From NCBI GenBank assembly GCA_017453125.1, contig JAFTKS010000003.1, positions 1 through 64,000 on the forward strand: a DNA stretch of 64,000 nt, in the 5' to 3' direction. Under the pieces are notes generated by a model. The model did not search any database and was not told the DNA's origin. It saw only the letters and a program-made list of their open reading frames with translations. The position numbers and the translations under genes are program-made. Source of the DNA: Clostridia bacterium (GTDB lineage Bacteria; Bacillota; Clostridia; Christensenellales; UBA1242). Below, one piece after another: positions 1 through 64,000 of the stretch (within the stretch, counting starts at the first letter, position 1; every line of letters starts with the position of its first letter).

Positions 1-1041
1 AATTCATTAAAACAACACAAAGAAAAACTAGAAGAGACTCCTGAAAACAAACAAGAAATTGAAAATATTTCACAAAGAATATCTACTTTAGAAGAAATTC
101 TCAAAGAACTTACTTCAAAAGAAATAATTGAAAACACTCTAGAAAAACAAGAAGACTTTGCTGTAGATAACAAAATTCGAGAAATGATTGATTCTTTACT
201 TATATCTTTACCCCAAGAAAAGCTAGGAGAAATACGTTATTTTTGCACAGAATATAACGGTTCTTTAAATGATTATTTTTTTAAAGCATTTGCACCTTAT
301 TTTGGAAACCCAACGTCAAAATTAGAATTATATCAAAACTCAGAGTTTAAGAAAATTATAGATTGCGCAGAGGCTGTACTAGAAATTTCTAATTCATATA
401 AACAGAAGAATATAGAAAATAATCCTTTAATACAACCTGGGATTGAAAAAATCAAAAGTTTAGGACTAAAAGACTACTCTTCTAATGAAAAAATCCTAAA
501 AGATTTTTATAATCCTTTTTCAACAATATTTAGCGATGGTGTCACAATGATTGAAGAAAGTATAGACGGAAAAATGAAACCAATTATTGCAATAAACCTA
601 AACTCAAAATCTGCAGATAGAACTATTATACACGAAATCATACACGCCATCACCATAGTAATAATCAACAATAATTTCGTATGTGGATTTACTAAAAAAG
701 AAGATATGGAAATAAACAAAAATATAAATGAAGCTTTTACCGATTGGTTAGCAATCAAAGCCACCAAGATTTATTTAAAAAACCACCCTCCTATGATTTC
801 TCCTGAAATACACGAATCTAATTATTCTAGATGTTTCCCAAAAGCAAAAGACTTCTTAGAATCATACGAACAACAAGTAATTGAAGCATATATGTCAGAT
901 AATCCTTTATCTTTTATTGATTCAATAGGCAATGTAACCGCATATAAAATTAATGAAATATTAGGCTTGCTTATGACAAATTATGAATTATCTGAAAACC
1001 AACAAATCTTTTTGGATAGTTTATCTTCTCCAACTGCTTAA
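1..1041 (+). CDS. Putative zinc metallopeptidase of gluzincin type, 5' end missing
   Basis: The frame is open from the first base of the window, so the gene begins outside it; 346 codons are visible. The first in-frame Met is at 184, but the charged, Glu/Lys-rich helical sequence before it is clearly coding. In the C-terminal half there is HEIIH (near 634-648), an HExxH zinc-binding motif, followed about 35 residues later by NEAFTDWLA, whose Glu would be the third ligand as in gluzincins. The upstream part looks like coiled coil. No signal peptide can be judged because the start is missing. The specific family is not recognised; the peptidase call rests only on the HExxH plus E pattern. A strong terminator follows directly. 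Confidence 0.6.
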   Translation, partial: NSLKQHKEKLEETPENKQEIENISQRISTLEEILKELTSKEIIENTLEKQEDFAVDNKIREMIDSLLISLPQEKLGEIRYFCTEYNGSLNDYFFKAFAPYFGNPTSKLELYQNSEFKKIIDCAEAVLEISNSYKQKNIENNPLIQPGIEKIKSLGLKDYSSNEKILKDFYNPFSTIFSDGVTMIEESIDGKMKPIIAINLNSKSADRTIIHEIIHAITIVIINNNFVCGFTKKEDMEINKNINEAFTDWLAIKATKIYLKNHPPMISPEIHESNYSRCFPKAKDFLESYEQQVIEAYMSDNPLSFIDSIGNVTAYKINEILGLLMTNYELSENQQIFLDSLSSPTA

Positions 1042-1047
1042 AAAAAC

Positions 1048-1073
1048 CACGGGATAGTCCCGTGTTTTTCTTT
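1048..1073 (+). terminator. Intrinsic terminator of the peptidase-like gene
   Basis: A 7-bp GC-rich stem (CACGGGA / TCCCGTG) with a 3-nt loop is followed by a T-rich tract, starting 6 bases after the stop codon. Confidence 0.9.
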
Positions 1074-1083
1074 AACAAAAATA

Positions 1084-1131
1084 AAAATAATCGTTATACA
1101 AAAGTTAAAAACTCTCATATACGATTATTTT
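1084..1131 (-). terminator. Terminator of tyrS
   Basis: Inverted repeat AAAATAATCG / CGATTATTTT, with further paired bases inside, lies just past the tyrS stop. Read on the minus strand it is followed by a T-rich run. Confidence 0.75.
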
Positions 1132-1151
1132 TTTAAACAAAGTAGTATTAA

Positions 1152-2396
1152 TTATTTCACACTTACTTTCATATAGTTTTTCTTGCCTTTTCTTAGGATA
1201 CAATATCCTTCTTTTAGGTTCTCTTCTGAAAGTACTTGTTTTATATCTGTCACTTTCTCTTCATTGAGATATACTCCGCCACCTTCAATCATTCGTCTTG
1301 CTTCAGACTTACTTGCACAAAGTTTGCTATCTGCTACAAGGTCTACGATTGTTACATTGCCAATTGCAGATTTTTCAATTTCGAATGTTGGAACATTATC
1401 TAAGTTTGTACCACCTTTGAATAATGATTTTGTAGCCTCTACAGCCTCTTTTGCATCAGCCTCACCACGAACAAACTTAGTGATTTCATAAGATAGTACT
1501 TCTTTGGCGTGAACAATGTTTTCGCTACACAATCTTCTTACTTCGTCCATAGGCACATCTGTAAACAATGCAAACATCATCTCAACACAGGCATCTGGTG
1601 TTTGATATACTCCTTGATAGAAATCATATGCAGAAATCTTGTCTTTGCTAATCCAAATTGCACCCTTTTCTGTTTTTCCCATTTTCTTGCCTTCTGGAGT
1701 AAGAAGTAGTGGGTTTGTAGCACCAATAAGTTCTACATTTGTACCGTTCTGGAAATTAAGTTTTCTTTGAAGTTCGACACCTGCAACAATATTTGCCCAT
1801 TGGTCTGCTCCACCATATTGAAGAGTACAACCTTTTGTTTTGTTCAAGTGCACAAAGTCATACGCTTGCATTGGCATATATCCCATCTCAAAGAAAGTTA
1901 GTCCACCATTCTCGAGTCTATTATCATAGATTTGACTAGATAGCATTTTGTTGATATTGAAATGCACACCATAATCTCTCATAAAATCGATATAACTAAG
2001 TTTTGAGAACCAATCTGCATTGTTAACAATCTCAGCAGGATTCTCTCCATCAAAGTCCAAAAATACTTCTAGTGTAGATTTAATTTTTTCAATATTATTG
2101 TTTATCTCATCGAAAGTAAGCATTTTTCTCATAGAATCCTTACCAGAAGGATCACCAATACAAGCAGTAGCACCACCCATCAAAAGTAGCACTTTGTGTC
2201 CTGCTCTCTGGAATCTTCTAAGTATGCAATAAGGCACACAGTGTCCGATATGCAAACTATCCGCAGTAGGGTCACTACCTTCGTATACAATAATAGGCTC
2301 TCCGCTTTCTAATTTTCTTTTCAAAGCCTCTTCATCACTACATTGATAAAGAAGTCCTCTTTCCTTAAGTTCGTTATATAAATTTTTATCAACCAT
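1152..2396 (-). CDS. tyrS: Tyrosyl-tRNA synthetase
   Basis: Class I aminoacyl-tRNA synthetase of 414 residues that charges tRNA-Tyr with tyrosine. The start at 2396 (MVDKNLYNEL) is chosen because the open frame upstream runs through the T-box leader. Visible landmarks are the HIGH signature HIGHCVPY in the N-terminal nucleotide-binding fold, the Tyr-recognition stretch around YGGADQW, the KMSKS-equivalent KMGKTEKG, and a C-terminal S4-like RNA-binding part (SKSEARRMIEGGGVYLN). The length is normal for bacterial TyrRS. Expression should be controlled by uncharged tRNA-Tyr through the T-box directly upstream. The SPFH gene lies immediately before the leader on the same strand. Confidence 0.97.
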   Translation of the reverse strand: MVDKNLYNELKERGLLYQCSDEEALKRKLESGEPIIVYEGSDPTADSLHIGHCVPYCILRRFQRAGHKVLLLMGGATACIGDPSGKDSMRKMLTFDEINNNIEKIKSTLEVFLDFDGENPAEIVNNADWFSKLSYIDFMRDYGVHFNINKMLSSQIYDNRLENGGLTFFEMGYMPMQAYDFVHLNKTKGCTLQYGGADQWANIVAGVELQRKLNFQNGTNVELIGATNPLLLTPEGKKMGKTEKGAIWISKDKISAYDFYQGVYQTPDACVEMMFALFTDVPMDEVRRLCSENIVHAKEVLSYEITKFVRGEADAKEAVEATKSLFKGGTNLDNVPTFEIEKSAIGNVTIVDLVADSKLCASKSEARRMIEGGGVYLNEEKVTDIKQVLSEENLKEGYCILRKGKKNYMKVSVK

Positions 2397-2399
2397 AAT

Positions 2400-2650
2400 T
2401 TTTTTCTCCTTATATTTTTTTACAACAAAAAAGTATCCTCTCATCAAAGGACGAAAGAATACTTCGTGGTACCACCTTTGTTCGGTTGAATACTCAACCC
2501 TCAATTAACTTTTTAAACAGAAAAGTCAAAAGTTTCTACTCAAGTTGTGTAATTCATAAATAATCTATTCAAGGCTTTTCAGCAACCAGCCCCTCTCTGT
2601 AAAGAACTCGATTATTACTACTATGTCAACCGTCACCATAGAATCATAGT
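2400..2650 (-). promoter_or_regulatory. T-box riboswitch leader of tyrS
   Basis: On the minus strand the leader holds the conserved T-box sequence AAAGGTGGTACCACG (2465-2479), followed by a terminator hairpin (AAGTATTCT / AGGATACTT) and a T run just before the tyrS start. Upstream are Stem I elements: an AGTA-like bulge, a GGTTGCTGAAAAGCC-type loop, and GAATTACAC, where TAC fits a tyrosine specifier. Uncharged tRNA-Tyr would pair with the specifier and T-box to favour the antiterminator. The leader begins almost at the stop codon of the preceding gene. Confidence 0.92.
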
Positions 2651-2654
2651 TAAA

Positions 2655-3776
2655 TTATTTTGTGCATTTTTTTCCGCAGTTTGGACAGAACTTTGCAGTT
2701 GGTTTCAATTCTTCGCCACACTCACAAACCTTCTTCTGCGGTGCAATCTTTTCTCCACAATTTGGACAGAATTTCGCTCTAGCAGAATGCATCTCTCCAC
2801 ACTTTGGACAAGTAGGGTTCTGAGCCGCTCCACATTCTGGACAATGTTTTGCTTTCTCAGGAATATCTGTTTTACACTTTATACAAGTTTTTGTTTTTGC
2901 TCTTGGAGTATCTTGTGCAGCACTTAAGTTTGTTCCAAACAATCCACCAATAGCACCTGCAGCACCAAGTCCAACACCAAGTCCTGCCATATTATTTCCA
3001 TTAGGATTCTTTGCTGCGTCTCTTAGAGCACTAGCCGCTTGATATTGAGTATATGTGCCCATTTTGTCGCCCATAATTCCAAGTTTACTTCTCTCATCAA
3101 GAGCCTTCTCAACCTCGTCTGGAAGAGACAAATTCTCAATAATAATTTTCTCAAGTTTTAGACCAATAGATTCAAATTCTTTTTGGCTATTGCTAAGAAC
3201 GGTTTCACTGAACTCTTTGTAGTTTGATGCAAGGTCAAGAAGAGATATATTACTTTCGCCAATTGTGTCACTTATAGATTGCATAATAAGTGGACGAATA
3301 TGGTTTGCAACATCGTCGCAAGTATATACGTTATTTGTTCCAAACACTTCGTTCATAAAAGTCTTTGGGTCAGAAACTCTATATGAATAAATTCCATAAC
3401 CTCTAAGTCTAACCATTCCGAAGTCTTTGTCTCTCATAGCGATAGGGTTCTGAGTACCCCATTTTTGACCAACGAATTGTTTCGTGTTTACATAATAAAC
3501 TTCTGCCTTGATAGGGCTTTCAAATCCAGTAGGAAGAGAAAGAATTTTTGTAATGAAAGGCAAGTTCTCTGTAGACAATTTATAAGTACCTGGTTCGAAA
3601 ACATCTGCAACCTTTCCTTTATGGACAAACAATGCTACTTGACTTTCTCTTACAACAAGAGTAGAACCAGTCATAATCTCATATCTGTCTTCAACAGGGA
3701 AACGATATACAACAGTATTTTTCGATTCATCTTTCCATTCAATAACTTTAAGTAAGTTCTTTTTAATAAATCCCAT
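2655..3776 (-). CDS. SPFH-domain protein with C-terminal zinc ribbons (YdjI-like)
   Basis: The protein has 373 residues. The first 260 or so resemble the SPFH/band-7 superfamily of the YdjI/virion-core-like type (MGFIKKNLLKVIEWKDES start, then a long beta-rich part and a helical region up to KLGIMGDKMGTYTQYQAA). A Gly/Ala-rich linker (NNMAGLGVGLGAAGAIGG) follows. The C-terminus carries zinc-ribbon modules: CIKC...CPEC, CPKC...CPNC and CECG...CPNC. Such proteins are thought to work at membranes or in stress-related assemblies, but the exact role is unknown. No signal peptide or clear membrane helix is seen. It precedes tyrS on the same strand with no terminator between them. Confidence 0.85.
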   Translation of the reverse strand: MGFIKKNLLKVIEWKDESKNTVVYRFPVEDRYEIMTGSTLVVRESQVALFVHKGKVADVFEPGTYKLSTENLPFITKILSLPTGFESPIKAEVYYVNTKQFVGQKWGTQNPIAMRDKDFGMVRLRGYGIYSYRVSDPKTFMNEVFGTNNVYTCDDVANHIRPLIMQSISDTIGESNISLLDLASNYKEFSETVLSNSQKEFESIGLKLEKIIIENLSLPDEVEKALDERSKLGIMGDKMGTYTQYQAASALRDAAKNPNGNNMAGLGVGLGAAGAIGGLFGTNLSAAQDTPRAKTKTCIKCKTDIPEKAKHCPECGAAQNPTCPKCGEMHSARAKFCPNCGEKIAPQKKVCECGEELKPTAKFCPNCGKKCTK

Positions 3777-4076
3777 TTTTACTCCAAAAAAAAATTTATT
3801 TTTTCAATACTTAAAGTGTATCTTGTTTTTGGTGTATTGTCAATTATTTTTTATATTTTCTTAATTTGATTATATATTAAAAATCAATATATAAAGTTTA
3901 TTTTTTTAAAATTCATCACACTCTACACAAATTTTTCAAATAATTTCTATAAATTTACGCAAACAAGCCTATTTTATTTGCTAAAAACGAAAAAAACAAA
4001 TACAATTAAAAAAAACGACCAAAAAACTAGGTGGAACTTGTGTAATGTTAGTCGTTTTTGGATTTGGGGATAATAT
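3777..4076. other. AT-rich divergent intergenic region
   Basis: This 300-bp gap separates the SPFH gene (minus) from the Mrr-like gene (plus) and should hold both promoters. The only clear structure is an inverted repeat AAAAACGAC (4011-4019) / GTCGTTTTT (4051-4059) in front of the plus-strand gene. On the minus strand it resembles a terminator with a T run, yet no minus-strand gene feeds it. It could be a leader hairpin of the downstream gene. Confidence 0.5.
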
Positions 4077-4631
4077 ATGGGGAAAACAATATTGAAGTAT
4101 TTTTTAAGTTTAGTCTTATTTCCATTGACTATACTTTTTTTAATTCTAAAATTTGTATCCAAGAAGATTTCAAAAGTATTTTTGTCTCGATACCTCTCTT
4201 CCGTACAAATTCACGAACTAGATTGTATATGCGGAGAAGAGTTTGAAGACTTTGTGTATATATTATTTACAAGCCTTGGTTTTTCTGTAAAAAAGACAAA
4301 AAAATCCCACGATTACGGCGCTGATTTAATTATAAAAATCAAGGACATAAAAATAATTCTTCAATGTAAATTATACACATCTCACAACGTTAGTCTTAAC
4401 GCCGTTCAGGAAGTATATTCGGCTGTAAAATTTTATAATGGAAGTATCGGGATAGTTCTTTCGAATACATATTTTACAAAATCGGCAATTAATCTAGCAA
4501 CATCTACTAATGTTTTGCTTTGGGATAGAACAATGCTAGAGAAACTCTTAAAACTTAATAAACAAGAAAAAATCCAGTTCAAAAAAGAACTTTCTTATAA
4601 ACTTGAAAATTTTATAAAAAATACCATTTAA
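4077..4631 (+). CDS. Membrane-anchored Mrr-like restriction-endonuclease-fold protein
   Basis: The protein has 184 residues. Residues about 5-30 are strongly hydrophobic (a membrane anchor). The remainder matches the Mrr_cat class of PD-(D/E)xK nucleases: CGEEFEDFVYILFTSLGF (first helix with the conserved Glu), then SHDYGADLII (catalytic Asp), then ILQCKLY (QxK core), and then a helix/strand part ending VLLWDRTMLEKLL. Members of this family cut DNA, often modified DNA, and several membrane-tethered versions act in defence or in DNA quality control. The start has a GGGGA ribosome binding site. A leader hairpin lies just upstream. No methyltransferase partner is nearby. Confidence 0.75.
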   Translation: MGKTILKYFLSLVLFPLTILFLILKFVSKKISKVFLSRYLSSVQIHELDCICGEEFEDFVYILFTSLGFSVKKTKKSHDYGADLIIKIKDIKIILQCKLYTSHNVSLNAVQEVYSAVKFYNGSIGIVLSNTYFTKSAINLATSTNVLLWDRTMLEKLLKLNKQEKIQFKKELSYKLENFIKNTI

Positions 4632-4635
4632 TTAC

Positions 4636-4664
4636 TTTGTAAAAACCACAAAAGAATGTAAAAT
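4636..4664 (+). promoter_or_regulatory. Candidate promoter giving a leaderless transcript for the 4671 lipoprotein
   Basis: TTTGTA (4636-4641) and TAAAAT (4659-4664) are 17 bp apart, and the ATG follows 6 bases after the -10. The transcript would start at or next to the ATG, which also lacks a Shine-Dalgarno sequence. The -35 is weak. Confidence 0.45.
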
Positions 4665-4670
4665 TAAAAT

Positions 4671-5348
4671 ATGAAAGTAAAATACTTATTCAATTTATCT
4701 GTTTTAATATTAATACTTCTGATGTGTTGTCTAACACTTCTTGGCTGTGGAGCAAAAGGCAAAGATTCTTATACATCATCTGTAGAGGCTGATGATATTG
4801 CCAAACTTAGTTTGTTTTCATACAACGGCAAAGGAGAATCCACTTGGGGACTAATGAATCTAGGACACTCTTTTTTGTCATTCGAAAATATATCTGATGA
4901 GAATATTTCAATTCTAGACAAAGTTATAGCACCAAACGAAACCATCTCCATTGGTACTTGGTCAATTCTAGAACACTTCGGTGTTTGGTATAATGTAGAG
5001 AGTGTTTATATAGAAACAAAAGACAAATACAATGGTAGAGTTTCTGCAACAATTGGTGTAAACTCAGAAGACTTGGAAAAAATAGTTTCTTTTATAACTA
5101 AGAAAGACAAATGGAATCCTATAAACAATTGTTCATACTTCGCACTTAACCTATGGAACACAGTTGCCAAAGAGAGCGAATATATCAACACTCCTCTGAT
5201 TTATACTCCAACTTATATTGCAGAAGAACTTGCAAAGTTTGATAGTTACGAATATAACAAACCAATTCCTTCAAGTAGCAAACTTGGTTATTTCAAAAAT
5301 TCTACTTATGTATCATTTGATATGGAGGGTGGTAATGAAAGCGTTTAA
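4671..5348 (+). CDS. Lipoprotein with a possible permuted NlpC/P60-like fold
   Basis: The protein has 225 residues. It starts with a lipoprotein signal peptide ending LTLLGC, so the Cys at about residue 26 would be lipidated and the protein held on the outer face of the membrane. The mature part contains LGHSFLSFEN (a His in a strand) and, later, NNCSYFALNLWN (a Cys at a helix start). This His-before-Cys order resembles circularly permuted papain-like hydrolases (YiiX/LRAT class). That would suggest a hydrolase acting on lipid or peptide amide bonds, but the assignment is tentative. It has no visible Shine-Dalgarno sequence. Its last 14 bases overlap the next small gene. Confidence 0.55.
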   Translation: MKVKYLFNLSVLILILLMCCLTLLGCGAKGKDSYTSSVEADDIAKLSLFSYNGKGESTWGLMNLGHSFLSFENISDENISILDKVIAPNETISIGTWSILEHFGVWYNVESVYIETKDKYNGRVSATIGVNSEDLEKIVSFITKKDKWNPINNCSYFALNLWNTVAKESEYINTPLIYTPTYIAEELAKFDSYEYNKPIPSSSKLGYFKNSTYVSFDMEGGNESV

Positions 5349-5565
5349 GATAATTCTTTTAATCATTTTTAGTCTTGTAGATATTTATTGTTTATATGCG
5401 ACAATAGGTCATCTAGTTCTTGCAATTCAAACACCCAATTTGATAGGAGAAACAACAACACAATTTGGCGGAATGTATATAATGTCAGGAACGTTCCTAG
5501 TAGCAACACTAGTTTGTACTACAATTGTAATTTTCTTAGCAAGAAATTTAAAGAAAAATAAATAA
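5335..5565 (+). CDS. Small two-helix membrane protein
   Basis: The protein has 76 residues and starts at the Met of MKAFKIILL, chosen because GGAGGGTGG lies 6-10 bases upstream; a longer open frame without such a site was discarded. There are two hydrophobic segments (residues about 4-30 and 45-68) and a short basic tail ending KKNK. It overlaps the end of the lipoprotein gene by 14 bases, suggesting translational coupling. The function is unknown; it may be a membrane partner of the lipoprotein. Confidence 0.7.
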   Translation: MKAFKIILLIIFSLVDIYCLYATIGHLVLAIQTPNLIGETTTQFGGMYIMSGTFLVATLVCTTIVIFLARNLKKNK

Positions 5566-5570
5566 TAAAA

Positions 5571-5620
5571 AAACACTACTTTGAAATTATTTTTTCAATC
5601 AAGAGTAGTGTTTATTTTTT
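5571..5620. terminator. Bidirectional terminator between convergent genes
   Basis: AAACACTACT (5571-5580) pairs with AGTAGTGTTT (5604-5613), with T runs on the + strand side and A runs on the other, so it can end transcripts from both directions. Confidence 0.85.
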
Positions 5621-5623
5621 TAA

Positions 5624-5971
5624 TTATAATCTCTTTTCCCATCTAGCGTAAAGAGTCATATCTTTCTCAACAGTATGGAGTTCAAATACCCAAACATTTT
5701 GCCAACTAGTATCTGTGTACCAACCTATGAATCTATATCCAGTTTTTGTAGGGGTTTGAGGCTGACGAACTAGGTTTCCGTGTTTAACCGTTTGATTGGC
5801 AATATTAAAAGACTCTGTACTATCTGTATAGAATCTAACTGTATAAGTCAAATTTTCATATCTATTTGTTTGGACAGACTCATTATATTTTCCACAACTA
5901 CACCCAGGAAAAAATACTACCATTGGTAGCATACAAAGAGCAACAAAAAATTTCTTCCAATTACCTTTCAT
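5624..5971 (-). CDS. Small lipoprotein with one InlB B-repeat
   Basis: The protein has 115 residues. Start 5971 (MKGNWKKFF) is preferred over a Met 7 codons upstream because AAAGGA lies at proper distance from it. The signal peptide ends in PGC, a lipobox, giving a lipidated Cys followed by SCGKYN. The rest is a single Listeria-Bacteroides (InlB B) repeat: YTVRFYTDS at the beginning, GYRFIGWYTD in the middle and DMTLYARWEK at the end. These beta-grasp repeats usually serve as surface adhesion or spacer modules. One repeat on a lipid anchor is minimal compared with the usual multi-repeat proteins. Confidence 0.85.
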   Translation of the reverse strand: MKGNWKKFFVALCMLPMVVFFPGCSCGKYNESVQTNRYENLTYTVRFYTDSTESFNIANQTVKHGNLVRQPQTPTKTGYRFIGWYTDTSWQNVWVFELHTVEKDMTLYARWEKRL

Positions 5972-6273
5972 TTTTTCCTTTCCATTTTTCATTAAACTTT
6001 AAGTTAGTTTGTGATTCTTATATTATTTTATAACAAACCTTCAAATAACGCAAATATTTTTATAATTAAGTAAAAAATTTCGATAACTTTTCTTTAATTA
6101 TTTTTTATACTTTTGGGATTATTAAACATAAAAATTTATTTAAAGTAAATTCAAATTTTTCTAAACATAACATTGATTAAGAAAAAAAATATAAGAGCAT
6201 AATATTAATAAATTAAAAAACATAAAAAAAACTTCTCAAGCATATAGATTACACTTTGAGAAGTTTTATCTTT
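5972..6273. other. AT-rich intergenic region with the ABC-exporter terminator
   Basis: This stretch contains the upstream region of the InlB-repeat lipoprotein gene. Near its right end is an inverted repeat, AAAACTTCTCAA (6228-6239) / TTGAGAAGTTTT (6256-6267). Read on the minus strand this is a terminator just after the exporter gene stop. Nothing else is evident. Confidence 0.75.
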
Positions 6274-8070
6274 TTAGAATTGAGAATTATATAGATTTGC
6301 GTACACGCCACCAAGTTCCAATAATTCTTTGTGCTTTCCAGACTCTACAATTCTACCATCTTTCATAACAAGAATAATGTCTGCATTTATTATAGTAGAA
6401 AGTCTATGCGCTATTATAAACGATGTTCTTCCTTCCAATAATTTATCCATTGCTTTTTGAATCAAAACCTCAGTTCTTGTATCAACACTAGACGTAGCCT
6501 CATCAAGAATTAGCATTGGCGCATTATGTAGCATTGCACAAGCAATTGTCAACAACTGCTTTTCTCCTGCCGAAAAGTTACTATCTTCCGTCAAAATCAT
6601 ATCATAACCTTTTGGTTGAGATTTTATCAAGTGATGCAACCCTGTAGCCTTACAAACCTCAATAATATCTTCGTCTTTGACGTTCTTTTTTCCATAAGCA
6701 ATATTATCTTTGATACTGCCTTCAAACAACCAAGTATCCTGAAGAACCATACCAAACAAATTTCTTACATTCTCTCTCTTGAGGTCTTTGATATTTACAC
6801 CATCAATTTCTATACTACCAGAGTCTACTTCATAGAACCTCATAAGCAAGTTTACAAGAGTGGTTTTTCCAGCACCAGTTGAACCAACAACCGCCACCTT
6901 TTGACCGCCTTTTATTTTTACATTTAGGTCATACAAAATTTGTTTTTCTGGGGAATATCCAAAGTTAACATTTTTGAATTCAACATTACCTTTGATATCT
7001 TTTAATTTTGTTTTCTTATGCACTTCATTCTCTTGTTCTTCTTCATCAAGGAACTCAAATATTCTTTCGCTAGCAGCAACTGTTGTTTGTAGTGTACTAG
7101 AGATATTTGCAATCTGACTCACTTGGTTATTGAATTGTTTGTAGTATATTACAAACGCTACAATTGTTGGAACAAAGAACACATCTTCCATTGCCATCAT
7201 ACCACCAATTATAAGAATAATTGCATAACCAATATTTCCAAAGAAATGCATTAGTGGGTGCATAAGACCACTTATAATATTACCTTTAACCGATGAAGAG
7301 TACAATGTCGAATTTATTTTATCAAATTTTTCAACAGCATCATCTTGACCATTGTATATACTTATAACATTATGTCCTGAATATATTTCTTCTATATGTC
7401 CATTAATATCACCCAAACTATCTTGTTGAATCTTAAAGAACTTTTGTCCCCATTTGAACATTATAGATATAACAATCATACTAATAGGAAGAATACAAAC
7501 AGCAATCAAAGTAAGTTTCAAAGAGTATGACAACATCATAACAATCGAACCTACAATTGTTGCTATACAACTAATAATCGAACTAAGCGAATTATTAAGT
7601 GTTTGAGACAATAAATCTACGTCATTAGTAATTCTAGAAAGTATATCGCCATTGGAATTGCTATCTAGATACTTAAGAGGTAAATCGTTGATTTTTTGTG
7701 ATAATTTATTTCTAAAGTCTTTGCTAATTTTTGCAGTAACACCACTCATTATGAAACTTTGGAAAAATGAGAATATAAAACTACAAGCGTGGATTATAAG
7801 TAGTCCAATTGCAATCTTGGTAATTTCGCTCAAGTTTACAGGTGTTCCAAGTAGTAATTTACCAATTTTTTGGAGTTGGTCTGGACCAATTATTGCAAGC
7901 ACAGTACTTACTGCTGCAAATAATAGTCCTATTATCAATTGAATAGAATAACCTTTCAAATATACTAATAGTTTTCTGAATGTTTTCTTAAAGTCTTTTG
8001 GCTTTTGTCCAGCCATTCCACCACCAGGACCTCTTCCCATTGGTCTACGGCCATTTTTCATTTCTGCCAT
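6274..8070 (-). CDS. ABC exporter subunit with catalytic ATPase (heterodimer half 2)
   Basis: The protein has 598 residues: an N-terminal membrane domain with six helices (about 35-320) and a C-terminal ATPase (about 365-598). Walker A is GSTGAGKTT, Walker B is MLILDEATSS with the catalytic Glu present, and the switch His is in FIIAHRLST. The signature motif is deviant, FSAGEKQ in place of LSGGQ. This pattern is what is seen in the catalytic half of heterodimeric exporters (LmrCD, BmrCD, TM287/288): it supplies the intact Walker B, while its odd signature lines the degenerate ATP site. The likely role is drug, lipid or peptide export. It follows the partner gene after 1 base. Confidence 0.9.
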   Translation of the reverse strand: MAEMKNGRRPMGRGPGGGMAGQKPKDFKKTFRKLLVYLKGYSIQLIIGLLFAAVSTVLAIIGPDQLQKIGKLLLGTPVNLSEITKIAIGLLIIHACSFIFSFFQSFIMSGVTAKISKDFRNKLSQKINDLPLKYLDSNSNGDILSRITNDVDLLSQTLNNSLSSIISCIATIVGSIVMMLSYSLKLTLIAVCILPISMIVISIMFKWGQKFFKIQQDSLGDINGHIEEIYSGHNVISIYNGQDDAVEKFDKINSTLYSSSVKGNIISGLMHPLMHFFGNIGYAIILIIGGMMAMEDVFFVPTIVAFVIYYKQFNNQVSQIANISSTLQTTVAASERIFEFLDEEEQENEVHKKTKLKDIKGNVEFKNVNFGYSPEKQILYDLNVKIKGGQKVAVVGSTGAGKTTLVNLLMRFYEVDSGSIEIDGVNIKDLKRENVRNLFGMVLQDTWLFEGSIKDNIAYGKKNVKDEDIIEVCKATGLHHLIKSQPKGYDMILTEDSNFSAGEKQLLTIACAMLHNAPMLILDEATSSVDTRTEVLIQKAMDKLLEGRTSFIIAHRLSTIINADIILVMKDGRIVESGKHKELLELGGVYANLYNSQF

Positions 8071-8071
8071 A

Positions 8072-9793
8072 TTACTTTACCTCCTTTTTTGTCTGAGACT
8101 CAAGGATTTCTTTGTATACTTTGTTGGTTTTGCTGAGTTCTTCGTGTGTACCCATTCCAACCATTTTTCCGTCATCTAGTACAATAATTTTATCTGCATT
8201 CATAATTGTATTTATTCTTTGAGCAACAATTACAACCGTTGCATCTTTTGTGTGTTTTCTTAGTGCTGTACGCAATGTCTTGTCAGTTTTGAAATCAAGT
8301 GCTGAGAAACTATCATCAAATACGAATATTTCGGGATTTTTTATAATCGCTCTTGCAATAGAAAGTCTCTGCTTTTGACCACCAGAAAAGTTCTTTCCGC
8401 CTTGACTCACAGGCTGAGTATAACCATCTTCTAGTTTTTCAATAAACGAACATTGTGCAACTTCTAGAGCCTTACAGATTTCTTCTTCTGTTGCATCTTC
8501 TTTCGATAGTTTCATATTACTATCAATATCACCACTAAATAGATTGGCTCTTTGTGGAACATATCCTAGTTTGTCTCTAAGTGTTTCCAACTTGTATGCT
8601 TTGACATCAATACCATCAATCAATACTTGACCTTCTGTTGCATCATAAAATCTAGGAATCAGATTTATAAGTGTACTTTTACCACTTCCCGTAGAACCAA
8701 TAAATGCGATAGTCTCACCCTTTTCTGCTTTGAACGAAATATTCTCAAGAACACATTCGTCAGCATCTGGATACTTGAAAGATACGTTTCTAAATTCAAT
8801 TGTTCCAAGAGCATCACTTTTTTCAATACTACCATCTTTGATACTAACATCTGTATTCAGAATTTCATTAATTCTCTTCAATGAAACAATACCTCTTGGA
8901 ATAGTTACAAACATAAGAGTAATGAACATAAAACTCATTATAACGTGCATACTGTATTGCGAAAATGTAGCAACAGTTGGATAGTCAACAATATTATCTG
9001 CAAGAAGATATGCTCCTACCCAATATATTGTTAGAGACATCATATGCATAATCAAATTCAATCCAGGATTGAGCATAGACATACAACGATTGACAAACAA
9101 TTGTGTTCTTGTCAATTCTGTATTGGCAGTCTCAAACTTGTTCTCTTGATAGTTTTCTGCATTATATGCTCTTACAACTCTTATACCAGTCAGATTTTCT
9201 CTTGTAACAAGATTGAGTTTATCTGTCTTCTTCTGAAGAATAGAAAACTTTGGCATTACAAGGAATATAAGAGTCAACAACATTATTAGCAGTACCGCCA
9301 AGAAACCTATTGATACCCAAGTAAGTGTAGCATTTGTAAGAGTTATCTTCCTAATAGCAAAGAAAGCCATACAAGGAGCGGTAAACATCATTCTCATACT
9401 CATCATAAGGGTATTCTGTACTTGAGATACGTCATTTGTACTACGAGTGATAAGACTTGCAGTAGAGAATTTATTTATTTCACTAGCACTGAAAGAATTA
9501 ACTTTGACAAATACCGAACGTCTCAAATCTCTTGCAATCTTGGCAGATAGGAATGAAGACAATATATTGATAAACACTATCAAAGAAAATATCAGTCCAG
9601 CAATCCCAATCATTTTCCAACCAACAGCCCACAAATCACTAGAAGTATAATTGGGAGTAGTGAGAACATTCAGAAAGTCTGCCATAAAACTTATAAGTTC
9701 CATTTCTAGATAAGTCTGACATACAACCAATCCAAAGATTAGAATCATAGTCAAATAATCTACAAACTTAAATCTTTTGAATAAACTTTTCAT
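8072..9793 (-). CDS. ABC exporter subunit with degenerate ATPase (heterodimer half 1)
   Basis: The protein has 573 residues with a six-helix membrane domain and a C-terminal ATPase. Walker A is GSTGSGKST and the signature NFSGGQKQR is canonical. The catalytic Glu after Walker B is Asp (IFVFDDSFSALD) and the switch His is Gln (IVAQRINTI). These two changes mark the non-hydrolysing half of an asymmetric exporter, and they complement the deviations in the next gene exactly. It is first in a two-gene operon. A very long AT-rich non-coding region lies upstream of its start. Confidence 0.9.
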   Translation of the reverse strand: MKSLFKRFKFVDYLTMILIFGLVVCQTYLEMELISFMADFLNVLTTPNYTSSDLWAVGWKMIGIAGLIFSLIVFINILSSFLSAKIARDLRRSVFVKVNSFSASEINKFSTASLITRSTNDVSQVQNTLMMSMRMMFTAPCMAFFAIRKITLTNATLTWVSIGFLAVLLIMLLTLIFLVMPKFSILQKKTDKLNLVTRENLTGIRVVRAYNAENYQENKFETANTELTRTQLFVNRCMSMLNPGLNLIMHMMSLTIYWVGAYLLADNIVDYPTVATFSQYSMHVIMSFMFITLMFVTIPRGIVSLKRINEILNTDVSIKDGSIEKSDALGTIEFRNVSFKYPDADECVLENISFKAEKGETIAFIGSTGSGKSTLINLIPRFYDATEGQVLIDGIDVKAYKLETLRDKLGYVPQRANLFSGDIDSNMKLSKEDATEEEICKALEVAQCSFIEKLEDGYTQPVSQGGKNFSGGQKQRLSIARAIIKNPEIFVFDDSFSALDFKTDKTLRTALRKHTKDATVVIVAQRINTIMNADKIIVLDDGKMVGMGTHEELSKTNKVYKEILESQTKKEVK

Positions 9794-10721
9794 TATTCCT
9801 CCTTAATTAATATAATAGAATATATTTATATAAAAAACATTCATAAAACATATTGTACAACCATTACGATTTTAAAGCAAGAAATTTACAAAAAAAAGTA
9901 TAAAAAACACCTTCAATTTTAGTCAAATTTTATGTCAACTTTTTTAAGTATTTTTTTATCAAAATTTTTCTTTGATTTTTAGTGCAAAATTTTGTACAAA
10001 TTTTTCATACTTTTTTTGATACAAATTTTTATCAATAAAATATCAAAAAAATACCTATATAAAGGTTTTTATCTTAATTTTTATTATAAAAAAATAACAC
10101 AAAAAAACAGTTATGAATTTTTATGCAAAAAGTATGCATAAAAACACCATAAATTTTATACTATTTTTGATGCATTTTTGTTACCGATTTTGGGGTTATA
10201 CACACGCAAATTTTTGATATTTGTGGGTATGTGGAAAACTACCCTCAATTTCCCCACAGAGTTATACACATTATCCACCACTATATGTTGATTTCAAAAT
10301 GGCTAAATTTCGTTCGCTCAAACACTATATATTGTGGCTGAATGGAGTTATACACAATTCCACAGCCCTAATAAGAAACAAAAACAATTAATAAATAAAA
10401 ATAATAATTGATTGAGGGTTTGACTCTCGCATAAATGAATATTCATTTTCTATTCATAAAATTCAAATATATACAATTACTATAACTTTGAAAAAATCAA
10501 AAACTATTAAGTACAATAAAAACTCAATACGAAACTTTCTTTTTAAGTATTAAGATTTTTATGTTATAAGTTTAGTTTTAATAGAGAAAAAATATATTAT
10601 ATATATATTTAATATATTATTTATGTTGAAGAAAGTTTATTATTTCATTTGCCAACTTTAGCAATTATATGTTAGAATATTTCAGTAAATAATATATATT
10701 ATATTTTAAGGAAAAGAAAAA
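9794..10721. other. Candidate chromosomal replication origin (oriC)
   Basis: This 928-bp non-coding stretch separates divergent genes. Its core has DnaA-box-like 9-mers: TTATACACA at 10196-10204, 10262-10270 and 10348-10356, TTATCCACC at 10271-10279 (adjacent to the preceding one), and TTTTCCACA on the minus strand at 10230-10238. Weaker matches are at 10250-10258 and 10356-10364. On both sides are extremely AT-rich blocks, including an alternating AT run at about 10590-10620 that could unwind. The + strand switches from C-rich to G-rich across this region. gyrB, gyrA and serS, commonly origin-proximal in Bacillota, lie 10-20 kb to the right. dnaA/dnaN are not adjacent, so the call is an inference. 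Confidence 0.7.
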
Positions 10722-11801
10722 ATGGACAAATATGGAATTCTTAAAGATTTAATTCAATTCAATACTGCATTTGATGCTCAGAACAAATCAATTATGGAGT
10801 ATTGTGATGCATATCTAACAAAACTCGGATTCAAAACTAATTATGTAATCGATAACGATACTCACAAATTATGTCTTGTAGCAGTTGCTGGTACCGACGC
10901 TCCTCTTGGATTTGTTTGCCATACAGACACAGTTGTTCTTGGAAACAATTGGAAAGACTATGATGCTATGGATTTGACTATTGATGGAGACAAGCTCGTT
11001 GGTCTTGGTATTTCTGATATGAAAGGTGGTATGGCTGCTGTACTTTCTGCTGTTGGTAACTTCGACTGGAAACTACCAAAGAAAGGCTTGAAATTATATT
11101 TCACTTTTGACGAAGAAAATAACTTCACAGGTATCAAAACTTTGCTTGCAAAAGAGAAAGATATTCCTCAGAATATTATTATCCCAACTCCTACTAGTTT
11201 GTATCCAGTTGTTGCAACCAAGGGACTTTTAAAAATGTGTGTTCTTATCACAGGTAAAGAGGCTCATAGTAGTAATCCTACAAAGGGTAGCAATGCTATC
11301 GAACACTGTGTATCATTCTTGAGCGAAGTTTATTCTTTCAATAATAGACTAAAAATTGATGACAAAAATAATGCGTTCGAACTTCCTTATACAACATTCA
11401 ACTTAGGAAAAATTCAAGGCGGTGTTTCTATGAATAGAGTACCTAGCGAATGTAGTGTATACCTAGAATATAGAACTATCAAAAATGAACATAATAGACA
11501 AATCATTGAGAAAATCAATGAACTAGCAGAGAAGTACAATGGTTATGTAACAATCATTGATGATGTTCAACCAATGTCTACATTTGCAGAGAACTTCATA
11601 ACAAGACTAGAAGACTTGACAGGTAACAAACGTTCTTCTGTTGCTATCGTATCAGACGGAAACTACCTAAAAGACCAATCTGTAGTTCTTCTTGGACCAG
11701 GACCTATTACATCTGGTGAAAGAAACGAATTTATCAGTAAGTTTAGTTATGAAACACTTATCGAGTTGTACACAAAACTTCTTAAGGAAACTTGTTTCTA
11801 A
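10722..11801 (+). CDS. M20-family metallopeptidase-like protein, metal site incomplete
   Basis: The protein has 359 residues, similar in layout to ArgE/DapE/CPG2 (M20) enzymes. Visible motifs are CHTDTV with metal-binding His67, GISDMKGG with the bridging Asp99, FDEE with the general base and metal Glu (131-132), and AHSS with the dimerisation-domain His182. Two expected metal ligands are absent. The usual E-P-T near residue 156 reads T-P-T, and the C-terminal His expected before NE(F/Y) is Gly332 (TSGERNEF). It may be a diverged amidohydrolase or an inactive family member. The start has an AAGGAAAAG site. It is the first gene to the right of the origin-like region. Confidence 0.8.
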   Translation: MDKYGILKDLIQFNTAFDAQNKSIMEYCDAYLTKLGFKTNYVIDNDTHKLCLVAVAGTDAPLGFVCHTDTVVLGNNWKDYDAMDLTIDGDKLVGLGISDMKGGMAAVLSAVGNFDWKLPKKGLKLYFTFDEENNFTGIKTLLAKEKDIPQNIIIPTPTSLYPVVATKGLLKMCVLITGKEAHSSNPTKGSNAIEHCVSFLSEVYSFNNRLKIDDKNNAFELPYTTFNLGKIQGGVSMNRVPSECSVYLEYRTIKNEHNRQIIEKINELAEKYNGYVTIIDDVQPMSTFAENFITRLEDLTGNKRSSVAIVSDGNYLKDQSVVLLGPGPITSGERNEFISKFSYETLIELYTKLLKETCF

Positions 11802-11830
11802 TATAAAATTTTTAATTAATTTTGAAAATA

Positions 11831-11864
11831 AAAATCTTGTGCAAAAAAGCATAAGATTTTTTGT
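11831..11864 (+). terminator. Terminator of the M20-like gene
   Basis: AAAATCTTGTGC and GCATAAGATTTT form a stem with a 6-base A loop and end in a T run. Confidence 0.8.
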
Positions 11865-12215
11865 ATTTAATGTAAAAATAAAAAGTGATATTTTTATTCA
11901 AAAAGCAATTATTTTATAAAAAAATCAAATATAAAATTTTTCTTTTAAAGAACTAAAAAAATATAATTAAATCAAATAAATTTCAAAAATTTGTCATACT
12001 AATTTGTTTTTTAAGTATAAATGTGTTAAACTAATGTGTAGTAGATAATCTCTAGAAGTGTTTTTTGTTTCTAGAAATGTCTATTTTATACAAAAACTAA
12101 TTTTTACTAACATAAGAAAAATTTACAATCAAAAGTCGCATTTTGTCGAATGTGTAATTTGTGTAAAGTTCATTAAATATTATGTTTAATGAAAGGTAGT
12201 TTCAAAGGAGAAGAA
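11865..12215. other. AT-rich leader region of the PLD-like gene
   Basis: No gene is seen. A short inverted repeat TCTAGAA / TTCTAGA spans about 12051-12076. The rest is AT-rich and presumably holds the promoter of the next gene. Confidence 0.4.
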
Positions 12216-13733
12216 ATGAATAGTTTTCTTAAATTTTTCAAATCGTTATATTTTAGACTATTCTTGCTATTTGTTATTAACGTAGCAGGTTTTGTAGCTT
12301 GCGCTATATTTGATGTGCTTTATATTTATTTTGGCGTATCTTTCTTATGTGCATTTGTTTCAATTTTCTTCTTAGCAAATAGAAAAGAAAAAGATTCTTA
12401 CAAAACAATCTCCTTTTTGTTAATTATAATGTTACCTTTGATGGGTATTGGTTATGCCGTTCTCAACAAAGAAGACAAAGGCAATAAGAAAATCAAGAAA
12501 GAGTGGTCAGATATTGTTTATAGAAATAGAAAGAGTGTATTCTCAAGTAGCGAAACAATGCAAACTCTTAGACAAACCAATGCCGAAGTATTCAAAACTT
12601 GCAATTATCTTGTAGATACAACAGGTCTTCCTTGTTTTCAAAATGCCAAATATAAATATCTTAGTTCTGGCGAGGCTTATTACAAAGAATTGTTTGAAGA
12701 ATGCAAAAATGCCAAAAATTATATTTTGTTTGAATGTTACAAGATTATGCCTGGCAAACTTTGGTCAGATTTCTTTGATATTCTAAGACTCAAAGCAAGA
12801 GAAGGTGTTCAAGTAAGAATGCTCTATGATGATGCTGTTTGTACCAAATACATTCCTAGAGACGACTTCAAGAAGATGAAAAACCACGGTGTTGAAACTG
12901 TTCCATTCAACCAAGTGAAAGCAATGTCTAGTTCTTTTGTTAATTGTAGAAATTTCAAAAGATTGTGTGTGATTGATGGAAAGGTTGGGTTCTTTGGTGG
13001 ATTCAACGTTTCTGACGAATATATTCCTAGCGAAACCAATACCAATGCTACAAAAGATTGTGGTGTAAAGGTAATGGGAGAGTCAGTTAAGAATATGGTT
13101 GTAATGTTCTTTGAAGATTATCAATTCGCTACAAAGAAAGTTATCAATCTCCAAGAATACTTTGCAGATAACGAACCTGCAAAAACAAAAGATTGGATTC
13201 TTCCTTATTCTACAAATCCAGTATCTTATGATGATACAAACAAAAATATTCTTCTTAGTATGATTAATAATGCCAAAGAAAATATTTCTATCATAACATC
13301 ATATATTGCACTTGATGATGAGTTGAAGAATGCACTTGTAGTTAATGCAAAGAGTGGTGTAAAAGTAAGACTCGTATTCTGTGGTGAGAAAATCAGAAAA
13401 AGAGAAAAGAGTCTAAGTAGGTCGTACTTCTATAATCTTCTAAAAGAAGGAATCGAAGTATATGAATACAAGGGTGGCAAAATGTCTACCAAACTTATAA
13501 TGATAGATAATAATACAGCCCTAGTGTCTACAAACAATCTAGATTGTATGCGTTCAAACAAACACTTCAATGCTGGTGTGTTTATGTATGGCGAATCTTG
13601 TATTCTTATGTACAACGATATGAGAGAAATTATTTCTGGTAGCCAATTGATTACAATCAAAGACCTTCAGAAGAGAAAGTTGTCTGAGAAAATTAGTGCT
13701 ACTTGGAGTAAGTTTATAGCAATATTTAGATAA
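12216..13733 (+). CDS. Cardiolipin-synthase-like PLD protein with both HKD histidines replaced
   Basis: The protein has 505 residues; start 12216 is chosen because AAAGGAG lies 5 bases upstream (an ATG 27 bases earlier lacks a site). Two N-terminal membrane helices (about 10-60, then 65-85) and two phospholipase-D half-domains match bacterial cardiolipin synthases. In the family each half has an H-x-K-x4-D motif. Here the first reads RNFKRLCVID, with Phe for His and Arg for Lys, and the second reads MSTKLIMID, with Ser for His. The following GGFN and STNNLD segments are kept. With both catalytic His missing, ordinary PLD chemistry is not expected. It may be a non-catalytic membrane protein of the same fold. 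Confidence 0.85.
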   Translation: MNSFLKFFKSLYFRLFLLFVINVAGFVACAIFDVLYIYFGVSFLCAFVSIFFLANRKEKDSYKTISFLLIIMLPLMGIGYAVLNKEDKGNKKIKKEWSDIVYRNRKSVFSSSETMQTLRQTNAEVFKTCNYLVDTTGLPCFQNAKYKYLSSGEAYYKELFEECKNAKNYILFECYKIMPGKLWSDFFDILRLKAREGVQVRMLYDDAVCTKYIPRDDFKKMKNHGVETVPFNQVKAMSSSFVNCRNFKRLCVIDGKVGFFGGFNVSDEYIPSETNTNATKDCGVKVMGESVKNMVVMFFEDYQFATKKVINLQEYFADNEPAKTKDWILPYSTNPVSYDDTNKNILLSMINNAKENISIITSYIALDDELKNALVVNAKSGVKVRLVFCGEKIRKREKSLSRSYFYNLLKEGIEVYEYKGGKMSTKLIMIDNNTALVSTNNLDCMRSNKHFNAGVFMYGESCILMYNDMREIISGSQLITIKDLQKRKLSEKISATWSKFIAIFR

Positions 13734-13734
13734 A

Positions 13735-13772
13735 AAAATTATGGTAACATTTTGTTGCCATAATTTTCTTTT
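13735..13772. terminator. Bidirectional terminator between convergent genes
   Basis: The stem AAAATTATGGTAACA / TGTTGCCATAATTTT lies between the stop codons of the PLD-like gene and the minus-strand gene that follows, with T runs on both sides. Confidence 0.85.
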
Positions 13773-13777
13773 TTCAA

Positions 13778-14707
13778 TTACATTTCTTTGCTTTCTTCTA
13801 GTTGAGAAATTTCACTTATTATTTGGTCGCAAATACTTAATATTTCGGCTTTGTTTTTAAGCTTTGTTTTTGTGTTTATTGTTTCTATATCGAAGAAATT
13901 TCGTTTCTTTCTGAAACACTCATTGTTTGGTTCGAAAAATAAACCATTAGTGGATATTTCTAGTTTTGCATTATTTGTATAACTTTCTAAATTGTTTACA
14001 AGTATGCTATTTGAAGAATGCTTGTCTGACGCATTTCTAAAAGAATAGTCTTGACCGGGGTCAAGTAGAATTGTTTGAGTACTTTGAAGTATATTATCTA
14101 TATTCTGTTTTAATTCTTCAAAGGTAATATTGAATATACTATTTTCCAAATTTCTTTTAATAGTGTCATTTATATTATCTTCATTTATACAACCGAAATA
14201 TCCAGGAAAATCAAAAATTACGGGTGTATCAATTTTATTCAAAATAGTATTAATTATATTACAAACAAAAGCATTTCCATAAAGAATTCGCTCTTGTGCG
14301 TTTTTAGACAATAACAAAGATTCATTATAACTATCTATATAAGGATAGAATTCATCTAAACTTCGCATTCCAAAAAAATCTAGATAATATTGATATAAAT
14401 CTATATAACTTTGAACAGTTTTGGTGGCTTGTTCTTTGTATTTCAAAGTTTCTGACGTAGAATTTGTTTGGTTAAAAGACACAAAATTATCCATTATTTC
14501 ATTTACATAATGTTTGAGGAATTTTTTTTGAGTTTTAGGATTTTTTGATAACTGACCATTCCGTTCTGAGTCTATTATAGACCTTAAATTATCTATATTT
14601 ATAAGTGGAAGATTTGTCTTGTTTCCAAATTCTTCAGATATTAAACTTTTACCTACATACATAGGTCCAATAAATGAAAATGATTTTCTCAAGTTTTCGG
14701 GTGTCAT
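13778..14707 (-). CDS. Unrecognised protein with an N-terminal P-loop-like motif
   Basis: The protein has 309 residues. The start at 14707 (MTPENLRKSF) is selected because GGAG lies about 7 bases upstream; an open extension of 40 codons has no such site. Near the N-terminus FIGPMYVGKSLIS fits a Walker A (GxxxxGKS) followed by LPLINIDNLR, an order seen in shikimate-kinase-like P-loop kinases. The middle is rich in Tyr, Asn and Asp, and VIFDFPGYFG could be a Walker-B-like strand. A nucleotide-binding role is plausible, but no named family could be assigned. It converges with the PLD-like gene. Confidence 0.6.
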   Translation of the reverse strand: MTPENLRKSFSFIGPMYVGKSLISEEFGNKTNLPLINIDNLRSIIDSERNGQLSKNPKTQKKFLKHYVNEIMDNFVSFNQTNSTSETLKYKEQATKTVQSYIDLYQYYLDFFGMRSLDEFYPYIDSYNESLLLSKNAQERILYGNAFVCNIINTILNKIDTPVIFDFPGYFGCINEDNINDTIKRNLENSIFNITFEELKQNIDNILQSTQTILLDPGQDYSFRNASDKHSSNSILVNNLESYTNNAKLEISTNGLFFEPNNECFRKKRNFFDIETINTKTKLKNKAEILSICDQIISEISQLEESKEM

Positions 14708-14862
14708 ATATTCACTCCATATATAAATTATAGTTATTTTAACATATAAAAAACATAAAATAAAGGGGTATGTGGAAAATTTCTTTGTAGGGTATTTTGT
14801 GTGTTTATAAATAGAAATTTGTATCAATAATCAACAAAATACATTAAATATAATCAAACTAC

Positions 14863-14891
14863 TTTACAAATTTAAAATAATATGCTATAAT
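14863..14891 (+). promoter_or_regulatory. Promoter of tRNA-Glu
   Basis: TTTACA (14863-14868) and TATAAT (14886-14891) are separated by exactly 17 bp. Transcription should start near 14898, at the foot of a hairpin that precedes the tRNA. Confidence 0.85.
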
Positions 14892-14898
14892 GACTAGA

Positions 14899-14924
14899 CT
14901 TAAACTATGAATCCATAGTTTAAG
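14899..14924 (+). repeat. Perfect 11-bp hairpin in the tRNA-Glu 5' leader
   Basis: CTTAAACTATG and CATAGTTTAAG pair perfectly around AATC. The hairpin starts where transcription is predicted to begin and ends 9 bases before the mature tRNA. It may protect or present the precursor end. Confidence 0.75.
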
Positions 14925-14933
14925 TTTTGCTTT

Positions 14934-15009
14934 GCTCCCATCGTCAAGTGGTTTAAGATGTCGCCCTCTCACGGCGGAGTCAGGGGTTCGAATCCCCTTG
15001 GGAGTACCA
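14934..15009 (+). tRNA. tRNA-Glu (anticodon CTC)
   Basis: The 76-base cloverleaf has acceptor GCTCCCA / TGGGAGT, an anticodon stem closing the loop CTCTCAC with anticodon CTC (reads GAG), a T arm with GGTTCGAATCC, and an encoded CCA end. The first acceptor pair is G-U. It stands alone with its own promoter and terminator. Confidence 0.95.
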
Positions 15010-15015
15010 AAACCA

Positions 15016-15040
15016 ACACACGAAAGTGTGTGTTTTTTTT
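15016..15040 (+). terminator. Terminator of tRNA-Glu
   Basis: A 6-bp stem ACACAC / GTGTGT closed by a GAAA tetraloop is followed by eight T. Confidence 0.9.
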
Positions 15041-15191
15041 AACTCCAAGGGTCTTTCTATCTGCGATAGTTTGTACTACGTACAAGATTTGTTTTTTCAT
15101 AATATGGAATATATGAAATTATTAAAAATTTTATATATTAAAAAATTGCAAGAAATTTATAAAAAGCGATTGTATTTTTGTTAGACATTGC

Positions 15192-15220
15192 TTGAAAAAT
15201 AATCGTGGTAGTGTTAAAAT
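15192..15220 (+). promoter_or_regulatory. Promoter of the PanE-like gene, probably leaderless
   Basis: TTGAAA (15192-15197) and TAAAAT (15215-15220) are 17 bp apart. The ATG is 6 bases past the -10, so the mRNA likely starts at the ATG; no Shine-Dalgarno sequence is present. Confidence 0.65.
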
Positions 15221-15226
15221 ATAAAT

Positions 15227-16264
15227 ATGGATAAGGAAAATCTAAAAATAGCAGTAGTTGGTGGTGGTAATGTAGGTAGAGTATTATCTACTCTTCTTAT
15301 GTGCCAAGGTTACGATGTTGAATTGGTTTGCAGAAGTAATCATCAGGCCATCAAGATAGATAATTCTTATGCTTTTCAAATCAATGGTGACTTTGGTACA
15401 AAGTCTTATCTTGTACCGTTTGTAAAAAGTATAGACGAATTGTCTTCCAAGAAAGATATTATATTCTTTGCAACCAAGTGCTTTGATATGTTAGAAAGAG
15501 TAGGCTCGTGTCTACATAAACTTACCCCAAAAGGAACGATTGTTACCATTCAGAATGTTTATAGCATAAATAAACTTATGCGTCTTATACCTCCCGAATG
15601 TAGTGTTTGTATGGTTTGTGATTTTGCTTGTACAAAACAGCAAAAAGAGGTATATGTCACAAATAGTAATGGTGCAACTCTTGGTGTTTATAACAAAAAG
15701 GCTGTTCCTAGAATGAATCTTGTGTCCAAGGTTCTTGGTGAAATTATGAAAGTACATATCACGAACGATATAGTTGGTTTCACAATGGGACGAAATATCA
15801 TCAATGGTGCAATTTCTCTACTGGGTGGCATATCTGGGCTAAGAGTGACAGAAATTCTAGAAAGCAAGGTTGGTAGAAAAATATTCTTTGAGATTATCAA
15901 AGAATGTGTGAATGTTTGTAACAAATGGCGAATCAAAATTGTTCCATACAATTTTCAATTGGACTATTATAAACTTGTAGAAAAGGGCTTTGCTGGATAT
16001 AATTATAGAAGAAAGATAGCACGTGTTCTTCAAACTCAGAATGGACATATCAAGTCGTCTGCACTCGATGATTTGGAAAAGGGCGAAAGAACCGAACTGA
16101 GATGTATGTTGGATAGTGTTATTACGCTTGGAAAGAAAGCGGGTGTTAAAATTCCTTGTATTGAGGAATTAGATGAAATACTTAGTGATATCGAAACGGG
16201 TAAACAAACAATCAACCCAAGAATATTTTGTGATAATGATTTGTGTGAATTAATGGAGGATTAA
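15227..16264 (+). CDS. Ketopantoate reductase (PanE/ApbA) family dehydrogenase
   Basis: The protein has 345 residues. The N-terminal Rossmann fold begins IAVVGGGNVGRVLS and binds NAD(P). The C-terminal helical domain contains GRNIINGAISLLGG, matching the conserved helix of the ketopantoate reductase family, although the catalytic Lys expected before this segment seems to be Arg. The protein is longer than typical PanE (about 300) and no other pantothenate genes are near, so the substrate may differ. It is followed after 3 bases by yqeY, and the two form an operon. Confidence 0.75.
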   Translation: MDKENLKIAVVGGGNVGRVLSTLLMCQGYDVELVCRSNHQAIKIDNSYAFQINGDFGTKSYLVPFVKSIDELSSKKDIIFFATKCFDMLERVGSCLHKLTPKGTIVTIQNVYSINKLMRLIPPECSVCMVCDFACTKQQKEVYVTNSNGATLGVYNKKAVPRMNLVSKVLGEIMKVHITNDIVGFTMGRNIINGAISLLGGISGLRVTEILESKVGRKIFFEIIKECVNVCNKWRIKIVPYNFQLDYYKLVEKGFAGYNYRRKIARVLQTQNGHIKSSALDDLEKGERTELRCMLDSVITLGKKAGVKIPCIEELDEILSDIETGKQTINPRIFCDNDLCELMED

Positions 16265-16267
16265 ATT

Positions 16268-16693
16268 ATGATTATAGAAGAAATTAAAAAAGCAAATGTT
16301 CAAGCAATGAAAGACAAAGACCAAAGGGCAAGAGGAATTTATTCGGTACTTATGAATAAACACCTACTTGCAGAGGTAGACGCTAGAACTAGTGGAAAAG
16401 ACGTTGAAGACGCAGATATGGTTAGAATTATTCAAAAAACCATCAAAGAACTTGAAGAAGAAAGAGACAACTATGCTAGAGTTGGAAATAGCGAAGAAGT
16501 TGAAAATATTAATTACCAAAAGTCTTTGATAGAGAAATACTTGCCTCAATTACTTTCTGAAGATGAAATAAGAAAGATTATTGAGGGCTTGGAAGACAAA
16601 ACTGTACCATCTGTAATGAGATATTTCAAAACAAATTATAATGGTAAATGTGATATGAAAGTTGTGTCTACAGTATTAAAAACTTTCAATTAA
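16268..16693 (+). CDS. yqeY: GatB/YqeY-domain protein
   Basis: The protein has 141 residues and is all-helical. It matches the YqeY family, which shares a domain with the GatB tail of amidotransferases and is implicated in tRNA-related amidation. Recognisable parts are an N-terminal AMKDKDQRARGIYSVL helix, the ELEEERDNYARVG segment and the C-terminal MKVVSTVLKTF. A GGAGG site overlaps the end of the PanE-like gene, so the two are translationally close. Confidence 0.88.
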   Translation: MIIEEIKKANVQAMKDKDQRARGIYSVLMNKHLLAEVDARTSGKDVEDADMVRIIQKTIKELEEERDNYARVGNSEEVENINYQKSLIEKYLPQLLSEDEIRKIIEGLEDKTVPSVMRYFKTNYNGKCDMKVVSTVLKTFN

Positions 16694-16710
16694 TAAGAAA
16701 ATAATAAAAA

Positions 16711-16746
16711 AAATGCAATTTTTTTGATAAAAGTTGCATTTTTTTG
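16711..16746 (+). terminator. Terminator of the PanE-like/yqeY operon
   Basis: AAATGCAATT / AAGTTGCATTT form a stem ending in a run of T. Confidence 0.85.
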
Positions 16747-16843
16747 TAAAAATATGGCATAGTGGTAATACAAATTGAAAAAAGTTGTATTATAATGTAG
16801 TTGAGATTGAAGATTGATTTGTCTTCAATCTTTTCTACCTCCT

Positions 16844-18118
16844 TTATCTTTGGTGTTCGGGTTGGTTGATTCGTTTGACTGCCTCGGACACCAATTTTTG
16901 ATTTGTTTTGGCAAGTTCGTAGTTGTTATCAAAAATTTGCGAAAGTAGTTTGCTCCTTTCTTTTTTTGAAAGGGTATTGAGTTTGTCGATATTATGAGAA
17001 AATCCACCCTCTCCAAGTCTGATTCCTTCAAGCGTTGCAAAGTTCAGAATTAACGCATTGAGAATTGTTGTGTTTTCTTTGATATTTGCAGTTTGCAAAA
17101 TTCCTTTTGCTATCAAGTATTCAAGGAGTTCTTTAAGAGTTGTATGTGGAGAGAGTTCTTTTAGAATTGCTTGTTCTTTTTGCTTTGTTAAAAACTTATT
17201 ATTCTTTCCGAATAGCCAATATATTATATCTGCTTTGTTGATTTGTTTGAATAGGTTGTGTTGGAATCTTTTTGTATCATTTGCTGATGTTTCTCTTGTA
17301 TGAAAGTATTCTCTTTCCGCCCTATGAGATTTCTGATGAGTGTAGTTGATACATAATTCATTATCAAAAGCAGGATTGTTGTCTAGAGATATAAAAAACT
17401 TATCGCAAGCAAGTGCAATTGTTAGTAGTTTGGCTTTGAGTTTCTCAGTTTGCTCGTCAGTAGTTGATTGCGGAGGGCTTTTTCTCCAGTTTGTATTCTT
17501 TGGTAAAAAGTATTCATTAACAAAAGAATTCATTTCTTTGAGTTCTGCTGGTAAATTAGCAATTGGTGTTCGAGAATTATAACACTTCTGCAAAATATGG
17601 AAGGCAATTTCCAAGGTTTTGTATTCGCCATTAATAATATTTGCGTCTTGGATAAATTGATTGAGTTGTGATGCACCGATAAAAGTATTGTTAAAAAGAA
17701 TTGTAGAAGGATTGAGTCCTGTGTCAATTCTTTCGTCGCCAGTGGGGCCAATGAATTCCTTGGTTGGATTTTTGATTGCGTGAATTACTTTGTTTATAAG
17801 AAAAGTAGGCTCGGAGATTTCTTTGTTGTCTTTGTCTTTTATAAATTGTGGTAATTCTTCGTAATATTTTTCGTCAATTATTATTCCACACATATCCGAT
17901 AGAATTTTCGAACTATCTGCACCATCTTCGAAAGATAATGTAGCCGAGAATTCTTCGTCATTTGTTTCTATCATATACAAAGATTGATTTTTCAATTTTC
18001 GTAATTGCATTCTTGACAAGGAGAATATATCCGAATACATTCTTGATAGTGCTAGAATTACTGCTTTCTTTTCTATTTCAGTTAATTTTTCTATTTTGTT
18101 CCCCATACTTTTCCCCAT
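16844..18118 (-). CDS. Hypothetical protein, 424 residues
   Basis: No family was recognised. The protein is predicted soluble, mostly helical, without signal peptide or membrane segments. Notable pieces are TGDERIDTGLNPSTILFNN, a Thr/Pro-rich stretch near RKSPPQSTTDEQ, and a charged C-terminus ending NQPEHQR. Two Met codons are near the start (18118 and 12 bases downstream), each preceded by purine-rich sequence, so the exact start is uncertain. Base composition follows the surrounding right arm. A terminator and another unknown minus-strand gene lie upstream. Confidence 0.7.
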   Translation of the reverse strand: MGKSMGNKIEKLTEIEKKAVILALSRMYSDIFSLSRMQLRKLKNQSLYMIETNDEEFSATLSFEDGADSSKILSDMCGIIIDEKYYEELPQFIKDKDNKEISEPTFLINKVIHAIKNPTKEFIGPTGDERIDTGLNPSTILFNNTFIGASQLNQFIQDANIINGEYKTLEIAFHILQKCYNSRTPIANLPAELKEMNSFVNEYFLPKNTNWRKSPPQSTTDEQTEKLKAKLLTIALACDKFFISLDNNPAFDNELCINYTHQKSHRAEREYFHTRETSANDTKRFQHNLFKQINKADIIYWLFGKNNKFLTKQKEQAILKELSPHTTLKELLEYLIAKGILQTANIKENTTILNALILNFATLEGIRLGEGGFSHNIDKLNTLSKKERSKLLSQIFDNNYELAKTNQKLVSEAVKRINQPEHQR

Positions 18119-18195
18119 AACAAAATTTAAAATTATATTATATTTAAATTAAGTTTAACATAATAAATATTGATTTGCAATACGCAAATAAAAAA

Positions 18196-18215
18196 TCCAA
18201 GACTAAAATCTTGGA
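18196..18215 (-). terminator. Terminator of the 18276 gene
   Basis: TCCAAGA / TCTTGGA with a 6-base loop; on the minus strand it runs into a T tract. Confidence 0.88.
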
Positions 18216-18275
18216 TATATTCTATAAATTATTCTATTTTTTTAATTAGTAAATTTGATTTTTTAATTAGTAGAT

Positions 18276-18944
18276 TTATTCTATATTTGTTTCGTCTGTT
18301 TCTAGACTATTTTCGCTTTCTTTGAGTAATTCACCAAATTGGCGTAGAAGCGGTTCCATTTGGTGGATAATAAGACCAGAATTGATAGAATCAATATAAT
18401 CTTCGTCTGTTAGGAAGACTTTATCTTTTAGAACGGCTGATAATATAAAGTCCGCCATAATAAGAACATCATATTCAATAGATAGCGGTGTATTCTTGGT
18501 TTCTTTTAGAAGAGTTCTTATTTTGGCAAGTCCTATGCCTACAAATTGGTCATAACTTGTTATAATGTTATCATATGTATCATTATCACTTTGAGAAGTA
18601 AGTGTCTGCAAATCAAGTATAGATAGTCTCTCTGTGATATTGCATCGACTAATATTATTGAAGTATAGAAGTGCACAATGAATAATGTCCATATCTGAAT
18701 TGAGTTCACATATAGAAAGTTCATTAAGTTCATATATATAATTCAAGAAATTTCTTATATCATCATTGATATTATTATCAAGATTATTTATATCAAAAGA
18801 AATATCAATTTTATTATCGTGCGACTGAAGAAAATACAATAATTTTTCATCAACATTTCTTTTGGAAATTTCAATATTATTCAGAACTGACATTGCTAGC
18901 ATTATAGCATATTTGTTAGCGTTGTTTATATTGTTGTCAAACAT
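18276..18944 (-). CDS. Hypothetical protein, 222 residues
   Basis: No family was recognised. The start has a near-perfect AAAGGAGGT site. The sequence is acidic, Asn- and Asp-rich, helical, without membrane segments or signal peptide, and ends with a Glu/Ser-rich tail (SENSLETDETNIE). It stands alone between its own terminator and a non-coding region. Confidence 0.75.
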   Translation of the reverse strand: MFDNNINNANKYAIMLAMSVLNNIEISKRNVDEKLLYFLQSHDNKIDISFDINNLDNNINDDIRNFLNYIYELNELSICELNSDMDIIHCALLYFNNISRCNITERLSILDLQTLTSQSDNDTYDNIITSYDQFVGIGLAKIRTLLKETKNTPLSIEYDVLIMADFILSAVLKDKVFLTDEDYIDSINSGLIIHQMEPLLRQFGELLKESENSLETDETNIE

Positions 18945-19391
18945 AATTTACCTCCTTTAAAAATTAATCATATACTATCACAAAAAAAATACAATGTAAA
19001 CAAATTTTAACATAATTTGTAAAAATTTTACAAATATTTTAAATTTTAAAAACGGCTATATATGGTCGATTTTTGTCGATAATTGTCGGTTTTGTTTCTG
19101 ATTTTTGAAATGAGATGTCTGAGTACTATTGTTTTGAAAGTATTTAAATTTTGCCTATTTTATTAGGAAAAATTTAAATTTAAAATCAAATTATATATTT
19201 TGCGAAAAGTTATAGCGAAAAATTAAGATATAATTTTGATGTAATTTAATAGAAAAAACAAATAATCTAATAAATTATATTTGATAAGAGTTTTTTTAAA
19301 AAACACAAAAATTCATATTGGATTATGTGAAAAAAGACACCGATTGAAAGTTTTAAATCAGTGTCTTTTTGTAATAAATACATTAATTAAA
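18945..19391. other. AT-rich intergenic region with one terminator
   Basis: The stretch holds the promoter region of the 18276 gene, a short run of three TGTCGRT-like direct repeats at about 19062-19092, and near its right end a terminator for the alpha-oxoamine synthase gene: GACACCGATT (19336-19345) / AATCAGTGTC (19356-19365), read on the minus strand into a T run. Confidence 0.7.
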
Positions 19392-20597
19392 TTAATTGTT
19401 TTCAAGAGGGCAAACTTTGTCTAGTTCTTCCATAACTTCTGCAATTGCATTAATTGCCTTGTCAAGTTGTTCGTGAGTATGAGTTGCTGTATAACTAGTT
19501 CTAAGCAAGCTTTGTCCAACAGGAACTGCAGGAGATATACAAGGGTTAACATAAACACCTTTCTCTTGTAGCATTTTGCAAGCAAGGAATGTTCTGTCGT
19601 TTGTATATGTATAGATAGGAATAATAGGTGTTTCTGCCTCAATGATTTTGATACCTTTGGCTTTGAGACCTTTTCTCATATATTCGCTAACTTCTTTGAG
19701 TTGAGCCACTCTTTCAGGGTGTTCAGAAAGTATCTTCAAACTTGCTCTTGCGCAAGCAACGCTAGCAGGTGTGATTGATGCAGAGAAAATGAATGGTCTG
19801 CTTGTATTTCTTACAAATTCTACAACTTCCTTTTTAGCAGCCATATAACCGCCAAGGCTAGCAAGACTTTTTGAGAATGTTCCCATATAAATATCTACTT
19901 CATCTTCAAGACCAAAGTGTTCGGCTGTTCCTCTTCCGTGTGCTCCAAGAACGCCTAGTCCGTGTGCGTCATCAACCATTACTCTTGCACCATACTTCTT
20001 GGCAAGTGCAACAATCTCTGGAAGTTTTGCAATATCTCCGCCCATTGAGAATACACCATCTGTTACAATAAGGATTCCTTTGTCCTCAGGAATTGATGCA
20101 AGTTGTCTTTCTAGGTCTGCCATATCTGCGTGTTCGTATCTTACAAGTTTTGCCCAACTTAGTCTACAAGCATCATAGATACTTGCGTGATTTTCTTTGT
20201 CACATACAATTACGTCGTTTCTACCGCAAATAGCACTGATGATACCAAGGTTACTTTGAAATCCTGTTGAGAATGTCATAACATCTTCTTTGTGTAGGAA
20301 TTCTGCAAGTTCTTTCTCAAGAAGTAGGTGTTGGTCAAGAGTACCATTTAGAAATCTACTTCCGCTACAACCAGCACCATATTTTTTGATAGCCTCAACG
20401 CCTGCATTGATAACGTCTGGGTGGTTTGTAAGTCCCAAATAATTATTTGAACCTATCATTACAGTTTCTCTATCGTTCATAATAACTTGTGTGTCTTGAC
20501 CGCTTGTAAGAGGAGTGAAGTAAGGGTACAATTCTTTATCTTTAAGGTCATAAACCATTTTCATAAAATCATTTTTACATTTATCAAATAAATCCAT
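19392..20597 (-). CDS. Alpha-oxoamine synthase (PLP), serine-palmitoyltransferase-like
   Basis: The protein has 401 residues. The start at 20597 (MDLFDKCKND) has an AGGTG site; an upstream open extension was rejected. It is a fold-type I PLP enzyme of the family that joins an amino acid to an acyl-CoA (KBL, BioF, SPT, ALAS). Visible features are IGSNNYLGLTNHP, GCSGSRFLNGTLDQH, FSTGFQSNLG, the PLP-contacting DDAHGLGVLG and the Schiff-base Lys in GTFSKSLASLGGY. The GSRFLNGTLD and STGFQ wording is closer to bacterial serine palmitoyltransferases than to KBL, where SVRFICGTQD is usual. No tdh or biotin genes are nearby. The substrate is unproven. Confidence 0.85.
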   Translation of the reverse strand: MDLFDKCKNDFMKMVYDLKDKELYPYFTPLTSGQDTQVIMNDRETVMIGSNNYLGLTNHPDVINAGVEAIKKYGAGCSGSRFLNGTLDQHLLLEKELAEFLHKEDVMTFSTGFQSNLGIISAICGRNDVIVCDKENHASIYDACRLSWAKLVRYEHADMADLERQLASIPEDKGILIVTDGVFSMGGDIAKLPEIVALAKKYGARVMVDDAHGLGVLGAHGRGTAEHFGLEDEVDIYMGTFSKSLASLGGYMAAKKEVVEFVRNTSRPFIFSASITPASVACARASLKILSEHPERVAQLKEVSEYMRKGLKAKGIKIIEAETPIIPIYTYTNDRTFLACKMLQEKGVYVNPCISPAVPVGQSLLRTSYTATHTHEQLDKAINAIAEVMEELDKVCPLENN

Positions 20598-22935
<2,338 letters not shown>

Positions 22936-22951
22936 GTAATGGAGTATTATT

Positions 22952-25513
22952 ATGGATAGAAGAGAATTAGATGAAATTTTAGATAAAATAGACGCTAGCA
23001 AGATTCTTGATGTCAAGGTCAAGGAAGAGTTAGAGAAGTCTTTCATAGCATATGCGATGGCGGTTAATGTAAGCCGTGCTATTCCTGATGTAAGAGACGG
23101 ATTGAAACCTGTTCATAGACGTATTATTTATGCAATGGGTGCAAATCTTGGTTTGTATAATGACAAGCCTTTCAGAAAGTGTGCAACTATTGTCGGTGAA
23201 GTTATGGGTAAATTTCACCCTCACGGCGATAGTGCTATATATGACGCATTGGTTCGTCTTGCTCAAGACTTCACAATCAACTGCCCATTAGTCGAAGGTC
23301 ACGGAAACTTCGGTTCGGTCGATGGAGACCCTCCTGCAGCTGCCCGTTATACCGAGGCTAGAATGAGCAAAATTGCCTCTGAGATGTTGAATGGTATCAA
23401 TCAAGAGACTGTTGATTTTTATCCTAACTTTGATGGTAGAGAAATGCAACCAACTGTTCTTCCAAGTAGATTCCCAAATCTGCTTGTTAATGGTTCAGAT
23501 GGTATTGCTGTAGGTATGGCAACAAACGTACCTCCACACAACCTATGTGAGGTTATCAATGGTGTAATCGCATTGATTGATAATCCAGATATTACAGGCG
23601 AGGAATTGATGCAGTATATTCCTGCACCAGACTTCCCAACTAAAGCACTTGTAATTGGTGGCAAAGGTATCAAAGATATGTACCTTACAGGCAAAGGCTC
23701 ATTTATAATTAGAGCCAAGACAGATATCGAAGAAGAAAATGATAGACAAAGAATTGTTATTACAGAAATTCCTTATCAAGTAAACAAAGCAAAATTAATC
23801 ATACAGATTGCAGATATGGTTAAGTCAAAGAGAATAGAGGGTATTTCTGATATCAAAGAAGAATCGGATAGAGAAGGTATGCGTATTGTAATTGAAGTCA
23901 AACGTGATGCCAATGCTCAAGTAGTGCTAAATAATCTATTTAAGCATACACAACTTCAAGTATCATTCGGTGCTATCAATTTGGCACTTGTGAATGGTAC
24001 ACCAAAGATTCTTCCACTCAAAGATATTCTTGTTCATTATGTTGATTTCCAAAAGGAAGTTATTGTTAGAAGAACTAAGTTCGAACTTGACAAGGCTGAA
24101 GCGAGAGCACATATCTTGCGTGGTCTTGTAATTGCTCAAGCGAATATTGATGAAGTTATTCGTCAAATCAAACTTTCAAATGACAAAGCAGATGCTGTAG
24201 AAAGACTCACAAGACTATTCAATCTTGATGAGAAACAAGCCAATGCAATTCTTGATATGAGGCTTCAGAAAATCACAGGTCTTGAAGTTGAGAAACTCAA
24301 AGCAGAACTTGAAGAAGTTGAAGGTCTTATCAAAGAATACAAAGAAATTCTTGGTAGCGAATATAGAGTACTTGAAATTATTAAGGGTGACCTTATCGAA
24401 ATCAAAACAAAGTATGGTGTGCCAAGAAAGACAGAAATTAGTTATGATTACACAAGCCTTGATATTGGCGACCTTATCCCAAGAGAAACAGTTGTATTGT
24501 CTCTAACACACGGCGGATATATCAAACGTATGCCAGTTAGTGAGTACAAGGCTCAACATAGAGGCGGTGTTGGTGTAGTTGGACACAAAACCAAAGAGGA
24601 AGACTTCGTCGAGGATATATTTATCACTTCCAGCCACGACGATTTGTTATGTTTCTCTACAAAAGGCAGAGTGTATACAATCAAAGCCTACGAAGTGCCT
24701 GAGGCTCAGAAACAAGCAAAAGGCAGAGCTATGGTAAATCTACTTCAACTTGACAAAGATGAAGTAATCACAACCATTATTCCTGTCAAACCAGAAGACG
24801 AAGGTCATTTGATGATGGCAACCAAATTGGGACTTATCAAAAAGACCAAATTAGAAGAATTCAGAAGTATAAGAAAAGGTGGCAAGATTGCTATCAAACT
24901 TAACGAAGATGATGTTCTTATAAGTGTTCATTTAACCAGACCAAAAGACGAGATTTTGCTTGCAAGTAGCGAAGGAAAATGTATCAGATTCTGCGAAGAC
25001 ACCGTAAGACAACTTGGTAGAGATACTATGGGAGTAAAATCTATGAAGATGTCTGATGGCGAAGTAATTGTAAGTATGACAGTAATTACTCCAGGAGCAG
25101 ATATGCTGACTGTATCTGAAAATGGATATGGAAAGAGAACAAACGAAGACGAATATCGTGTTCAAGGCAGAAACGGAAAAGGTATTAAGGCGGGAATATT
25201 TAACGAGGTTACAGGAAAACTTGTTAACCTAAAACAAGTAACAGACGAAGATGATGTAATGTTGATTGCAGACGACGGTGTTGTTATCAGAGTATCTGCA
25301 GGAGAAATTAGCAAAATCAGTAGAAACACAAAAGGTGTAAGGATTATGAAAATAAAAGAAACATCGAAGATTATGTGTGTTGCTGTTACGAAATCAGATA
25401 AGTCTGAAGAGAAACTTGCAGAAGAATTGGTTGAAGAAGAACCAGTAATGCCTGAGATTACTGAGGAAATACCAGCTCCAGAAATGCCACAAGAAGAGAC
25501 CGATTTGTTATAA
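22952..25513 (+). CDS. gyrA: DNA gyrase subunit A
   Basis: The protein has 853 residues. It is the breakage-reunion and DNA-wrapping subunit. The active-site Tyr is in AAARYTEARM. The quinolone-region stretch HPHGDSAIYDAL keeps the susceptible-type Ser and Asp. The C-terminal beta-pinwheel has QGRNGKGIKAG, a GyrA box, which argues for GyrA rather than ParC. The protein ends in an acidic Glu/Pro-rich tail. It is in an operon with gyrB, with GGAG before the ATG. Confidence 0.97.
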   Translation: MDRRELDEILDKIDASKILDVKVKEELEKSFIAYAMAVNVSRAIPDVRDGLKPVHRRIIYAMGANLGLYNDKPFRKCATIVGEVMGKFHPHGDSAIYDALVRLAQDFTINCPLVEGHGNFGSVDGDPPAAARYTEARMSKIASEMLNGINQETVDFYPNFDGREMQPTVLPSRFPNLLVNGSDGIAVGMATNVPPHNLCEVINGVIALIDNPDITGEELMQYIPAPDFPTKALVIGGKGIKDMYLTGKGSFIIRAKTDIEEENDRQRIVITEIPYQVNKAKLIIQIADMVKSKRIEGISDIKEESDREGMRIVIEVKRDANAQVVLNNLFKHTQLQVSFGAINLALVNGTPKILPLKDILVHYVDFQKEVIVRRTKFELDKAEARAHILRGLVIAQANIDEVIRQIKLSNDKADAVERLTRLFNLDEKQANAILDMRLQKITGLEVEKLKAELEEVEGLIKEYKEILGSEYRVLEIIKGDLIEIKTKYGVPRKTEISYDYTSLDIGDLIPRETVVLSLTHGGYIKRMPVSEYKAQHRGGVGVVGHKTKEEDFVEDIFITSSHDDLLCFSTKGRVYTIKAYEVPEAQKQAKGRAMVNLLQLDKDEVITTIIPVKPEDEGHLMMATKLGLIKKTKLEEFRSIRKGGKIAIKLNEDDVLISVHLTRPKDEILLASSEGKCIRFCEDTVRQLGRDTMGVKSMKMSDGEVIVSMTVITPGADMLTVSENGYGKRTNEDEYRVQGRNGKGIKAGIFNEVTGKLVNLKQVTDEDDVMLIADDGVVIRVSAGEISKISRNTKGVRIMKIKETSKIMCVAVTKSDKSEEKLAEELVEEEPVMPEITEEIPAPEMPQEETDLL

Positions 25514-25599
25514 AAATATAGTTGAAATTTTTATAAATTGATGAATTAAACATATATCAAATTAATTGCAAAATTTTGTAATATTTGATATAAATATAA

Positions 25600-25662
25600 T
25601 ATGTACCTAAGGTACATAAAAGTAGCAAATTGCTACCAAAAATCTACCTAAATATCTAGGTA
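25600..25662. repeat. Three small hairpins after gyrA
   Basis: Consecutive inverted repeats are TATGTACCT / AGGTACATA (25600-25618), GTAGCA / TGCTAC (25622-25636) and TACCTA / TAGGTA (25645-25662). They occupy the gap between gyrA and the next gene ahead of a larger terminator. The recurring ACCT/AGGT arms hint at a repeated structural motif. Confidence 0.7.
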
Positions 25663-25675
25663 ATGAAAAATGGGG

Positions 25676-25743
25676 AAAAACTAACTAAATAATTTCGTTG
25701 AAATACCTCTAGGCGAAATATACTTTAGTTGGTTTTTCTTTTT
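25676..25743 (+). terminator. Terminator of gyrBA, long-stem
   Basis: A 14-base stem, AAAAACTAACTAAA (25676-25689) with TTTAGTTGGTTTTT (25724-25737), encloses an inner ATTTCG / CGAAAT stem and ends in a T-rich tract. Confidence 0.8.
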
Positions 25744-25766
25744 CATTAAGATTTTAGAAGGTTGTT

Positions 25767-27539
25767 ATGTCAAAATTAAGTAAACAAAGAGCGAAAGAAG
25801 AGTTTTTAGAAACAATTGATATTGTAGATAAGTCTGCAATTTTGGAAGAAATAAGGGGCGATATAGGAGACGATGACCTATATACTTATTTTGTGAAGAA
25901 AGACGCATTTTGCACTGACGAACTCAAAGAAAACGATATCAATGAATTTTTGTTGAAGTGTTATAGTGATTGGTATTTTTTGCATAAGAATACTGGCAAT
26001 GATAATCCTATGGCTGTCAAGGTTCTGTCTGAGTACGAATTTGCTCCTGTTAATCTTACAGGTAATAGTTGTTTTGAACTTGTTAAAAATGGTCAATATA
26101 ATGACGTTCTCCCAGTTTTCTTTCAATATATCAACAAACTTGAAGAGAAGTACTTTATATGTGTAGATGTTGCAGAACTTTATAATAGAACATTCAAGGG
26201 TAGTAGTTATGATGTAAGACTTTATATCAATCTTAAAACTGACAAACTCCTTGATTTTGCCAAAGACTTCTTGGATAAGGCATACTTGGAAGAATTCCCT
26301 GCACTTCTAAAGATTCTTAATAACGATTATAGATGTGATACTATTACAATATATACAGATTATGAGTATGTTGAAAAAGTAATTGAATTGATAGAGGCTA
26401 TGAAAGAAGAAAGTAGAAGTATTTTTGAGGGTGTTGGACCTGTAAATACTTTGCTTGGAAGTATAAACGATTATATCGGTTTTGGAGAACAATTGTCTAA
26501 TAATGCAACATATTTTGGTTCTCGCTGTCGTGCCCTTTCTAGTATTAAAAAATGTGCTAGCGAACAATTAATTCGCAAAGGCATAGTTGCAGAAGAAAAG
26601 AAACTTATTTTTAGAAAAGATGGCAGTAGTTATACTGCAACAGAATACTTGCAAATGTTGATAGAAAAGAATGCAATCAAGCTGGTAGAAAAGAAGATAG
26701 ACGAGATAGAAAGTAGTGGCATTGAGTCTTCGGAAGAACTAGATAGATTGTATGCAATTAGAGATAATGTAAGTATAGGTGTTGATTTGAAAGGTGAAGT
26801 TGATAAACTCAAAAAATCTATCACAAGAAAGAATGTTGATTACAGACTAGAACTTGAGGGTATTGGCGAAGATAATTTTGATTATGTCGATAAATTATTC
26901 CGCTTGTTTACTCCACAAGATATGAGAATTATGAAAGACTATTCTTTGCGTGATGAAAAGGCTATTGTTGCAAAACAAGTATTCAAAACTTCCGAAAACT
27001 TTGCAGGTGTTAGTACTAGGGAATTTCTTGAGGCATACTTTAGAGCAGAACTAGGTGTTTTAATAAAAGATATAATTGATGAAGAGATTCGTTCTGCAAA
27101 ACGAACTCATCAGAGTGGTGTTCTTGTTAATATCAAAAAGAAGGCTTGCCAAAGACTAAGTATAATTCTAAAAAATATCTTGGACGACAATGATGATGGT
27201 AGAGAATATATAACAGACGCTATCAATGATTATGTTAGAATTCTATCAACAGGCGCTCTTGAAAATGTAGAAATTTCTGTTGAGGGAAGGGTTGTTTCTA
27301 TTGATAAAGATATCAATGAAGACATTGTTTCTTTGATTCCATCATTGCAAGATGAGGTTAATAAATTGGCAATAGATAGTGAGTTTATTGACAATATCTT
27401 GGAAGAATTTGGCATAAATAAAGATAATTTATGTATTAATAAACAAACTAAAAATATCTGCAAAAGAAAAGAAAGAAAGAAAAAAGAGCAAAGGGAATTC
27501 TATTATAACCCTGATGGGTATCTGTCAATGACGAGATAA
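25767..27539 (+). CDS. Hypothetical protein, 590 residues
   Basis: No family was recognised. The protein is predicted cytoplasmic, strongly helical and acidic, with a very basic C-terminal stretch (residues about 560-580, KRKERKKKEQ) that could bind nucleic acid. No signal peptide, membrane segment or nucleotide-binding motif is visible. A GAAGG site precedes the ATG. It follows gyrA after a structured gap with a terminator, so it is probably expressed separately. It converges with the leucine-rich surface protein gene. Confidence 0.7.
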   Translation: MSKLSKQRAKEEFLETIDIVDKSAILEEIRGDIGDDDLYTYFVKKDAFCTDELKENDINEFLLKCYSDWYFLHKNTGNDNPMAVKVLSEYEFAPVNLTGNSCFELVKNGQYNDVLPVFFQYINKLEEKYFICVDVAELYNRTFKGSSYDVRLYINLKTDKLLDFAKDFLDKAYLEEFPALLKILNNDYRCDTITIYTDYEYVEKVIELIEAMKEESRSIFEGVGPVNTLLGSINDYIGFGEQLSNNATYFGSRCRALSSIKKCASEQLIRKGIVAEEKKLIFRKDGSSYTATEYLQMLIEKNAIKLVEKKIDEIESSGIESSEELDRLYAIRDNVSIGVDLKGEVDKLKKSITRKNVDYRLELEGIGEDNFDYVDKLFRLFTPQDMRIMKDYSLRDEKAIVAKQVFKTSENFAGVSTREFLEAYFRAELGVLIKDIIDEEIRSAKRTHQSGVLVNIKKKACQRLSIILKNILDDNDDGREYITDAINDYVRILSTGALENVEISVEGRVVSIDKDINEDIVSLIPSLQDEVNKLAIDSEFIDNILEEFGINKDNLCINKQTKNICKRKERKKKEQREFYYNPDGYLSMTR

Positions 27540-27555
27540 ACTTAATAGTAAAAAA

Positions 27556-27586
27556 AGAATGATACGAAAATGTATCATTCTTTTTG
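27556..27586. terminator. Bidirectional terminator
   Basis: AGAATGATAC / GTATCATTCT with T runs on both sides lies between convergent genes. Confidence 0.9.
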
Positions 27587-29680
27587 TTATTGTTGATTTG
27601 GTGTATTTGTGTTGTCTGTCTCAGAAGGACGAACGTTTTCGTTTCCGCCGTTTTGTTCGCCTGTTCCATCAAGAGCACTCTTGTTTGGGTCTCCGCTATA
27701 GTTTTTGATTACTTGAATTTCTGGACCTTGTGGAGTGTTTGCTTGTTTTGATTTTTTGCTTGATTTACTTTTTATGAAGTTTTTGTGTTTGCCGTGAGTT
27801 TTGCCTTTGCTTTTTTTGTATTTGATGAATGTCAAGATTGCAATAAACAAAATTATACCAAGAACAACAATTCCAAGTGCTAGAATTAGAGTGTCGTTGT
27901 TTCTAAAAGATGGGTTTATGTTTAGTTGTATAGGGTCACTGGTGACTTCAACTTTTATATCATTATTTTTTTGTGTGGCAACAAGTGTTACTGTTATTTC
28001 TTGTTTTTCGGATTTTGTTGCTATGTAATTGATTATACTCTTGCCACGACTATTTCCCGCAGTTGTTTTGAATTGAACTCCGTTAAGATACCAGGTGTAT
28101 TGAAAACTAGTGAAGTTGTCTAGTGGTGTGCCTGTCTCTGGTTGAACGGTTATTGTTATTTCTTCGCCTTCTTTGAAATTATCTTTGCTGATAGTAACTG
28201 TAAGTCTATCAAGTGCCTTTTCGATAATATTTACCGTTCTTATAACTGTTGTGGTGTTTCCTGCAAAGTCTGTAGCAATGTATTTGATTTCGTATTCACC
28301 AAGTTTGAGAATATTTAGATTTGAGCGGTCTTCTGTATGTGAGTGTATACCTTTGCCGTCGTCACTCTCTGTAATGTCTAGAGTTGTTGTGTTTTTTGAA
28401 ATTGGGTCGTAGGTTATATAACCTGGTTCCCTGAATTCTTTGTTTTGAGAAGAATATACATAATTTCCACCCGATAATTTGATAAGAGGAGCAATTGTGT
28501 CTTTAACTAAAAATTCAACTTTCACAGTTCTTGATTTGTTGCCTTTTTTGAGAGTGAAAGACACATAATTTTTGTGACCATTTTCTGATTTTGTATCTGT
28601 TATTTGCTCGGTATTTGGGCTTGATGGATTAGTTATAGAGAAGTCTCCGTTTGTACTAATCCCTAAGCCTTCTACAACAATATTGCTATCTGCTGTTACT
28701 GTGTTGTTTTGGAGTTTTAGGTTTAGGATATTTCCTCTTTCAACCCAAAATCCATCTTTCATTTCCACTGAGAATAATGTAAACTCTTTGTAAAACTCGT
28801 ATTCATTAAAGTAAGAAGTGGCAGAATTAAGTGGTTTTGATACCTTAATTGTGTATTTTCCGTAGTTGTTTTCAGGGAGTAGATAAGATTTTTGGTTTCT
28901 ATTAAGGTTTAATTTTCCTTCTTCGTTTGGCGAGTCGTCGTCTATAACTATGTATGATAAATAATTGTAGTCTAATTCGTTTATATAATACTGTGGATTT
29001 ATCTCGCCCTCACGAACAAGTCCTGTTTCGTGGATATTTCCAATTTGTTGGAATCCGATTAGGAATTTGCTATCAATGTTAACTGGTTTTGAAAGGTCTA
29101 TATTGTTATCGTTAAGGTTTACTTTTTTGATAAGTGTATAGAAGTCTGTGTTGATATTGTATGTTCTGTCTTGGAATGAAAAAGTATTCTGAACGTCTTT
29201 CTTTTCTGTATCGCTATACACGAATTGTTTGGCGTTGACTAATGCGGATATATTTTCAAGATGTTCTTTGGTTATCCCGTTGCCAGCAAGGTTGATTCCT
29301 TGAAGGGTGGAAGGAAATTGGAATTGACATAGTTCTCTAATATCGGTAATTCCCGAATTGCTAAGGTCTAGTTGATATGTTTGAGCAGTTGTTACATCAA
29401 GTCCTGTATTGGGGTCTTGTGTGGTTGTGGCTTTGTATTTGTTGTGGTTTAGAAAGTCATCAACATATAGGTCTGATCCGCTTTTTTTGTCTAATAACTC
29501 AAATACTTTTTGTCTTAATTTTTCGTTGTATATAGTAACAATGTTATTGTTTGCTTGTAATGTTGCACTCTTCGAATAGATAGTCTCTGCACGTGCTTGA
29601 ATTTGTGTTGTAATATTGCTAGCAATACAAACACCAAACGCTATTATAACTGGGGTTATCCATTTCCAAAATTTTTTCAT
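27587..29680 (-). CDS. Surface protein with leucine-rich repeats, Ig-like domains and a C-terminal membrane anchor
   Basis: The protein has 697 residues. An N-terminal signal sequence (about 1-30) is followed by a leucine-rich-repeat segment (about 100-200: YQLDLSNSGITDI, GINLAGNGIT, VNLNDNNID). Then come Ig-like or HYR-type domains, including one of DUF5011 type with KDTIAPLIKLSGG and YIATDFAGNTTTV near 415-510, and another beta domain to about 610. Residues about 620-640 form a membrane helix. A basic cytoplasmic-type tail (KKSKGKTHGKHKN) and a Pro/Asn-rich end follow. It is probably an envelope adhesin or scaffold. No sortase signal is present. Confidence 0.85.
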   Translation of the reverse strand: MKKFWKWITPVIIAFGVCIASNITTQIQARAETIYSKSATLQANNNIVTIYNEKLRQKVFELLDKKSGSDLYVDDFLNHNKYKATTTQDPNTGLDVTTAQTYQLDLSNSGITDIRELCQFQFPSTLQGINLAGNGITKEHLENISALVNAKQFVYSDTEKKDVQNTFSFQDRTYNINTDFYTLIKKVNLNDNNIDLSKPVNIDSKFLIGFQQIGNIHETGLVREGEINPQYYINELDYNYLSYIVIDDDSPNEEGKLNLNRNQKSYLLPENNYGKYTIKVSKPLNSATSYFNEYEFYKEFTLFSVEMKDGFWVERGNILNLKLQNNTVTADSNIVVEGLGISTNGDFSITNPSSPNTEQITDTKSENGHKNYVSFTLKKGNKSRTVKVEFLVKDTIAPLIKLSGGNYVYSSQNKEFREPGYITYDPISKNTTTLDITESDDGKGIHSHTEDRSNLNILKLGEYEIKYIATDFAGNTTTVIRTVNIIEKALDRLTVTISKDNFKEGEEITITVQPETGTPLDNFTSFQYTWYLNGVQFKTTAGNSRGKSIINYIATKSEKQEITVTLVATQKNNDIKVEVTSDPIQLNINPSFRNNDTLILALGIVVLGIILFIAILTFIKYKKSKGKTHGKHKNFIKSKSSKKSKQANTPQGPEIQVIKNYSGDPNKSALDGTGEQNGGNENVRPSETDNTNTPNQQ

Positions 29681-29972
29681 CTCTCATTCCTTTTTTATCT
29701 TAAATTTTAATAAATCTTATACAATCTAGAAAAATTTTTTGATTAAGATTACTATAAAGATTAGATAATTTAGTTGTTAAATTTATATATAAATAGTTTG
29801 TTTATTTGTATTTATTTTAACATAACATAACAAAATTTAATAATAAAAAAGACATATTCCAAAAAATTCTAAAAATACTGAATTTTAAACAATGATTTTG
29901 ATGTTGTTTGTTATTCAGTTTTAGTTCTATTTTTTTGAAATATGTCTGAGTTTTTGTTTTAAAAATACCGCT
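29681..29972 (-). other. Intergenic region with a very long serS terminator hairpin
   Basis: The stretch is AT-rich. Inverted repeat AGACATATT near 29850 pairs with AATATGTCT near 29946 across about 97 bases, with inner paired segments around TACTGAAT / ATTCAGT. Read on the minus strand it follows the serS stop and ends in T-rich sequence, so it may act as the serS terminator. The promoter of the surface-protein gene should lie at the left. Confidence 0.6.
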
Positions 29973-31265
29973 TTATTTGGTTGTTTTTGGTCTGATTACA
30001 TCAAGTCCGCCCATATACATTCTCAATGGTTCTGGAACGACTACACTTCCGTCTTCTTGTAGGTTGTTTTCAAGTAATGCAATCAATGCTCTTGTGCTTG
30101 CAAGAACGGTATTGTTGAGGGTGTGTAGGTAATAGTTGCCTTTCTCGCCTTTTGCTCTAATTCCTAGACGTCTTGCTTGTGCGTCTCCAAGTGTTGAACA
30201 AGAACAAACCTCAAAGTATTTCTGTTGTCTTGGGCTCCAAGCCTCGATATCGCAAGACTTAACTTTTAGGTCAGCGAGGTCTCCGCTACAACATTCAAGT
30301 GTTCTAACAGGGATATTGAGACTGCGGAATAGTTCGACAGAGAAGCTCCACATTTTATCATACCAAGCCATACTATCTTCAGGTTTGCATAGAACAACCA
30401 TTTCTTGTTTCTCGAATTGGTGAACTCTATAAATACCTCTTTCTTCGATTCCGTGAGCACCAACTTCTTTTCTAAAGCAAGGGCTATAAGATGTCATAGT
30501 GATTGGTAAACTTTTCTCATTGATGATTTGGTCTTTGAATTTTCCAATCATACTATGTTCACTAGTTCCAATTAGGTATAGGTCTTCTCCTTCAATCTTG
30601 TACATCATTGCGTCCATTTCAGCAAAACTCATAACTCCAGAAACAACGTCGCCTCTAATCATAAATGGTGGAATGCAGTATGTGAAACCTTTGTTTATCA
30701 TAAAGTCTCTAGCATAAGAAATCATTGCACTAATTAGTCTTGCACCGTCGCCCATAATGTAATAGAATCCATTACCGCTAGTTCTTCCCGAACTTTCTTT
30801 GTCAAGAGCGTCAAAAGTATTAAGGATATCTGCGTGATATGGTATCTCAAAATTAGGAACTTTTGGTTCTCCGAATTTTTGGATTTCAACGTTCTCGCTA
30901 TCGTCTTTTCCAATTGGAACAGAGTCATCAATAATGTTTGGTATAACCATCATTTTTTGTTTGATAAGTGTTGCTAATTCTTCTTCCTTGACTTCAATTT
31001 CTTTTAGTCGGTCGTTGATAGAAGTTACATTTGCTTTGAGTGCATTTGCCTCATCAACTTTCTTCTCTCTCATTAGTCCACCAATTTGGCTACTGATTTG
31101 GTTTCTTTGTTGTCTGAGATTGTCGCCTTCGTTTTTGAGGTTTCTGTACTCAGTATCTAGTTTGACAACCTCGTCAACGATTGCAAGTTTGCTATCTTGA
31201 AACTTCTTTTTTATGTTTTCTTTGACTATTTCTGGATTGGTTCTTATTAAATTAATGTCTATCAT
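29973..31265 (-). CDS. serS: Seryl-tRNA synthetase
   Basis: The protein has 430 residues. The start at 31265 (MIDINLIRTNP) has AAAGGAG; an in-frame extension of 14 codons was rejected. It is a class II synthetase with the typical N-terminal long coiled-coil arm (residues about 30-100) that grips the tRNA variable arm. Motif 2 reads FRKEVGAHGIEERGIYRVHQF. Motif 3 lies near the end, STRALIALLENN, followed by PEPLRMYMGG. The length is normal. It is regulated by a T-box leader. Confidence 0.97.
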   Translation of the reverse strand: MIDINLIRTNPEIVKENIKKKFQDSKLAIVDEVVKLDTEYRNLKNEGDNLRQQRNQISSQIGGLMREKKVDEANALKANVTSINDRLKEIEVKEEELATLIKQKMMVIPNIIDDSVPIGKDDSENVEIQKFGEPKVPNFEIPYHADILNTFDALDKESSGRTSGNGFYYIMGDGARLISAMISYARDFMINKGFTYCIPPFMIRGDVVSGVMSFAEMDAMMYKIEGEDLYLIGTSEHSMIGKFKDQIINEKSLPITMTSYSPCFRKEVGAHGIEERGIYRVHQFEKQEMVVLCKPEDSMAWYDKMWSFSVELFRSLNIPVRTLECCSGDLADLKVKSCDIEAWSPRQQKYFEVCSCSTLGDAQARRLGIRAKGEKGNYYLHTLNNTVLASTRALIALLENNLQEDGSVVVPEPLRMYMGGLDVIRPKTTK

Positions 31266-31369
31266 AATATTCTCCTTTATTGACTTTTTTATTAATGTAA
31301 TTGTCATAATTTATATTGTTTTTGACAAAAACTATATAAATAAATTTGATTAGAGTGTATAAATTAAAT

Positions 31370-31690
31370 AAAAAACACCTCTAGAAAAATTCCTAGAGGT
31401 GAGATGATTTCCCACGGTGCCACTCTAATTGGATAAAATAATTTATCCCACTCGAAGATGTATTTTCTCAACGTACATTCGTTCTTGTTGGGGAATGAAA
31501 TGTGTTTTTTTGTTTTGAGTTAATTGGTTGAAACACAAGATGTTTTTTTCATTCTTTTCCAAGAGTCTCATTAGGTGGAAATGGAAGGTGTTCATAATTT
31601 GCATCTCAGAATAATTGCAAAATCTCTGTTAAGAACTTTGTCTACCATTATGTCCTAAATCATAGACTGAATATTTAATTTATGTTTTTA
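31370..31690 (-). promoter_or_regulatory. T-box riboswitch leader of serS
   Basis: On the minus strand AGAGTGGCACCGTGGG (31411-31426) is the T-box sequence. It is followed by terminator CACCTCTAG / CTAGAGGTG (31376-31401) and a T run, about 105 bases ahead of the serS start. Upstream there is room for Stem I (to about 31690), including AGAGA-like and AATGAGACT segments, but I could not place the serine specifier codon with confidence. Confidence 0.9.
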
Positions 31691-31786
31691 GTATATCCTA
31701 TTTTCAGATTTTGTCAATGCATTTTTTGAATAAAATAAAAATTTGTAGACAATAATTGAATATCAAAAAAATAGGAGAGTATAAAA

Positions 31787-32386
31787 ATGGTTGAGTTTAA
31801 AAGTAGCAAAACAAGGTTGAATCTTGCTAGGGCTTTTGCAGGAGAATGTCAAGATGGAGCGAAGTATCAGTTTCTAGCAAAGCAAGCAGAGAAGGAAGGC
31901 TATGCGTATTTGAAAACATTATTCAAAACACACGCAAAAAATGAGATGGCACACGCAAAGAAATTCTTTGATTTGATTGCTGAGTATAGTGATGAGAAAA
32001 ATAAAAATATAGATATCTCTGGCGGATACGCTTTTTGCAAAGGGGACTTGCTAACGTCTATCCAAGATACGATTAATGTAGAAGATTCTCAGAGTACGGT
32101 TGTGTATCCCGATTTTGCCAAAGAGGCAGAAGACGAAGGTTATCCTGATATTGCCAAAGCTTTTAGGTTTGCGGGAACTGTAGAGAATTGTCATAAATTA
32201 TTGTTGGAGCAGGTATTGGAACAATTGCAGAATGATACAATGTATAGCAAAAAGCAACCTACAAAATGGAAGTGTTCCAATTGTGGATTTGAGCATACAG
32301 ACAAAGATTGTTGGGACGTGTGTCCAAGTTGCGATATGGGTCAAGGATATGCAGAAATTAAGATTGATATGAATAGTGGGGATTAA
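31787..32386 (+). CDS. Rubrerythrin
   Basis: The protein has 199 residues. An N-terminal ferritin-like four-helix domain with di-iron Glu/His ligands (FAGECQDGAKY, NEMAHAK, EAEDEGY, ENCHK) is joined to a C-terminal rubredoxin-like domain with CSNCG and CPSC. The family reduces hydrogen peroxide in anaerobes, taking electrons through the rubredoxin iron. The start has AGGAG. The gene is monocistronic, ending in a strong hairpin. Confidence 0.93.
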   Translation: MVEFKSSKTRLNLARAFAGECQDGAKYQFLAKQAEKEGYAYLKTLFKTHAKNEMAHAKKFFDLIAEYSDEKNKNIDISGGYAFCKGDLLTSIQDTINVEDSQSTVVYPDFAKEAEDEGYPDIAKAFRFAGTVENCHKLLLEQVLEQLQNDTMYSKKQPTKWKCSNCGFEHTDKDCWDVCPSCDMGQGYAEIKIDMNSGD

Positions 32387-32410
32387 TCGTCTTTTTGTGA
32401 TACTTGTAAA

Positions 32411-32442
32411 AAAAGATTGGGGTATGTACTCCAATCTTTTTT
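32411..32442. terminator. Bidirectional terminator after rubrerythrin
   Basis: AAAAGATTGG / CCAATCTTTT with T runs on both sides; it also ends the small minus-strand regulator. Confidence 0.88.
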
Positions 32443-32465
32443 AATATGAATATTTAATGATGAAG

Positions 32466-32666
32466 TTAATTCTGTATTTCTATTAAATCTAGAATACTTG
32501 TTTCCATAAACTTCGCTATTTGAAATAATGTATAACAAGATGCCTCTTTATTGTTTTCTAAAACATTCTTTAGATGTCTTGTTATCTGGCAAAGTCTGCA
32601 TAATCTATAAGGTTTTATATCGTATTTGTTCATAAAATTTATTATTAATTCAGTCTTAATTCTCAT
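32466..32666 (-). CDS. Small HTH protein, Cro/C1-like
   Basis: The protein has 66 residues. Helical segments MNKYDIKPYRLCRLCQIT and TLFQIAKFMETSILDLIEI match the layout of the XRE/Cro helix-turn-helix, with the turn between two short helices, although the middle is diverged. An AAAGG site precedes the ATG. It is divergent from another XRE regulator, with two palindromic operators between them, so the pair probably cross- or autoregulate. Confidence 0.65.
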   Translation of the reverse strand: MRIKTELIINFMNKYDIKPYRLCRLCQITRHLKNVLENNKEASCYTLFQIAKFMETSILDLIEIQN

Positions 32667-32700
32667 AGAGTACCTTTTTGGAGTATAAAACGATTATACA

Positions 32701-32743
32701 ACAACAAATGTCGTTTTGCAATTATTTCAACAACATTTGTCGT
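32701..32743. promoter_or_regulatory. Two near-identical palindromic operators between divergent HTH genes
   Basis: ACAACAAATGTCGT (32701-32714) and ACAACATTTGTCGT (32730-32743) differ at only two central bases. Each is an imperfect palindrome (ACAACA against TGTCGT), with centres 29 bp apart. They are likely binding sites for one or both of the flanking regulators. Confidence 0.75.
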
Positions 32744-32763
32744 AAAATACTTTCGAGGAATTT

Positions 32764-32976
32764 ATGAAAAATAGATTTGCAGAGAGATTAAAAGAATTAA
32801 GAATAGAATCGGGGCTGACTCAAGAACAATTATCAAAGGCTTTGAATGGAGAAATAACACCATCGGCTATTGGACTATGGGAGCTTAAGAAAAGAACTCC
32901 GAATTTGGACGCGGTCATTATGTTGGCTGAATATTTTTGCGTGAGTCTAGATTATATTGCAGGTCGTGAAGATTAG
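32764..32976 (+). CDS. XRE-family transcriptional regulator
   Basis: The protein has 70 residues and is essentially a single Cro/C1 HTH domain: RLKELRIESGLTQEQLSKAL (helices 1-2), PSAIGLWELKKRTPNLDA (recognition helix and next), MLAEYFCVSLDYIAGRED (end). It is probably a repressor acting at the two palindromes upstream. A GAGGAA site precedes the ATG. No integrase or other phage gene is nearby. Confidence 0.93.
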   Translation: MKNRFAERLKELRIESGLTQEQLSKALNGEITPSAIGLWELKKRTPNLDAVIMLAEYFCVSLDYIAGRED

Positions 32977-33037
32977 CGATTGGTTTATTATAATTGTAAA
33001 TGTAATTGCTTGAAAAAATACTTAAAGTAGCAAAAAA

Positions 33038-33066
33038 AGAACATTCTATTTTGAATGTTCTTTTTG
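33038..33066. terminator. Bidirectional terminator
   Basis: AGAACATTC / GAATGTTCT with flanking A and T runs, between the XRE regulator and the convergent membrane protein gene. Confidence 0.9.
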
Positions 33067-33075
33067 TTTGTCAAA

Positions 33076-34983
33076 TTATTCACAAACAATATATGTTTCG
33101 AAGTTTGCTTTTTCTGTAATTCTAATTAGTATTTTGTCGTCTTCCGAATACATAATTTGTGGGTGTGCTGTAGGGCTACTAAAGTTGCTAACTTCGATTA
33201 GTTTTTGTCCTCTTATATTATAAAATTCGTAAGTATAAGAATCGCCTTTATTAACTACTTTTGTGATAATTCCAAGGTCAATATTTTGACCTTTTGTAGC
33301 GGAATTTTCTGCACGATTTTCTTCTAATGTTCTGATGATATTGCTATAAGTTATATCGTTGGAAGTGAATGTTGTAGTCGAGTCGGTTTCTGTCTTTGTA
33401 AAAATTGGAGTCTCGTCTCTAACGCCAAGACGTTCTCTGTAGTAATGTGTGTGGTCTGATTCAGAATCGGAAGTCTCTTCTTTTACAATATAGTATTTCT
33501 CGTCCATAGTTGTAATGATGTCAGACTTCAAATATCTTTTTGCAATAGTTCCTTCTAGGTTACATACATATGTATAGTCTGAGGTAATGTTTGATAGTAT
33601 CAAAGACTCTTCTGTTGCAAATACGTTATCATATAAACCAATGAAAGATTCTTTGTTGAATTTCTCATCAATTATATAATATCCGTTATCGCTTTTTGCT
33701 AGATATACGTCGTCATTAATCTCGGTAATATTTTCGATTTTGAATTCGATTTTTCTTGTCTGAAGTTTCTTGTTTACAATTAAAAATTCAGGGTTTTCAA
33801 GTTTCTTACTTTTGATTTTTTGTACATATAATTGTACAGAGTTTGTGATAGAATTTGCAAAGTAATTAACGTCATTGATAACATAATCAAAATTAACTTC
33901 ATTGAGGTTACCGTTTTTTAGGTTGAGTTTCAATGTTTCAATAGTGTAATATTTGATATTTGTGCCGTTATATTCTGCAAAATCGTGTTTTTTCTCAGAT
34001 GCAGGTTTCTTGTATTGAAGAACAATAAAGTCGTTGATGAAGAAGAATGCGTTCAATGTATCATTTACAATGATTGTTCTTGTATCTTCCTCTTCAAAGT
34101 CTTCGTTATAAATTGTGATATTATGAAGTTCGTCAGAACTATAATCTTGTTTTGTTATGTTTTGAGTGATATAACTTAGTTTTCCGTTTGAAAGAACGTA
34201 TGGGGTAGGAAGGCTGTCTTTGCTAATTGCTCCAATATTTGCTCCAACCAAAGAATTGAGGGTGGAAACAAGTTCTCTTTCTTCGTCGTCAACTTTGTAG
34301 ATATTCTTGAAAACGTTTCCGTCTATATCTGTAATATTCCAAATTTCAAAAGAGTGTTCGCCACGACTAAGTGTTTCGATATATTGAACATCTGTAATTT
34401 CAATTTTCTTTGAACGGAAGGAGTTTTTTGTACTTACCTTGACTCCTGCTTTTTTCTTTTTTATAGTTGTTTTTTTCTCTAAAATATACGAATAAGTTTT
34501 GTTTTGGTTGATGTCATAATCGGTAATAGATAGTTTGTCTCCCTCATCGTTAAATAAGGTAATATCTGTGTCAATTCTTGATGCTCTAAACAATGTTTCA
34601 TCTTCGGTATCAATTCGACTGATAGATACGAATTCGGTTGGTACGATAAGTTCGTTTTCAAAGTATGAATAAACACCATAGTGTTTTGATTCTTTGTGTT
34701 GAACTATTTGAGTTGCGTTTGAGTGTAGTTTGGAGTCATTCAGTGTGTCATCAATATCCAAAAGAGAATTTGGGGCAGAGATGGTCATTCTATTGAAATC
34801 ATAGAATTCGAATTCGTCTGTTTCTGATATATCAAATCTTTTGATACAAGTGGCAACAATTCCTGTAATGATTCCAAGCACTATAATGCTGACGCAAACA
34901 ATACTAATAATTAGTTTACTTTTCTTGCTTATCTTTGTTGAAGAAACGGCTGTTTCTGTGGTTTTTTCTTTTGTCTTTGCCAT
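33076..34983 (-). CDS. Membrane-anchored extracytoplasmic protein, possibly WG-repeat-like
   Basis: The protein has 635 residues: a short Lys/Thr-rich cytoplasmic tail, one membrane helix (about 24-47), then a large extracytoplasmic beta-rich domain. Segments such as KHYGVYSYFENELIVPTEF and DNGYYIIDEKFNKESFIGLY resemble WG-type repeats (Gly-aromatic, then a proline-containing strand), which fold as beta-propeller-like blades. No catalytic motif was recognised. It lies next to, and divergent from, the giant lipoprotein gene, so an envelope role is likely. Confidence 0.65.
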   Translation of the reverse strand: MAKTKEKTTETAVSSTKISKKSKLIISIVCVSIIVLGIITGIVATCIKRFDISETDEFEFYDFNRMTISAPNSLLDIDDTLNDSKLHSNATQIVQHKESKHYGVYSYFENELIVPTEFVSISRIDTEDETLFRASRIDTDITLFNDEGDKLSITDYDINQNKTYSYILEKKTTIKKKKAGVKVSTKNSFRSKKIEITDVQYIETLSRGEHSFEIWNITDIDGNVFKNIYKVDDEERELVSTLNSLVGANIGAISKDSLPTPYVLSNGKLSYITQNITKQDYSSDELHNITIYNEDFEEEDTRTIIVNDTLNAFFFINDFIVLQYKKPASEKKHDFAEYNGTNIKYYTIETLKLNLKNGNLNEVNFDYVINDVNYFANSITNSVQLYVQKIKSKKLENPEFLIVNKKLQTRKIEFKIENITEINDDVYLAKSDNGYYIIDEKFNKESFIGLYDNVFATEESLILSNITSDYTYVCNLEGTIAKRYLKSDIITTMDEKYYIVKEETSDSESDHTHYYRERLGVRDETPIFTKTETDSTTTFTSNDITYSNIIRTLEENRAENSATKGQNIDLGIITKVVNKGDSYTYEFYNIRGQKLIEVSNFSSPTAHPQIMYSEDDKILIRITEKANFETYIVCE

Positions 34984-35410
34984 AGGTTACTCCTCAATAA
35001 ATTTCAATACTTTTATTGTACAAAAATTTTCAAATTCTGTCAATGATTTTGCTATTTAAAAACAACAAAGCAGTTATATTTAAAAAAGTGCTTTTGCTGT
35101 GATTTTTTTTGTAAAAGTATACGTATGTTTTTTGCTTTTATTTTTTAAAAGAATTGTTTTTTGTGCGACAAAAATCAAAGGTATTTGAGAAAATTGATTA
35201 GAAATGTCGAGATTTGAGTGGCTGAATTAACATATTTGTCAATCTTTTGTAAAAGATAAATATATTAAATAATTTATTATTTACATAGCGAATTTATTTT
35301 TTATTTTCGACAATATGTGCTAGAATAGTATAGAAATGTTTGGGGCTTGTTTTTTGAAAAGCCAATATAAAAATGCCAAGCATACAAGAAAAACATACAA
35401 GGTGAATGAA
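34984..35410. other. Regulatory region upstream of the giant lipoprotein gene
   Basis: This AT-rich divergent region has no gene. An extended -10 element TGCTAGAAT lies at 35318-35326, with start of transcription expected near 35333, giving a leader of about 78 bases to the lipoprotein start. A -35 is not clear, which may indicate an activator or another sigma factor. Confidence 0.5.
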
Positions 35411-38400
35411 ATGAAAAAGGTAAAAACAATTTTAGGAAGTTTATTTGTGATGCTAGCAAGCGTTCTTATTAGCGCTTGTTCTTGTTCTGGAAGTGATGCT
35501 CCAGTTAGTCACGTTTACGTCAAGGATATCTCTATCAGATGTCTAGAAGAACAAGACGACAACAAGGTTACGCATTCAATCAATGAAAATAGTGGCGTTA
35601 TCAATTTGACGTGCCACCTTTATGATACTTTTAGGATAGAGTATACTCTTTCTCCGTCTGAAACAACTACAACTCAAGTCAATTGGAGTTATTCTGTTCC
35701 AGACCTAGTGAGCGAAGTTGATGGAAGAACCTATAGAGCCAATTCTGCAATCGAGGTTGTAGAATTCAAGGCTATACGTAGAAGTTCCAATAACAAAACT
35801 ACCACAATTACTTTTTCTACATTCGTAGCAGGAGAGGGTAATGAACTTCTTACAAAGACCGCTGTTTGTAATGTAACAATCTTTGATGAAGTTGCCAAAC
35901 TTCCTACTCTTGTCAAGCCTGAGAAAGTTTCTCTTGTTGAAAAAGAAACAAATGCTGGTGTTGTTAATAGAATTGAGTGGACTGAAGTCAATAAAGTTAT
36001 ACCTGTTGGTGCAACCGAAGAACAGGCAGTAACTGGAGAAATGGAAGGTGGTCATATCAAAGGTCTCAAAGGTTATGAACTTCTTCTAACAGATGAGAAC
36101 GGCAACGTTGTTTCCAAAGACTCCAGTGGAAACCCTGGAAAAACTCTAATTGGTCCAAATTTCAATTGCTATCCAACAGACGCTATGATTGCGACTGGAG
36201 ATTATGTTCCAATCGAAAGTGGCAAGAAATACAATGCAGTAGTTACTGCGGTTGGAGACCAAGGTAATGCAAAAACTAGTGCACCTAATGACGAATTGAA
36301 ATTCTACAAAATTGAATCTGTATCAGAATTCAAAAACAATAATGGAAAAGTTACTTTCTTGGCTCCTGCAAATTCTCAACAACACGATATTACCTATTCG
36401 TCAAGGTTTGAACCTGTGACTTGGTCAACGGGATTAAGTGATGGAACTTTGGCTGTTGATTTTGATTGTAATTCAGAGACATACAAAGCATTTTCATTAT
36501 ACGAACTATCGGTGTTGTCACATCCAAGATATTCTGAAAGCGAGAAAGTGTCTGAACAAGGATATGCAGTATATGATGATGGCTATAGATATTATCCAAG
36601 TGCACAATCCAAAGTTCATACTATTCAACGTCTTGCTGCTCCAAAGTTGAGTTTAGCACCAACTACTATGGATATGGAAATTGGTGGAAAAACTTTTGAA
36701 GATGTAGATGCGTCTACTAACTTGATTTTGACAGTTGATGCTAGTTATGATACAAAATACAATCAAACATTTGAATGGGAGATTCAAAACCAAAATAGTA
36801 GCAACAATTCTTCTATAAAAGACAAGAGTGTTATCTCCCTTAATGATAAGGAGCCTGGTTCGTATATTATCAAAGTAAAAACTGTAGGAAATCCAGACAA
36901 TACAATTTCTAGTAAAGAAGTAAAGGCAGATCTTCGTGTATTGCCATATTTCACAAAGAATACAAACCTAACACTTAATGGCGATATTTTAGAGTATGGT
37001 TACTTGTCACCATCTTCTCCAACAATTGGTGGATTCGATTTGTTCTTTATTGATAAAGATGCAACAAGTGGCGAGAAAGGTAATTCAAAACACGTTAAAA
37101 TTGAGCAACGTCAATTAACTGAACTAAGTGATGGTCATTATTCATTCGATATTAGCACTATTGGTCTGATGTTTGGAACTTATTCTCTATATGCAAAGCC
37201 TATCCATTACATCAATTCAACTACAACCGAATCAGACGGTGTTATTGAATATTCGGCAGTTAATGCTATTGGAAAGATTTCACTAGAGGAATTGTTTAAA
37301 TTCTCTGTTATACAAAACATCGATACAACAGGAGTTGTTATCAATAGTGATGGTACTCTTATTTTCGATAGAGTCAAAGATGACAACGGAGAGTACTTCC
37401 CAGAATACAAATTGTCTTGGAGAAATTATAATAAAAAAAGCACAAGCATTGATCAGATAGAAGGTATTGGTTTAGTAGATTTTGTTTTGACAAATGAAGA
37501 AACTGACATTGAAAATAATAAATTCCAATATACAATTATTGGAGATGGTGCAAGTGTATCTATTCAGATAAGAGATGTATTGCAAGGATATGTTGATAAT
37601 TTTAACAAGCAAGTAAACGAGTCTCAGAAAATCTCTTTAGATAAGCTTCTACTTAATGATGGAATTAATGAAGTTATGGAACAACAATTCTTTGTAACTG
37701 TTGTTGGTAGAAATCCTATCTCAACGTATACTCCTCATTATATTAGTTCCAAAATGGCACCAGAAGGGGGAATTAAGTGTATTCTAAAACCAGCTCTTGA
37801 TTCTTTTGCACTTGCAGATTATAACATTAACTTTGCGTATGAAGGACAAGAAGTAAATGTTGTTATTGAATTGAAGGTAGTTGATGAAGATAATTCTTCG
37901 GCAACTCCAACTTACTATAAAACTGATGAGATTAATTGCAAGAAAGTAAATGGTGGATTCTCTGTTAACTTGTATAGTGCCGATTGTGATATTATTCGTA
38001 ACAATATCAATACAAACGGACTCAAAAATTCATTAAGAGTGATTATTTGTGGAAAACAAGCAAATGATGCAACAGTTGGAGAATTGGACTACAAGTCTAA
38101 CTTTGTAGATTATGAAATAACATCACAACCTAATAATGTTTCAATTGTGGATAATGACGGCGAAGTTTCGTTAAGTTGGGATTCTATTAATGTTGGAGAA
38201 GAGGAAACAAAATATTCTATCAATTATTATGAAGTAACAAAAGTTTCTGATAATGAGTCATTCTCTCCACTTGGTTCGGAATATGGTATCCAAGAATTAA
38301 CATACGATGTTTATACAATATTGAAAAATAACCCTGGCAAAGTAATTGCTTTTGAAGTGGTTGAAAATAATAGTGGAAAACTTAATGGTATTGCAAGCGA

Positions 38401-41400
38401 AAGAGTTTATGCTAGCCAATTGTCAAAGCCAGTACTTTCGTATGGTTCGGTTGGCGGAAAAGAGTCTATTGTTTGGAAAGCATCAGGCATAGATAATGTT
38501 TATGAGATATATTTGGACGATACTAGCAAAGAAGGAAATTGGAATTCTACATCTGATGGAATGTACTATTATAATGTTCCTGGTTTGCAAGAGGGTGTTT
38601 ACAAAATTGCTGTCGTTGCAAAATATACCGCCGATCCTAGTAATCAAACAACAACAGCAGGTTCAAATTTTAGCAACCCATTGGTTGTTGCTAGCGAGAA
38701 GTCGTTTATCCCTGTATATGTAGTTTCAAAAGCAATGGATTATACTGTTATAAATTCAGGAGCAGCAGAAGTTCTTGCTTGGTTGGATATTTGTAATATA
38801 ACTCCATCAAATACAGATTCAGCAACTTATACATTATCTCAAGGAACTGGCGAAAATGAAAAAACTTATGTTGTTGAAGGAAGTTTGAGTGTAAGTATTT
38901 CTGATTTGATTTCTGCAGGATTTGTCTTCAATGGTGGCGCAAATAATATTGTAATAACACCATCTATCAACTTTGCAGATGTTACAATTGGAGAAGGTGA
39001 GTCTGCTACAACTATTCCTGCAACTGGTATTATTTTGACAGGCAATGTTGATACAAGCGTGTCTGCTCTAAAATGGTATCAACCTACAATTACAGGTACT
39101 TCAAAAGGTCAACTTGTTGTTGATTTGGGAGAGGATAACAAGAGCATAATTGCAAGTGCACAAAATGTTGTGTTTGACTTGTATACATATGATGGAGAGG
39201 ATTATTCGTTAATTGATGCAAACAAATTCTCTGTTACAAAAGATGCTGTTAATAATACTATTTATTATATCGATGTGTTTGGTCTTGATGCTAGTGTAGA
39301 AACTTCTTATAATTTCGCTGTTAAGGTTCGTTCTTCGAATGTTTTGACAAGTGATTATAGTGCAACAAAAACCGCAACTAAGATTGCTCAAGTTCAAGTG
39401 GGCAACCAAGAGACTGATACAGGCAATTTCCAAAAGATAGGAGATGTGCTACAATGGGCACCAATTTCAAATGCTACTCAGTACATTATTAGTTACAAAC
39501 TTGCAATAGAAGAAAATTATGAAACTATAGTGGTTGATGTTAATGGAACAGAGGTTACAAACGCAACAGTTGACCTCAACTTCCGTTATGAGAATGGTCG
39601 TTTTGTATGCGACTTTGATGAAAAAGTATTCTTTAATTTTGGAACAGAAGTAGACAATATTGTATCGGGTGATTTGAATATCACAATTCGTGCATTAACT
39701 AGTGGTATTGATGGATACCTAAATAGTGATGTGTCAGATATTTATACAATTACTCGACTTAACAATAATGGCAAGTGGGTTACAATTGAAGGGGGAGTGA
39801 TTAAGTTTGCTCCATATTCTAGCACTGAAGAAGTTGTTGTTCCAGAAACTCCAGCGCCAGAAGGTACAGATGATGATAATACCGAGAATCAACCTGCACC
39901 TATAGATGACCCAGAGAACGAAACAACCGAGGGCGAGACTACTGGGGGTGAGACTACCGAAGATGAAACTATTGATTCAATCGGAACAAACAAGCCTAGA
40001 GGTTATAGAATCACTATTTCAAAAATAATGATGATTGAAACTACTCCTGCAACAACAGTAGAAGAGGGTGGAGAGGCAGGTTCTGGTTCTACCGAACAAA
40101 CTCCTACTCAAGAAGAAAAAGTTGTTGCTGTATACGTTCAAGATTCTTCAACTAGTTATGCTATTGGCAATATTGACCTTAACGATATTAAGGCAAAAGC
40201 AATACTTTCATTTGCTGAGTATGGCAAAACATATGCTGTTGGTAATGATGTTCCATTCACAGCAGATGGAAAATATGTTCTTACATTACAATTCCTTGGC
40301 AATGATAACGAAATCATTAGTAGCCAAGAGATTTCTGTAGATTTAACAAAAACTGCAAAAACACAACTTTCGACTGACGAAGGAAAACTTCAATGGACTC
40401 CAGTAACAGATGCAAGTTATAGACTTGAAATTAGTAGTGGAGAAGGTTCTGGTTATGCTGAAGTCGGCAAGGATTCTTCAATTGAAGTGATTGGAAGAGA
40501 GTATTCAACAACAGATGCAGAAGGCAATGTGATAACCAGAACAATTACAGCAGGACAAACATATTCTATCAAAGTTCTTGCTTATGTTGATGGTCAACTT
40601 CATAGCGAGTGGTCAGACGCATTCAATATCTATGTTTTGAAAGCTCCAACTGGCCTTGCTCTTTCAACTGCTCAATCAAGTGAAACAATAGAAATCAAAA
40701 CCACAGTAGACGATGTTGAAACTACTCAAAGTGTGACTTATGATGTAGGTTCTCCAATCATCTCGTGGTTAAGTAATAATAATATCGAGACAACTGCAGG
40801 TGGGGCTTATCCATTGAATTTTGAATTGGTTTATACCGACAAAGATGGAAAATCAACTTCTGTAGTTATCCAAAATTCAAAAAATCTTAGAGCTTATATT
40901 GATAACAATCTTCCAGCAGGAACGGTTGCTATCAAAATAAGAGTTATTGGAAATACTTGTAATGACATAACCAAAGTTGGTATCATTACTTCTCAGTATT
41001 CTGATGTACTTAATGTGACATATGTTGACGAACCAAGTAGTGTTACAATCAACAATGGTTCTATCACTTGGGCAAATATTGATAATGGTATTAAATATTA
41101 TACTGTTACTGCTTATGACAAAGTAGCATATGAAACATACCTTACTGCATATGAAACATACTTGACTGAACTAGAAGAGTATAATACAAAACTTAAGGAA
41201 AAGGCAGAAGCCGAAGATCCTGATAGTGTAGTTGTTCCTAACGAGCCAACAGAACCAAAGATTTCTGCTGTATTTGCTCAAAGAGTTACAACAAACTCTC
41301 TTGACTTTACAAAGGTTGATTATAATAACCTTAGTCAAGCAGGCGGAATAACATTAGTTGTTTCTGCAACAACCGATCCTAGCAAGAATGTTATTGTAAG

Positions 41401-44400
41401 TAGTCAAAGCACAGCAGTTAATTCTGCTAGTCTATTCAAAACACCAGTTGTTTCTGAATTTGGTGTGAAGAACGGAATGTTGAATTGGAAATTATCCGTT
41501 AATGATGGCACAAATGGAGATATCGAATCATTTGTAAATGGATTCATTACTCCTGCTATAGGTCAAGATGGTGCTAGTGAAAGTATTGTAGATGCAGACA
41601 AGGCAATTTCTGATGTTATTAAATATGTATATAACAAAATTAACCTAGGTAGCGGAAAGATTGGCGATACATTCGCTACTGACGCAACTCTAGAGGCTCA
41701 AATTTCATATCTATTAAGTATTAGAATGAATTATAACAATAATGTTGTAATAGTTGTTCCTTCGAAAGTAGAATTGCTTGACGCAGACGGAAAGGTAACT
41801 CAAGCATTAGAATCTGCAAAAACTCTTGAATACTATTACAATGTTGTGACCGAGCCAGAAAAAGCAAATCCAGAGACTGAACAAACTCCTGCAACAGTTG
41901 ATGAGTCTGCTGGTACAAACACTACTTATGAGGGTGGAAAATATATTATTTCTCTATCTTCTGTTGGTAATGGTGACAAGCTTGTTCCAATAGTTAGCAG
42001 TGGTTATACAGGTAATCTTACTGCATACAAACCAGAGTCTCCAGAGACTTGGGGAGAAACTTCTGAATTGACTCAGTCTTTGATTGATATTGACAACGGC
42101 TTTGTTCAATGGAAACGTCCAACAACAGTTGAGAAAGATGTAACAAGCGGAACACTTACAAATCATACAAAGTTCTATATTTCTGCAAAAGCAACAAATA
42201 CTAGTGCAGATTCTAGAGCTATATCTACTATAGTTGATACTGATAAGGTTGGTAATGGCACTGCTTCTGATTACAGAGTACATCTAACAAATCTATTCAG
42301 ACCATCATCTAGTAGTTCGGTATTCTCTTATCAATTGACAGATAGTAGTATCTTCAATGATGGTATTTATTTGAATACTGTTACATTTGATGTTCATACT
42401 ACAGTTCCTTCTGTTGATAACAAAAAATATTTCAATCATTACAAGATTGATTATAGTACAAATATAGTAACAATTACATATTTTGACTATAATGGTCAAG
42501 AAACAACAAGTTCTGTTCAATTAAATACAGAACCTGGAACATACACAACAATTGACCCATTGCGTAGATATATTCAAATCATTTATACAGTGGGTTCTGA
42601 TGGAAAAATAACTCGTGGAGAGTTCTTGAATAATTCTCTTCTATACAATACAAGTTATCAATTGAGTTTGTATACTATGGGTACAGAATTTGCTACTATC
42701 TCAGATAGCGAAACTCAAAAAGTATATCTCAATAGTAATACAACTTTTGTTACAGAAGAAGTATGTTTCTTGAATGCTCCAACAGCAATAAGTTTTGCTG
42801 GTAGCAATATGAGTTGGTCTAGTACCGACAAGGCTACTGCAACTCAACTATATATCTATGGTCCATTTGATAATATGGATGATACTGGATATTATAGAAA
42901 CTTGGCTTGGGCGGGACTAACTACTCAAGGCGAGGCAAATGTTAAATATGTTGTTGATGATACGAAATTGACAGCATTGTATAACAACAAGAAAAATGGT
43001 GGAACTCTTGACTATGCAGGTTTGGGTTTGACCGGAAAAGAAAAACTTCAAATTATTCCTCTTGGTGCCAAAGACGCTATGGGAACAAGAGATACTTCAT
43101 ATACACTTACTGATAATACCAACTTTGGTGCAGGTGGATATATCGTTCACTTCCAGCATTTAGGTAATGGCAGAGGTGTAATTGATAGTGGTGTTACAGC
43201 ATTCAATCAAATTGACCAAAACGATAATGTTTATTATCAAACATACGAAGATGCTATTATCAATTATGCAAATGCACAAGACACAGTAGGTACATATGAC
43301 TTCAATGCATTGACTGATAATGGTCAGAAAACTTATGCGGTTGAGAAACTTACTCAGAACACTCAACCACAATCAACTATTGAAGTTAATGAAGAAGACA
43401 CAGTTATTTCAACTGGTTGGGTTGGAAATGACGACACTGTAGCCTATAGATGGGTTGCAGATACAGGCGTTGTTACCAACAAAACACTAGCAAAAGATGG
43501 CTGGGTAGAGATAGACAACGATGCTGTTGACCAAGAAACAGGTGCATTTGTATGGAGCCCTGTATATGGAGCAAACGCATACAAAGTAACTCTATATCAA
43601 AGAATTAGCGCACAAGCTACAACAGCTGAAGCCAAGTATACAATATATACAAGAGAAACACGTCATAGTGTAATTGATGAAGTTATCCAAAACGACCAAG
43701 ATATTACAGGCAATGAATTGTATTATTTGGAGATTGTTCCAATTAGAACAGAGGGCGGAGAGATTCTAAATCCAACCGACACAACAAGTGGTATGCCAAC
43801 ACTTGCTATGGCTATGTTTAATGGTGACAAAGAATTCACAACAGAGCATATTATGCTTACTATTCCAAATTCACTTGCAATTGATAGCAATGGTAATATT
43901 ACTTGGAATGGCCCTGCGAATATAGAGTCACCAATCAAAGAACACTATATCCAAATCAACAAAACAGTAGATACAGATAGTTTAACAACTCAAATGAAAC
44001 CTGTATCAAATCCATTCAATATCAATGATATTGATTTCTTGGATAGTGCAGTTGGAAAGATTGGAATTCAAATCAAAGCAATTGCAAACAATGGAACAGC
44101 TGAGGACAATCAAGACAAGATTACTCAAGGCAATAGAAGACTAAGCAGTGTATATTCTATTGTAAGTTTCGTAGAAAGAATTTCTGACCCACAAGTAAGA
44201 CTAGAGAAGGGTGTGTTCAACTGGATAACAGGTACACCTGCAACGGCTAGTGAATTGTGGATAAACAAATCAATAGAATCTGCTCCAGAAGTTCGCAATG
44301 ACGACAATGTAATGATGTATACAGATATAACTGCACATAATTCTAGATATACTTCAGATGGAGATTTGAATGAATTCCCAGAAGACGAATATCAATTCGC

Positions 44401-46717
44401 AGTTAGATATCAAGGAAATATTATTCCAGACGAAGATAGAAATGACGGCTATCAAACAATGACTGCTGGTCAAACTTATATCGTTGCTTCAAAGATAAAA
44501 ACATTGAAAGCAACAAAACTAAGTGCGCCAAGCACAGAAAATGATATAATACTAGATGATAATGGCGAAGACCTCAACGTAGTTGCTTGGGAACCTATAC
44601 CAAATGCTCAAGGTTATAGAGTAAGGGTATTCAGCAAGATTGATACTATTGACGAAGAGAGTGGAGATGTTGTAAGAACCGAAAAAATGATTGAAAAAGA
44701 AGTTGGATTAACCGACCTTAATAGTGGTAATTCTACATTCTTCTTAAGCAAGAACGGCAAAGTATACTTCTTGGTAGACCAAGTATTGGGAGAAGGTTCA
44801 GACCAATTCAATATCAAAGTAACTGGTGGAAGTATTAATATCTACGTTCAAGCACTTGGTTCTAGCGATGTTCCTACATACTCTGAGGCAGAAGTTCAAG
44901 AAAACGAAATGTATCTTGCAAGTAGTTATTCTACATTCACAACAATTGGTGTTCCTCCAAGACCAACATTTGTTGCAGATACTGCATTTGATACAAATAC
45001 TGCTACATTGACTTGGGCAGTAGGTGAATCTGATGATACAAATGCTTATAACATTAAGATTACATCTACATATACAGTAACAGGCGTTTCAAAAACAGAC
45101 TTTGAAGGTTATTGGATAAATTCTGCTAATAGATATATGCAAAAAGATGGTTCAGAGACCACAAACGCATCTCTAGAAAGAACTTATCCAGAAATCAAAG
45201 ATAGAGCGATTGTATACGAAGAAACAACTGAAGATGATGAGTCGACAGAAAATATTGATGAAAGTGTATATAGCCTAACTATCACTGATACAATTGAATT
45301 ACTTTCAAAAGACTATAACAATAGAACACCTCTAAAATATCAATTCACAAATATGGGTACTTATACTAGCATTAAGATTGTTGCTATGTCATTCGGAAGT
45401 GGTGCTAGCGAAGATAGTGAATTCGTATCTATGCCTACATACTTGAATGGTGGAAATCTATCAGCACAAGTTTCTGTATTCGGAAAAGGTGATGGTAGTG
45501 ATATCTTCCCATATGAAGTAGATACATACAACGAATTCAATAACATTAGAGCATTCAATACTAGAGCATTCAAACTAACAGGAGATATTTCTCTTACAAT
45601 CAAAGTTAATACAGAAACCAAAGTTGAACCTTGGACTCCAATTTCAGAGTTCTCAGGTACAATTGATGGAAATAATTGTTCAATTAGTAACTTTACAAAT
45701 ATTACAGATGATTCAGATAGTAACTTTATAAATAATACAAAGTATCCAGAATTTGCATTCATAATCAACAATACTGGTACAATCAAGAACTTAACATTTG
45801 TTGACCCTATAATTAAAATGACTGGTGATGTTTCTCCAAAACTAGCAACTATAGCAATTGAAAACTATGGAATAATTGATAATGTTCGAGTTACTGGAGC
45901 AACTATTTCAGCAAACCTTGGAGGTTATCCGAATGGAGAAAGTGCAACAACTGTTGCTGGACTTGTAATCTCCAACTTGATTGATGATAAGACTGGCAAC
46001 GTGGGAACGATTACTAATTCAAGTGTAGAAGCAAGTATGACTGCACTTGATAATACTTCTATGTCAACACTTGCTAGTGGTATTGCAATTAATAACCAAG
46101 GAACTATTGAATATACCAACTTCAAAGGAACAATCAAAGCCAATGTAATTGGTGGTATTGTAAAAGAAAATGTAGGTAAAGTAGATAGATGTAGTATTGA
46201 TGACGCAACATTAACAGTGACAGATAAATATAGCAGCGAGTCTCAAACAGGCACAAAAATATCTTCATTGGGTGGCATTATCAATAAAATAGGAGGAGAT
46301 GATGCAATTCTTACAAATTCTTATAGTAAAGCAAAGATTGTTGTAGAAAGAACTGGTACGAGCAGTAGTATGTTGATATCTGGAATGGTTGTGTCAGTAG
46401 CACAAGGTGCGGTAACAATTAGCGGTAACTATATTGTATTTGATGTTGTAAAGGGTGGAACAAACAATCCAACATCTGTTAACTATATGATTCCTGTACC
46501 AGAAAATCAAACAGGTCTAACTTGCGAAAACAACTTCTATGTAGTTGTATCTGGTGAAGGACAAATCACAACACCTTCGGCAGACAAAGGAACACAAGTT
46601 GTACTTTCAAACGAAGGCAAGGGTGAACTAGCACAGGCATTAATAAATGCAGGATTGGGAGATGTATATGATACATCTATAACTCCTTATCCTACATTGA
46701 AACCAAAAACAAACTAA
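35411..46717 (+). CDS. Giant surface lipoprotein with many FN3/Ig-like modules and a GLUG-like C-terminus
   Basis: The protein has about 3768 residues. The start at 35411 (MKKVKTILGS) is chosen because an AAGGTGA site precedes it and it yields a proper lipoprotein signal ending LISAC; a 25-codon upstream extension was rejected. By eye about 18 Ig/FN3-like units repeat along the protein, each marked by a strand with (I/L/V)xW (for example SLSWDSI, LQWTPVTD, ITWANI, VAWEPIPNAQGYRV) and a later Tyr. A Thr/Glu/Pro-rich acidic linker sits at about residues 1470-1525. Residues from about 3358 to the end resemble a GLUG-type beta-solenoid (FSGTIDGNNCSISNF, GTIKNLTFVDP, GKVDRCSIDD). No sortase signal is seen. 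The likely role is adhesin or matrix scaffold. Confidence 0.88.
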   Translation: MKKVKTILGSLFVMLASVLISACSCSGSDAPVSHVYVKDISIRCLEEQDDNKVTHSINENSGVINLTCHLYDTFRIEYTLSPSETTTTQVNWSYSVPDLVSEVDGRTYRANSAIEVVEFKAIRRSSNNKTTTITFSTFVAGEGNELLTKTAVCNVTIFDEVAKLPTLVKPEKVSLVEKETNAGVVNRIEWTEVNKVIPVGATEEQAVTGEMEGGHIKGLKGYELLLTDENGNVVSKDSSGNPGKTLIGPNFNCYPTDAMIATGDYVPIESGKKYNAVVTAVGDQGNAKTSAPNDELKFYKIESVSEFKNNNGKVTFLAPANSQQHDITYSSRFEPVTWSTGLSDGTLAVDFDCNSETYKAFSLYELSVLSHPRYSESEKVSEQGYAVYDDGYRYYPSAQSKVHTIQRLAAPKLSLAPTTMDMEIGGKTFEDVDASTNLILTVDASYDTKYNQTFEWEIQNQNSSNNSSIKDKSVISLNDKEPGSYIIKVKTVGNPDNTISSKEVKADLRVLPYFTKNTNLTLNGDILEYGYLSPSSPTIGGFDLFFIDKDATSGEKGNSKHVKIEQRQLTELSDGHYSFDISTIGLMFGTYSLYAKPIHYINSTTTESDGVIEYSAVNAIGKISLEELFKFSVIQNIDTTGVVINSDGTLIFDRVKDDNGEYFPEYKLSWRNYNKKSTSIDQIEGIGLVDFVLTNEETDIENNKFQYTIIGDGASVSIQIRDVLQGYVDNFNKQVNESQKISLDKLLLNDGINEVMEQQFFVTVVGRNPISTYTPHYISSKMAPEGGIKCILKPALDSFALADYNINFAYEGQEVNVVIELKVVDEDNSSATPTYYKTDEINCKKVNGGFSVNLYSADCDIIRNNINTNGLKNSLRVIICGKQANDATVGELDYKSNFVDYEITSQPNNVSIVDNDGEVSLSWDSINVGEEETKYSINYYEVTKVSDNESFSPLGSEYGIQELTYDVYTILKNNPGKVIAFEVVENNSGKLNGIASERVYASQLSKPVLSYGSVGGKESIVWKASGIDNVYEIYLDDTSKEGNWNSTSDGMYYYNVPGLQEGVYKIAVVAKYTADPSNQTTTAGSNFSNPLVVASEKSFIPVYVVSKAMDYTVINSGAAEVLAWLDICNITPSNTDSATYTLSQGTGENEKTYVVEGSLSVSISDLISAGFVFNGGANNIVITPSINFADVTIGEGESATTIPATGIILTGNVDTSVSALKWYQPTITGTSKGQLVVDLGEDNKSIIASAQNVVFDLYTYDGEDYSLIDANKFSVTKDAVNNTIYYIDVFGLDASVETSYNFAVKVRSSNVLTSDYSATKTATKIAQVQVGNQETDTGNFQKIGDVLQWAPISNATQYIISYKLAIEENYETIVVDVNGTEVTNATVDLNFRYENGRFVCDFDEKVFFNFGTEVDNIVSGDLNITIRALTSGIDGYLNSDVSDIYTITRLNNNGKWVTIEGGVIKFAPYSSTEEVVVPETPAPEGTDDDNTENQPAPIDDPENETTEGETTGGETTEDETIDSIGTNKPRGYRITISKIMMIETTPATTVEEGGEAGSGSTEQTPTQEEKVVAVYVQDSSTSYAIGNIDLNDIKAKAILSFAEYGKTYAVGNDVPFTADGKYVLTLQFLGNDNEIISSQEISVDLTKTAKTQLSTDEGKLQWTPVTDASYRLEISSGEGSGYAEVGKDSSIEVIGREYSTTDAEGNVITRTITAGQTYSIKVLAYVDGQLHSEWSDAFNIYVLKAPTGLALSTAQSSETIEIKTTVDDVETTQSVTYDVGSPIISWLSNNNIETTAGGAYPLNFELVYTDKDGKSTSVVIQNSKNLRAYIDNNLPAGTVAIKIRVIGNTCNDITKVGIITSQYSDVLNVTYVDEPSSVTINNGSITWANIDNGIKYYTVTAYDKVAYETYLTAYETYLTELEEYNTKLKEKAEAEDPDSVVVPNEPTEPKISAVFAQRVTTNSLDFTKVDYNNLSQAGGITLVVSATTDPSKNVIVSSQSTAVNSASLFKTPVVSEFGVKNGMLNWKLSVNDGTNGDIESFVNGFITPAIGQDGASESIVDADKAISDVIKYVYNKINLGSGKIGDTFATDATLEAQISYLLSIRMNYNNNVVIVVPSKVELLDADGKVTQALESAKTLEYYYNVVTEPEKANPETEQTPATVDESAGTNTTYEGGKYIISLSSVGNGDKLVPIVSSGYTGNLTAYKPESPETWGETSELTQSLIDIDNGFVQWKRPTTVEKDVTSGTLTNHTKFYISAKATNTSADSRAISTIVDTDKVGNGTASDYRVHLTNLFRPSSSSSVFSYQLTDSSIFNDGIYLNTVTFDVHTTVPSVDNKKYFNHYKIDYSTNIVTITYFDYNGQETTSSVQLNTEPGTYTTIDPLRRYIQIIYTVGSDGKITRGEFLNNSLLYNTSYQLSLYTMGTEFATISDSETQKVYLNSNTTFVTEEVCFLNAPTAISFAGSNMSWSSTDKATATQLYIYGPFDNMDDTGYYRNLAWAGLTTQGEANVKYVVDDTKLTALYNNKKNGGTLDYAGLGLTGKEKLQIIPLGAKDAMGTRDTSYTLTDNTNFGAGGYIVHFQHLGNGRGVIDSGVTAFNQIDQNDNVYYQTYEDAIINYANAQDTVGTYDFNALTDNGQKTYAVEKLTQNTQPQSTIEVNEEDTVISTGWVGNDDTVAYRWVADTGVVTNKTLAKDGWVEIDNDAVDQETGAFVWSPVYGANAYKVTLYQRISAQATTAEAKYTIYTRETRHSVIDEVIQNDQDITGNELYYLEIVPIRTEGGEILNPTDTTSGMPTLAMAMFNGDKEFTTEHIMLTIPNSLAIDSNGNITWNGPANIESPIKEHYIQINKTVDTDSLTTQMKPVSNPFNINDIDFLDSAVGKIGIQIKAIANNGTAEDNQDKITQGNRRLSSVYSIVSFVERISDPQVRLEKGVFNWITGTPATASELWINKSIESAPEVRNDDNVMMYTDITAHNSRYTSDGDLNEFPEDEYQFAVRYQGNIIPDEDRNDGYQTMTAGQTYIVASKIKTLKATKLSAPSTENDIILDDNGEDLNVVAWEPIPNAQGYRVRVFSKIDTIDEESGDVVRTEKMIEKEVGLTDLNSGNSTFFLSKNGKVYFLVDQVLGEGSDQFNIKVTGGSINIYVQALGSSDVPTYSEAEVQENEMYLASSYSTFTTIGVPPRPTFVADTAFDTNTATLTWAVGESDDTNAYNIKITSTYTVTGVSKTDFEGYWINSANRYMQKDGSETTNASLERTYPEIKDRAIVYEETTEDDESTENIDESVYSLTITDTIELLSKDYNNRTPLKYQFTNMGTYTSIKIVAMSFGSGASEDSEFVSMPTYLNGGNLSAQVSVFGKGDGSDIFPYEVDTYNEFNNIRAFNTRAFKLTGDISLTIKVNTETKVEPWTPISEFSGTIDGNNCSISNFTNITDDSDSNFINNTKYPEFAFIINNTGTIKNLTFVDPIIKMTGDVSPKLATIAIENYGIIDNVRVTGATISANLGGYPNGESATTVAGLVISNLIDDKTGNVGTITNSSVEASMTALDNTSMSTLASGIAINNQGTIEYTNFKGTIKANVIGGIVKENVGKVDRCSIDDATLTVTDKYSSESQTGTKISSLGGIINKIGGDDAILTNSYSKAKIVVERTGTSSSMLISGMVVSVAQGAVTISGNYIVFDVVKGGTNNPTSVNYMIPVPENQTGLTCENNFYVVVSGEGQITTPSADKGTQVVLSNEGKGELAQALINAGLGDVYDTSITPYPTLKPKTN
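41126..41167 (+). repeat. 21-bp tandem duplication inside the giant lipoprotein gene
   Basis: GCATATGAAACATAC plus six bases occurs twice in a row, encoding AYETYLT twice, at the start of a charged helical insertion that interrupts one Ig-like unit. Confidence 0.8.
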
Positions 46718-46746
46718 AAAAACCGAGTAATCGGAAAAGCAATTTT

Positions 46747-46773
46747 GACTACTCTCATTGATTGAGAGTAGTC
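46747..46773 (+). repeat. Strong intercistronic hairpin between giant lipoprotein and signal peptidase genes
   Basis: GACTACTCTCA / TGAGAGTAGTC form an 11-bp stem with a 5-base loop, extended by outer AAAGCA / TGCTTT pairing. It has no T run, so it fits an mRNA-processing or stabilising element better than a full terminator. Confidence 0.7.
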
Positions 46774-46847
46774 GGGATTATGCTTTGAAAAAATAATCAC
46801 ATATCAAAACAAAAAAACTTAAATTACAAAATTAAACGGAGAAAACT

Positions 46848-46898
46848 ATGGTGTGGATATTTGTTGCGTACACTTTGTACTTATGTTTCTTTAAATAG
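46848..46898 (+). CDS. Possible 16-codon hydrophobic leader peptide before the signal peptidase gene
   Basis: An ATG at 46848 follows GGAGAAAACT, a good ribosome binding site, and opens a 16-codon frame encoding MVWIFVAYTLYLCFFK before TAG. The product would be very hydrophobic and aromatic. It lies 49 bases ahead of the signal peptidase gene. It may be a leader peptide, or the site may be accidental. Confidence 0.4.
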   Translation: MVWIFVAYTLYLCFFK

Positions 46899-46947
46899 AA
46901 AAATGGAAAAACAAAGAAATCACACTTAGAATGCAAAAGGAAAACTT

Positions 46948-47544
46948 ATGAGGTTTTACAGACTAGAAAAAAACAAAAAATTCAGTTATTGGGCATATGT
47001 TACTTTCAAAATTATTGCACTCGCATTGATTGCAACAATTGGAATTATGATGCTATGTGGATATAAGTTTATGATAGTTTCTTCTGGTTCTATGGAGCCG
47101 AAACTTCCTGTAGGAAGTCTTGTAATTGTAACGCCTTGCGAATATGAAGATTTGGAGTATGGCGATATTGTTACAATGGACGCAGGTGGAATATATTTAA
47201 CCCACAGAATCGTAGGAAAATTTGACAAAAACAATCCTACTGACAAGTATTCAATTTTGAAACCAGGTGACGAAGGTTATGATGAGGAAACTCGTTGGGT
47301 TACTCAAGGTGACGCCAATGCAGAACCCGATGGTGTACTTAATGATGATATCGTAGGCAAAGTCTATGAGGCTCACGCTTTTGGTTGGGTTGGCTTGTGT
47401 GTTAGATATATTAGATCACACTATACAATGCTTATAATCTTACTTATAATTTTTGCTGTATTCTTCTATGCAATGGATTGGTTGAAGACCAAGATGGTGC
47501 CAGATGATATAGAATGTTACGAAACAGATGATGACGAGGACTAA
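46948..47544 (+). CDS. sipW: ER/archaeal-type signal peptidase I, SipW-like
   Basis: The protein has 198 residues. An N-terminal membrane helix (about 15-40) precedes VSSGSMEPKLPVGS, containing the nucleophilic Ser. The second catalytic position is His in YLTHRIVGKF, not Lys, which places it in the ER-type S26B class together with Bacillus SipW. A conserved TQGDANAEPD box follows. A second helix (about 155-175) and an acidic cytoplasmic tail complete it. SipW processes TasA-type matrix proteins, and four such proteins are encoded directly downstream, the first starting 1 base after this stop. Confidence 0.93.
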   Translation: MRFYRLEKNKKFSYWAYVTFKIIALALIATIGIMMLCGYKFMIVSSGSMEPKLPVGSLVIVTPCEYEDLEYGDIVTMDAGGIYLTHRIVGKFDKNNPTDKYSILKPGDEGYDEETRWVTQGDANAEPDGVLNDDIVGKVYEAHAFGWVGLCVRYIRSHYTMLIILLIIFAVFFYAMDWLKTKMVPDDIECYETDDDED

Positions 47545-47545
47545 T

Positions 47546-48346
47546 ATGGAAAAAACAAGAGGAGTAGATAAATACAAAGTATCTTTTATAGTAGTACTAA
47601 TTGTAGTACTTCTATCCTCTTGCATTTTCATTGGTACTGTTCTTGCTTGGCTCAAAGATAGTGATACATTTCAGTCAAATGGTGTGATAACCCTTGGTAC
47701 TGTAGATTTTGAATTGTATGGAAGTGGAGCATCTCCAATCACTACAATCAAAAATAATTATAATGGTGTCACAAGAACAAGTATAGAAACTCCTCTAACC
47801 ATTTCTGGAAATAGTAGAGATAGGTCATTTAGTTTGTCTATTAGAAATACAGGCACAGTTAGTGCGATTGTAAGGGTAACACTACAACTTTATTATCTTG
47901 ATTCCAATGGTAATAGAGTGGTATTGATTATGACCGAAAGTGACCCAGAAACAATGTCAAGTAATTATGTCAAGATGGTTTCTCCATTGGGAAAATGGAC
48001 GAATGATTTCAAAGGTGGCGTAACGGCAGGATATATGTACTGCAATACTCAAGTAGCGCCATATACCATCAGTAGTATTGTACATAATACAGATGGAACA
48101 GATACGATTACTCCGACGGCAATTCCTGAGAACGCTGTCACGATTGTGTCTCAGATTCTTGTTCCAGAATCAATGAAGAATCAAACATATTATATATCTG
48201 TTACGGTTGATGGTGTTGCCTATTCGGGTAATATTTATCAAGAACTAGAAGACAAAGACAATAGTCAATCTTATCAAATTCCAGTGGAGGCATATCCTTT
48301 CGGAGTGCCTAGCGGATTGCCAGAGGCTTGGACGGCTTGGAAATAA
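47546..48346 (+). CDS. TasA/camelysin-like secreted protein 1
   Basis: The protein has 266 residues. Start 47546 (MEKTRGVDKY) has GAGG upstream and lies 1 base after the peptidase stop. The N-terminal helix ends GTVLAWLKDSDTFQSNG, the SipW-cognate signal pattern with cleavage expected before or near AW. The mature part is beta-rich: ITLGTVDFELYG, FSLSIRNTGTVSAIVRVTLQLYY, YISVTVDGVAYSGNIY. This resembles the TasA/CalY fold, in which subunits assemble into fibres. The N-terminal DVEL-like strand after the signal is typical for donor-strand-type assembly, though that is inference here. Confidence 0.82.
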   Translation: MEKTRGVDKYKVSFIVVLIVVLLSSCIFIGTVLAWLKDSDTFQSNGVITLGTVDFELYGSGASPITTIKNNYNGVTRTSIETPLTISGNSRDRSFSLSIRNTGTVSAIVRVTLQLYYLDSNGNRVVLIMTESDPETMSSNYVKMVSPLGKWTNDFKGGVTAGYMYCNTQVAPYTISSIVHNTDGTDTITPTAIPENAVTIVSQILVPESMKNQTYYISVTVDGVAYSGNIYQELEDKDNSQSYQIPVEAYPFGVPSGLPEAWTAWK

Positions 48347-48375
48347 AAATTCAAAAAAACAAGAGGGAGGAAGTA

Positions 48376-49050
48376 ATGAAAAAAGCAAGCAAATTTCGGC
48401 TACTTTGGGTATTTGCCATAGTTGCTATTTGTATCGGGCTAATTGTTGGCTCGTATACTGTGACTGTCGCTTGGTTTAGTGACGAATCTGTTACTTCCAA
48501 TGGCGATATTATCAAGGTAATTGGAACTATTGACCTCGATGTTACAACCAATTTTGATTTTTATAACCTTGCTCTTGCACCTGATACAATATACACAACT
48601 GACCAAGACGGCAATGACATTGGTACATATATCAAAACATCTTCACAAAATAACATTCGTGATGTTTATGTACGTGTTTCTTTTGAAACGAATAGAAGTG
48701 AACTTTCCTTGTTCTTTGACGAGGGCAAGTTGACAACAACTACTACTTATACTTCTGATCTTGATAATAAGTGGTTTTATAATTCGGCTGACGGATATTA
48801 TTATTATCTTGGTGCTGTGGGTGGAGTAGATAGTGTTAAGTTTAATGCGGGCTACAAAGTGGACAATACACTTAATAACGCTCCATCAACCAATAATGCT
48901 GGTGAGAATGTTGATATCCAGATTATAGTAGATGCAATTCAAAGACCTTATGGTGCTTATAAGTCCGATACCGATTGGGCTACTGCACCAGAAGTTTTCA
49001 AAGATTTCTGTGCTGCCGATTCGGGTGTGGCGTGGAGACCTGCTAATTAA
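48376..49050 (+). CDS. TasA/camelysin-like secreted protein 2
   Basis: The protein has 224 residues. The start at 48376 (MKKASKFRLL) has GGGAGG at 7-8 bases. A membrane helix is followed by VAWFSDESVTSNGDIIKVIGTIDLDV, the hallmark order of camelysin/TasA (AWFSD, then a strand with IxVGxxDLxV). Further on are NIRDVYVRVSFET and VDIQIIVDAIQRP, both like TasA strands. It would be processed by the SipW-like peptidase upstream and secreted as a fibre subunit. It is separated by 29 bases from the preceding gene. Confidence 0.85.
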   Translation: MKKASKFRLLWVFAIVAICIGLIVGSYTVTVAWFSDESVTSNGDIIKVIGTIDLDVTTNFDFYNLALAPDTIYTTDQDGNDIGTYIKTSSQNNIRDVYVRVSFETNRSELSLFFDEGKLTTTTTYTSDLDNKWFYNSADGYYYYLGAVGGVDSVKFNAGYKVDNTLNNAPSTNNAGENVDIQIIVDAIQRPYGAYKSDTDWATAPEVFKDFCAADSGVAWRPAN

Positions 49051-49135
49051 AATTTTTAAAAAATAAAATTCCTTAAAACCAATCAATGTTTTACTTTGTT
49101 ATCCTTATTAGATAATGGAGGGCTTGGAGAAAATT

Positions 49136-49930
49136 ATGATAGCACAAAAACAACAGAACAACTTAAATAAAAAAATACAAATGCAGAATATGATAATAAT
49201 CGCACTTGCAATAGTTATCATAGTTCTTATTGTCGTGTCTTCAACGGCTGCGTGGTATATTAGAACCAAGTCCGACTCTACCGACCTTATCCTTTCAAGA
49301 CCGGTTAATATTTATATTACAGAATACACAACTGGGCAAGGCGGAGAAACCATTCATACTGTTAAAAAAGATATTCTTGAAGATTATGACAATAGAATTT
49401 ATCCGGGCGATAGAGTCAAACTTAATCTTGGTATGGTAATAGGTTCTGCCGACGACCCATCAAGTAATGCGTTCGTAAGAGTAAAACTTCAGATGGCGTT
49501 CTCAAAACTAGGAGATAATGGTGTTGAAGAACCTATAGCAATGGAAGATTTGAGAGACCAACGTCTTATAGAATATCAGAATGAGCCAGATGGGGAGATG
49601 TGGGAACTTATAGATTTTAATGACCCAGAAGGAAAACTTGAAAAAAATGCAGATTATGTTCCCGATTATTGGTATGTTTTGAAAACAAAAGATGCCTATG
49701 GAAATGATATTGCAAGAGAGGCTCTTGATGGTCAAACATTTGAGTTTGTAAATGGCTTCATAAAACTTAGTAAAACAGAAATTACCAATAAACACGCAAA
49801 TTGTTCGTTTCATATACTTTATGTAGTAGAGGCAATTCAGAGCAAAAACGTGCCAGACCCTGTTAAATATCCAGGCTATGGTCCTTGGTACAACTTTATG
49901 TATGGAGATGTAGAAGACGTACAAGGTTAA
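49136..49930 (+). CDS. TasA-like secreted protein 3, PGD subclass
   Basis: The protein has 264 residues. The start at 49136 (MIAQKQQNN) has GGAG at 8 bases; an ATG 21 bases upstream lacks a site. A short polar N-terminus is followed by a helix ending VVSSTAAWYIRTKSDST, a SipW-type signal. The mature part has RPVNIYITEY, IYPGDRVKLNLG and, near the end, ITNKHANCSFHILYVVEAIQ. These three blocks recur in the 60018 gene product, defining a subclass distinct from the shorter camelysin-like proteins. Confidence 0.8.
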   Translation: MIAQKQQNNLNKKIQMQNMIIIALAIVIIVLIVVSSTAAWYIRTKSDSTDLILSRPVNIYITEYTTGQGGETIHTVKKDILEDYDNRIYPGDRVKLNLGMVIGSADDPSSNAFVRVKLQMAFSKLGDNGVEEPIAMEDLRDQRLIEYQNEPDGEMWELIDFNDPEGKLEKNADYVPDYWYVLKTKDAYGNDIAREALDGQTFEFVNGFIKLSKTEITNKHANCSFHILYVVEAIQSKNVPDPVKYPGYGPWYNFMYGDVEDVQG

Positions 49931-49956
49931 TGCTGTTTAGGGAAAACATAAAATAT

Positions 49957-50024
49957 CAAAAGCAAAAAGTAAATTTAACTATTTGCTTTTGCTAATGTAT
50001 TCGAGCGCTATTGAATATATTAGC
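49957..50024 (+). repeat. Two tandem hairpins between TasA-like genes 3 and 4
   Basis: CAAAAGCAAA / TTTGCTTTTG (49957-49991) is directly followed by GCTAATGTATTC / GAATATATTAGC (49991-50024). They fill most of the 134-base gap and may reduce or protect downstream mRNA. Confidence 0.7.
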
Positions 50025-50064
50025 AAAGTCAAATGATTAATAAAAAAGGAAAAAGGAGGGCTGT

Positions 50065-50949
50065 ATGGCTGACGAATATAATCAAAATAATAACCAGAAT
50101 AATCAGCAAAGAAAAGCTATAGACGTAACCAAGCCAAGGTCTGCGCCACCTCCTCAATCCAATATTGACGCTAGTAGGGTCAGTGCCTATACTCTTAGAG
50201 AACAACAATCGCTAGAGAAGTTGAAAAAACAGGTAGGAAACCTTAACCACAAAGAAAATAAGGCATCACTTATCAAGACCATTGTTGCTATTATCCTTGT
50301 GGTACTACTTATTATACTTGCGGTTGTATTTGTTATAATAATTGGTAGAGGCTCGTCTGTGGAAGAAGAGGTTGTTGATATGCGACTAAGTGTACAGATT
50401 GAGAATAAGTCCACCTTATCCATTATTACTGAAACGGGTGAAGAAAAACTTAGAGAAATCCACCCCGGAGATAGAGTGCCATTGAGGGCAAGTGTTAGAA
50501 ACTCAATGGATATTAGAGGAGACGCTGCACTAGAGGGAACAGAACCTCCTGCAATATATGTTAGATTCAAATTGGTACTAGTTCTTGGTTATGAAGAAAG
50601 ATACGATATAATGAAACCAACAATGCACGATGTTTGGTATAAGTATGATGCTGAAACAGAAGAAAAATTTGGTACTAACGGAATGTCTTTTGATGATCAT
50701 TATTATTATCTTAAGACAGCACTTCCATTCACAGATGCAAGAGAGCTATTTTCTGCTATCTTGTTTGATGGAAATGTTTTGACTTGTGATGATGGTGGCA
50801 AGTATGGACAGATTCAAGTTCACGTAGAATGTATTGAGGCTGATATTAATAATATAATATCAAGAACATTCTGGCCAACTGCACCACAAGGCTGGGTAAG
50901 CTATATGCTTTCCGAGTGGTCGGGTGGTAGCGTTTCAAGTAGTAACTAA
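50065..50949 (+). CDS. TasA-like membrane or secreted protein 4, with Asn/Gln-rich N-terminus
   Basis: The protein has 294 residues. AAAGGAGGG precedes the ATG. The first 70 residues are polar and rich in Asn and Gln (NQNNNQNNQQ), followed by a membrane helix (about 72-95) and an extracytoplasmic beta domain with MRLSVQIENKS, IHPGDRVPLRASV, IYVRFKLVL and VHVECIEADI. These blocks align with the PGD subclass of its neighbour. Unlike the others it has no AW(F/Y) pair after the helix, so it may stay in the membrane as a base or anchor. Confidence 0.72.
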   Translation: MADEYNQNNNQNNQQRKAIDVTKPRSAPPPQSNIDASRVSAYTLREQQSLEKLKKQVGNLNHKENKASLIKTIVAIILVVLLIILAVVFVIIIGRGSSVEEEVVDMRLSVQIENKSTLSIITETGEEKLREIHPGDRVPLRASVRNSMDIRGDAALEGTEPPAIYVRFKLVLVLGYEERYDIMKPTMHDVWYKYDAETEEKFGTNGMSFDDHYYYLKTALPFTDARELFSAILFDGNVLTCDDGGKYGQIQVHVECIEADINNIISRTFWPTAPQGWVSYMLSEWSGGSVSSSN

Positions 50950-51018
50950 TAATCCAAAAAATAAAAATAAACATATAAATTATCAAAGTGAGTTTTTGAA
51001 AACACGAAAACATTTGAA

Positions 51019-51043
51019 TAATTGATAGTTTGCGTATCAATTA
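51019..51043 (+). repeat. Hairpin before the transglutaminase-like gene
   Basis: TAATTGATA / TATCAATTA with a 7-base loop lies in the gap ahead of the last gene of the cluster, without a T run. Confidence 0.6.
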
Positions 51044-51078
51044 TAATTCTTTCGAAAAATTCTAAAAGTGAGGAAAAA

Positions 51079-53583
51079 ATGAAAAAAATAACAAGGTTTT
51101 GTGTCTTGTTGACAATGTCTTTAATAATGTGCATATGTCCGGTACTTACTGGGTGTTTTGATTTCGTTACACCTCACGTAGGTTCGCCAAACATAACTTT
51201 GCACGCAACATCTTTGTGTTTGTCCTGGGGTGCTGTAGAGAATGCTCGAAAATATGAGATTTATTGTAATGACGAGATGGTTAATGTGGTGACCGATGAT
51301 GAAATTCAGAAAACATATGTATATGATTTTAGTCCACATTTAACAACAAACGGAGAATATAAGTTTTATGTAATTACTAGGGCAAATTATAATGTTGCAG
51401 ACTTTAGTGAACCTAGTAATGAAGTTGTATTCAATTATGATTCTTCTGTGTTTGCTATCCCAATTGCACAATTCACAGATATAGAAACAACTGATGACTT
51501 TAATATTGCTTGCAATATTAATGGCAATAATATAATAATTTCTTCTCCTGAATATACAGGGGACGGAGATGTGCCAGAGGTTGATGGATACGAATTATAT
51601 TTGTATTCGACAAGTACAGGACTCAAAACATATCCTATTGAACTAAGTCAAGATTCAATTACAGTAGAGAGTATTTCTAATTATAATTTAAAGTATGAAA
51701 TTTATGCTTTGAGAATAGGAGTTGTGGTAGAAGACGAACATTATGTTTGTAGTGATATTAAATATATCAATCCTGTTAACGAAGGAAAATATTCTTCAAA
51801 TATTTATCTTTTTGATGGTTACATTAACGATATGTACTTGGATACAATTCAAGAACTCAACAATCTGGTTTATTATTCTTTCATAAGTAGAATTCCAACT
51901 CTTGAAATCCGAATTTCAGAGCCAATGCGTGCTTTGATTTATAACTATACTGGTGCAAATATTACCGAGAAATTAGGCTATGCATTCTATTCTGCATTTA
52001 CTACATTTTTAGAGACCAGAGAGTCTTATTCGGTATCTGTTAGCCAGATTGCAGAAAATGATTTCAAAGTAGACTTGGGATATTTGAAGACTGGGGACAA
52101 AGTGTATGTGAATAGGGACGGAAATGCCGAACCTGACATTGGTTTGGTTCCATCGCAATTCAATGCCCTAAGTTATGTTCATCAGAACCTTTCTCGCGAC
52201 GATAAGTATTATGATATGTATGAAGAATTAACTGGAAACAAACTAAGAATACACGACCCGAATTACAAAGAAGATTTCATATCTGATAGACAATTTTTAT
52301 ATCAAGAAGTAACATCTAGCGAAGAATTGTATTGGGCTGTTGAAAATAAGATTACTCCAATTTGTACAATGGGAAGTAGGGCGGAAAAAATATATTCTGA
52401 AGCAAAAAAGGTACTCAAAACAATCATATCAGATGATATGACCGATTACGAAAAAGTTCAATCTATATTCGATTGGATTTGTGATAATACTAGTTATGAT
52501 TATTATTCAGTTCAAGACGAAAGCTATGGTGGTGCGGCAGGTATCATTGTTCCAGTATTCTATTTGGAGGGCGTCTTTATGACTGGTTATGCAGTGTGTG
52601 ACGGTTTCTCCAAGGCTTTCTCACTAATGTGTAATATGGAAGGCATAGATGCTATTAGAATTGTAGGTACTGCCAATACAGGTAATGGCTATGGTGGTCA
52701 CGCTTGGAACAAGGTAAAACTAGATAGTGATCCTACCGATGAAATTGGTGGAGAATATTATTTGGTTGATTTGACTTGGACTACATTTATATCCAGCGGA
52801 AACAGTCTTGAAGTAGGTTCGCATTGGTACTTTCTGGTGGGCGATGACTTTGTGAAAGACACACATTTCCCATATGGTTCAAGAGGAAAATTCAATGCTT
52901 ATAAGGCATCAAATGATTATAACTATTTTGACATTACAGAATTCGAATTTACAAACTTAGAAACAAATGAAACAATTGTTTGTGACAAAATAATCGATAG
53001 CGAAAAAGAGTTGCAAGCAACCTTCCATCACGTGTTTGCAGAAAATCAAAAAACAATTGAGGTTATTATTGATTATGATTTCTTGATTTCAAACTATAAT
53101 GAGTATGGTGAAGGAAAGAAAAAAACATATGAAAATATCATTTCGCTTTTGATAGAAACTATGAGAGGGTTGAAGATAGATACTCAGTTGTTTGAATTGT
53201 ACCATACTTCTTATAGTCTTGTTGAATACAATTCGGAGGGCGATGCTGGTATTATATTTGTGTTTAGACAACGAATGCTTTTTGATGATGCAGAAACCCC
53301 AACATACGAAATTGGTAATCTTATCAATTATGTAAACTTGTATCAGCCACAAGGCTCTATCGAATTGATAGTGGAAGACGATTTCTTCAAGGCGATAAAA
53401 AAGACTGGAGAGACTGCAGGAGATGCAATAAGACGAGTTTTGATTAGTGAAATCGAAAAGACTTGTGGAAGTGGGCTTTTGTATTCGAATATCAAGTCGA
53501 TGTCGATTGTAGAGGATACTGATTATAGTGAAGAGGGTGAAACATTATATTATATTACTTTCGAATATAATAACAATAACTAA
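51079..53583 (+). CDS. Lipoprotein with transglutaminase-like domain and FN3-like N-terminal domain
   Basis: The protein has 834 residues. The start at 51079 (MKKITRFCVL) has GAGGA and gives a lipoprotein signal ending VLTGC. An FN3-like domain follows (about 30-120: SLCLSWGAVENARKYEIY). The transglutaminase core spans about 440-600, with Cys507 in GYAVCDGFSKAF, His541 in GGHAWNKV and Asp564 in LVDLTWTT, so the triad is complete. Such domains cross-link proteins or cut peptide bonds. The C-terminal 250 residues are a further beta-rich part. Being the last gene of the cluster, it may process or cross-link the fibre proteins on the cell surface. Confidence 0.88.
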   Translation: MKKITRFCVLLTMSLIMCICPVLTGCFDFVTPHVGSPNITLHATSLCLSWGAVENARKYEIYCNDEMVNVVTDDEIQKTYVYDFSPHLTTNGEYKFYVITRANYNVADFSEPSNEVVFNYDSSVFAIPIAQFTDIETTDDFNIACNINGNNIIISSPEYTGDGDVPEVDGYELYLYSTSTGLKTYPIELSQDSITVESISNYNLKYEIYALRIGVVVEDEHYVCSDIKYINPVNEGKYSSNIYLFDGYINDMYLDTIQELNNLVYYSFISRIPTLEIRISEPMRALIYNYTGANITEKLGYAFYSAFTTFLETRESYSVSVSQIAENDFKVDLGYLKTGDKVYVNRDGNAEPDIGLVPSQFNALSYVHQNLSRDDKYYDMYEELTGNKLRIHDPNYKEDFISDRQFLYQEVTSSEELYWAVENKITPICTMGSRAEKIYSEAKKVLKTIISDDMTDYEKVQSIFDWICDNTSYDYYSVQDESYGGAAGIIVPVFYLEGVFMTGYAVCDGFSKAFSLMCNMEGIDAIRIVGTANTGNGYGGHAWNKVKLDSDPTDEIGGEYYLVDLTWTTFISSGNSLEVGSHWYFLVGDDFVKDTHFPYGSRGKFNAYKASNDYNYFDITEFEFTNLETNETIVCDKIIDSEKELQATFHHVFAENQKTIEVIIDYDFLISNYNEYGEGKKKTYENIISLLIETMRGLKIDTQLFELYHTSYSLVEYNSEGDAGIIFVFRQRMLFDDAETPTYEIGNLINYVNLYQPQGSIELIVEDDFFKAIKKTGETAGDAIRRVLISEIEKTCGSGLLYSNIKSMSIVEDTDYSEEGETLYYITFEYNNNN

Positions 53584-53654
53584 TTTAAAAAAGACATAAT
53601 GTTATAACTTTTTGACAATAAGTTAATATAATTATATAATTTAATTATAAAATA

Positions 53655-53688
53655 AAAAAGCACTTACAAATTACGTAAGTGCTTTTTG
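53655..53688. terminator. Bidirectional terminator ending the fibre cluster
   Basis: AAAAAGCACTTAC / GTAAGTGCTTTTT with a T run on both strands lies between the transglutaminase-like gene and the convergent gene. Confidence 0.9.
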
Positions 53689-55059
53689 TTATTCGTTAGA
53701 ATTGTTTGTTGTATTCTCAACCTGAGTGTCAGGAGTTTGTTCTTCAGGGTTGCTTGCAGGAGACTCTTTCTCGAGTTTCTCTTTCTCAATTCGTTCTTTC
53801 TCAATTCGTTCTTTCTCAGCAATTTCTTTTGCTAATTTTTCTTTTTCAGTTCGTTCTTTTTCAAGAGCCTTTTCGAGTTTCTCTTTCTCAACCTTGCCTT
53901 GTTCTTCTTCTTTCTTTTTCTGTTGTTGAAGTTTTGCAATGATTTCTAGTGGTAGCATATCGCTGTTTTCGCCGATAACCTCTCCATTGATAATTTTGAC
54001 TTTCTTTTTCTTTTTGAGGTCGCTTCTTTCTTTGTAGAAGTTGTCGCCATCTTGAGATTGAAAGTATACTCCAATTATCTTCTTTGATTTGTTCTGAAGA
54101 ATAGTGTATGCTGCTCTTCGTCTTGCGCCACCAACAATCTTCTTTTTCTTATCGGGGTTTGATTCGATAAATACATTATATGCTCTTATTCTACCTGCAT
54201 TATCAATAACAGTAATTCCGTCAAAGTCTAGCATAGTGGTTAGTACGTCTGCATAACTTCTAAGGACGCTTTCGTCAAACTTTGAAGAGCGGAGGAACAA
54301 TTTTCCAAACTCGATTGGTTCTTTTAGCCAAGTGCCATCGGATAGAAATCCGTTCTTGTCTTTGTATTCTTTGTCTATTACAATACAAATAGTTCCGTGC
54401 AGGTCTCTAAGGACTCTGTGGAAGATATTTGTTATAAGGTTTTTGATATCTGACAACTTTTTCTGAGTGGTTTTGATTTTTGAAACACAAGCCTCAACGA
54501 ACTCGTCGATTTCTGTATCCCAGTTGTATTCCGATTGAGAATTGAGGTTGAAACAAACCGCACATTTATTTCCGCGTGCTCCAGATAGTCTGCAAATGCC
54601 ACCACCAAGAACGTTGAGAATAACAAGATGACTTCTTTTTGCAATTGCTTCAAGGGTGGACTTGTTTTGTAGGTGTTGAAGTAGGGATTTTTCTTTGATA
54701 CTAGTTAGGGATTTGATTATACCATATTCGATATTTTCTTCGCCAAAGTTAATGTATATATACCAATCACTACTGCAGAAACACATTAGGGATTTGATTC
54801 TTGCCTTGAAGTTGCTCATATCTTCGTCTTCGTAGAAGATGATTTTTTTGCAGTTAGGAATGTTTCTGACAACCGAATTTATATGGCTAGAGATAAGAAT
54901 TGCTGGTCTAATTTTGTGGCTTTCTTCTTCGTAGTTGACAAGTTTATAAAACATACTCATAAATGCGTCAACTTGCTCAAGTTTCATAGCGGGAAACTCT
55001 ATCGAGAAGAAATCCAATACATTTGATCTTGCGCTGTCAAAAAAAATCTTCTTTTCCAT
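53689..55059 (-). CDS. Protein with divergent diadenylate-cyclase (DAC/DisA_N) fold and charged C-terminal coiled coil
   Basis: The protein has 456 residues from ATG 55059 (MEKKIFFDSA); a TTG-started extension of 13 codons is also open and the site is weak, so the start is uncertain. Residues about 220-340 align with DAC domains: GTICIVIDKE, then DGITVIDNAGRIRA (DGA-like Asp280-Gly281), then GGARRRAAYTIL, equal to the GTRHRAA box with RRR for RHR, then IIGVYFQSQDG. Residues about 135-200 form a preceding domain. The last 90 residues are Glu/Lys coiled coil with a 15-bp tandem repeat (EKERI). It could be a c-di-AMP synthase variant or a DAC-fold sensor. Confidence 0.65.
   Translation of the reverse strand: MEKKIFFDSARSNVLDFFSIEFPAMKLEQVDAFMSMFYKLVNYEEESHKIRPAILISSHINSVVRNIPNCKKIIFYEDEDMSNFKARIKSLMCFCSSDWYIYINFGEENIEYGIIKSLTSIKEKSLLQHLQNKSTLEAIAKRSHLVILNVLGGGICRLSGARGNKCAVCFNLNSQSEYNWDTEIDEFVEACVSKIKTTQKKLSDIKNLITNIFHRVLRDLHGTICIVIDKEYKDKNGFLSDGTWLKEPIEFGKLFLRSSKFDESVLRSYADVLTTMLDFDGITVIDNAGRIRAYNVFIESNPDKKKKIVGGARRRAAYTILQNKSKKIIGVYFQSQDGDNFYKERSDLKKKKKVKIINGEVIGENSDMLPLEIIAKLQQQKKKEEEQGKVEKEKLEKALEKERTEKEKLAKEIAEKERIEKERIEKEKLEKESPASNPEEQTPDTQVENTTNNSNE
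53781..53817 (-). repeat. 15-bp tandem repeat in the coiled-coil tail of the DAC-fold gene
   Basis: CTTTCTCAATTCGTT is repeated about 2.5 times, encoding repeats of the ERIEK pentad in the charged helix. Confidence 0.8.
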
Positions 55060-55271
55060 AACCTTAAAAACACTCCTACAAAAAATACAAAAACCCAAGT
55101 TGCTGTGTGATTACAAATTTAATTATATTTATAATTAAAAACACACGTTTAATTATAAAAAGTATAACACATTTTTTTGCAAAGTCAATCGTTTATTGGA
55201 AAAATTGCTTAAAAAATCCGTTATTTAGGTGTTTTTTAGGAGTGTTTTTGTAAAAAATCAATACTTTGGAA

Positions 55272-56549
55272 TTAAACAACTTTTTTGACATTAAACATTG
55301 AATCAAGTACAGCCCAGTTCACTGGATAGAAATTGTTTATTGTCCAATAACTAACTCCTGCAAGATTGTATTTGGTTACTAGTTGAAGTCTTGCCATTGT
55401 GCTTTTTGCATCGTCAAACCAAACAACTCTAGGAACGCCATTGCTATCTGTATAATTAAAGTATGGTGCTTGTGCACGATTGTCAAACATAATATTTGCA
55501 CCATTCTCAATTGCAATTTCAAGAGCTCTTGTATTGGTAATTGTATTTGCAACATCGCCTTGAACGAAAGGTACTTTCCAATCGTATGCGTAATTTGGCA
55601 TACCCATTAGTATTTTTTGGGAAGGTATACGTGTGACAGCATACGATATAACCGCCTCTACTTCCGAAAGCGGGCTAATTGCCATTGGTTCGCCGTATAC
55701 ATATCCCCATTCGTATGTCATAATGATTACTCTGTCTGCAATCTCTCCAATGGCCTTGTAGTCGTGTGCCTCATATAGTAGTCCTTCTTGGTTGTCTCTG
55801 TACTTCGGTGCAACAGCCACGCTAAGCGTTTTTCCAAGGGGTACAAGCCTTGCTTTTAGATTTCTTAAGAAAGTAATGTATGAATCTCTATCTTGTGGAT
55901 ATAGATATTCAAAGTCTATATCTACTCCATAATAATTCTTTTCGTTAAGGGTGGAGATGATATTGTTTATTAAAGTGTTTTGAATACTTTGGTTATTAAG
56001 AATAGTGCTAGCAAGGTCGCTATCAAAACCGCCATTCTCACCAATATTTGTTACAACCATAATTGGTGCAACATTGCCACTATATGCGTTAGATATTAGA
56101 CTGTTTTCGTATAGCGGGGTAAGAGTGCCATCAGCCTTTGCTTGATGGCTAAATATGCTTAGATATGTAAGGTACGGAAGGGTTCTATCAAGCGTTTCTT
56201 GGCTTATATTTGCAATTGCGTAGCCATTGACTTCAATATTGGGTTTTGTGTTAGGAATGATTATTGATTGACCTATTTGAATTAGGTTCGGGTTTTGTAT
56301 TTGTGGATTGGCGTTGATAAGGTCTTGAAGGGGGATGCTATATCTTCTAGCAATATTATATAGTGTATCGCCTCGCTGGACGGTGTAATTACCGTTCTGA
56401 GAGGTGTTTGTTGGGATAAAAATGTTTTGACCGATTACAAGGTCGTTAGGGCGGGTAAGCCCATTTACTCTAATCAATTCTTCAACGGTTGTATTATGCA
56501 TTTGTGCAATTTTGTAGAGAGTGTCTCCACTCACGACGGTATGTATCAT
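55272..56549 (-). CDS. LysM-GH18 spore peptidoglycan hydrolase, SleL/YaaH-like
   Basis: The protein has 425 residues. There are two LysM domains (1-47 HTVVSGDTLYKIAQMHN..., 53-100 YTVQRGDTLYNIARRYS...) followed by a glycoside hydrolase 18 barrel (about 108-425). The GH18 acid motif is YYGVDIDFEYL, with DxDxE complete. Conserved MTYEWGY and a Trp near the C-terminus (YWTINNF) support the fold. No signal peptide is present, as in SleL/YaaH, which act on spore cortex peptidoglycan as N-acetylglucosaminidases. It suggests the organism forms spores or descends from spore formers. AAGGAG precedes the ATG. Confidence 0.9.
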   Translation of the reverse strand: MIHTVVSGDTLYKIAQMHNTTVEELIRVNGLTRPNDLVIGQNIFIPTNTSQNGNYTVQRGDTLYNIARRYSIPLQDLINANPQIQNPNLIQIGQSIIIPNTKPNIEVNGYAIANISQETLDRTLPYLTYLSIFSHQAKADGTLTPLYENSLISNAYSGNVAPIMVVTNIGENGGFDSDLASTILNNQSIQNTLINNIISTLNEKNYYGVDIDFEYLYPQDRDSYITFLRNLKARLVPLGKTLSVAVAPKYRDNQEGLLYEAHDYKAIGEIADRVIIMTYEWGYVYGEPMAISPLSEVEAVISYAVTRIPSQKILMGMPNYAYDWKVPFVQGDVANTITNTRALEIAIENGANIMFDNRAQAPYFNYTDSNGVPRVVWFDDAKSTMARLQLVTKYNLAGVSYWTINNFYPVNWAVLDSMFNVKKVV

Positions 56550-56628
56550 ATCGACTACTCCTTGGGTGTTTTACTTTTTTAACAAAGTTCTATATATTTG
56601 TATTCGTCGAATGATGTAATTGTGAAAA

Positions 56629-56667
56629 AACACCCTCAAAATAATTCAAAAGAACTATTAGGGTGTT
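56629..56667 (-). terminator. Terminator of the fhs-galE-rdgB cluster
   Basis: AACACCCT / AGGGTGTT with a 23-base loop, just past the rdgB stop; read on the minus strand it leads into a T run. Confidence 0.8.
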
Positions 56668-56678
56668 TATGTTTATGC

Positions 56679-57299
56679 TTATTCTTCTTCCTCGTCGTTT
56701 GCCATATAGTCAATGCTGTCAAGGAAGTCTTTTATTTTCTGCATTGCAATTGCTCTGTGGGATACCGAATCCTTCTCTTCAGGGGTTGCTTGTCCAAAAG
56801 TTTTTCTGAGTTTGTCTGACCAGAAAATACAATCGTAACCAAAAGAATTGTCGCCAATTTCGTTTTTTGAAATAAGACCATAAGTCTTGCCGTCGGCAAC
56901 ATAACTATTGCCGTCAGGTAGAAGAACTACCGAATAGCATTGGAAATATGCGGTTCTATCTTGAATGGTTGCAAGTTTATCAAGAAGTTTCTTTCTGTTC
57001 TCTGCGTCTCCGCCACCGCTATATCGTGCAGACATAATTCCTGGTTCATAATTGATTGCTTTAACGCATAGTCCGCTATCGTCAGAAACAACTGCATAAT
57101 TGTATTTTGGGTTGTCTTTGATATATTCCATAACGGCATTTGCTTTGATAAAAGCATTCTCTTGAAAAGAGTATCCGTCCTCTACAATTTCTTTGTCAAA
57201 ACCTATATCTCTCAAAGACAAAACGTCGTATAGTTTAAATATTCTTTTTACTTCTTCAAGTTTGTGTTTGTTGTTTGATGCGAATATTATTTTTCTCAT
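56679..57299 (-). CDS. rdgB: XTP/dITP pyrophosphatase (RdgB/HAM1)
   Basis: The protein has 206 residues. It hydrolyses non-canonical purine nucleoside triphosphates (ITP, XTP) to the monophosphate. Family marks are FASNNKHKLEEVK near the start, FQENAFIKA, VSDDSGLCVKA, PGIMSARYSGG, and FGYDCIF with SHRAIA near the end. An acidic tail follows. The ATG has an AAGGATAG site and starts 40 bases past galE, as the last gene of the cluster. Confidence 0.95.
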   Translation of the reverse strand: MRKIIFASNNKHKLEEVKRIFKLYDVLSLRDIGFDKEIVEDGYSFQENAFIKANAVMEYIKDNPKYNYAVVSDDSGLCVKAINYEPGIMSARYSGGGDAENRKKLLDKLATIQDRTAYFQCYSVVLLPDGNSYVADGKTYGLISKNEIGDNSFGYDCIFWSDKLRKTFGQATPEEKDSVSHRAIAMQKIKDFLDSIDYMANDEEEE

Positions 57300-57339
57300 T
57301 GTCTATCCTTTTTATTTGTGTCAAGTTAGTTTTGGGGGA

Positions 57340-58344
57340 TTACCTGTTGTTTTTGTTTTTTCTAAATTCCCAAGCGTCTTTGCACATTTGTTCAATATTG
57401 TATTGAGATTTCCAACCAAGTTCCTTGAATGCTTTTTCGCAATTGGCGTAGTTTTCTGGAACGTCGCCCGGTCTGCGTTCGGCATAATCAAATTTGATAA
57501 GTTCGCCATTAACCTTGTTGAATGCTGTTACAAGTTCAAGCACGCTTGTGCCGTTGCCTGTACCAAGGTTAAAGTGGTATACACCTGGTTTTGTGATTTT
57601 CTCAATTGCTTTTACGTGACCATTTGCAAGGTCTACTACGTGAATAAAGTCTCTTACGCAAGTTCCGTCTTTTGTGTCATAGTCTTTGCCATTGATATGA
57701 AGTATATCTGATTCTTTGTTGGCGACTTTTATCATAACGGGCATAAGGTTGTTTGGGATTCCGTTAGGGTCTTCTCCAATTAGTCCTGACTTGTGTGCAC
57801 CTGTTGGGTTGAAATATCTAAGAATTGTGATTGTGAATTTGTTGTCCGATTCGTACAAGTCTTCCAAAATGTTTTCTATGAATAATTTGGTTCTGCCATA
57901 AGGGTTTGTTGCACTATTTGCTGGGAATGTTTCGTCAATAGGGTTTCTTTCAGGCGTTCCATAGACGGTAGCGCTTGAACTAAATACAAAATTGTATACA
58001 CCCTTTTCTCTCATACACTTAATAAGATTAATAGTAGAGCCTATATTGTTTTCGTAATACTCGATAGGTTTTGTTATACTTTCGGCTACTGCTTTGTATC
58101 CTGCGAAGTGAATAACTCCCTCAATATCATTCTCATCAAATACTTTTCTCAAATCCCCAATGTCAAGTAGGTCGTATTGATAAAACTTTGGTTTCACGCC
58201 TGTGATTTTTTCGATGTTGTCTAGAACCTCGATTTTGCTATTGGATAGGTTGTCAACGATAATAACCTCGTGACCATTTTCAATTAGTTCAACAGTTGTG
58301 TGTGAACCAATGAATCCAAGACCTCCTGTAACAAGTATTCTCAT
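57340..58344 (-). CDS. galE: UDP-glucose 4-epimerase
   Basis: The protein has 334 residues. It is an extended short-chain dehydrogenase that interconverts UDP-glucose and UDP-galactose using bound NAD. Visible are the NAD-binding GGLGFIGSHT, FSSSATVYG with the catalytic Ser/Thr, the active-site NPYGRTK (YxxxK), and sugar-binding DGTCVRDFIHV and RRPGDV. Galactose for cell-surface polymers or glycans is the usual role. It is preceded by fhs and followed by rdgB on the same strand. Confidence 0.96.
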   Translation of the reverse strand: MRILVTGGLGFIGSHTTVELIENGHEVIIVDNLSNSKIEVLDNIEKITGVKPKFYQYDLLDIGDLRKVFDENDIEGVIHFAGYKAVAESITKPIEYYENNIGSTINLIKCMREKGVYNFVFSSSATVYGTPERNPIDETFPANSATNPYGRTKLFIENILEDLYESDNKFTITILRYFNPTGAHKSGLIGEDPNGIPNNLMPVMIKVANKESDILHINGKDYDTKDGTCVRDFIHVVDLANGHVKAIEKITKPGVYHFNLGTGNGTSVLELVTAFNKVNGELIKFDYAERRPGDVPENYANCEKAFKELGWKSQYNIEQMCKDAWEFRKNKNNR

Positions 58345-58389
58345 AATTCATCCTCCTAAAATTTATATAATATATTTAAAATATTTGCA

Positions 58390-60009
58390 TTAGAAAAGTC
58401 CACGAATAATTCCGTTATCCGAGATTGACATATTCTCGTATGCGGGTACTCTTGGTAGCCCTGGCATAAGTAATGTTTTGCCCGCGATAGCCACAATGAA
58501 CTCACTTCCACCTTTTGGCTCAAGGGAAGAGATTGTGATTTCAAAGTCTTTTGGTGTTCCTATAAGTTTTGGGTCGTCCGACAATGAATATTGTGTTTTT
58601 GCTATAACTATAGGTAAGTGAGATAGCCCAAGAGTATTGATTTTTCTTATGTCTTCAAGTGCTGACGGAGTAAGTTTTACACCTTTTCCTCCATACACTT
58701 TAGTCACAATTTTATGTAATTTTTCTTCTATAGAGTCGGTTTTTTCATATATGTTTTTTAGTTTTGGAGTTGTCTGGCACAAGTTGATTACTTGCTTTGC
58801 AAGTTCAATCGCTCCCTCTCCACCTTTTTTGTAGCATTCACAAACTGCATAAGGTGTATTGATTTTTTCAAGTAATGAGCCCAATTCTTTTAGTTTCTCG
58901 TCTGTATCTGTTGGGAATCGGTTGATTGCAACAACTACAGGAAGTCCAAATTGTTGAGTTATGGTATTGATATGATGTTTCAAGTTTTCGAACCCAGAAA
59001 CAAGTTGGGTTTGTGAGTTTTGTCCGTGATATTCAAGAGCAGGTATTGTTGCTACTATTACAACCGCATTAGGGTTGAGGGTGGCGGATTTGCACTTGAT
59101 ATCCAAGAACTTTTCAGCTCCTAAGTCTGCACCAAATCCAGCCTCAGTGATTGTGTATTCAGATAGTCCGCAAGAAAGATTTGTGGCAATGACACTGTTG
59201 CAACCATGGGCAATGTTTGCGAAAGGTCCTGCGTGGATTATTGCAGGAGTTCCCTCAAGTGTTTGTACAAGATTTGGAAGTAATGCATTTTTCAGAAGAA
59301 TTGTCATTGCGTCAACAACTTTTAAGTCTTTTGCAAATACAGGAAGACTCTCAAACGTATATGCAACGATAATATTCCCTAAACGTCGTTTGAGGTCGGA
59401 TAAGTCTTTTGCAAGGCTAAGTACCGCCATAATTTCGCTAGCTGCGGTGATTTGAAAACTTGTTTTGTTTTCTGTCTTGCCGTCATTTGTTGAGCAGTTT
59501 CTTAATGCTCTGTCGTTAATGTCTTCGCATCGGTGGAAAACAATTCTACTAGGGTCAATGCCTAATGGGTTATCAAAATAAATTGAATTGTCAATTGCTG
59601 AGCAAAGTAAATTGTTTGCACTAGTGATGGCGTGGAAGTCTCCCGTAAAATGCAGATTTATCTCCGCCATAGGCACAACTTGAGAATATCCTCCGCCCGT
59701 TGCTCCGCCTTTGAGTCCAAACACAGGTCCAAGCGATGGTTCTCTCAACGCAAGCGATGTTGATTTTCCAAGTCTAGAAAGTGCGTCGGCAAGTCCTATA
59801 GAAATGGTTGTTTTGCCGTTTCCAGAAGGTGTTGGAGACATAGAAGAAACAAGAACTAGCTTGTTGTCTTTTCTTGGAATTGTGCTTTTATTAATTTTTG
59901 CCATATTGTTTCCATAGCAAATTATTTGCTCATTATTGAGTCCAAGTTTGTGGGCTATGTCTACAATATTTTCAAGTTTTGCTTTCTCGGCTATTTCAAT
60001 GTCTGTCAT
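58390..60009 (-). CDS. fhs: Formate-tetrahydrofolate ligase
   Basis: The protein has 539 residues. The start at 60009 (MTDIEIAEKA) with AAGGAGAATA is preferred over a Met 8 codons earlier. It activates formate with ATP and tetrahydrofolate to 10-formyl-THF. The P-loop is PTPSGNGKTT (the common form is TPxGEGKTT). Other blocks are GGATGGGYSQVVPM, LHFTGDFHAITSANNL, DKIDP-like GIDPSRIVFHR, EAGFGADLGAEKF, and the C-terminal GEIxLMPGLP-equivalent AGKTLLMPGLP. The length is slightly below the usual 555. Its ribosome binding site overlaps the end of the TasA-like gene before it. Confidence 0.96.
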   Translation of the reverse strand: MTDIEIAEKAKLENIVDIAHKLGLNNEQIICYGNNMAKINKSTIPRKDNKLVLVSSMSPTPSGNGKTTISIGLADALSRLGKSTSLALREPSLGPVFGLKGGATGGGYSQVVPMAEINLHFTGDFHAITSANNLLCSAIDNSIYFDNPLGIDPSRIVFHRCEDINDRALRNCSTNDGKTENKTSFQITAASEIMAVLSLAKDLSDLKRRLGNIIVAYTFESLPVFAKDLKVVDAMTILLKNALLPNLVQTLEGTPAIIHAGPFANIAHGCNSVIATNLSCGLSEYTITEAGFGADLGAEKFLDIKCKSATLNPNAVVIVATIPALEYHGQNSQTQLVSGFENLKHHINTITQQFGLPVVVAINRFPTDTDEKLKELGSLLEKINTPYAVCECYKKGGEGAIELAKQVINLCQTTPKLKNIYEKTDSIEEKLHKIVTKVYGGKGVKLTPSALEDIRKINTLGLSHLPIVIAKTQYSLSDDPKLIGTPKDFEITISSLEPKGGSEFIVAIAGKTLLMPGLPRVPAYENMSISDNGIIRGLF

Positions 60010-60017
60010 TATTCTCC

Positions 60018-60938
60018 TTAGTTGGTGAACCATTGTGATTCTTCGAATAACTTTCTACTATTTTTTATTTTTAGTGGTTTTTCGAGTCCGACATCGTGGT
60101 CAGTTACAAGGTCGGTGTCTCTGCCTGTTGTGTCTCCTTGATACTTGGCTACTCCTACTTCATCTTTTTCATAAGGGAAGAATGCTTGTACCGCTTCGAA
60201 AACAATTGTAAATTTGATTATACAATCGGCGTGTGTATTTGTAAGTTCGATAGGTGGTAGTTGGATAACTGAGTTGTTGAGGAATGCAATAGACACATTG
60301 TTTGGAAGTCCACCAACAGCTTTGAGCATATAGTCTCCTGCGTCTGACTCCGATTGTCCTTGTTTGCAAAAATAGAAATAATTGTTTTCTTCTGTTGCAT
60401 CAAGTGGGTCCATTATCCAAATTCCGTCATCTTGCGTGCTATTGCTTGCTACACGCTTGAGTTGAGGCCAAATCCAATTGTATATATCCACAGCCTCGGT
60501 AGACAATTCGTTACCTGTTGGGTCGTACACATCAAGGTCAATTCTTGCTCTAAGAACTGCCTCTGTAGTATAATATGTTAATTCGTCGCCCCAAGGTTTA
60601 ACTTTTGTAAATTCTTCGCCCTGTACGACGGCTTTTGCTTGAAAACTAATATTCATTCCAGGGTACAACTTGTCCCAGCCTTCAGGCATTTTTGTAACAA
60701 GTGCACCGTGTCCGCTTGTGTGATTAATTCCTGTGTCGTCAGAAAAATATATGTATACAGGTCCGCCCATATACAACATTTCGGACTGCCACGTACTACT
60801 GTTGAACCACGACATTGTAGACAAGGTCACAAGTGAAGTGATTATGAAAGTAGCGACATAGCAAGCGGCTATTATGAAAAACTTCTTTTTCTTGCTAGAA
60901 AGTTTCCTTCTTGTAATTTTCTTTTTCTTTCTACTCAT
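60018..60938 (-). CDS. TasA-like secreted protein 5 (PGD subclass), separate from the main cluster
   Basis: The protein has 306 residues. A very basic N-terminus (SRKKKKITRRKLSSKKKK), one membrane helix, then TLSTMSWFNSSTWQSE, a SipW-like signal end. The mature part repeats the blocks of the 49136 gene product: GPVYIYFSDD, LYPGMNISFQAKA and LTNTHADCIIKFTIVFEAVQ. It is therefore a paralogue of that protein, about 9 kb away on the opposite strand and next to fhs. It is probably another fibre subunit or cap processed by the same peptidase. No second sipW gene is seen near it. Confidence 0.8.
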   Translation of the reverse strand: MSRKKKKITRRKLSSKKKKFFIIAACYVATFIITSLVTLSTMSWFNSSTWQSEMLYMGGPVYIYFSDDTGINHTSGHGALVTKMPEGWDKLYPGMNISFQAKAVVQGEEFTKVKPWGDELTYYTTEAVLRARIDLDVYDPTGNELSTEAVDIYNWIWPQLKRVASNSTQDDGIWIMDPLDATEENNYFYFCKQGQSESDAGDYMLKAVGGLPNNVSIAFLNNSVIQLPPIELTNTHADCIIKFTIVFEAVQAFFPYEKDEVGVAKYQGDTTGRDTDLVTDHDVGLEKPLKIKNSRKLFEESQWFTN

Positions 60939-61305
60939 ATATTATTTAGGAGTTTTGGGGTAATTTTTTGATAAGATTTATGTCTATCAATTGTATTTTT
61001 TGCAAATCTTATTAAATTACATTTAATACTCTAAATTATTTTATAAAATTTACCCAATGTTTGTCAAACTAAATGGGTATAATTTGTGAATAAGTCAAAG
61101 AGACGGTAGAGAAGTGTATAGAGGTAAAAATCTTTGAAGTTTGGCACTATTTTTCAAAATACTTTACAATGTGGAATATATGTGATATAATAATCTATGA
61201 TTTTAATTCTAGAATTAAGACTGCTAAGGAAGGTAATATGCTAGTATGTTTAATTCTGAAAAATCAAAAGATATTTTTTATTTTAAAGGAGATTAATATT
61301 TAAAA
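60939..61305. other. Divergent intergenic region with promoter of the CorC-like gene
   Basis: This AT-rich region separates the TasA-like gene 5 (minus) from the CorC-like gene (plus). Apart from the promoter annotated at 61163-61191 and the roughly 108-base leader after it, no other structure is clear. Confidence 0.6.
61163..61191 (+). promoter_or_regulatory. Promoter of the CorC-like gene
   Basis: TTTACA (61163-61168) and TATAAT (61186-61191) with exactly 17 bp between them, the same hexamers as the tRNA promoter. Confidence 0.85.
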
Positions 61306-62757
61306 ATGGAACCAGCGCCGATTATGCAGTTGTGTGCAATCACTTTGGGTGGGGTAAATATTTGGCTGTTTGTAGCGTGTGTATTGTTATTGTGTTGCTC
61401 AGCATATTTCTCTGGAAGTGAAACTGCTTTCACAACTGTCAATCAAATAAGACTAAAAAGTCTAGCAGACAATAAGGTAAAAGGAGCAAGAAAAGCAATT
61501 TACATAACCGAAAGATACGACAAGATGTTGTCTACTATCTTGATAGGTAATAACCTTGTTAATATTGCTTTGACTACAATATGTGCTTACATTTTTGGAA
61601 CACTTATTGCAGACCCATCTCTTGCCAATGTTCTAAATACTGTTATAATGACTATTTTGATTTTGATTTTTGGAGAAATATTACCAAAGACAACTACAAA
61701 AGCTGACCCTATGAAATTTGCACTTGCAACTAGTGGTATTATGTATTTTCTAATGAAGTTTTTGACACCTGTTTCATTTGTGTTTTTGAAGATGCAGAAG
61801 TTGGCAACTAGAAAGTCAAAACAGACTGTGTCAGATGAACCAACAGTTACTGAGAACGAACTTGAAAGTATCATTGATACAATGGAAGAAGAGGGTGTTA
61901 TAGACAAAGACAATGCCGAGATTATGCAGGGTGTTCTTGAAATTCAACAAAGAACAGCATATGATATAATGACTCCAAGGGTAGATGTTTCTGCCATAAA
62001 TTATACAGATAGTGTCAAAAACATTCAAGATATGTTTATCAAAACAATGTTCTCAAGATTGCCTGTTTATGATGAAACAATTGATAAAGTTATAGGTGTG
62101 CTCAATCACAAAGACTTCTTCAAGGCAATTCTTTCGGGAGATAAATTTTATATTAAGAAAGTAATGAGTGCTCCGTTGTTTATCAATGAGAATATGAAGG
62201 TTGATGATGTAATTAGGACAATGCAAGAGAGCAAAAAACATATGGCAATCGTTCTTGATGAACACGGTGGAACTAGCGGTATTGTTTGTATGGAAGATGC
62301 GATTGAAGAAATGGTTGGCGAGATATATGACGAACATGACAAAGAGGAAGACGCCAAAGAGGCTGTGGACAAACGAAACGAGAATGAATATGTTGTTGAC
62401 CCAGATGCTGATTTGAAAGAGCTATTTGACCTTCTTGAGATTGAACATTTACCAAAGACTGAATATACGTCTGTGGGCGGGTTCTTGTTTGAACTAACCG
62501 AAGAACTTCCTGTTGAAGGAAAGGTTGTAGTATACAAAACAATTGATGAAAGAATTATTGATGGAGTTTATGAGTCGGTACTTGTAGAAATTCACTTTAC
62601 ATTGAGTAAGGTTGAAGATAATAGAATCAAAGAAATTTTGGTAACAGTTATCGATTGTGATGATTCTGAGAAACTTGAAGACAATGCGGATAATGAGAAA
62701 GAGTTGGAAGGCGTAGAAGATTCTTCATCTGATTCAAAGAAGAAAACTACAAAATAA
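61306..62757 (+). CDS. HlyC/CorC-family membrane protein with CNNM and CBS domains
   Basis: The protein has 483 residues. The N-terminal CNNM membrane domain (about 15-195) includes SAYFSGSETAFTTVNQIRL and IFGEILPKTTTK. Two CBS domains follow (about 210-330: MTPRVDVSAINY, SRLPVYDETIDKVIGVL, HMAIVLDEHGGTSGIV). A C-terminal CorC/HlyC domain (about 355-440, VGGFLFELTEELP) and a charged tail complete it. The family is linked to magnesium and cobalt efflux or resistance. The AAAGGAG site is 14 bases before the ATG, rather far. Confidence 0.93.
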   Translation: MEPAPIMQLCAITLGGVNIWLFVACVLLLCCSAYFSGSETAFTTVNQIRLKSLADNKVKGARKAIYITERYDKMLSTILIGNNLVNIALTTICAYIFGTLIADPSLANVLNTVIMTILILIFGEILPKTTTKADPMKFALATSGIMYFLMKFLTPVSFVFLKMQKLATRKSKQTVSDEPTVTENELESIIDTMEEEGVIDKDNAEIMQGVLEIQQRTAYDIMTPRVDVSAINYTDSVKNIQDMFIKTMFSRLPVYDETIDKVIGVLNHKDFFKAILSGDKFYIKKVMSAPLFINENMKVDDVIRTMQESKKHMAIVLDEHGGTSGIVCMEDAIEEMVGEIYDEHDKEEDAKEAVDKRNENEYVVDPDADLKELFDLLEIEHLPKTEYTSVGGFLFELTEELPVEGKVVVYKTIDERIIDGVYESVLVEIHFTLSKVEDNRIKEILVTVIDCDDSEKLEDNADNEKELEGVEDSSSDSKKKTTK

Positions 62758-62763
62758 AAAAAT

Positions 62764-62790
62764 AGGTGCAGGATTCTGCATCTTTTTTTT
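62764..62790 (+). terminator. Terminator of the CorC-like gene
   Basis: An 8-bp stem AGGTGCAG / CTGCATCT with a GATT loop is followed by eight T. Confidence 0.9.
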
Positions 62791-62872
62791 GTTTTTGACA
62801 ATGTGTAATTGGGGAAATTTTTATATTTCATATAAAAAATTAAAAATATAAGAAAAAATTTTCAATAAGTGC

Positions 62873-62901
62873 TTTTCAAGAGTGTAATTTTGTGGTAAAC
62901 T
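62873..62901 (+). promoter_or_regulatory. Probable promoter of typA
   Basis: TTTTCA (62873-62878) and TAAACT (62896-62901) are 17 bp apart. In the leader, GGGG (62932-62935) and CCCC (62944-62947) could form a small hairpin upstream of the AAGGAG site. Confidence 0.5.
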
Positions 62902-62967
62902 ATGCAAGTAAAATTTTTTAATGGATTTATAGGGGTTTTGAGTCCCCAATTTTTTAAGGAGAAAATT

Positions 62968-64000
62968 ATGTTTAAAAGTATAAGAAATGTGGCGATTATT
63001 GCCCACGTTGACCACGGTAAAACATCTCTTGTTAATGAGCTTTTGAAACAAGGTGGTGTATTTAGAGATAATCAAGTGGTTGAAGATAGGGTTATGGATA
63101 GCAATGCTCTAGAGAGAGAAAGGGGAATTACTATTCTTAGCAAAAATACAGCAGTTATGTATGGCGATACCAAAATCAATATTATTGACACTCCTGGGCA
63201 CGCAGACTTTGGTGGTGAGGTTGAAAGAGTTCTTAAGATGGTTGATGGTGTAATTCTTGTAGTTGATGCGTTTGAAGGGCCTATGCCTCAAACAAGATTC
63301 GTTCTTCAGAAGGCGTTGGAGCTTAATCACAAGGTAATTGTTGTTGTAAATAAGATTGATAAGGCTGAGGCTAGACCAAAAGAGGTTGTGGACGAGGTTT
63401 TGGAGTTGTTGCTTGATTTAGATGCTAATGATGAGCAACTAGAGAGTCCATTCGTATTCTGTTCTTGTAGACAAGGTATTGCTAGTCTTGATGCTGATGT
63501 TTTGGGCACAAATATGAATCCTTTGTTTGAAACGATTGTTAGTCATATTCCTGCTCCTGCGTCAGATTTGTCTGCACCATTCCAAATGCTTGTAAGTTCA
63601 AGTGAGCATAACGATTATCTTGGCAAGCTTTCTATTGGAAAGATTGAAAGGGGCGTTGTTAAAGTAAACGATACTGTTGGTGTATGTAATTTCTATGGCG
63701 AGTGTGGTGCGAAACCTTTCAAGGTTGTCAATATATTTGCATTTGAGGGGTTGAAACGTGTACCTCTATCAGAGGCTAGTGCAGGTGATATTGTATGTCT
63801 TGCTGGTTCTCCAGATGTAACAATAGGTGATACCATCTGTGAGAAGGGTAAAGAAGAGGCTATTCCATTTGTGAAGATTAGTGAACCTTCTGTACAAATG
63901 ACTTTCTCGGTTAACAATAGTCCGTTTGCGGGCAAAGAAGGAAAGTTCTGTACATCTAGACATCTAAGAGATAGACTTTACAAAGAAAGTATAAAAGATT
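62968..64000 (+). CDS. typA: Ribosome-binding GTPase TypA/BipA, 3' end missing
   Basis: 344 codons are visible before the window ends. The ATG is preceded by AAGGAG. The translational GTPase domain has AHVDHGKTSL (G1), ERGITI (G2), DTPGHADFGG (G3) and NKIDKAE (G4). The segments FRDNQVVEDRVMDSNALERE and, further on, NDYLGKLSIGKIERG in domain II match TypA/BipA rather than EF-G or LepA. TypA helps ribosome assembly and stress growth. The remaining C-terminal half lies outside the window. Confidence 0.95.
   Translation, partial: MFKSIRNVAIIAHVDHGKTSLVNELLKQGGVFRDNQVVEDRVMDSNALERERGITILSKNTAVMYGDTKINIIDTPGHADFGGEVERVLKMVDGVILVVDAFEGPMPQTRFVLQKALELNHKVIVVVNKIDKAEARPKEVVDEVLELLLDLDANDEQLESPFVFCSCRQGIASLDADVLGTNMNPLFETIVSHIPAPASDLSAPFQMLVSSSEHNDYLGKLSIGKIERGVVKVNDTVGVCNFYGECGAKPFKVVNIFAFEGLKRVPLSEASAGDIVCLAGSPDVTIGDTICEKGKEEAIPFVKISEPSVQMTFSVNNSPFAGKEGKFCTSRHLRDRLYKESIKD

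Follow-up and report, generated by a model that had tools for sequence, protein, structure and literature searches.

This study revealed a seven-gene locus that, on balance, probably encodes the machinery for a cell-tethered surface fibre of the SipW/TasA-BsaA type; fibre formation, cross-linking and anchoring by a giant lipoprotein are the parts of this reading that we infer. We read the locus as a lineage-specific variant of SipW/TasA-type fibre systems, and its best-supported, constant unit is the giant lipoprotein together with SipW. The window, that is, the whole stretch of DNA analysed, is 64,000 nucleotides long. All seven open reading frames between 35411 and 53583 were present and co-directional on the forward strand with short gaps, as the first-pass annotation had described, and none of the gaps exceeded 230 bp. 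The features are as follows.

35306-35326, + strand: putative promoter region, with TTCGACA at 35306-35312 and an extended -10-like TGCTAGAAT at 35318-35326
35411-46717, + strand: giant lipoprotein, 3768 aa, with a lipobox, a divergent fn3/Ig-like array and a C-terminal GLUG-like region
46948-47544, + strand: SipW-type (ER/archaeal-type, Ser-His) signal peptidase, 198 aa, matching TIGR02228, with invariant S48, H86 and D122
47528-48346, + strand: subunit 1, 272 aa, SipW-type signal end ...TVLAWLKD, homologous to the subunit 2 profile
48376-49050, + strand: subunit 2, 224 aa, signal end ...TVTVAWFSDES, BsaA-related
49115-49930, + strand: subunit 3, 271 aa, signal end SSTAAWYIR, homologous to the subunit 2 profile
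50065-50949, + strand: subunit 4, 294 aa, cytosolic tail, membrane helix and an ectodomain without a SipW-type cleavage end
51079-53583, + strand: transglutaminase-like lipoprotein, 834 aa, with a lipobox and a transglutaminase core bearing a C-H-D triad
53655-53687, no strand assigned: bidirectional terminator-like hairpin closing the unit, with a stem of 13-14 pairs and a T tail on both strands

The giant gene is separated from sipW by 230 bp, sipW overlaps the subunit 1 gene by 17 bp, and the following gaps are 29, 64, 134 and 129 bp, the last measured to the ATG at 51079 of the transglutaminase gene. No terminator stood out between the seven genes, a strong hairpin lying just past the last one, and one transcription unit probably spans about 35330 to 53655. 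Neither a riboswitch nor a leader was found near the locus with Rfam.

The order seen in the window is kept in three congeneric species (G005, G006 and G009) and, from sipW on, in a fourth (G012), whose contig begins just before sipW; operons of two species of a second genus, g9, carry the extended set of subunits 1-4 and the transglutaminase. Because the same order recurs in these genomes, the locus is not a product of chance. A giant of more than 1800 aa lies immediately upstream of SipW at 25 of the 72 SipW loci of the family, in the congeners and seven further genera, eight in all (Fisher p about 1e-21, a value that is too small, as this and the co-occurrence tests count related genomes as independent), and at 0/20 SipW loci from other families of the order. 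It stays beside SipW where other parts have moved or been lost. The first-pass annotation had proposed a neighbourhood search in relatives, to be refuted by genes that were unlinked and never co-occurred; conserved order and co-occurrence were found instead. Of the unit it had claimed, the giant and SipW proved constant, whereas the transglutaminase did not hold up as a fixed part, being facultative, separately movable and present in genomes without SipW as well. The host family consists of uncultured, spore-forming gut Clostridia with small genomes, represented in this analysis solely by metagenome-assembled genomes.

The window peptidase passed TIGR02228 (71.6 bits, cut-off 51.85) and scored 53.4 bits (E 2e-14) against the SipW equivalog NF046067, a model for Bacilli by name, below its curated cut-off of 190. 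The claimed ER-type Ser/His pair was borne out: Ser48, His86 and Asp122 are invariant in 10 homologues, forming a Ser-His site of the ER/archaeal type with a conserved Asp. The three products adjoining SipW end in A-W(L/F/Y), largely kept across genera. The two AW(L/F) ends and one AWY reported earlier belong to subunits 1 (AWL), 2 (AWF) and 3 (AWY), with none in subunit 4, and the AWYIR of subunit 3 is invariant in congeners. As SipW substrates, the small subunits are therefore split: the A-W end supports this role for subunits 1-3 and its absence speaks against it for subunit 4. TasA assembles by a donor-strand mechanism (PMC9674648). SipW would cut subunits 1-3 at A|W, behind the membrane helix, and by analogy with TasA each freed N-terminus could donate a strand to the subunit that follows.

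By profile comparison, the four small proteins belong to a single homologous superfamily tied to BsaA/SipW-cognate families. Against the subunit 2 profile, hhalign gave probabilities of 99.3% for subunit 3 (194 columns), 98.8% for subunit 4 and 98.5% for subunit 1; a further comparison among subunit profiles reached 97.2%, unrelated controls 3% and 7%, and subunit 1 against subunit 4 directly 83%. These deeper profiles replaced early ones of 4-5 sequences each, which were too shallow (subunit 1 against subunit 3 or 4, 5%). Subunit 2 matched TIGR04090, the BsaA family, at 25.9 bits (E 7e-6, cut-off 60 bits), as did 8 of 16 orthologues at E up to 0.01, and some subunit orthologues matched the SipW-cognate NCBIfam TIGR04088. 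The TasA/camelysin Pfam model (Peptidase_M73, PF12389) had 0 matches in the source genome, with a positive B. subtilis control, and a PDB sequence search with subunit 1 and the subunit 2-4 profiles returned no meaningful relative. The designation of four TasA-like subunits thus stands on homology to the BsaA and SipW-cognate families and lacks a Pfam or NCBIfam match above cut-off. Structure prediction, suggested as a check for a TasA fold, gave weak models of subunits 1 and 4 (pLDDT 60 and 64) and no significant match to TasA; the first-ranked Foldseek match of subunit 4 was the TasA fibre 8aur, at a non-significant E of 0.031. Subunit 1 gave a beta sandwich with no TasA among the matches listed, which we do not read as a different fold. 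Genus g12 has a subunit 4 counterpart; a protein of about 790 aa beside its SipW could not be tied to the superfamily (22%). Membrane proteins of the SipW-less G003 scored an intermediate 52%.

Subunit 4 begins with an N/Q-rich cytosolic tail of about 70 aa, followed by a membrane helix and an ectodomain. Tail and helix are kept in all clear orthologues and, because the SipW-type cleavage end is absent from every one of them, subunit 4 is probably an uncleaved fibre base, which, of the same superfamily yet uncut, would stay in the membrane.

The window giant, read from the ATG at 35411, has the lipobox LISAC. SipW-adjoining giants of the family range from 2,160 to 3,800 aa, and all complete ones carry a lipobox as judged by eye, a regular expression having overlooked many unambiguous ones, LFAC and FGC among them. 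In the complete ones, 6-24 fn3-like repeats were found per giant, with 485 iterated repeat matches across giants. The window giant itself gave no fn3 model match in the profile search; its homologue L029 scored 23.3 bits for fn3 (cut-off 25) and 27.8 for an MtxA_IG-like model (cut-off 26). The GLUG-like region of the window giant starts at about residue 3439 (long reading), and a PDB sequence search with the giant found no meaningful relative. These features suggest a long, lipid-anchored fn3-like chain that ends in a beta-rich C-terminal part, most likely a long tether or adhesive stalk that would hold or organise the fibre at or beyond the cell wall.

The transglutaminase-like lipoprotein has 834 aa from the ATG at 51079, or 853 aa from the TTG at 51022. 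It matched Transglut_core (PF01841) at 45.5 bits (cut-off 23) and has a weak fn3-like N-terminal domain (E 0.08). The complete Cys507/His541/Asp564 triad claimed behind its lipobox (C526/H560/D583 in the long reading) is invariant in 7 homologues. The protein occurs in 13/13 genomes with a close SipW (p about 5e-19, kinship ignored). Since five congeners carry it without SipW, it must have another role too. Exclusivity to the SipW locus was rejected: the gene is also sited elsewhere and in SipW-less genomes. In four genomes where it lies away from the locus, it adjoins a subunit 4 homologue. Where the gene is separately placed, germination-type genes come next in G019 and G041, and a GerA gene does so in G008 and G002; GerA also follows it in the g9 operons. 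The lipoprotein would act outside the membrane on the fibre assembly, probably cross-linking subunits or the giant, which is the weakest step of the proposal.

Transglutaminase-like folds are found in proteases and in cross-linkers alike, and this counts for a rival reading in which the lipoprotein is a cysteine protease and, as LapG does with LapA in Gram-negative bacteria, trims the giant or the fibre or sets it free. We regard this as a genuine possibility, though one we lean against. The C-H-D triad and fold class are shared with LapG-type BTLCP proteases, whose targets are giant adhesins (PMC13090378), and the occurrence of the protein in genomes without SipW fits as well; against it, the Pfam match is Transglut_core, and among matches at E up to 0.1 there was only this and the weak fn3, with no LapG-family (BTLCP) model. 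The earlier proposal that the enzyme cross-links the assembly now stands beside release by a LapG-type protease as a second reading. It is also conceivable, if unlikely, that the giant works as an adhesin in its own right and only shares a transcript with an ordinary SipW-TasA operon. Such a role is plausible for fn3-array lipoproteins, and G008 and G002 have giant and SipW without adjoining subunit genes; nevertheless, the persistence of the pair in eight genera and its absence from 20 SipW loci in other families argue against this reading.

It is similarly doubtful that the locus builds a spore appendage or an extrasporal matrix instead of a vegetative biofilm fibre. SpoIVA is present in 13/13 congeneric genomes, GerA in 11/13, and Spo0A is present; the germination-type and GerA genes after the transglutaminase point the same way. 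So does the TTCGACA upstream of the giant, which we take to be the reverse strand of the Spo0A box TGTCGAA. In an alignment of four congeneric giant upstreams, this site was exact in 3 and AGCGACA in 1, with TGnTAnAAT at the same spacing in all four; as background, the 7-mer occurs in 2.9% of upstreams. The putative promoter and Spo0A-box-like site are a lead, and Spo0A possibly controls transcription of the locus. A family-wide box was rejected, the site holding in the source genus and one g9 case and missing before most giants of other genera, which weakens the spore reading, as does the make-up of the locus, since lipoproteins and substrates of SipW imply that the structure is assembled at a cytoplasmic membrane. 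Chance clustering of unrelated surface genes is scarcely credible: the family-model scores are weak, but the gene order shared by congeners and by genus g9, the association statistics and the mutual homology of the four subunits all oppose it.

We therefore retain the reading as a tethered fibre apparatus. A bolder version, which we hold to be rather improbable, is a class of lipid- and membrane-tethered donor-strand fibres with an uncleaved base, a wall-spanning stalk of 2,160-3,800 aa and covalent links made by a surface transglutaminase; if true, it would add a further Gram-positive way to hold cross-linked fibres, beside sortase pili and the free TasA matrix. To our knowledge, the tethering of SipW/TasA-type fibres to the cell is not settled in Bacillus either. 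The association of SipW, an uncleaved superfamily member and a giant lipid-anchored partner in several genera offers specific candidates for the anchor and opens the question to testing, and it provides a likely surface structure for a lineage known here from metagenome-assembled genomes alone.

The combination had been put forward as undescribed, and no description of it was found in the literature searched. The Clostridium perfringens sipW-bsaABCRSD operon, which encodes a SipW-BsaA fibre system (PMC7395162), likewise begins with a SipW-type peptidase, after which come several putative secreted proteins, and its BsaA resembles the subunit 2 family through the TIGR04090 match below cut-off. 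In contrast, that description of the operon lists neither a giant lipoprotein nor a transglutaminase, whereas the window locus has both and is without a recognised sensor-regulator pair. With Bacillus subtilis tapA-sipW-tasA, the locus shares fibre subunits processed by SipW and a single component with its own part in initiation, which in B. subtilis is TapA (PMC10151520). TapA, however, is a SipW-processed two-domain protein, whereas the candidate base here is an uncleaved membrane protein, and the giant lipoprotein is a constant partner. Bacillus cereus sipW-tasA/calY also combines several TasA paralogues with one SipW and no TapA; a giant lipoprotein, an uncleaved subunit and a transglutaminase, all present here, are not described for it (PMC4292775). 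The MAG6410 family of transglutaminase-related lipoproteins (NF045980) resembles the window enzyme in having a transglutaminase core within a lipoprotein (E 5e-16), but the score was 58 bits where the model's cut-off is 450; we know of no SipW locus for that family. Finally, LapA/LapG pairs a giant repetitive adhesin with a transglutaminase-fold enzyme bearing a C-H-D triad; that system is Gram-negative, uses a retention module and has no SipW or TasA-like subunits (PMC13090378), and unlike LapG, the window enzyme is a lipoprotein of the Transglut_core family.

The first-pass annotation had claimed seven co-directional genes at this locus, and seven co-directional ORFs were indeed found at 35411-53583:

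Giant: 3768-aa lipoprotein, first of the seven ORFs
SipW-type peptidase: gene after the giant
Sub1-4: four small proteins with a membrane helix, between sipW and the TG gene
TG: transglutaminase-like lipoprotein, last of the seven ORFs

The widest intergenic gap, between the giant and sipW, is 230 bp, and sipW overlaps sub1 by 17 bp. Because the sole strong post-gene hairpin among the terminator-like sites (53655-53687) lies behind the last gene, the layout fits a single transcription unit. A sigma-70-type promoter match (TTGACA-17-TATAAT, 12/12) was also observed at 53612-53640, about 15 bases ahead of this hairpin, which is bidirectional. Four genomes of the genus share, upstream of the giant, the motifs TTCGACA and TGnTAnAAT at a constant spacing, one of them with AGCGACA in place of the first motif. 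TTCGACA matches a Spo0A box on the other strand; the 7-mer is present in 2.9% of background upstreams, and the site can be regarded as a possible lead on the regulation of the giant. The host genome is 1.35 Mb and 99.7% complete, and its named relatives are MAGs (Clostridiales bacterium SIG384/393/395 and uncultured Clostridia BRZ_AM bin13). SpoIVA was found in 13/13 and GerA in 11/13 genomes of the genus, and Spo0A in the host genome itself; the sporulation set is therefore kept in these small genomes.

The gene order is identical in three congeners (G005, G006 and G009) and matches from sipW on in G012, whose contig begins just ahead of sipW. Two species of genus g9 show a longer order: giant, sipW, sub1, sub2, sub3, one additional gene, another sub3-like gene, sub4 and TG, with a GerA gene next. 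SipW profile matches were found in 102/297 genomes of the wider family, and 25 of 72 SipW loci, from eight genera, have an ORF of >1800 aa directly upstream on the same strand (Fisher p ~1e-21 relative to the remaining ORFs at those loci, related genomes not being independent). Among 20 SipW loci that belong to other families of the order, none shows this arrangement. One of them, in genome G116, has directly downstream of sipW a 3153-aa protein with a SipW-type AWF signal end (L169:10370-19831), possibly a giant SipW substrate. Four loci from other families (L165, L166, L170 and L172) share a layout of TasA-like genes, a ~1,060-1,120-aa protein and a further TasA-like gene, located near sipW in L165 and L166. 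Genus g12 has a conserved ~780-800-aa membrane-helix protein between sipW and the subunits (L086, L107 and L117). Elsewhere in the window, a 635-aa protein without a Pfam match is encoded divergently from the giant (33076-34983), and near serS lies a gene for a 697-aa protein that contains a bacterial surface Ig-like domain (27587-29680); both have homologues at equivalent positions in G005 and G006.

Next to SipW, complete giants carry an N-terminal signal peptide that ends in a lipobox (identified by eye where the regular expression failed), and iterated repeat searches gave 6 to 24 fn3-like units per giant beside SipW. The window's giant, with seven hits, is among the most divergent, and the G019 giant scored 23.3 bits against Pfam fn3, below the cut-off of 25.

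With 9-16 sequences per family, hhalign linked sub2 to sub3 (99.3%), sub4 (98.8%) and sub1 (98.5%), and sub3 to sub4 (97.2%); the direct sub1-sub4 comparison reached only 83%, and the values for two unrelated controls were 3% and 7%. A C-terminal V-E-A-I / W-x-x-A-P-x-x-W pattern is common to sub2 and sub4. Of the sub2 orthologues, 8/16 match the BsaA family TIGR04090, for which the window's sub2 scores under the cut-off. Some orthologues of sub1, sub2 and sub3 contain TIGR04088 SipW-type signals. Sub1-3 proteins have a short N-terminus and, in most cases, an A-W/F/Y end. This end is absent from clear sub4 orthologues, which carry an N-terminal tail of ~65-260 residues followed by a membrane helix; a counterpart of sub4 also occurs in genus g12 (97.1%). 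AlphaFold2 models from five sequences gave a beta sandwich for sub1 (pLDDT 60), with no clear relative among the Foldseek matches listed, and a sub4 model of pLDDT 64 (80-93 in parts of the ectodomain), whose first Foldseek row was the TasA fibre 8aur at a non-significant E of 0.031. In G003, a genome without SipW (L154:8178-11012), four neighbouring membrane-helix proteins lack the A-W end; one is weakly similar to sub4, and they are possibly SipW-independent relatives (hhalign 52%).

The TG family occurs in 95/297 genomes, which rules out exclusivity to the SipW locus. A close TG is present in 13/13 genomes with a close SipW and in 18 genomes overall (p ~5e-19, with related genomes not independent and thresholds set after the data were seen). 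SipW is missing from five congeners that do have TG, in some of them as a long or tandem form. In G046, G070, G019 and G041, TG lies apart from the giant-SipW pair and adjoins a sub4 homologue. This two-module pattern, giant-SipW-sub1-3 on one side and sub4-TG on the other, favours counting sub4 and TG as parts of the system, in which TG may act either as a cross-linker or as a cleaving enzyme. Two small congeneric genomes, G002 (L137) and G008 (L153), have TG matches with in-frame stops and keep giant-SipW with no adjoining subunit genes; this could reflect either decay of the system or poor assemblies.

No description of the combination of giant, SipW, subunits and TG was found in the literature searched, drawn mostly from outside subscription journals. 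A TasA subunit uses its N-terminal strand to complete the subunit that follows (PMC9674648), and BsaA export requires SipW (PMC7395162). By analogy with these two proteins, we infer that sub1-3 would form a fibre, with uncut sub4 and the giant holding it.
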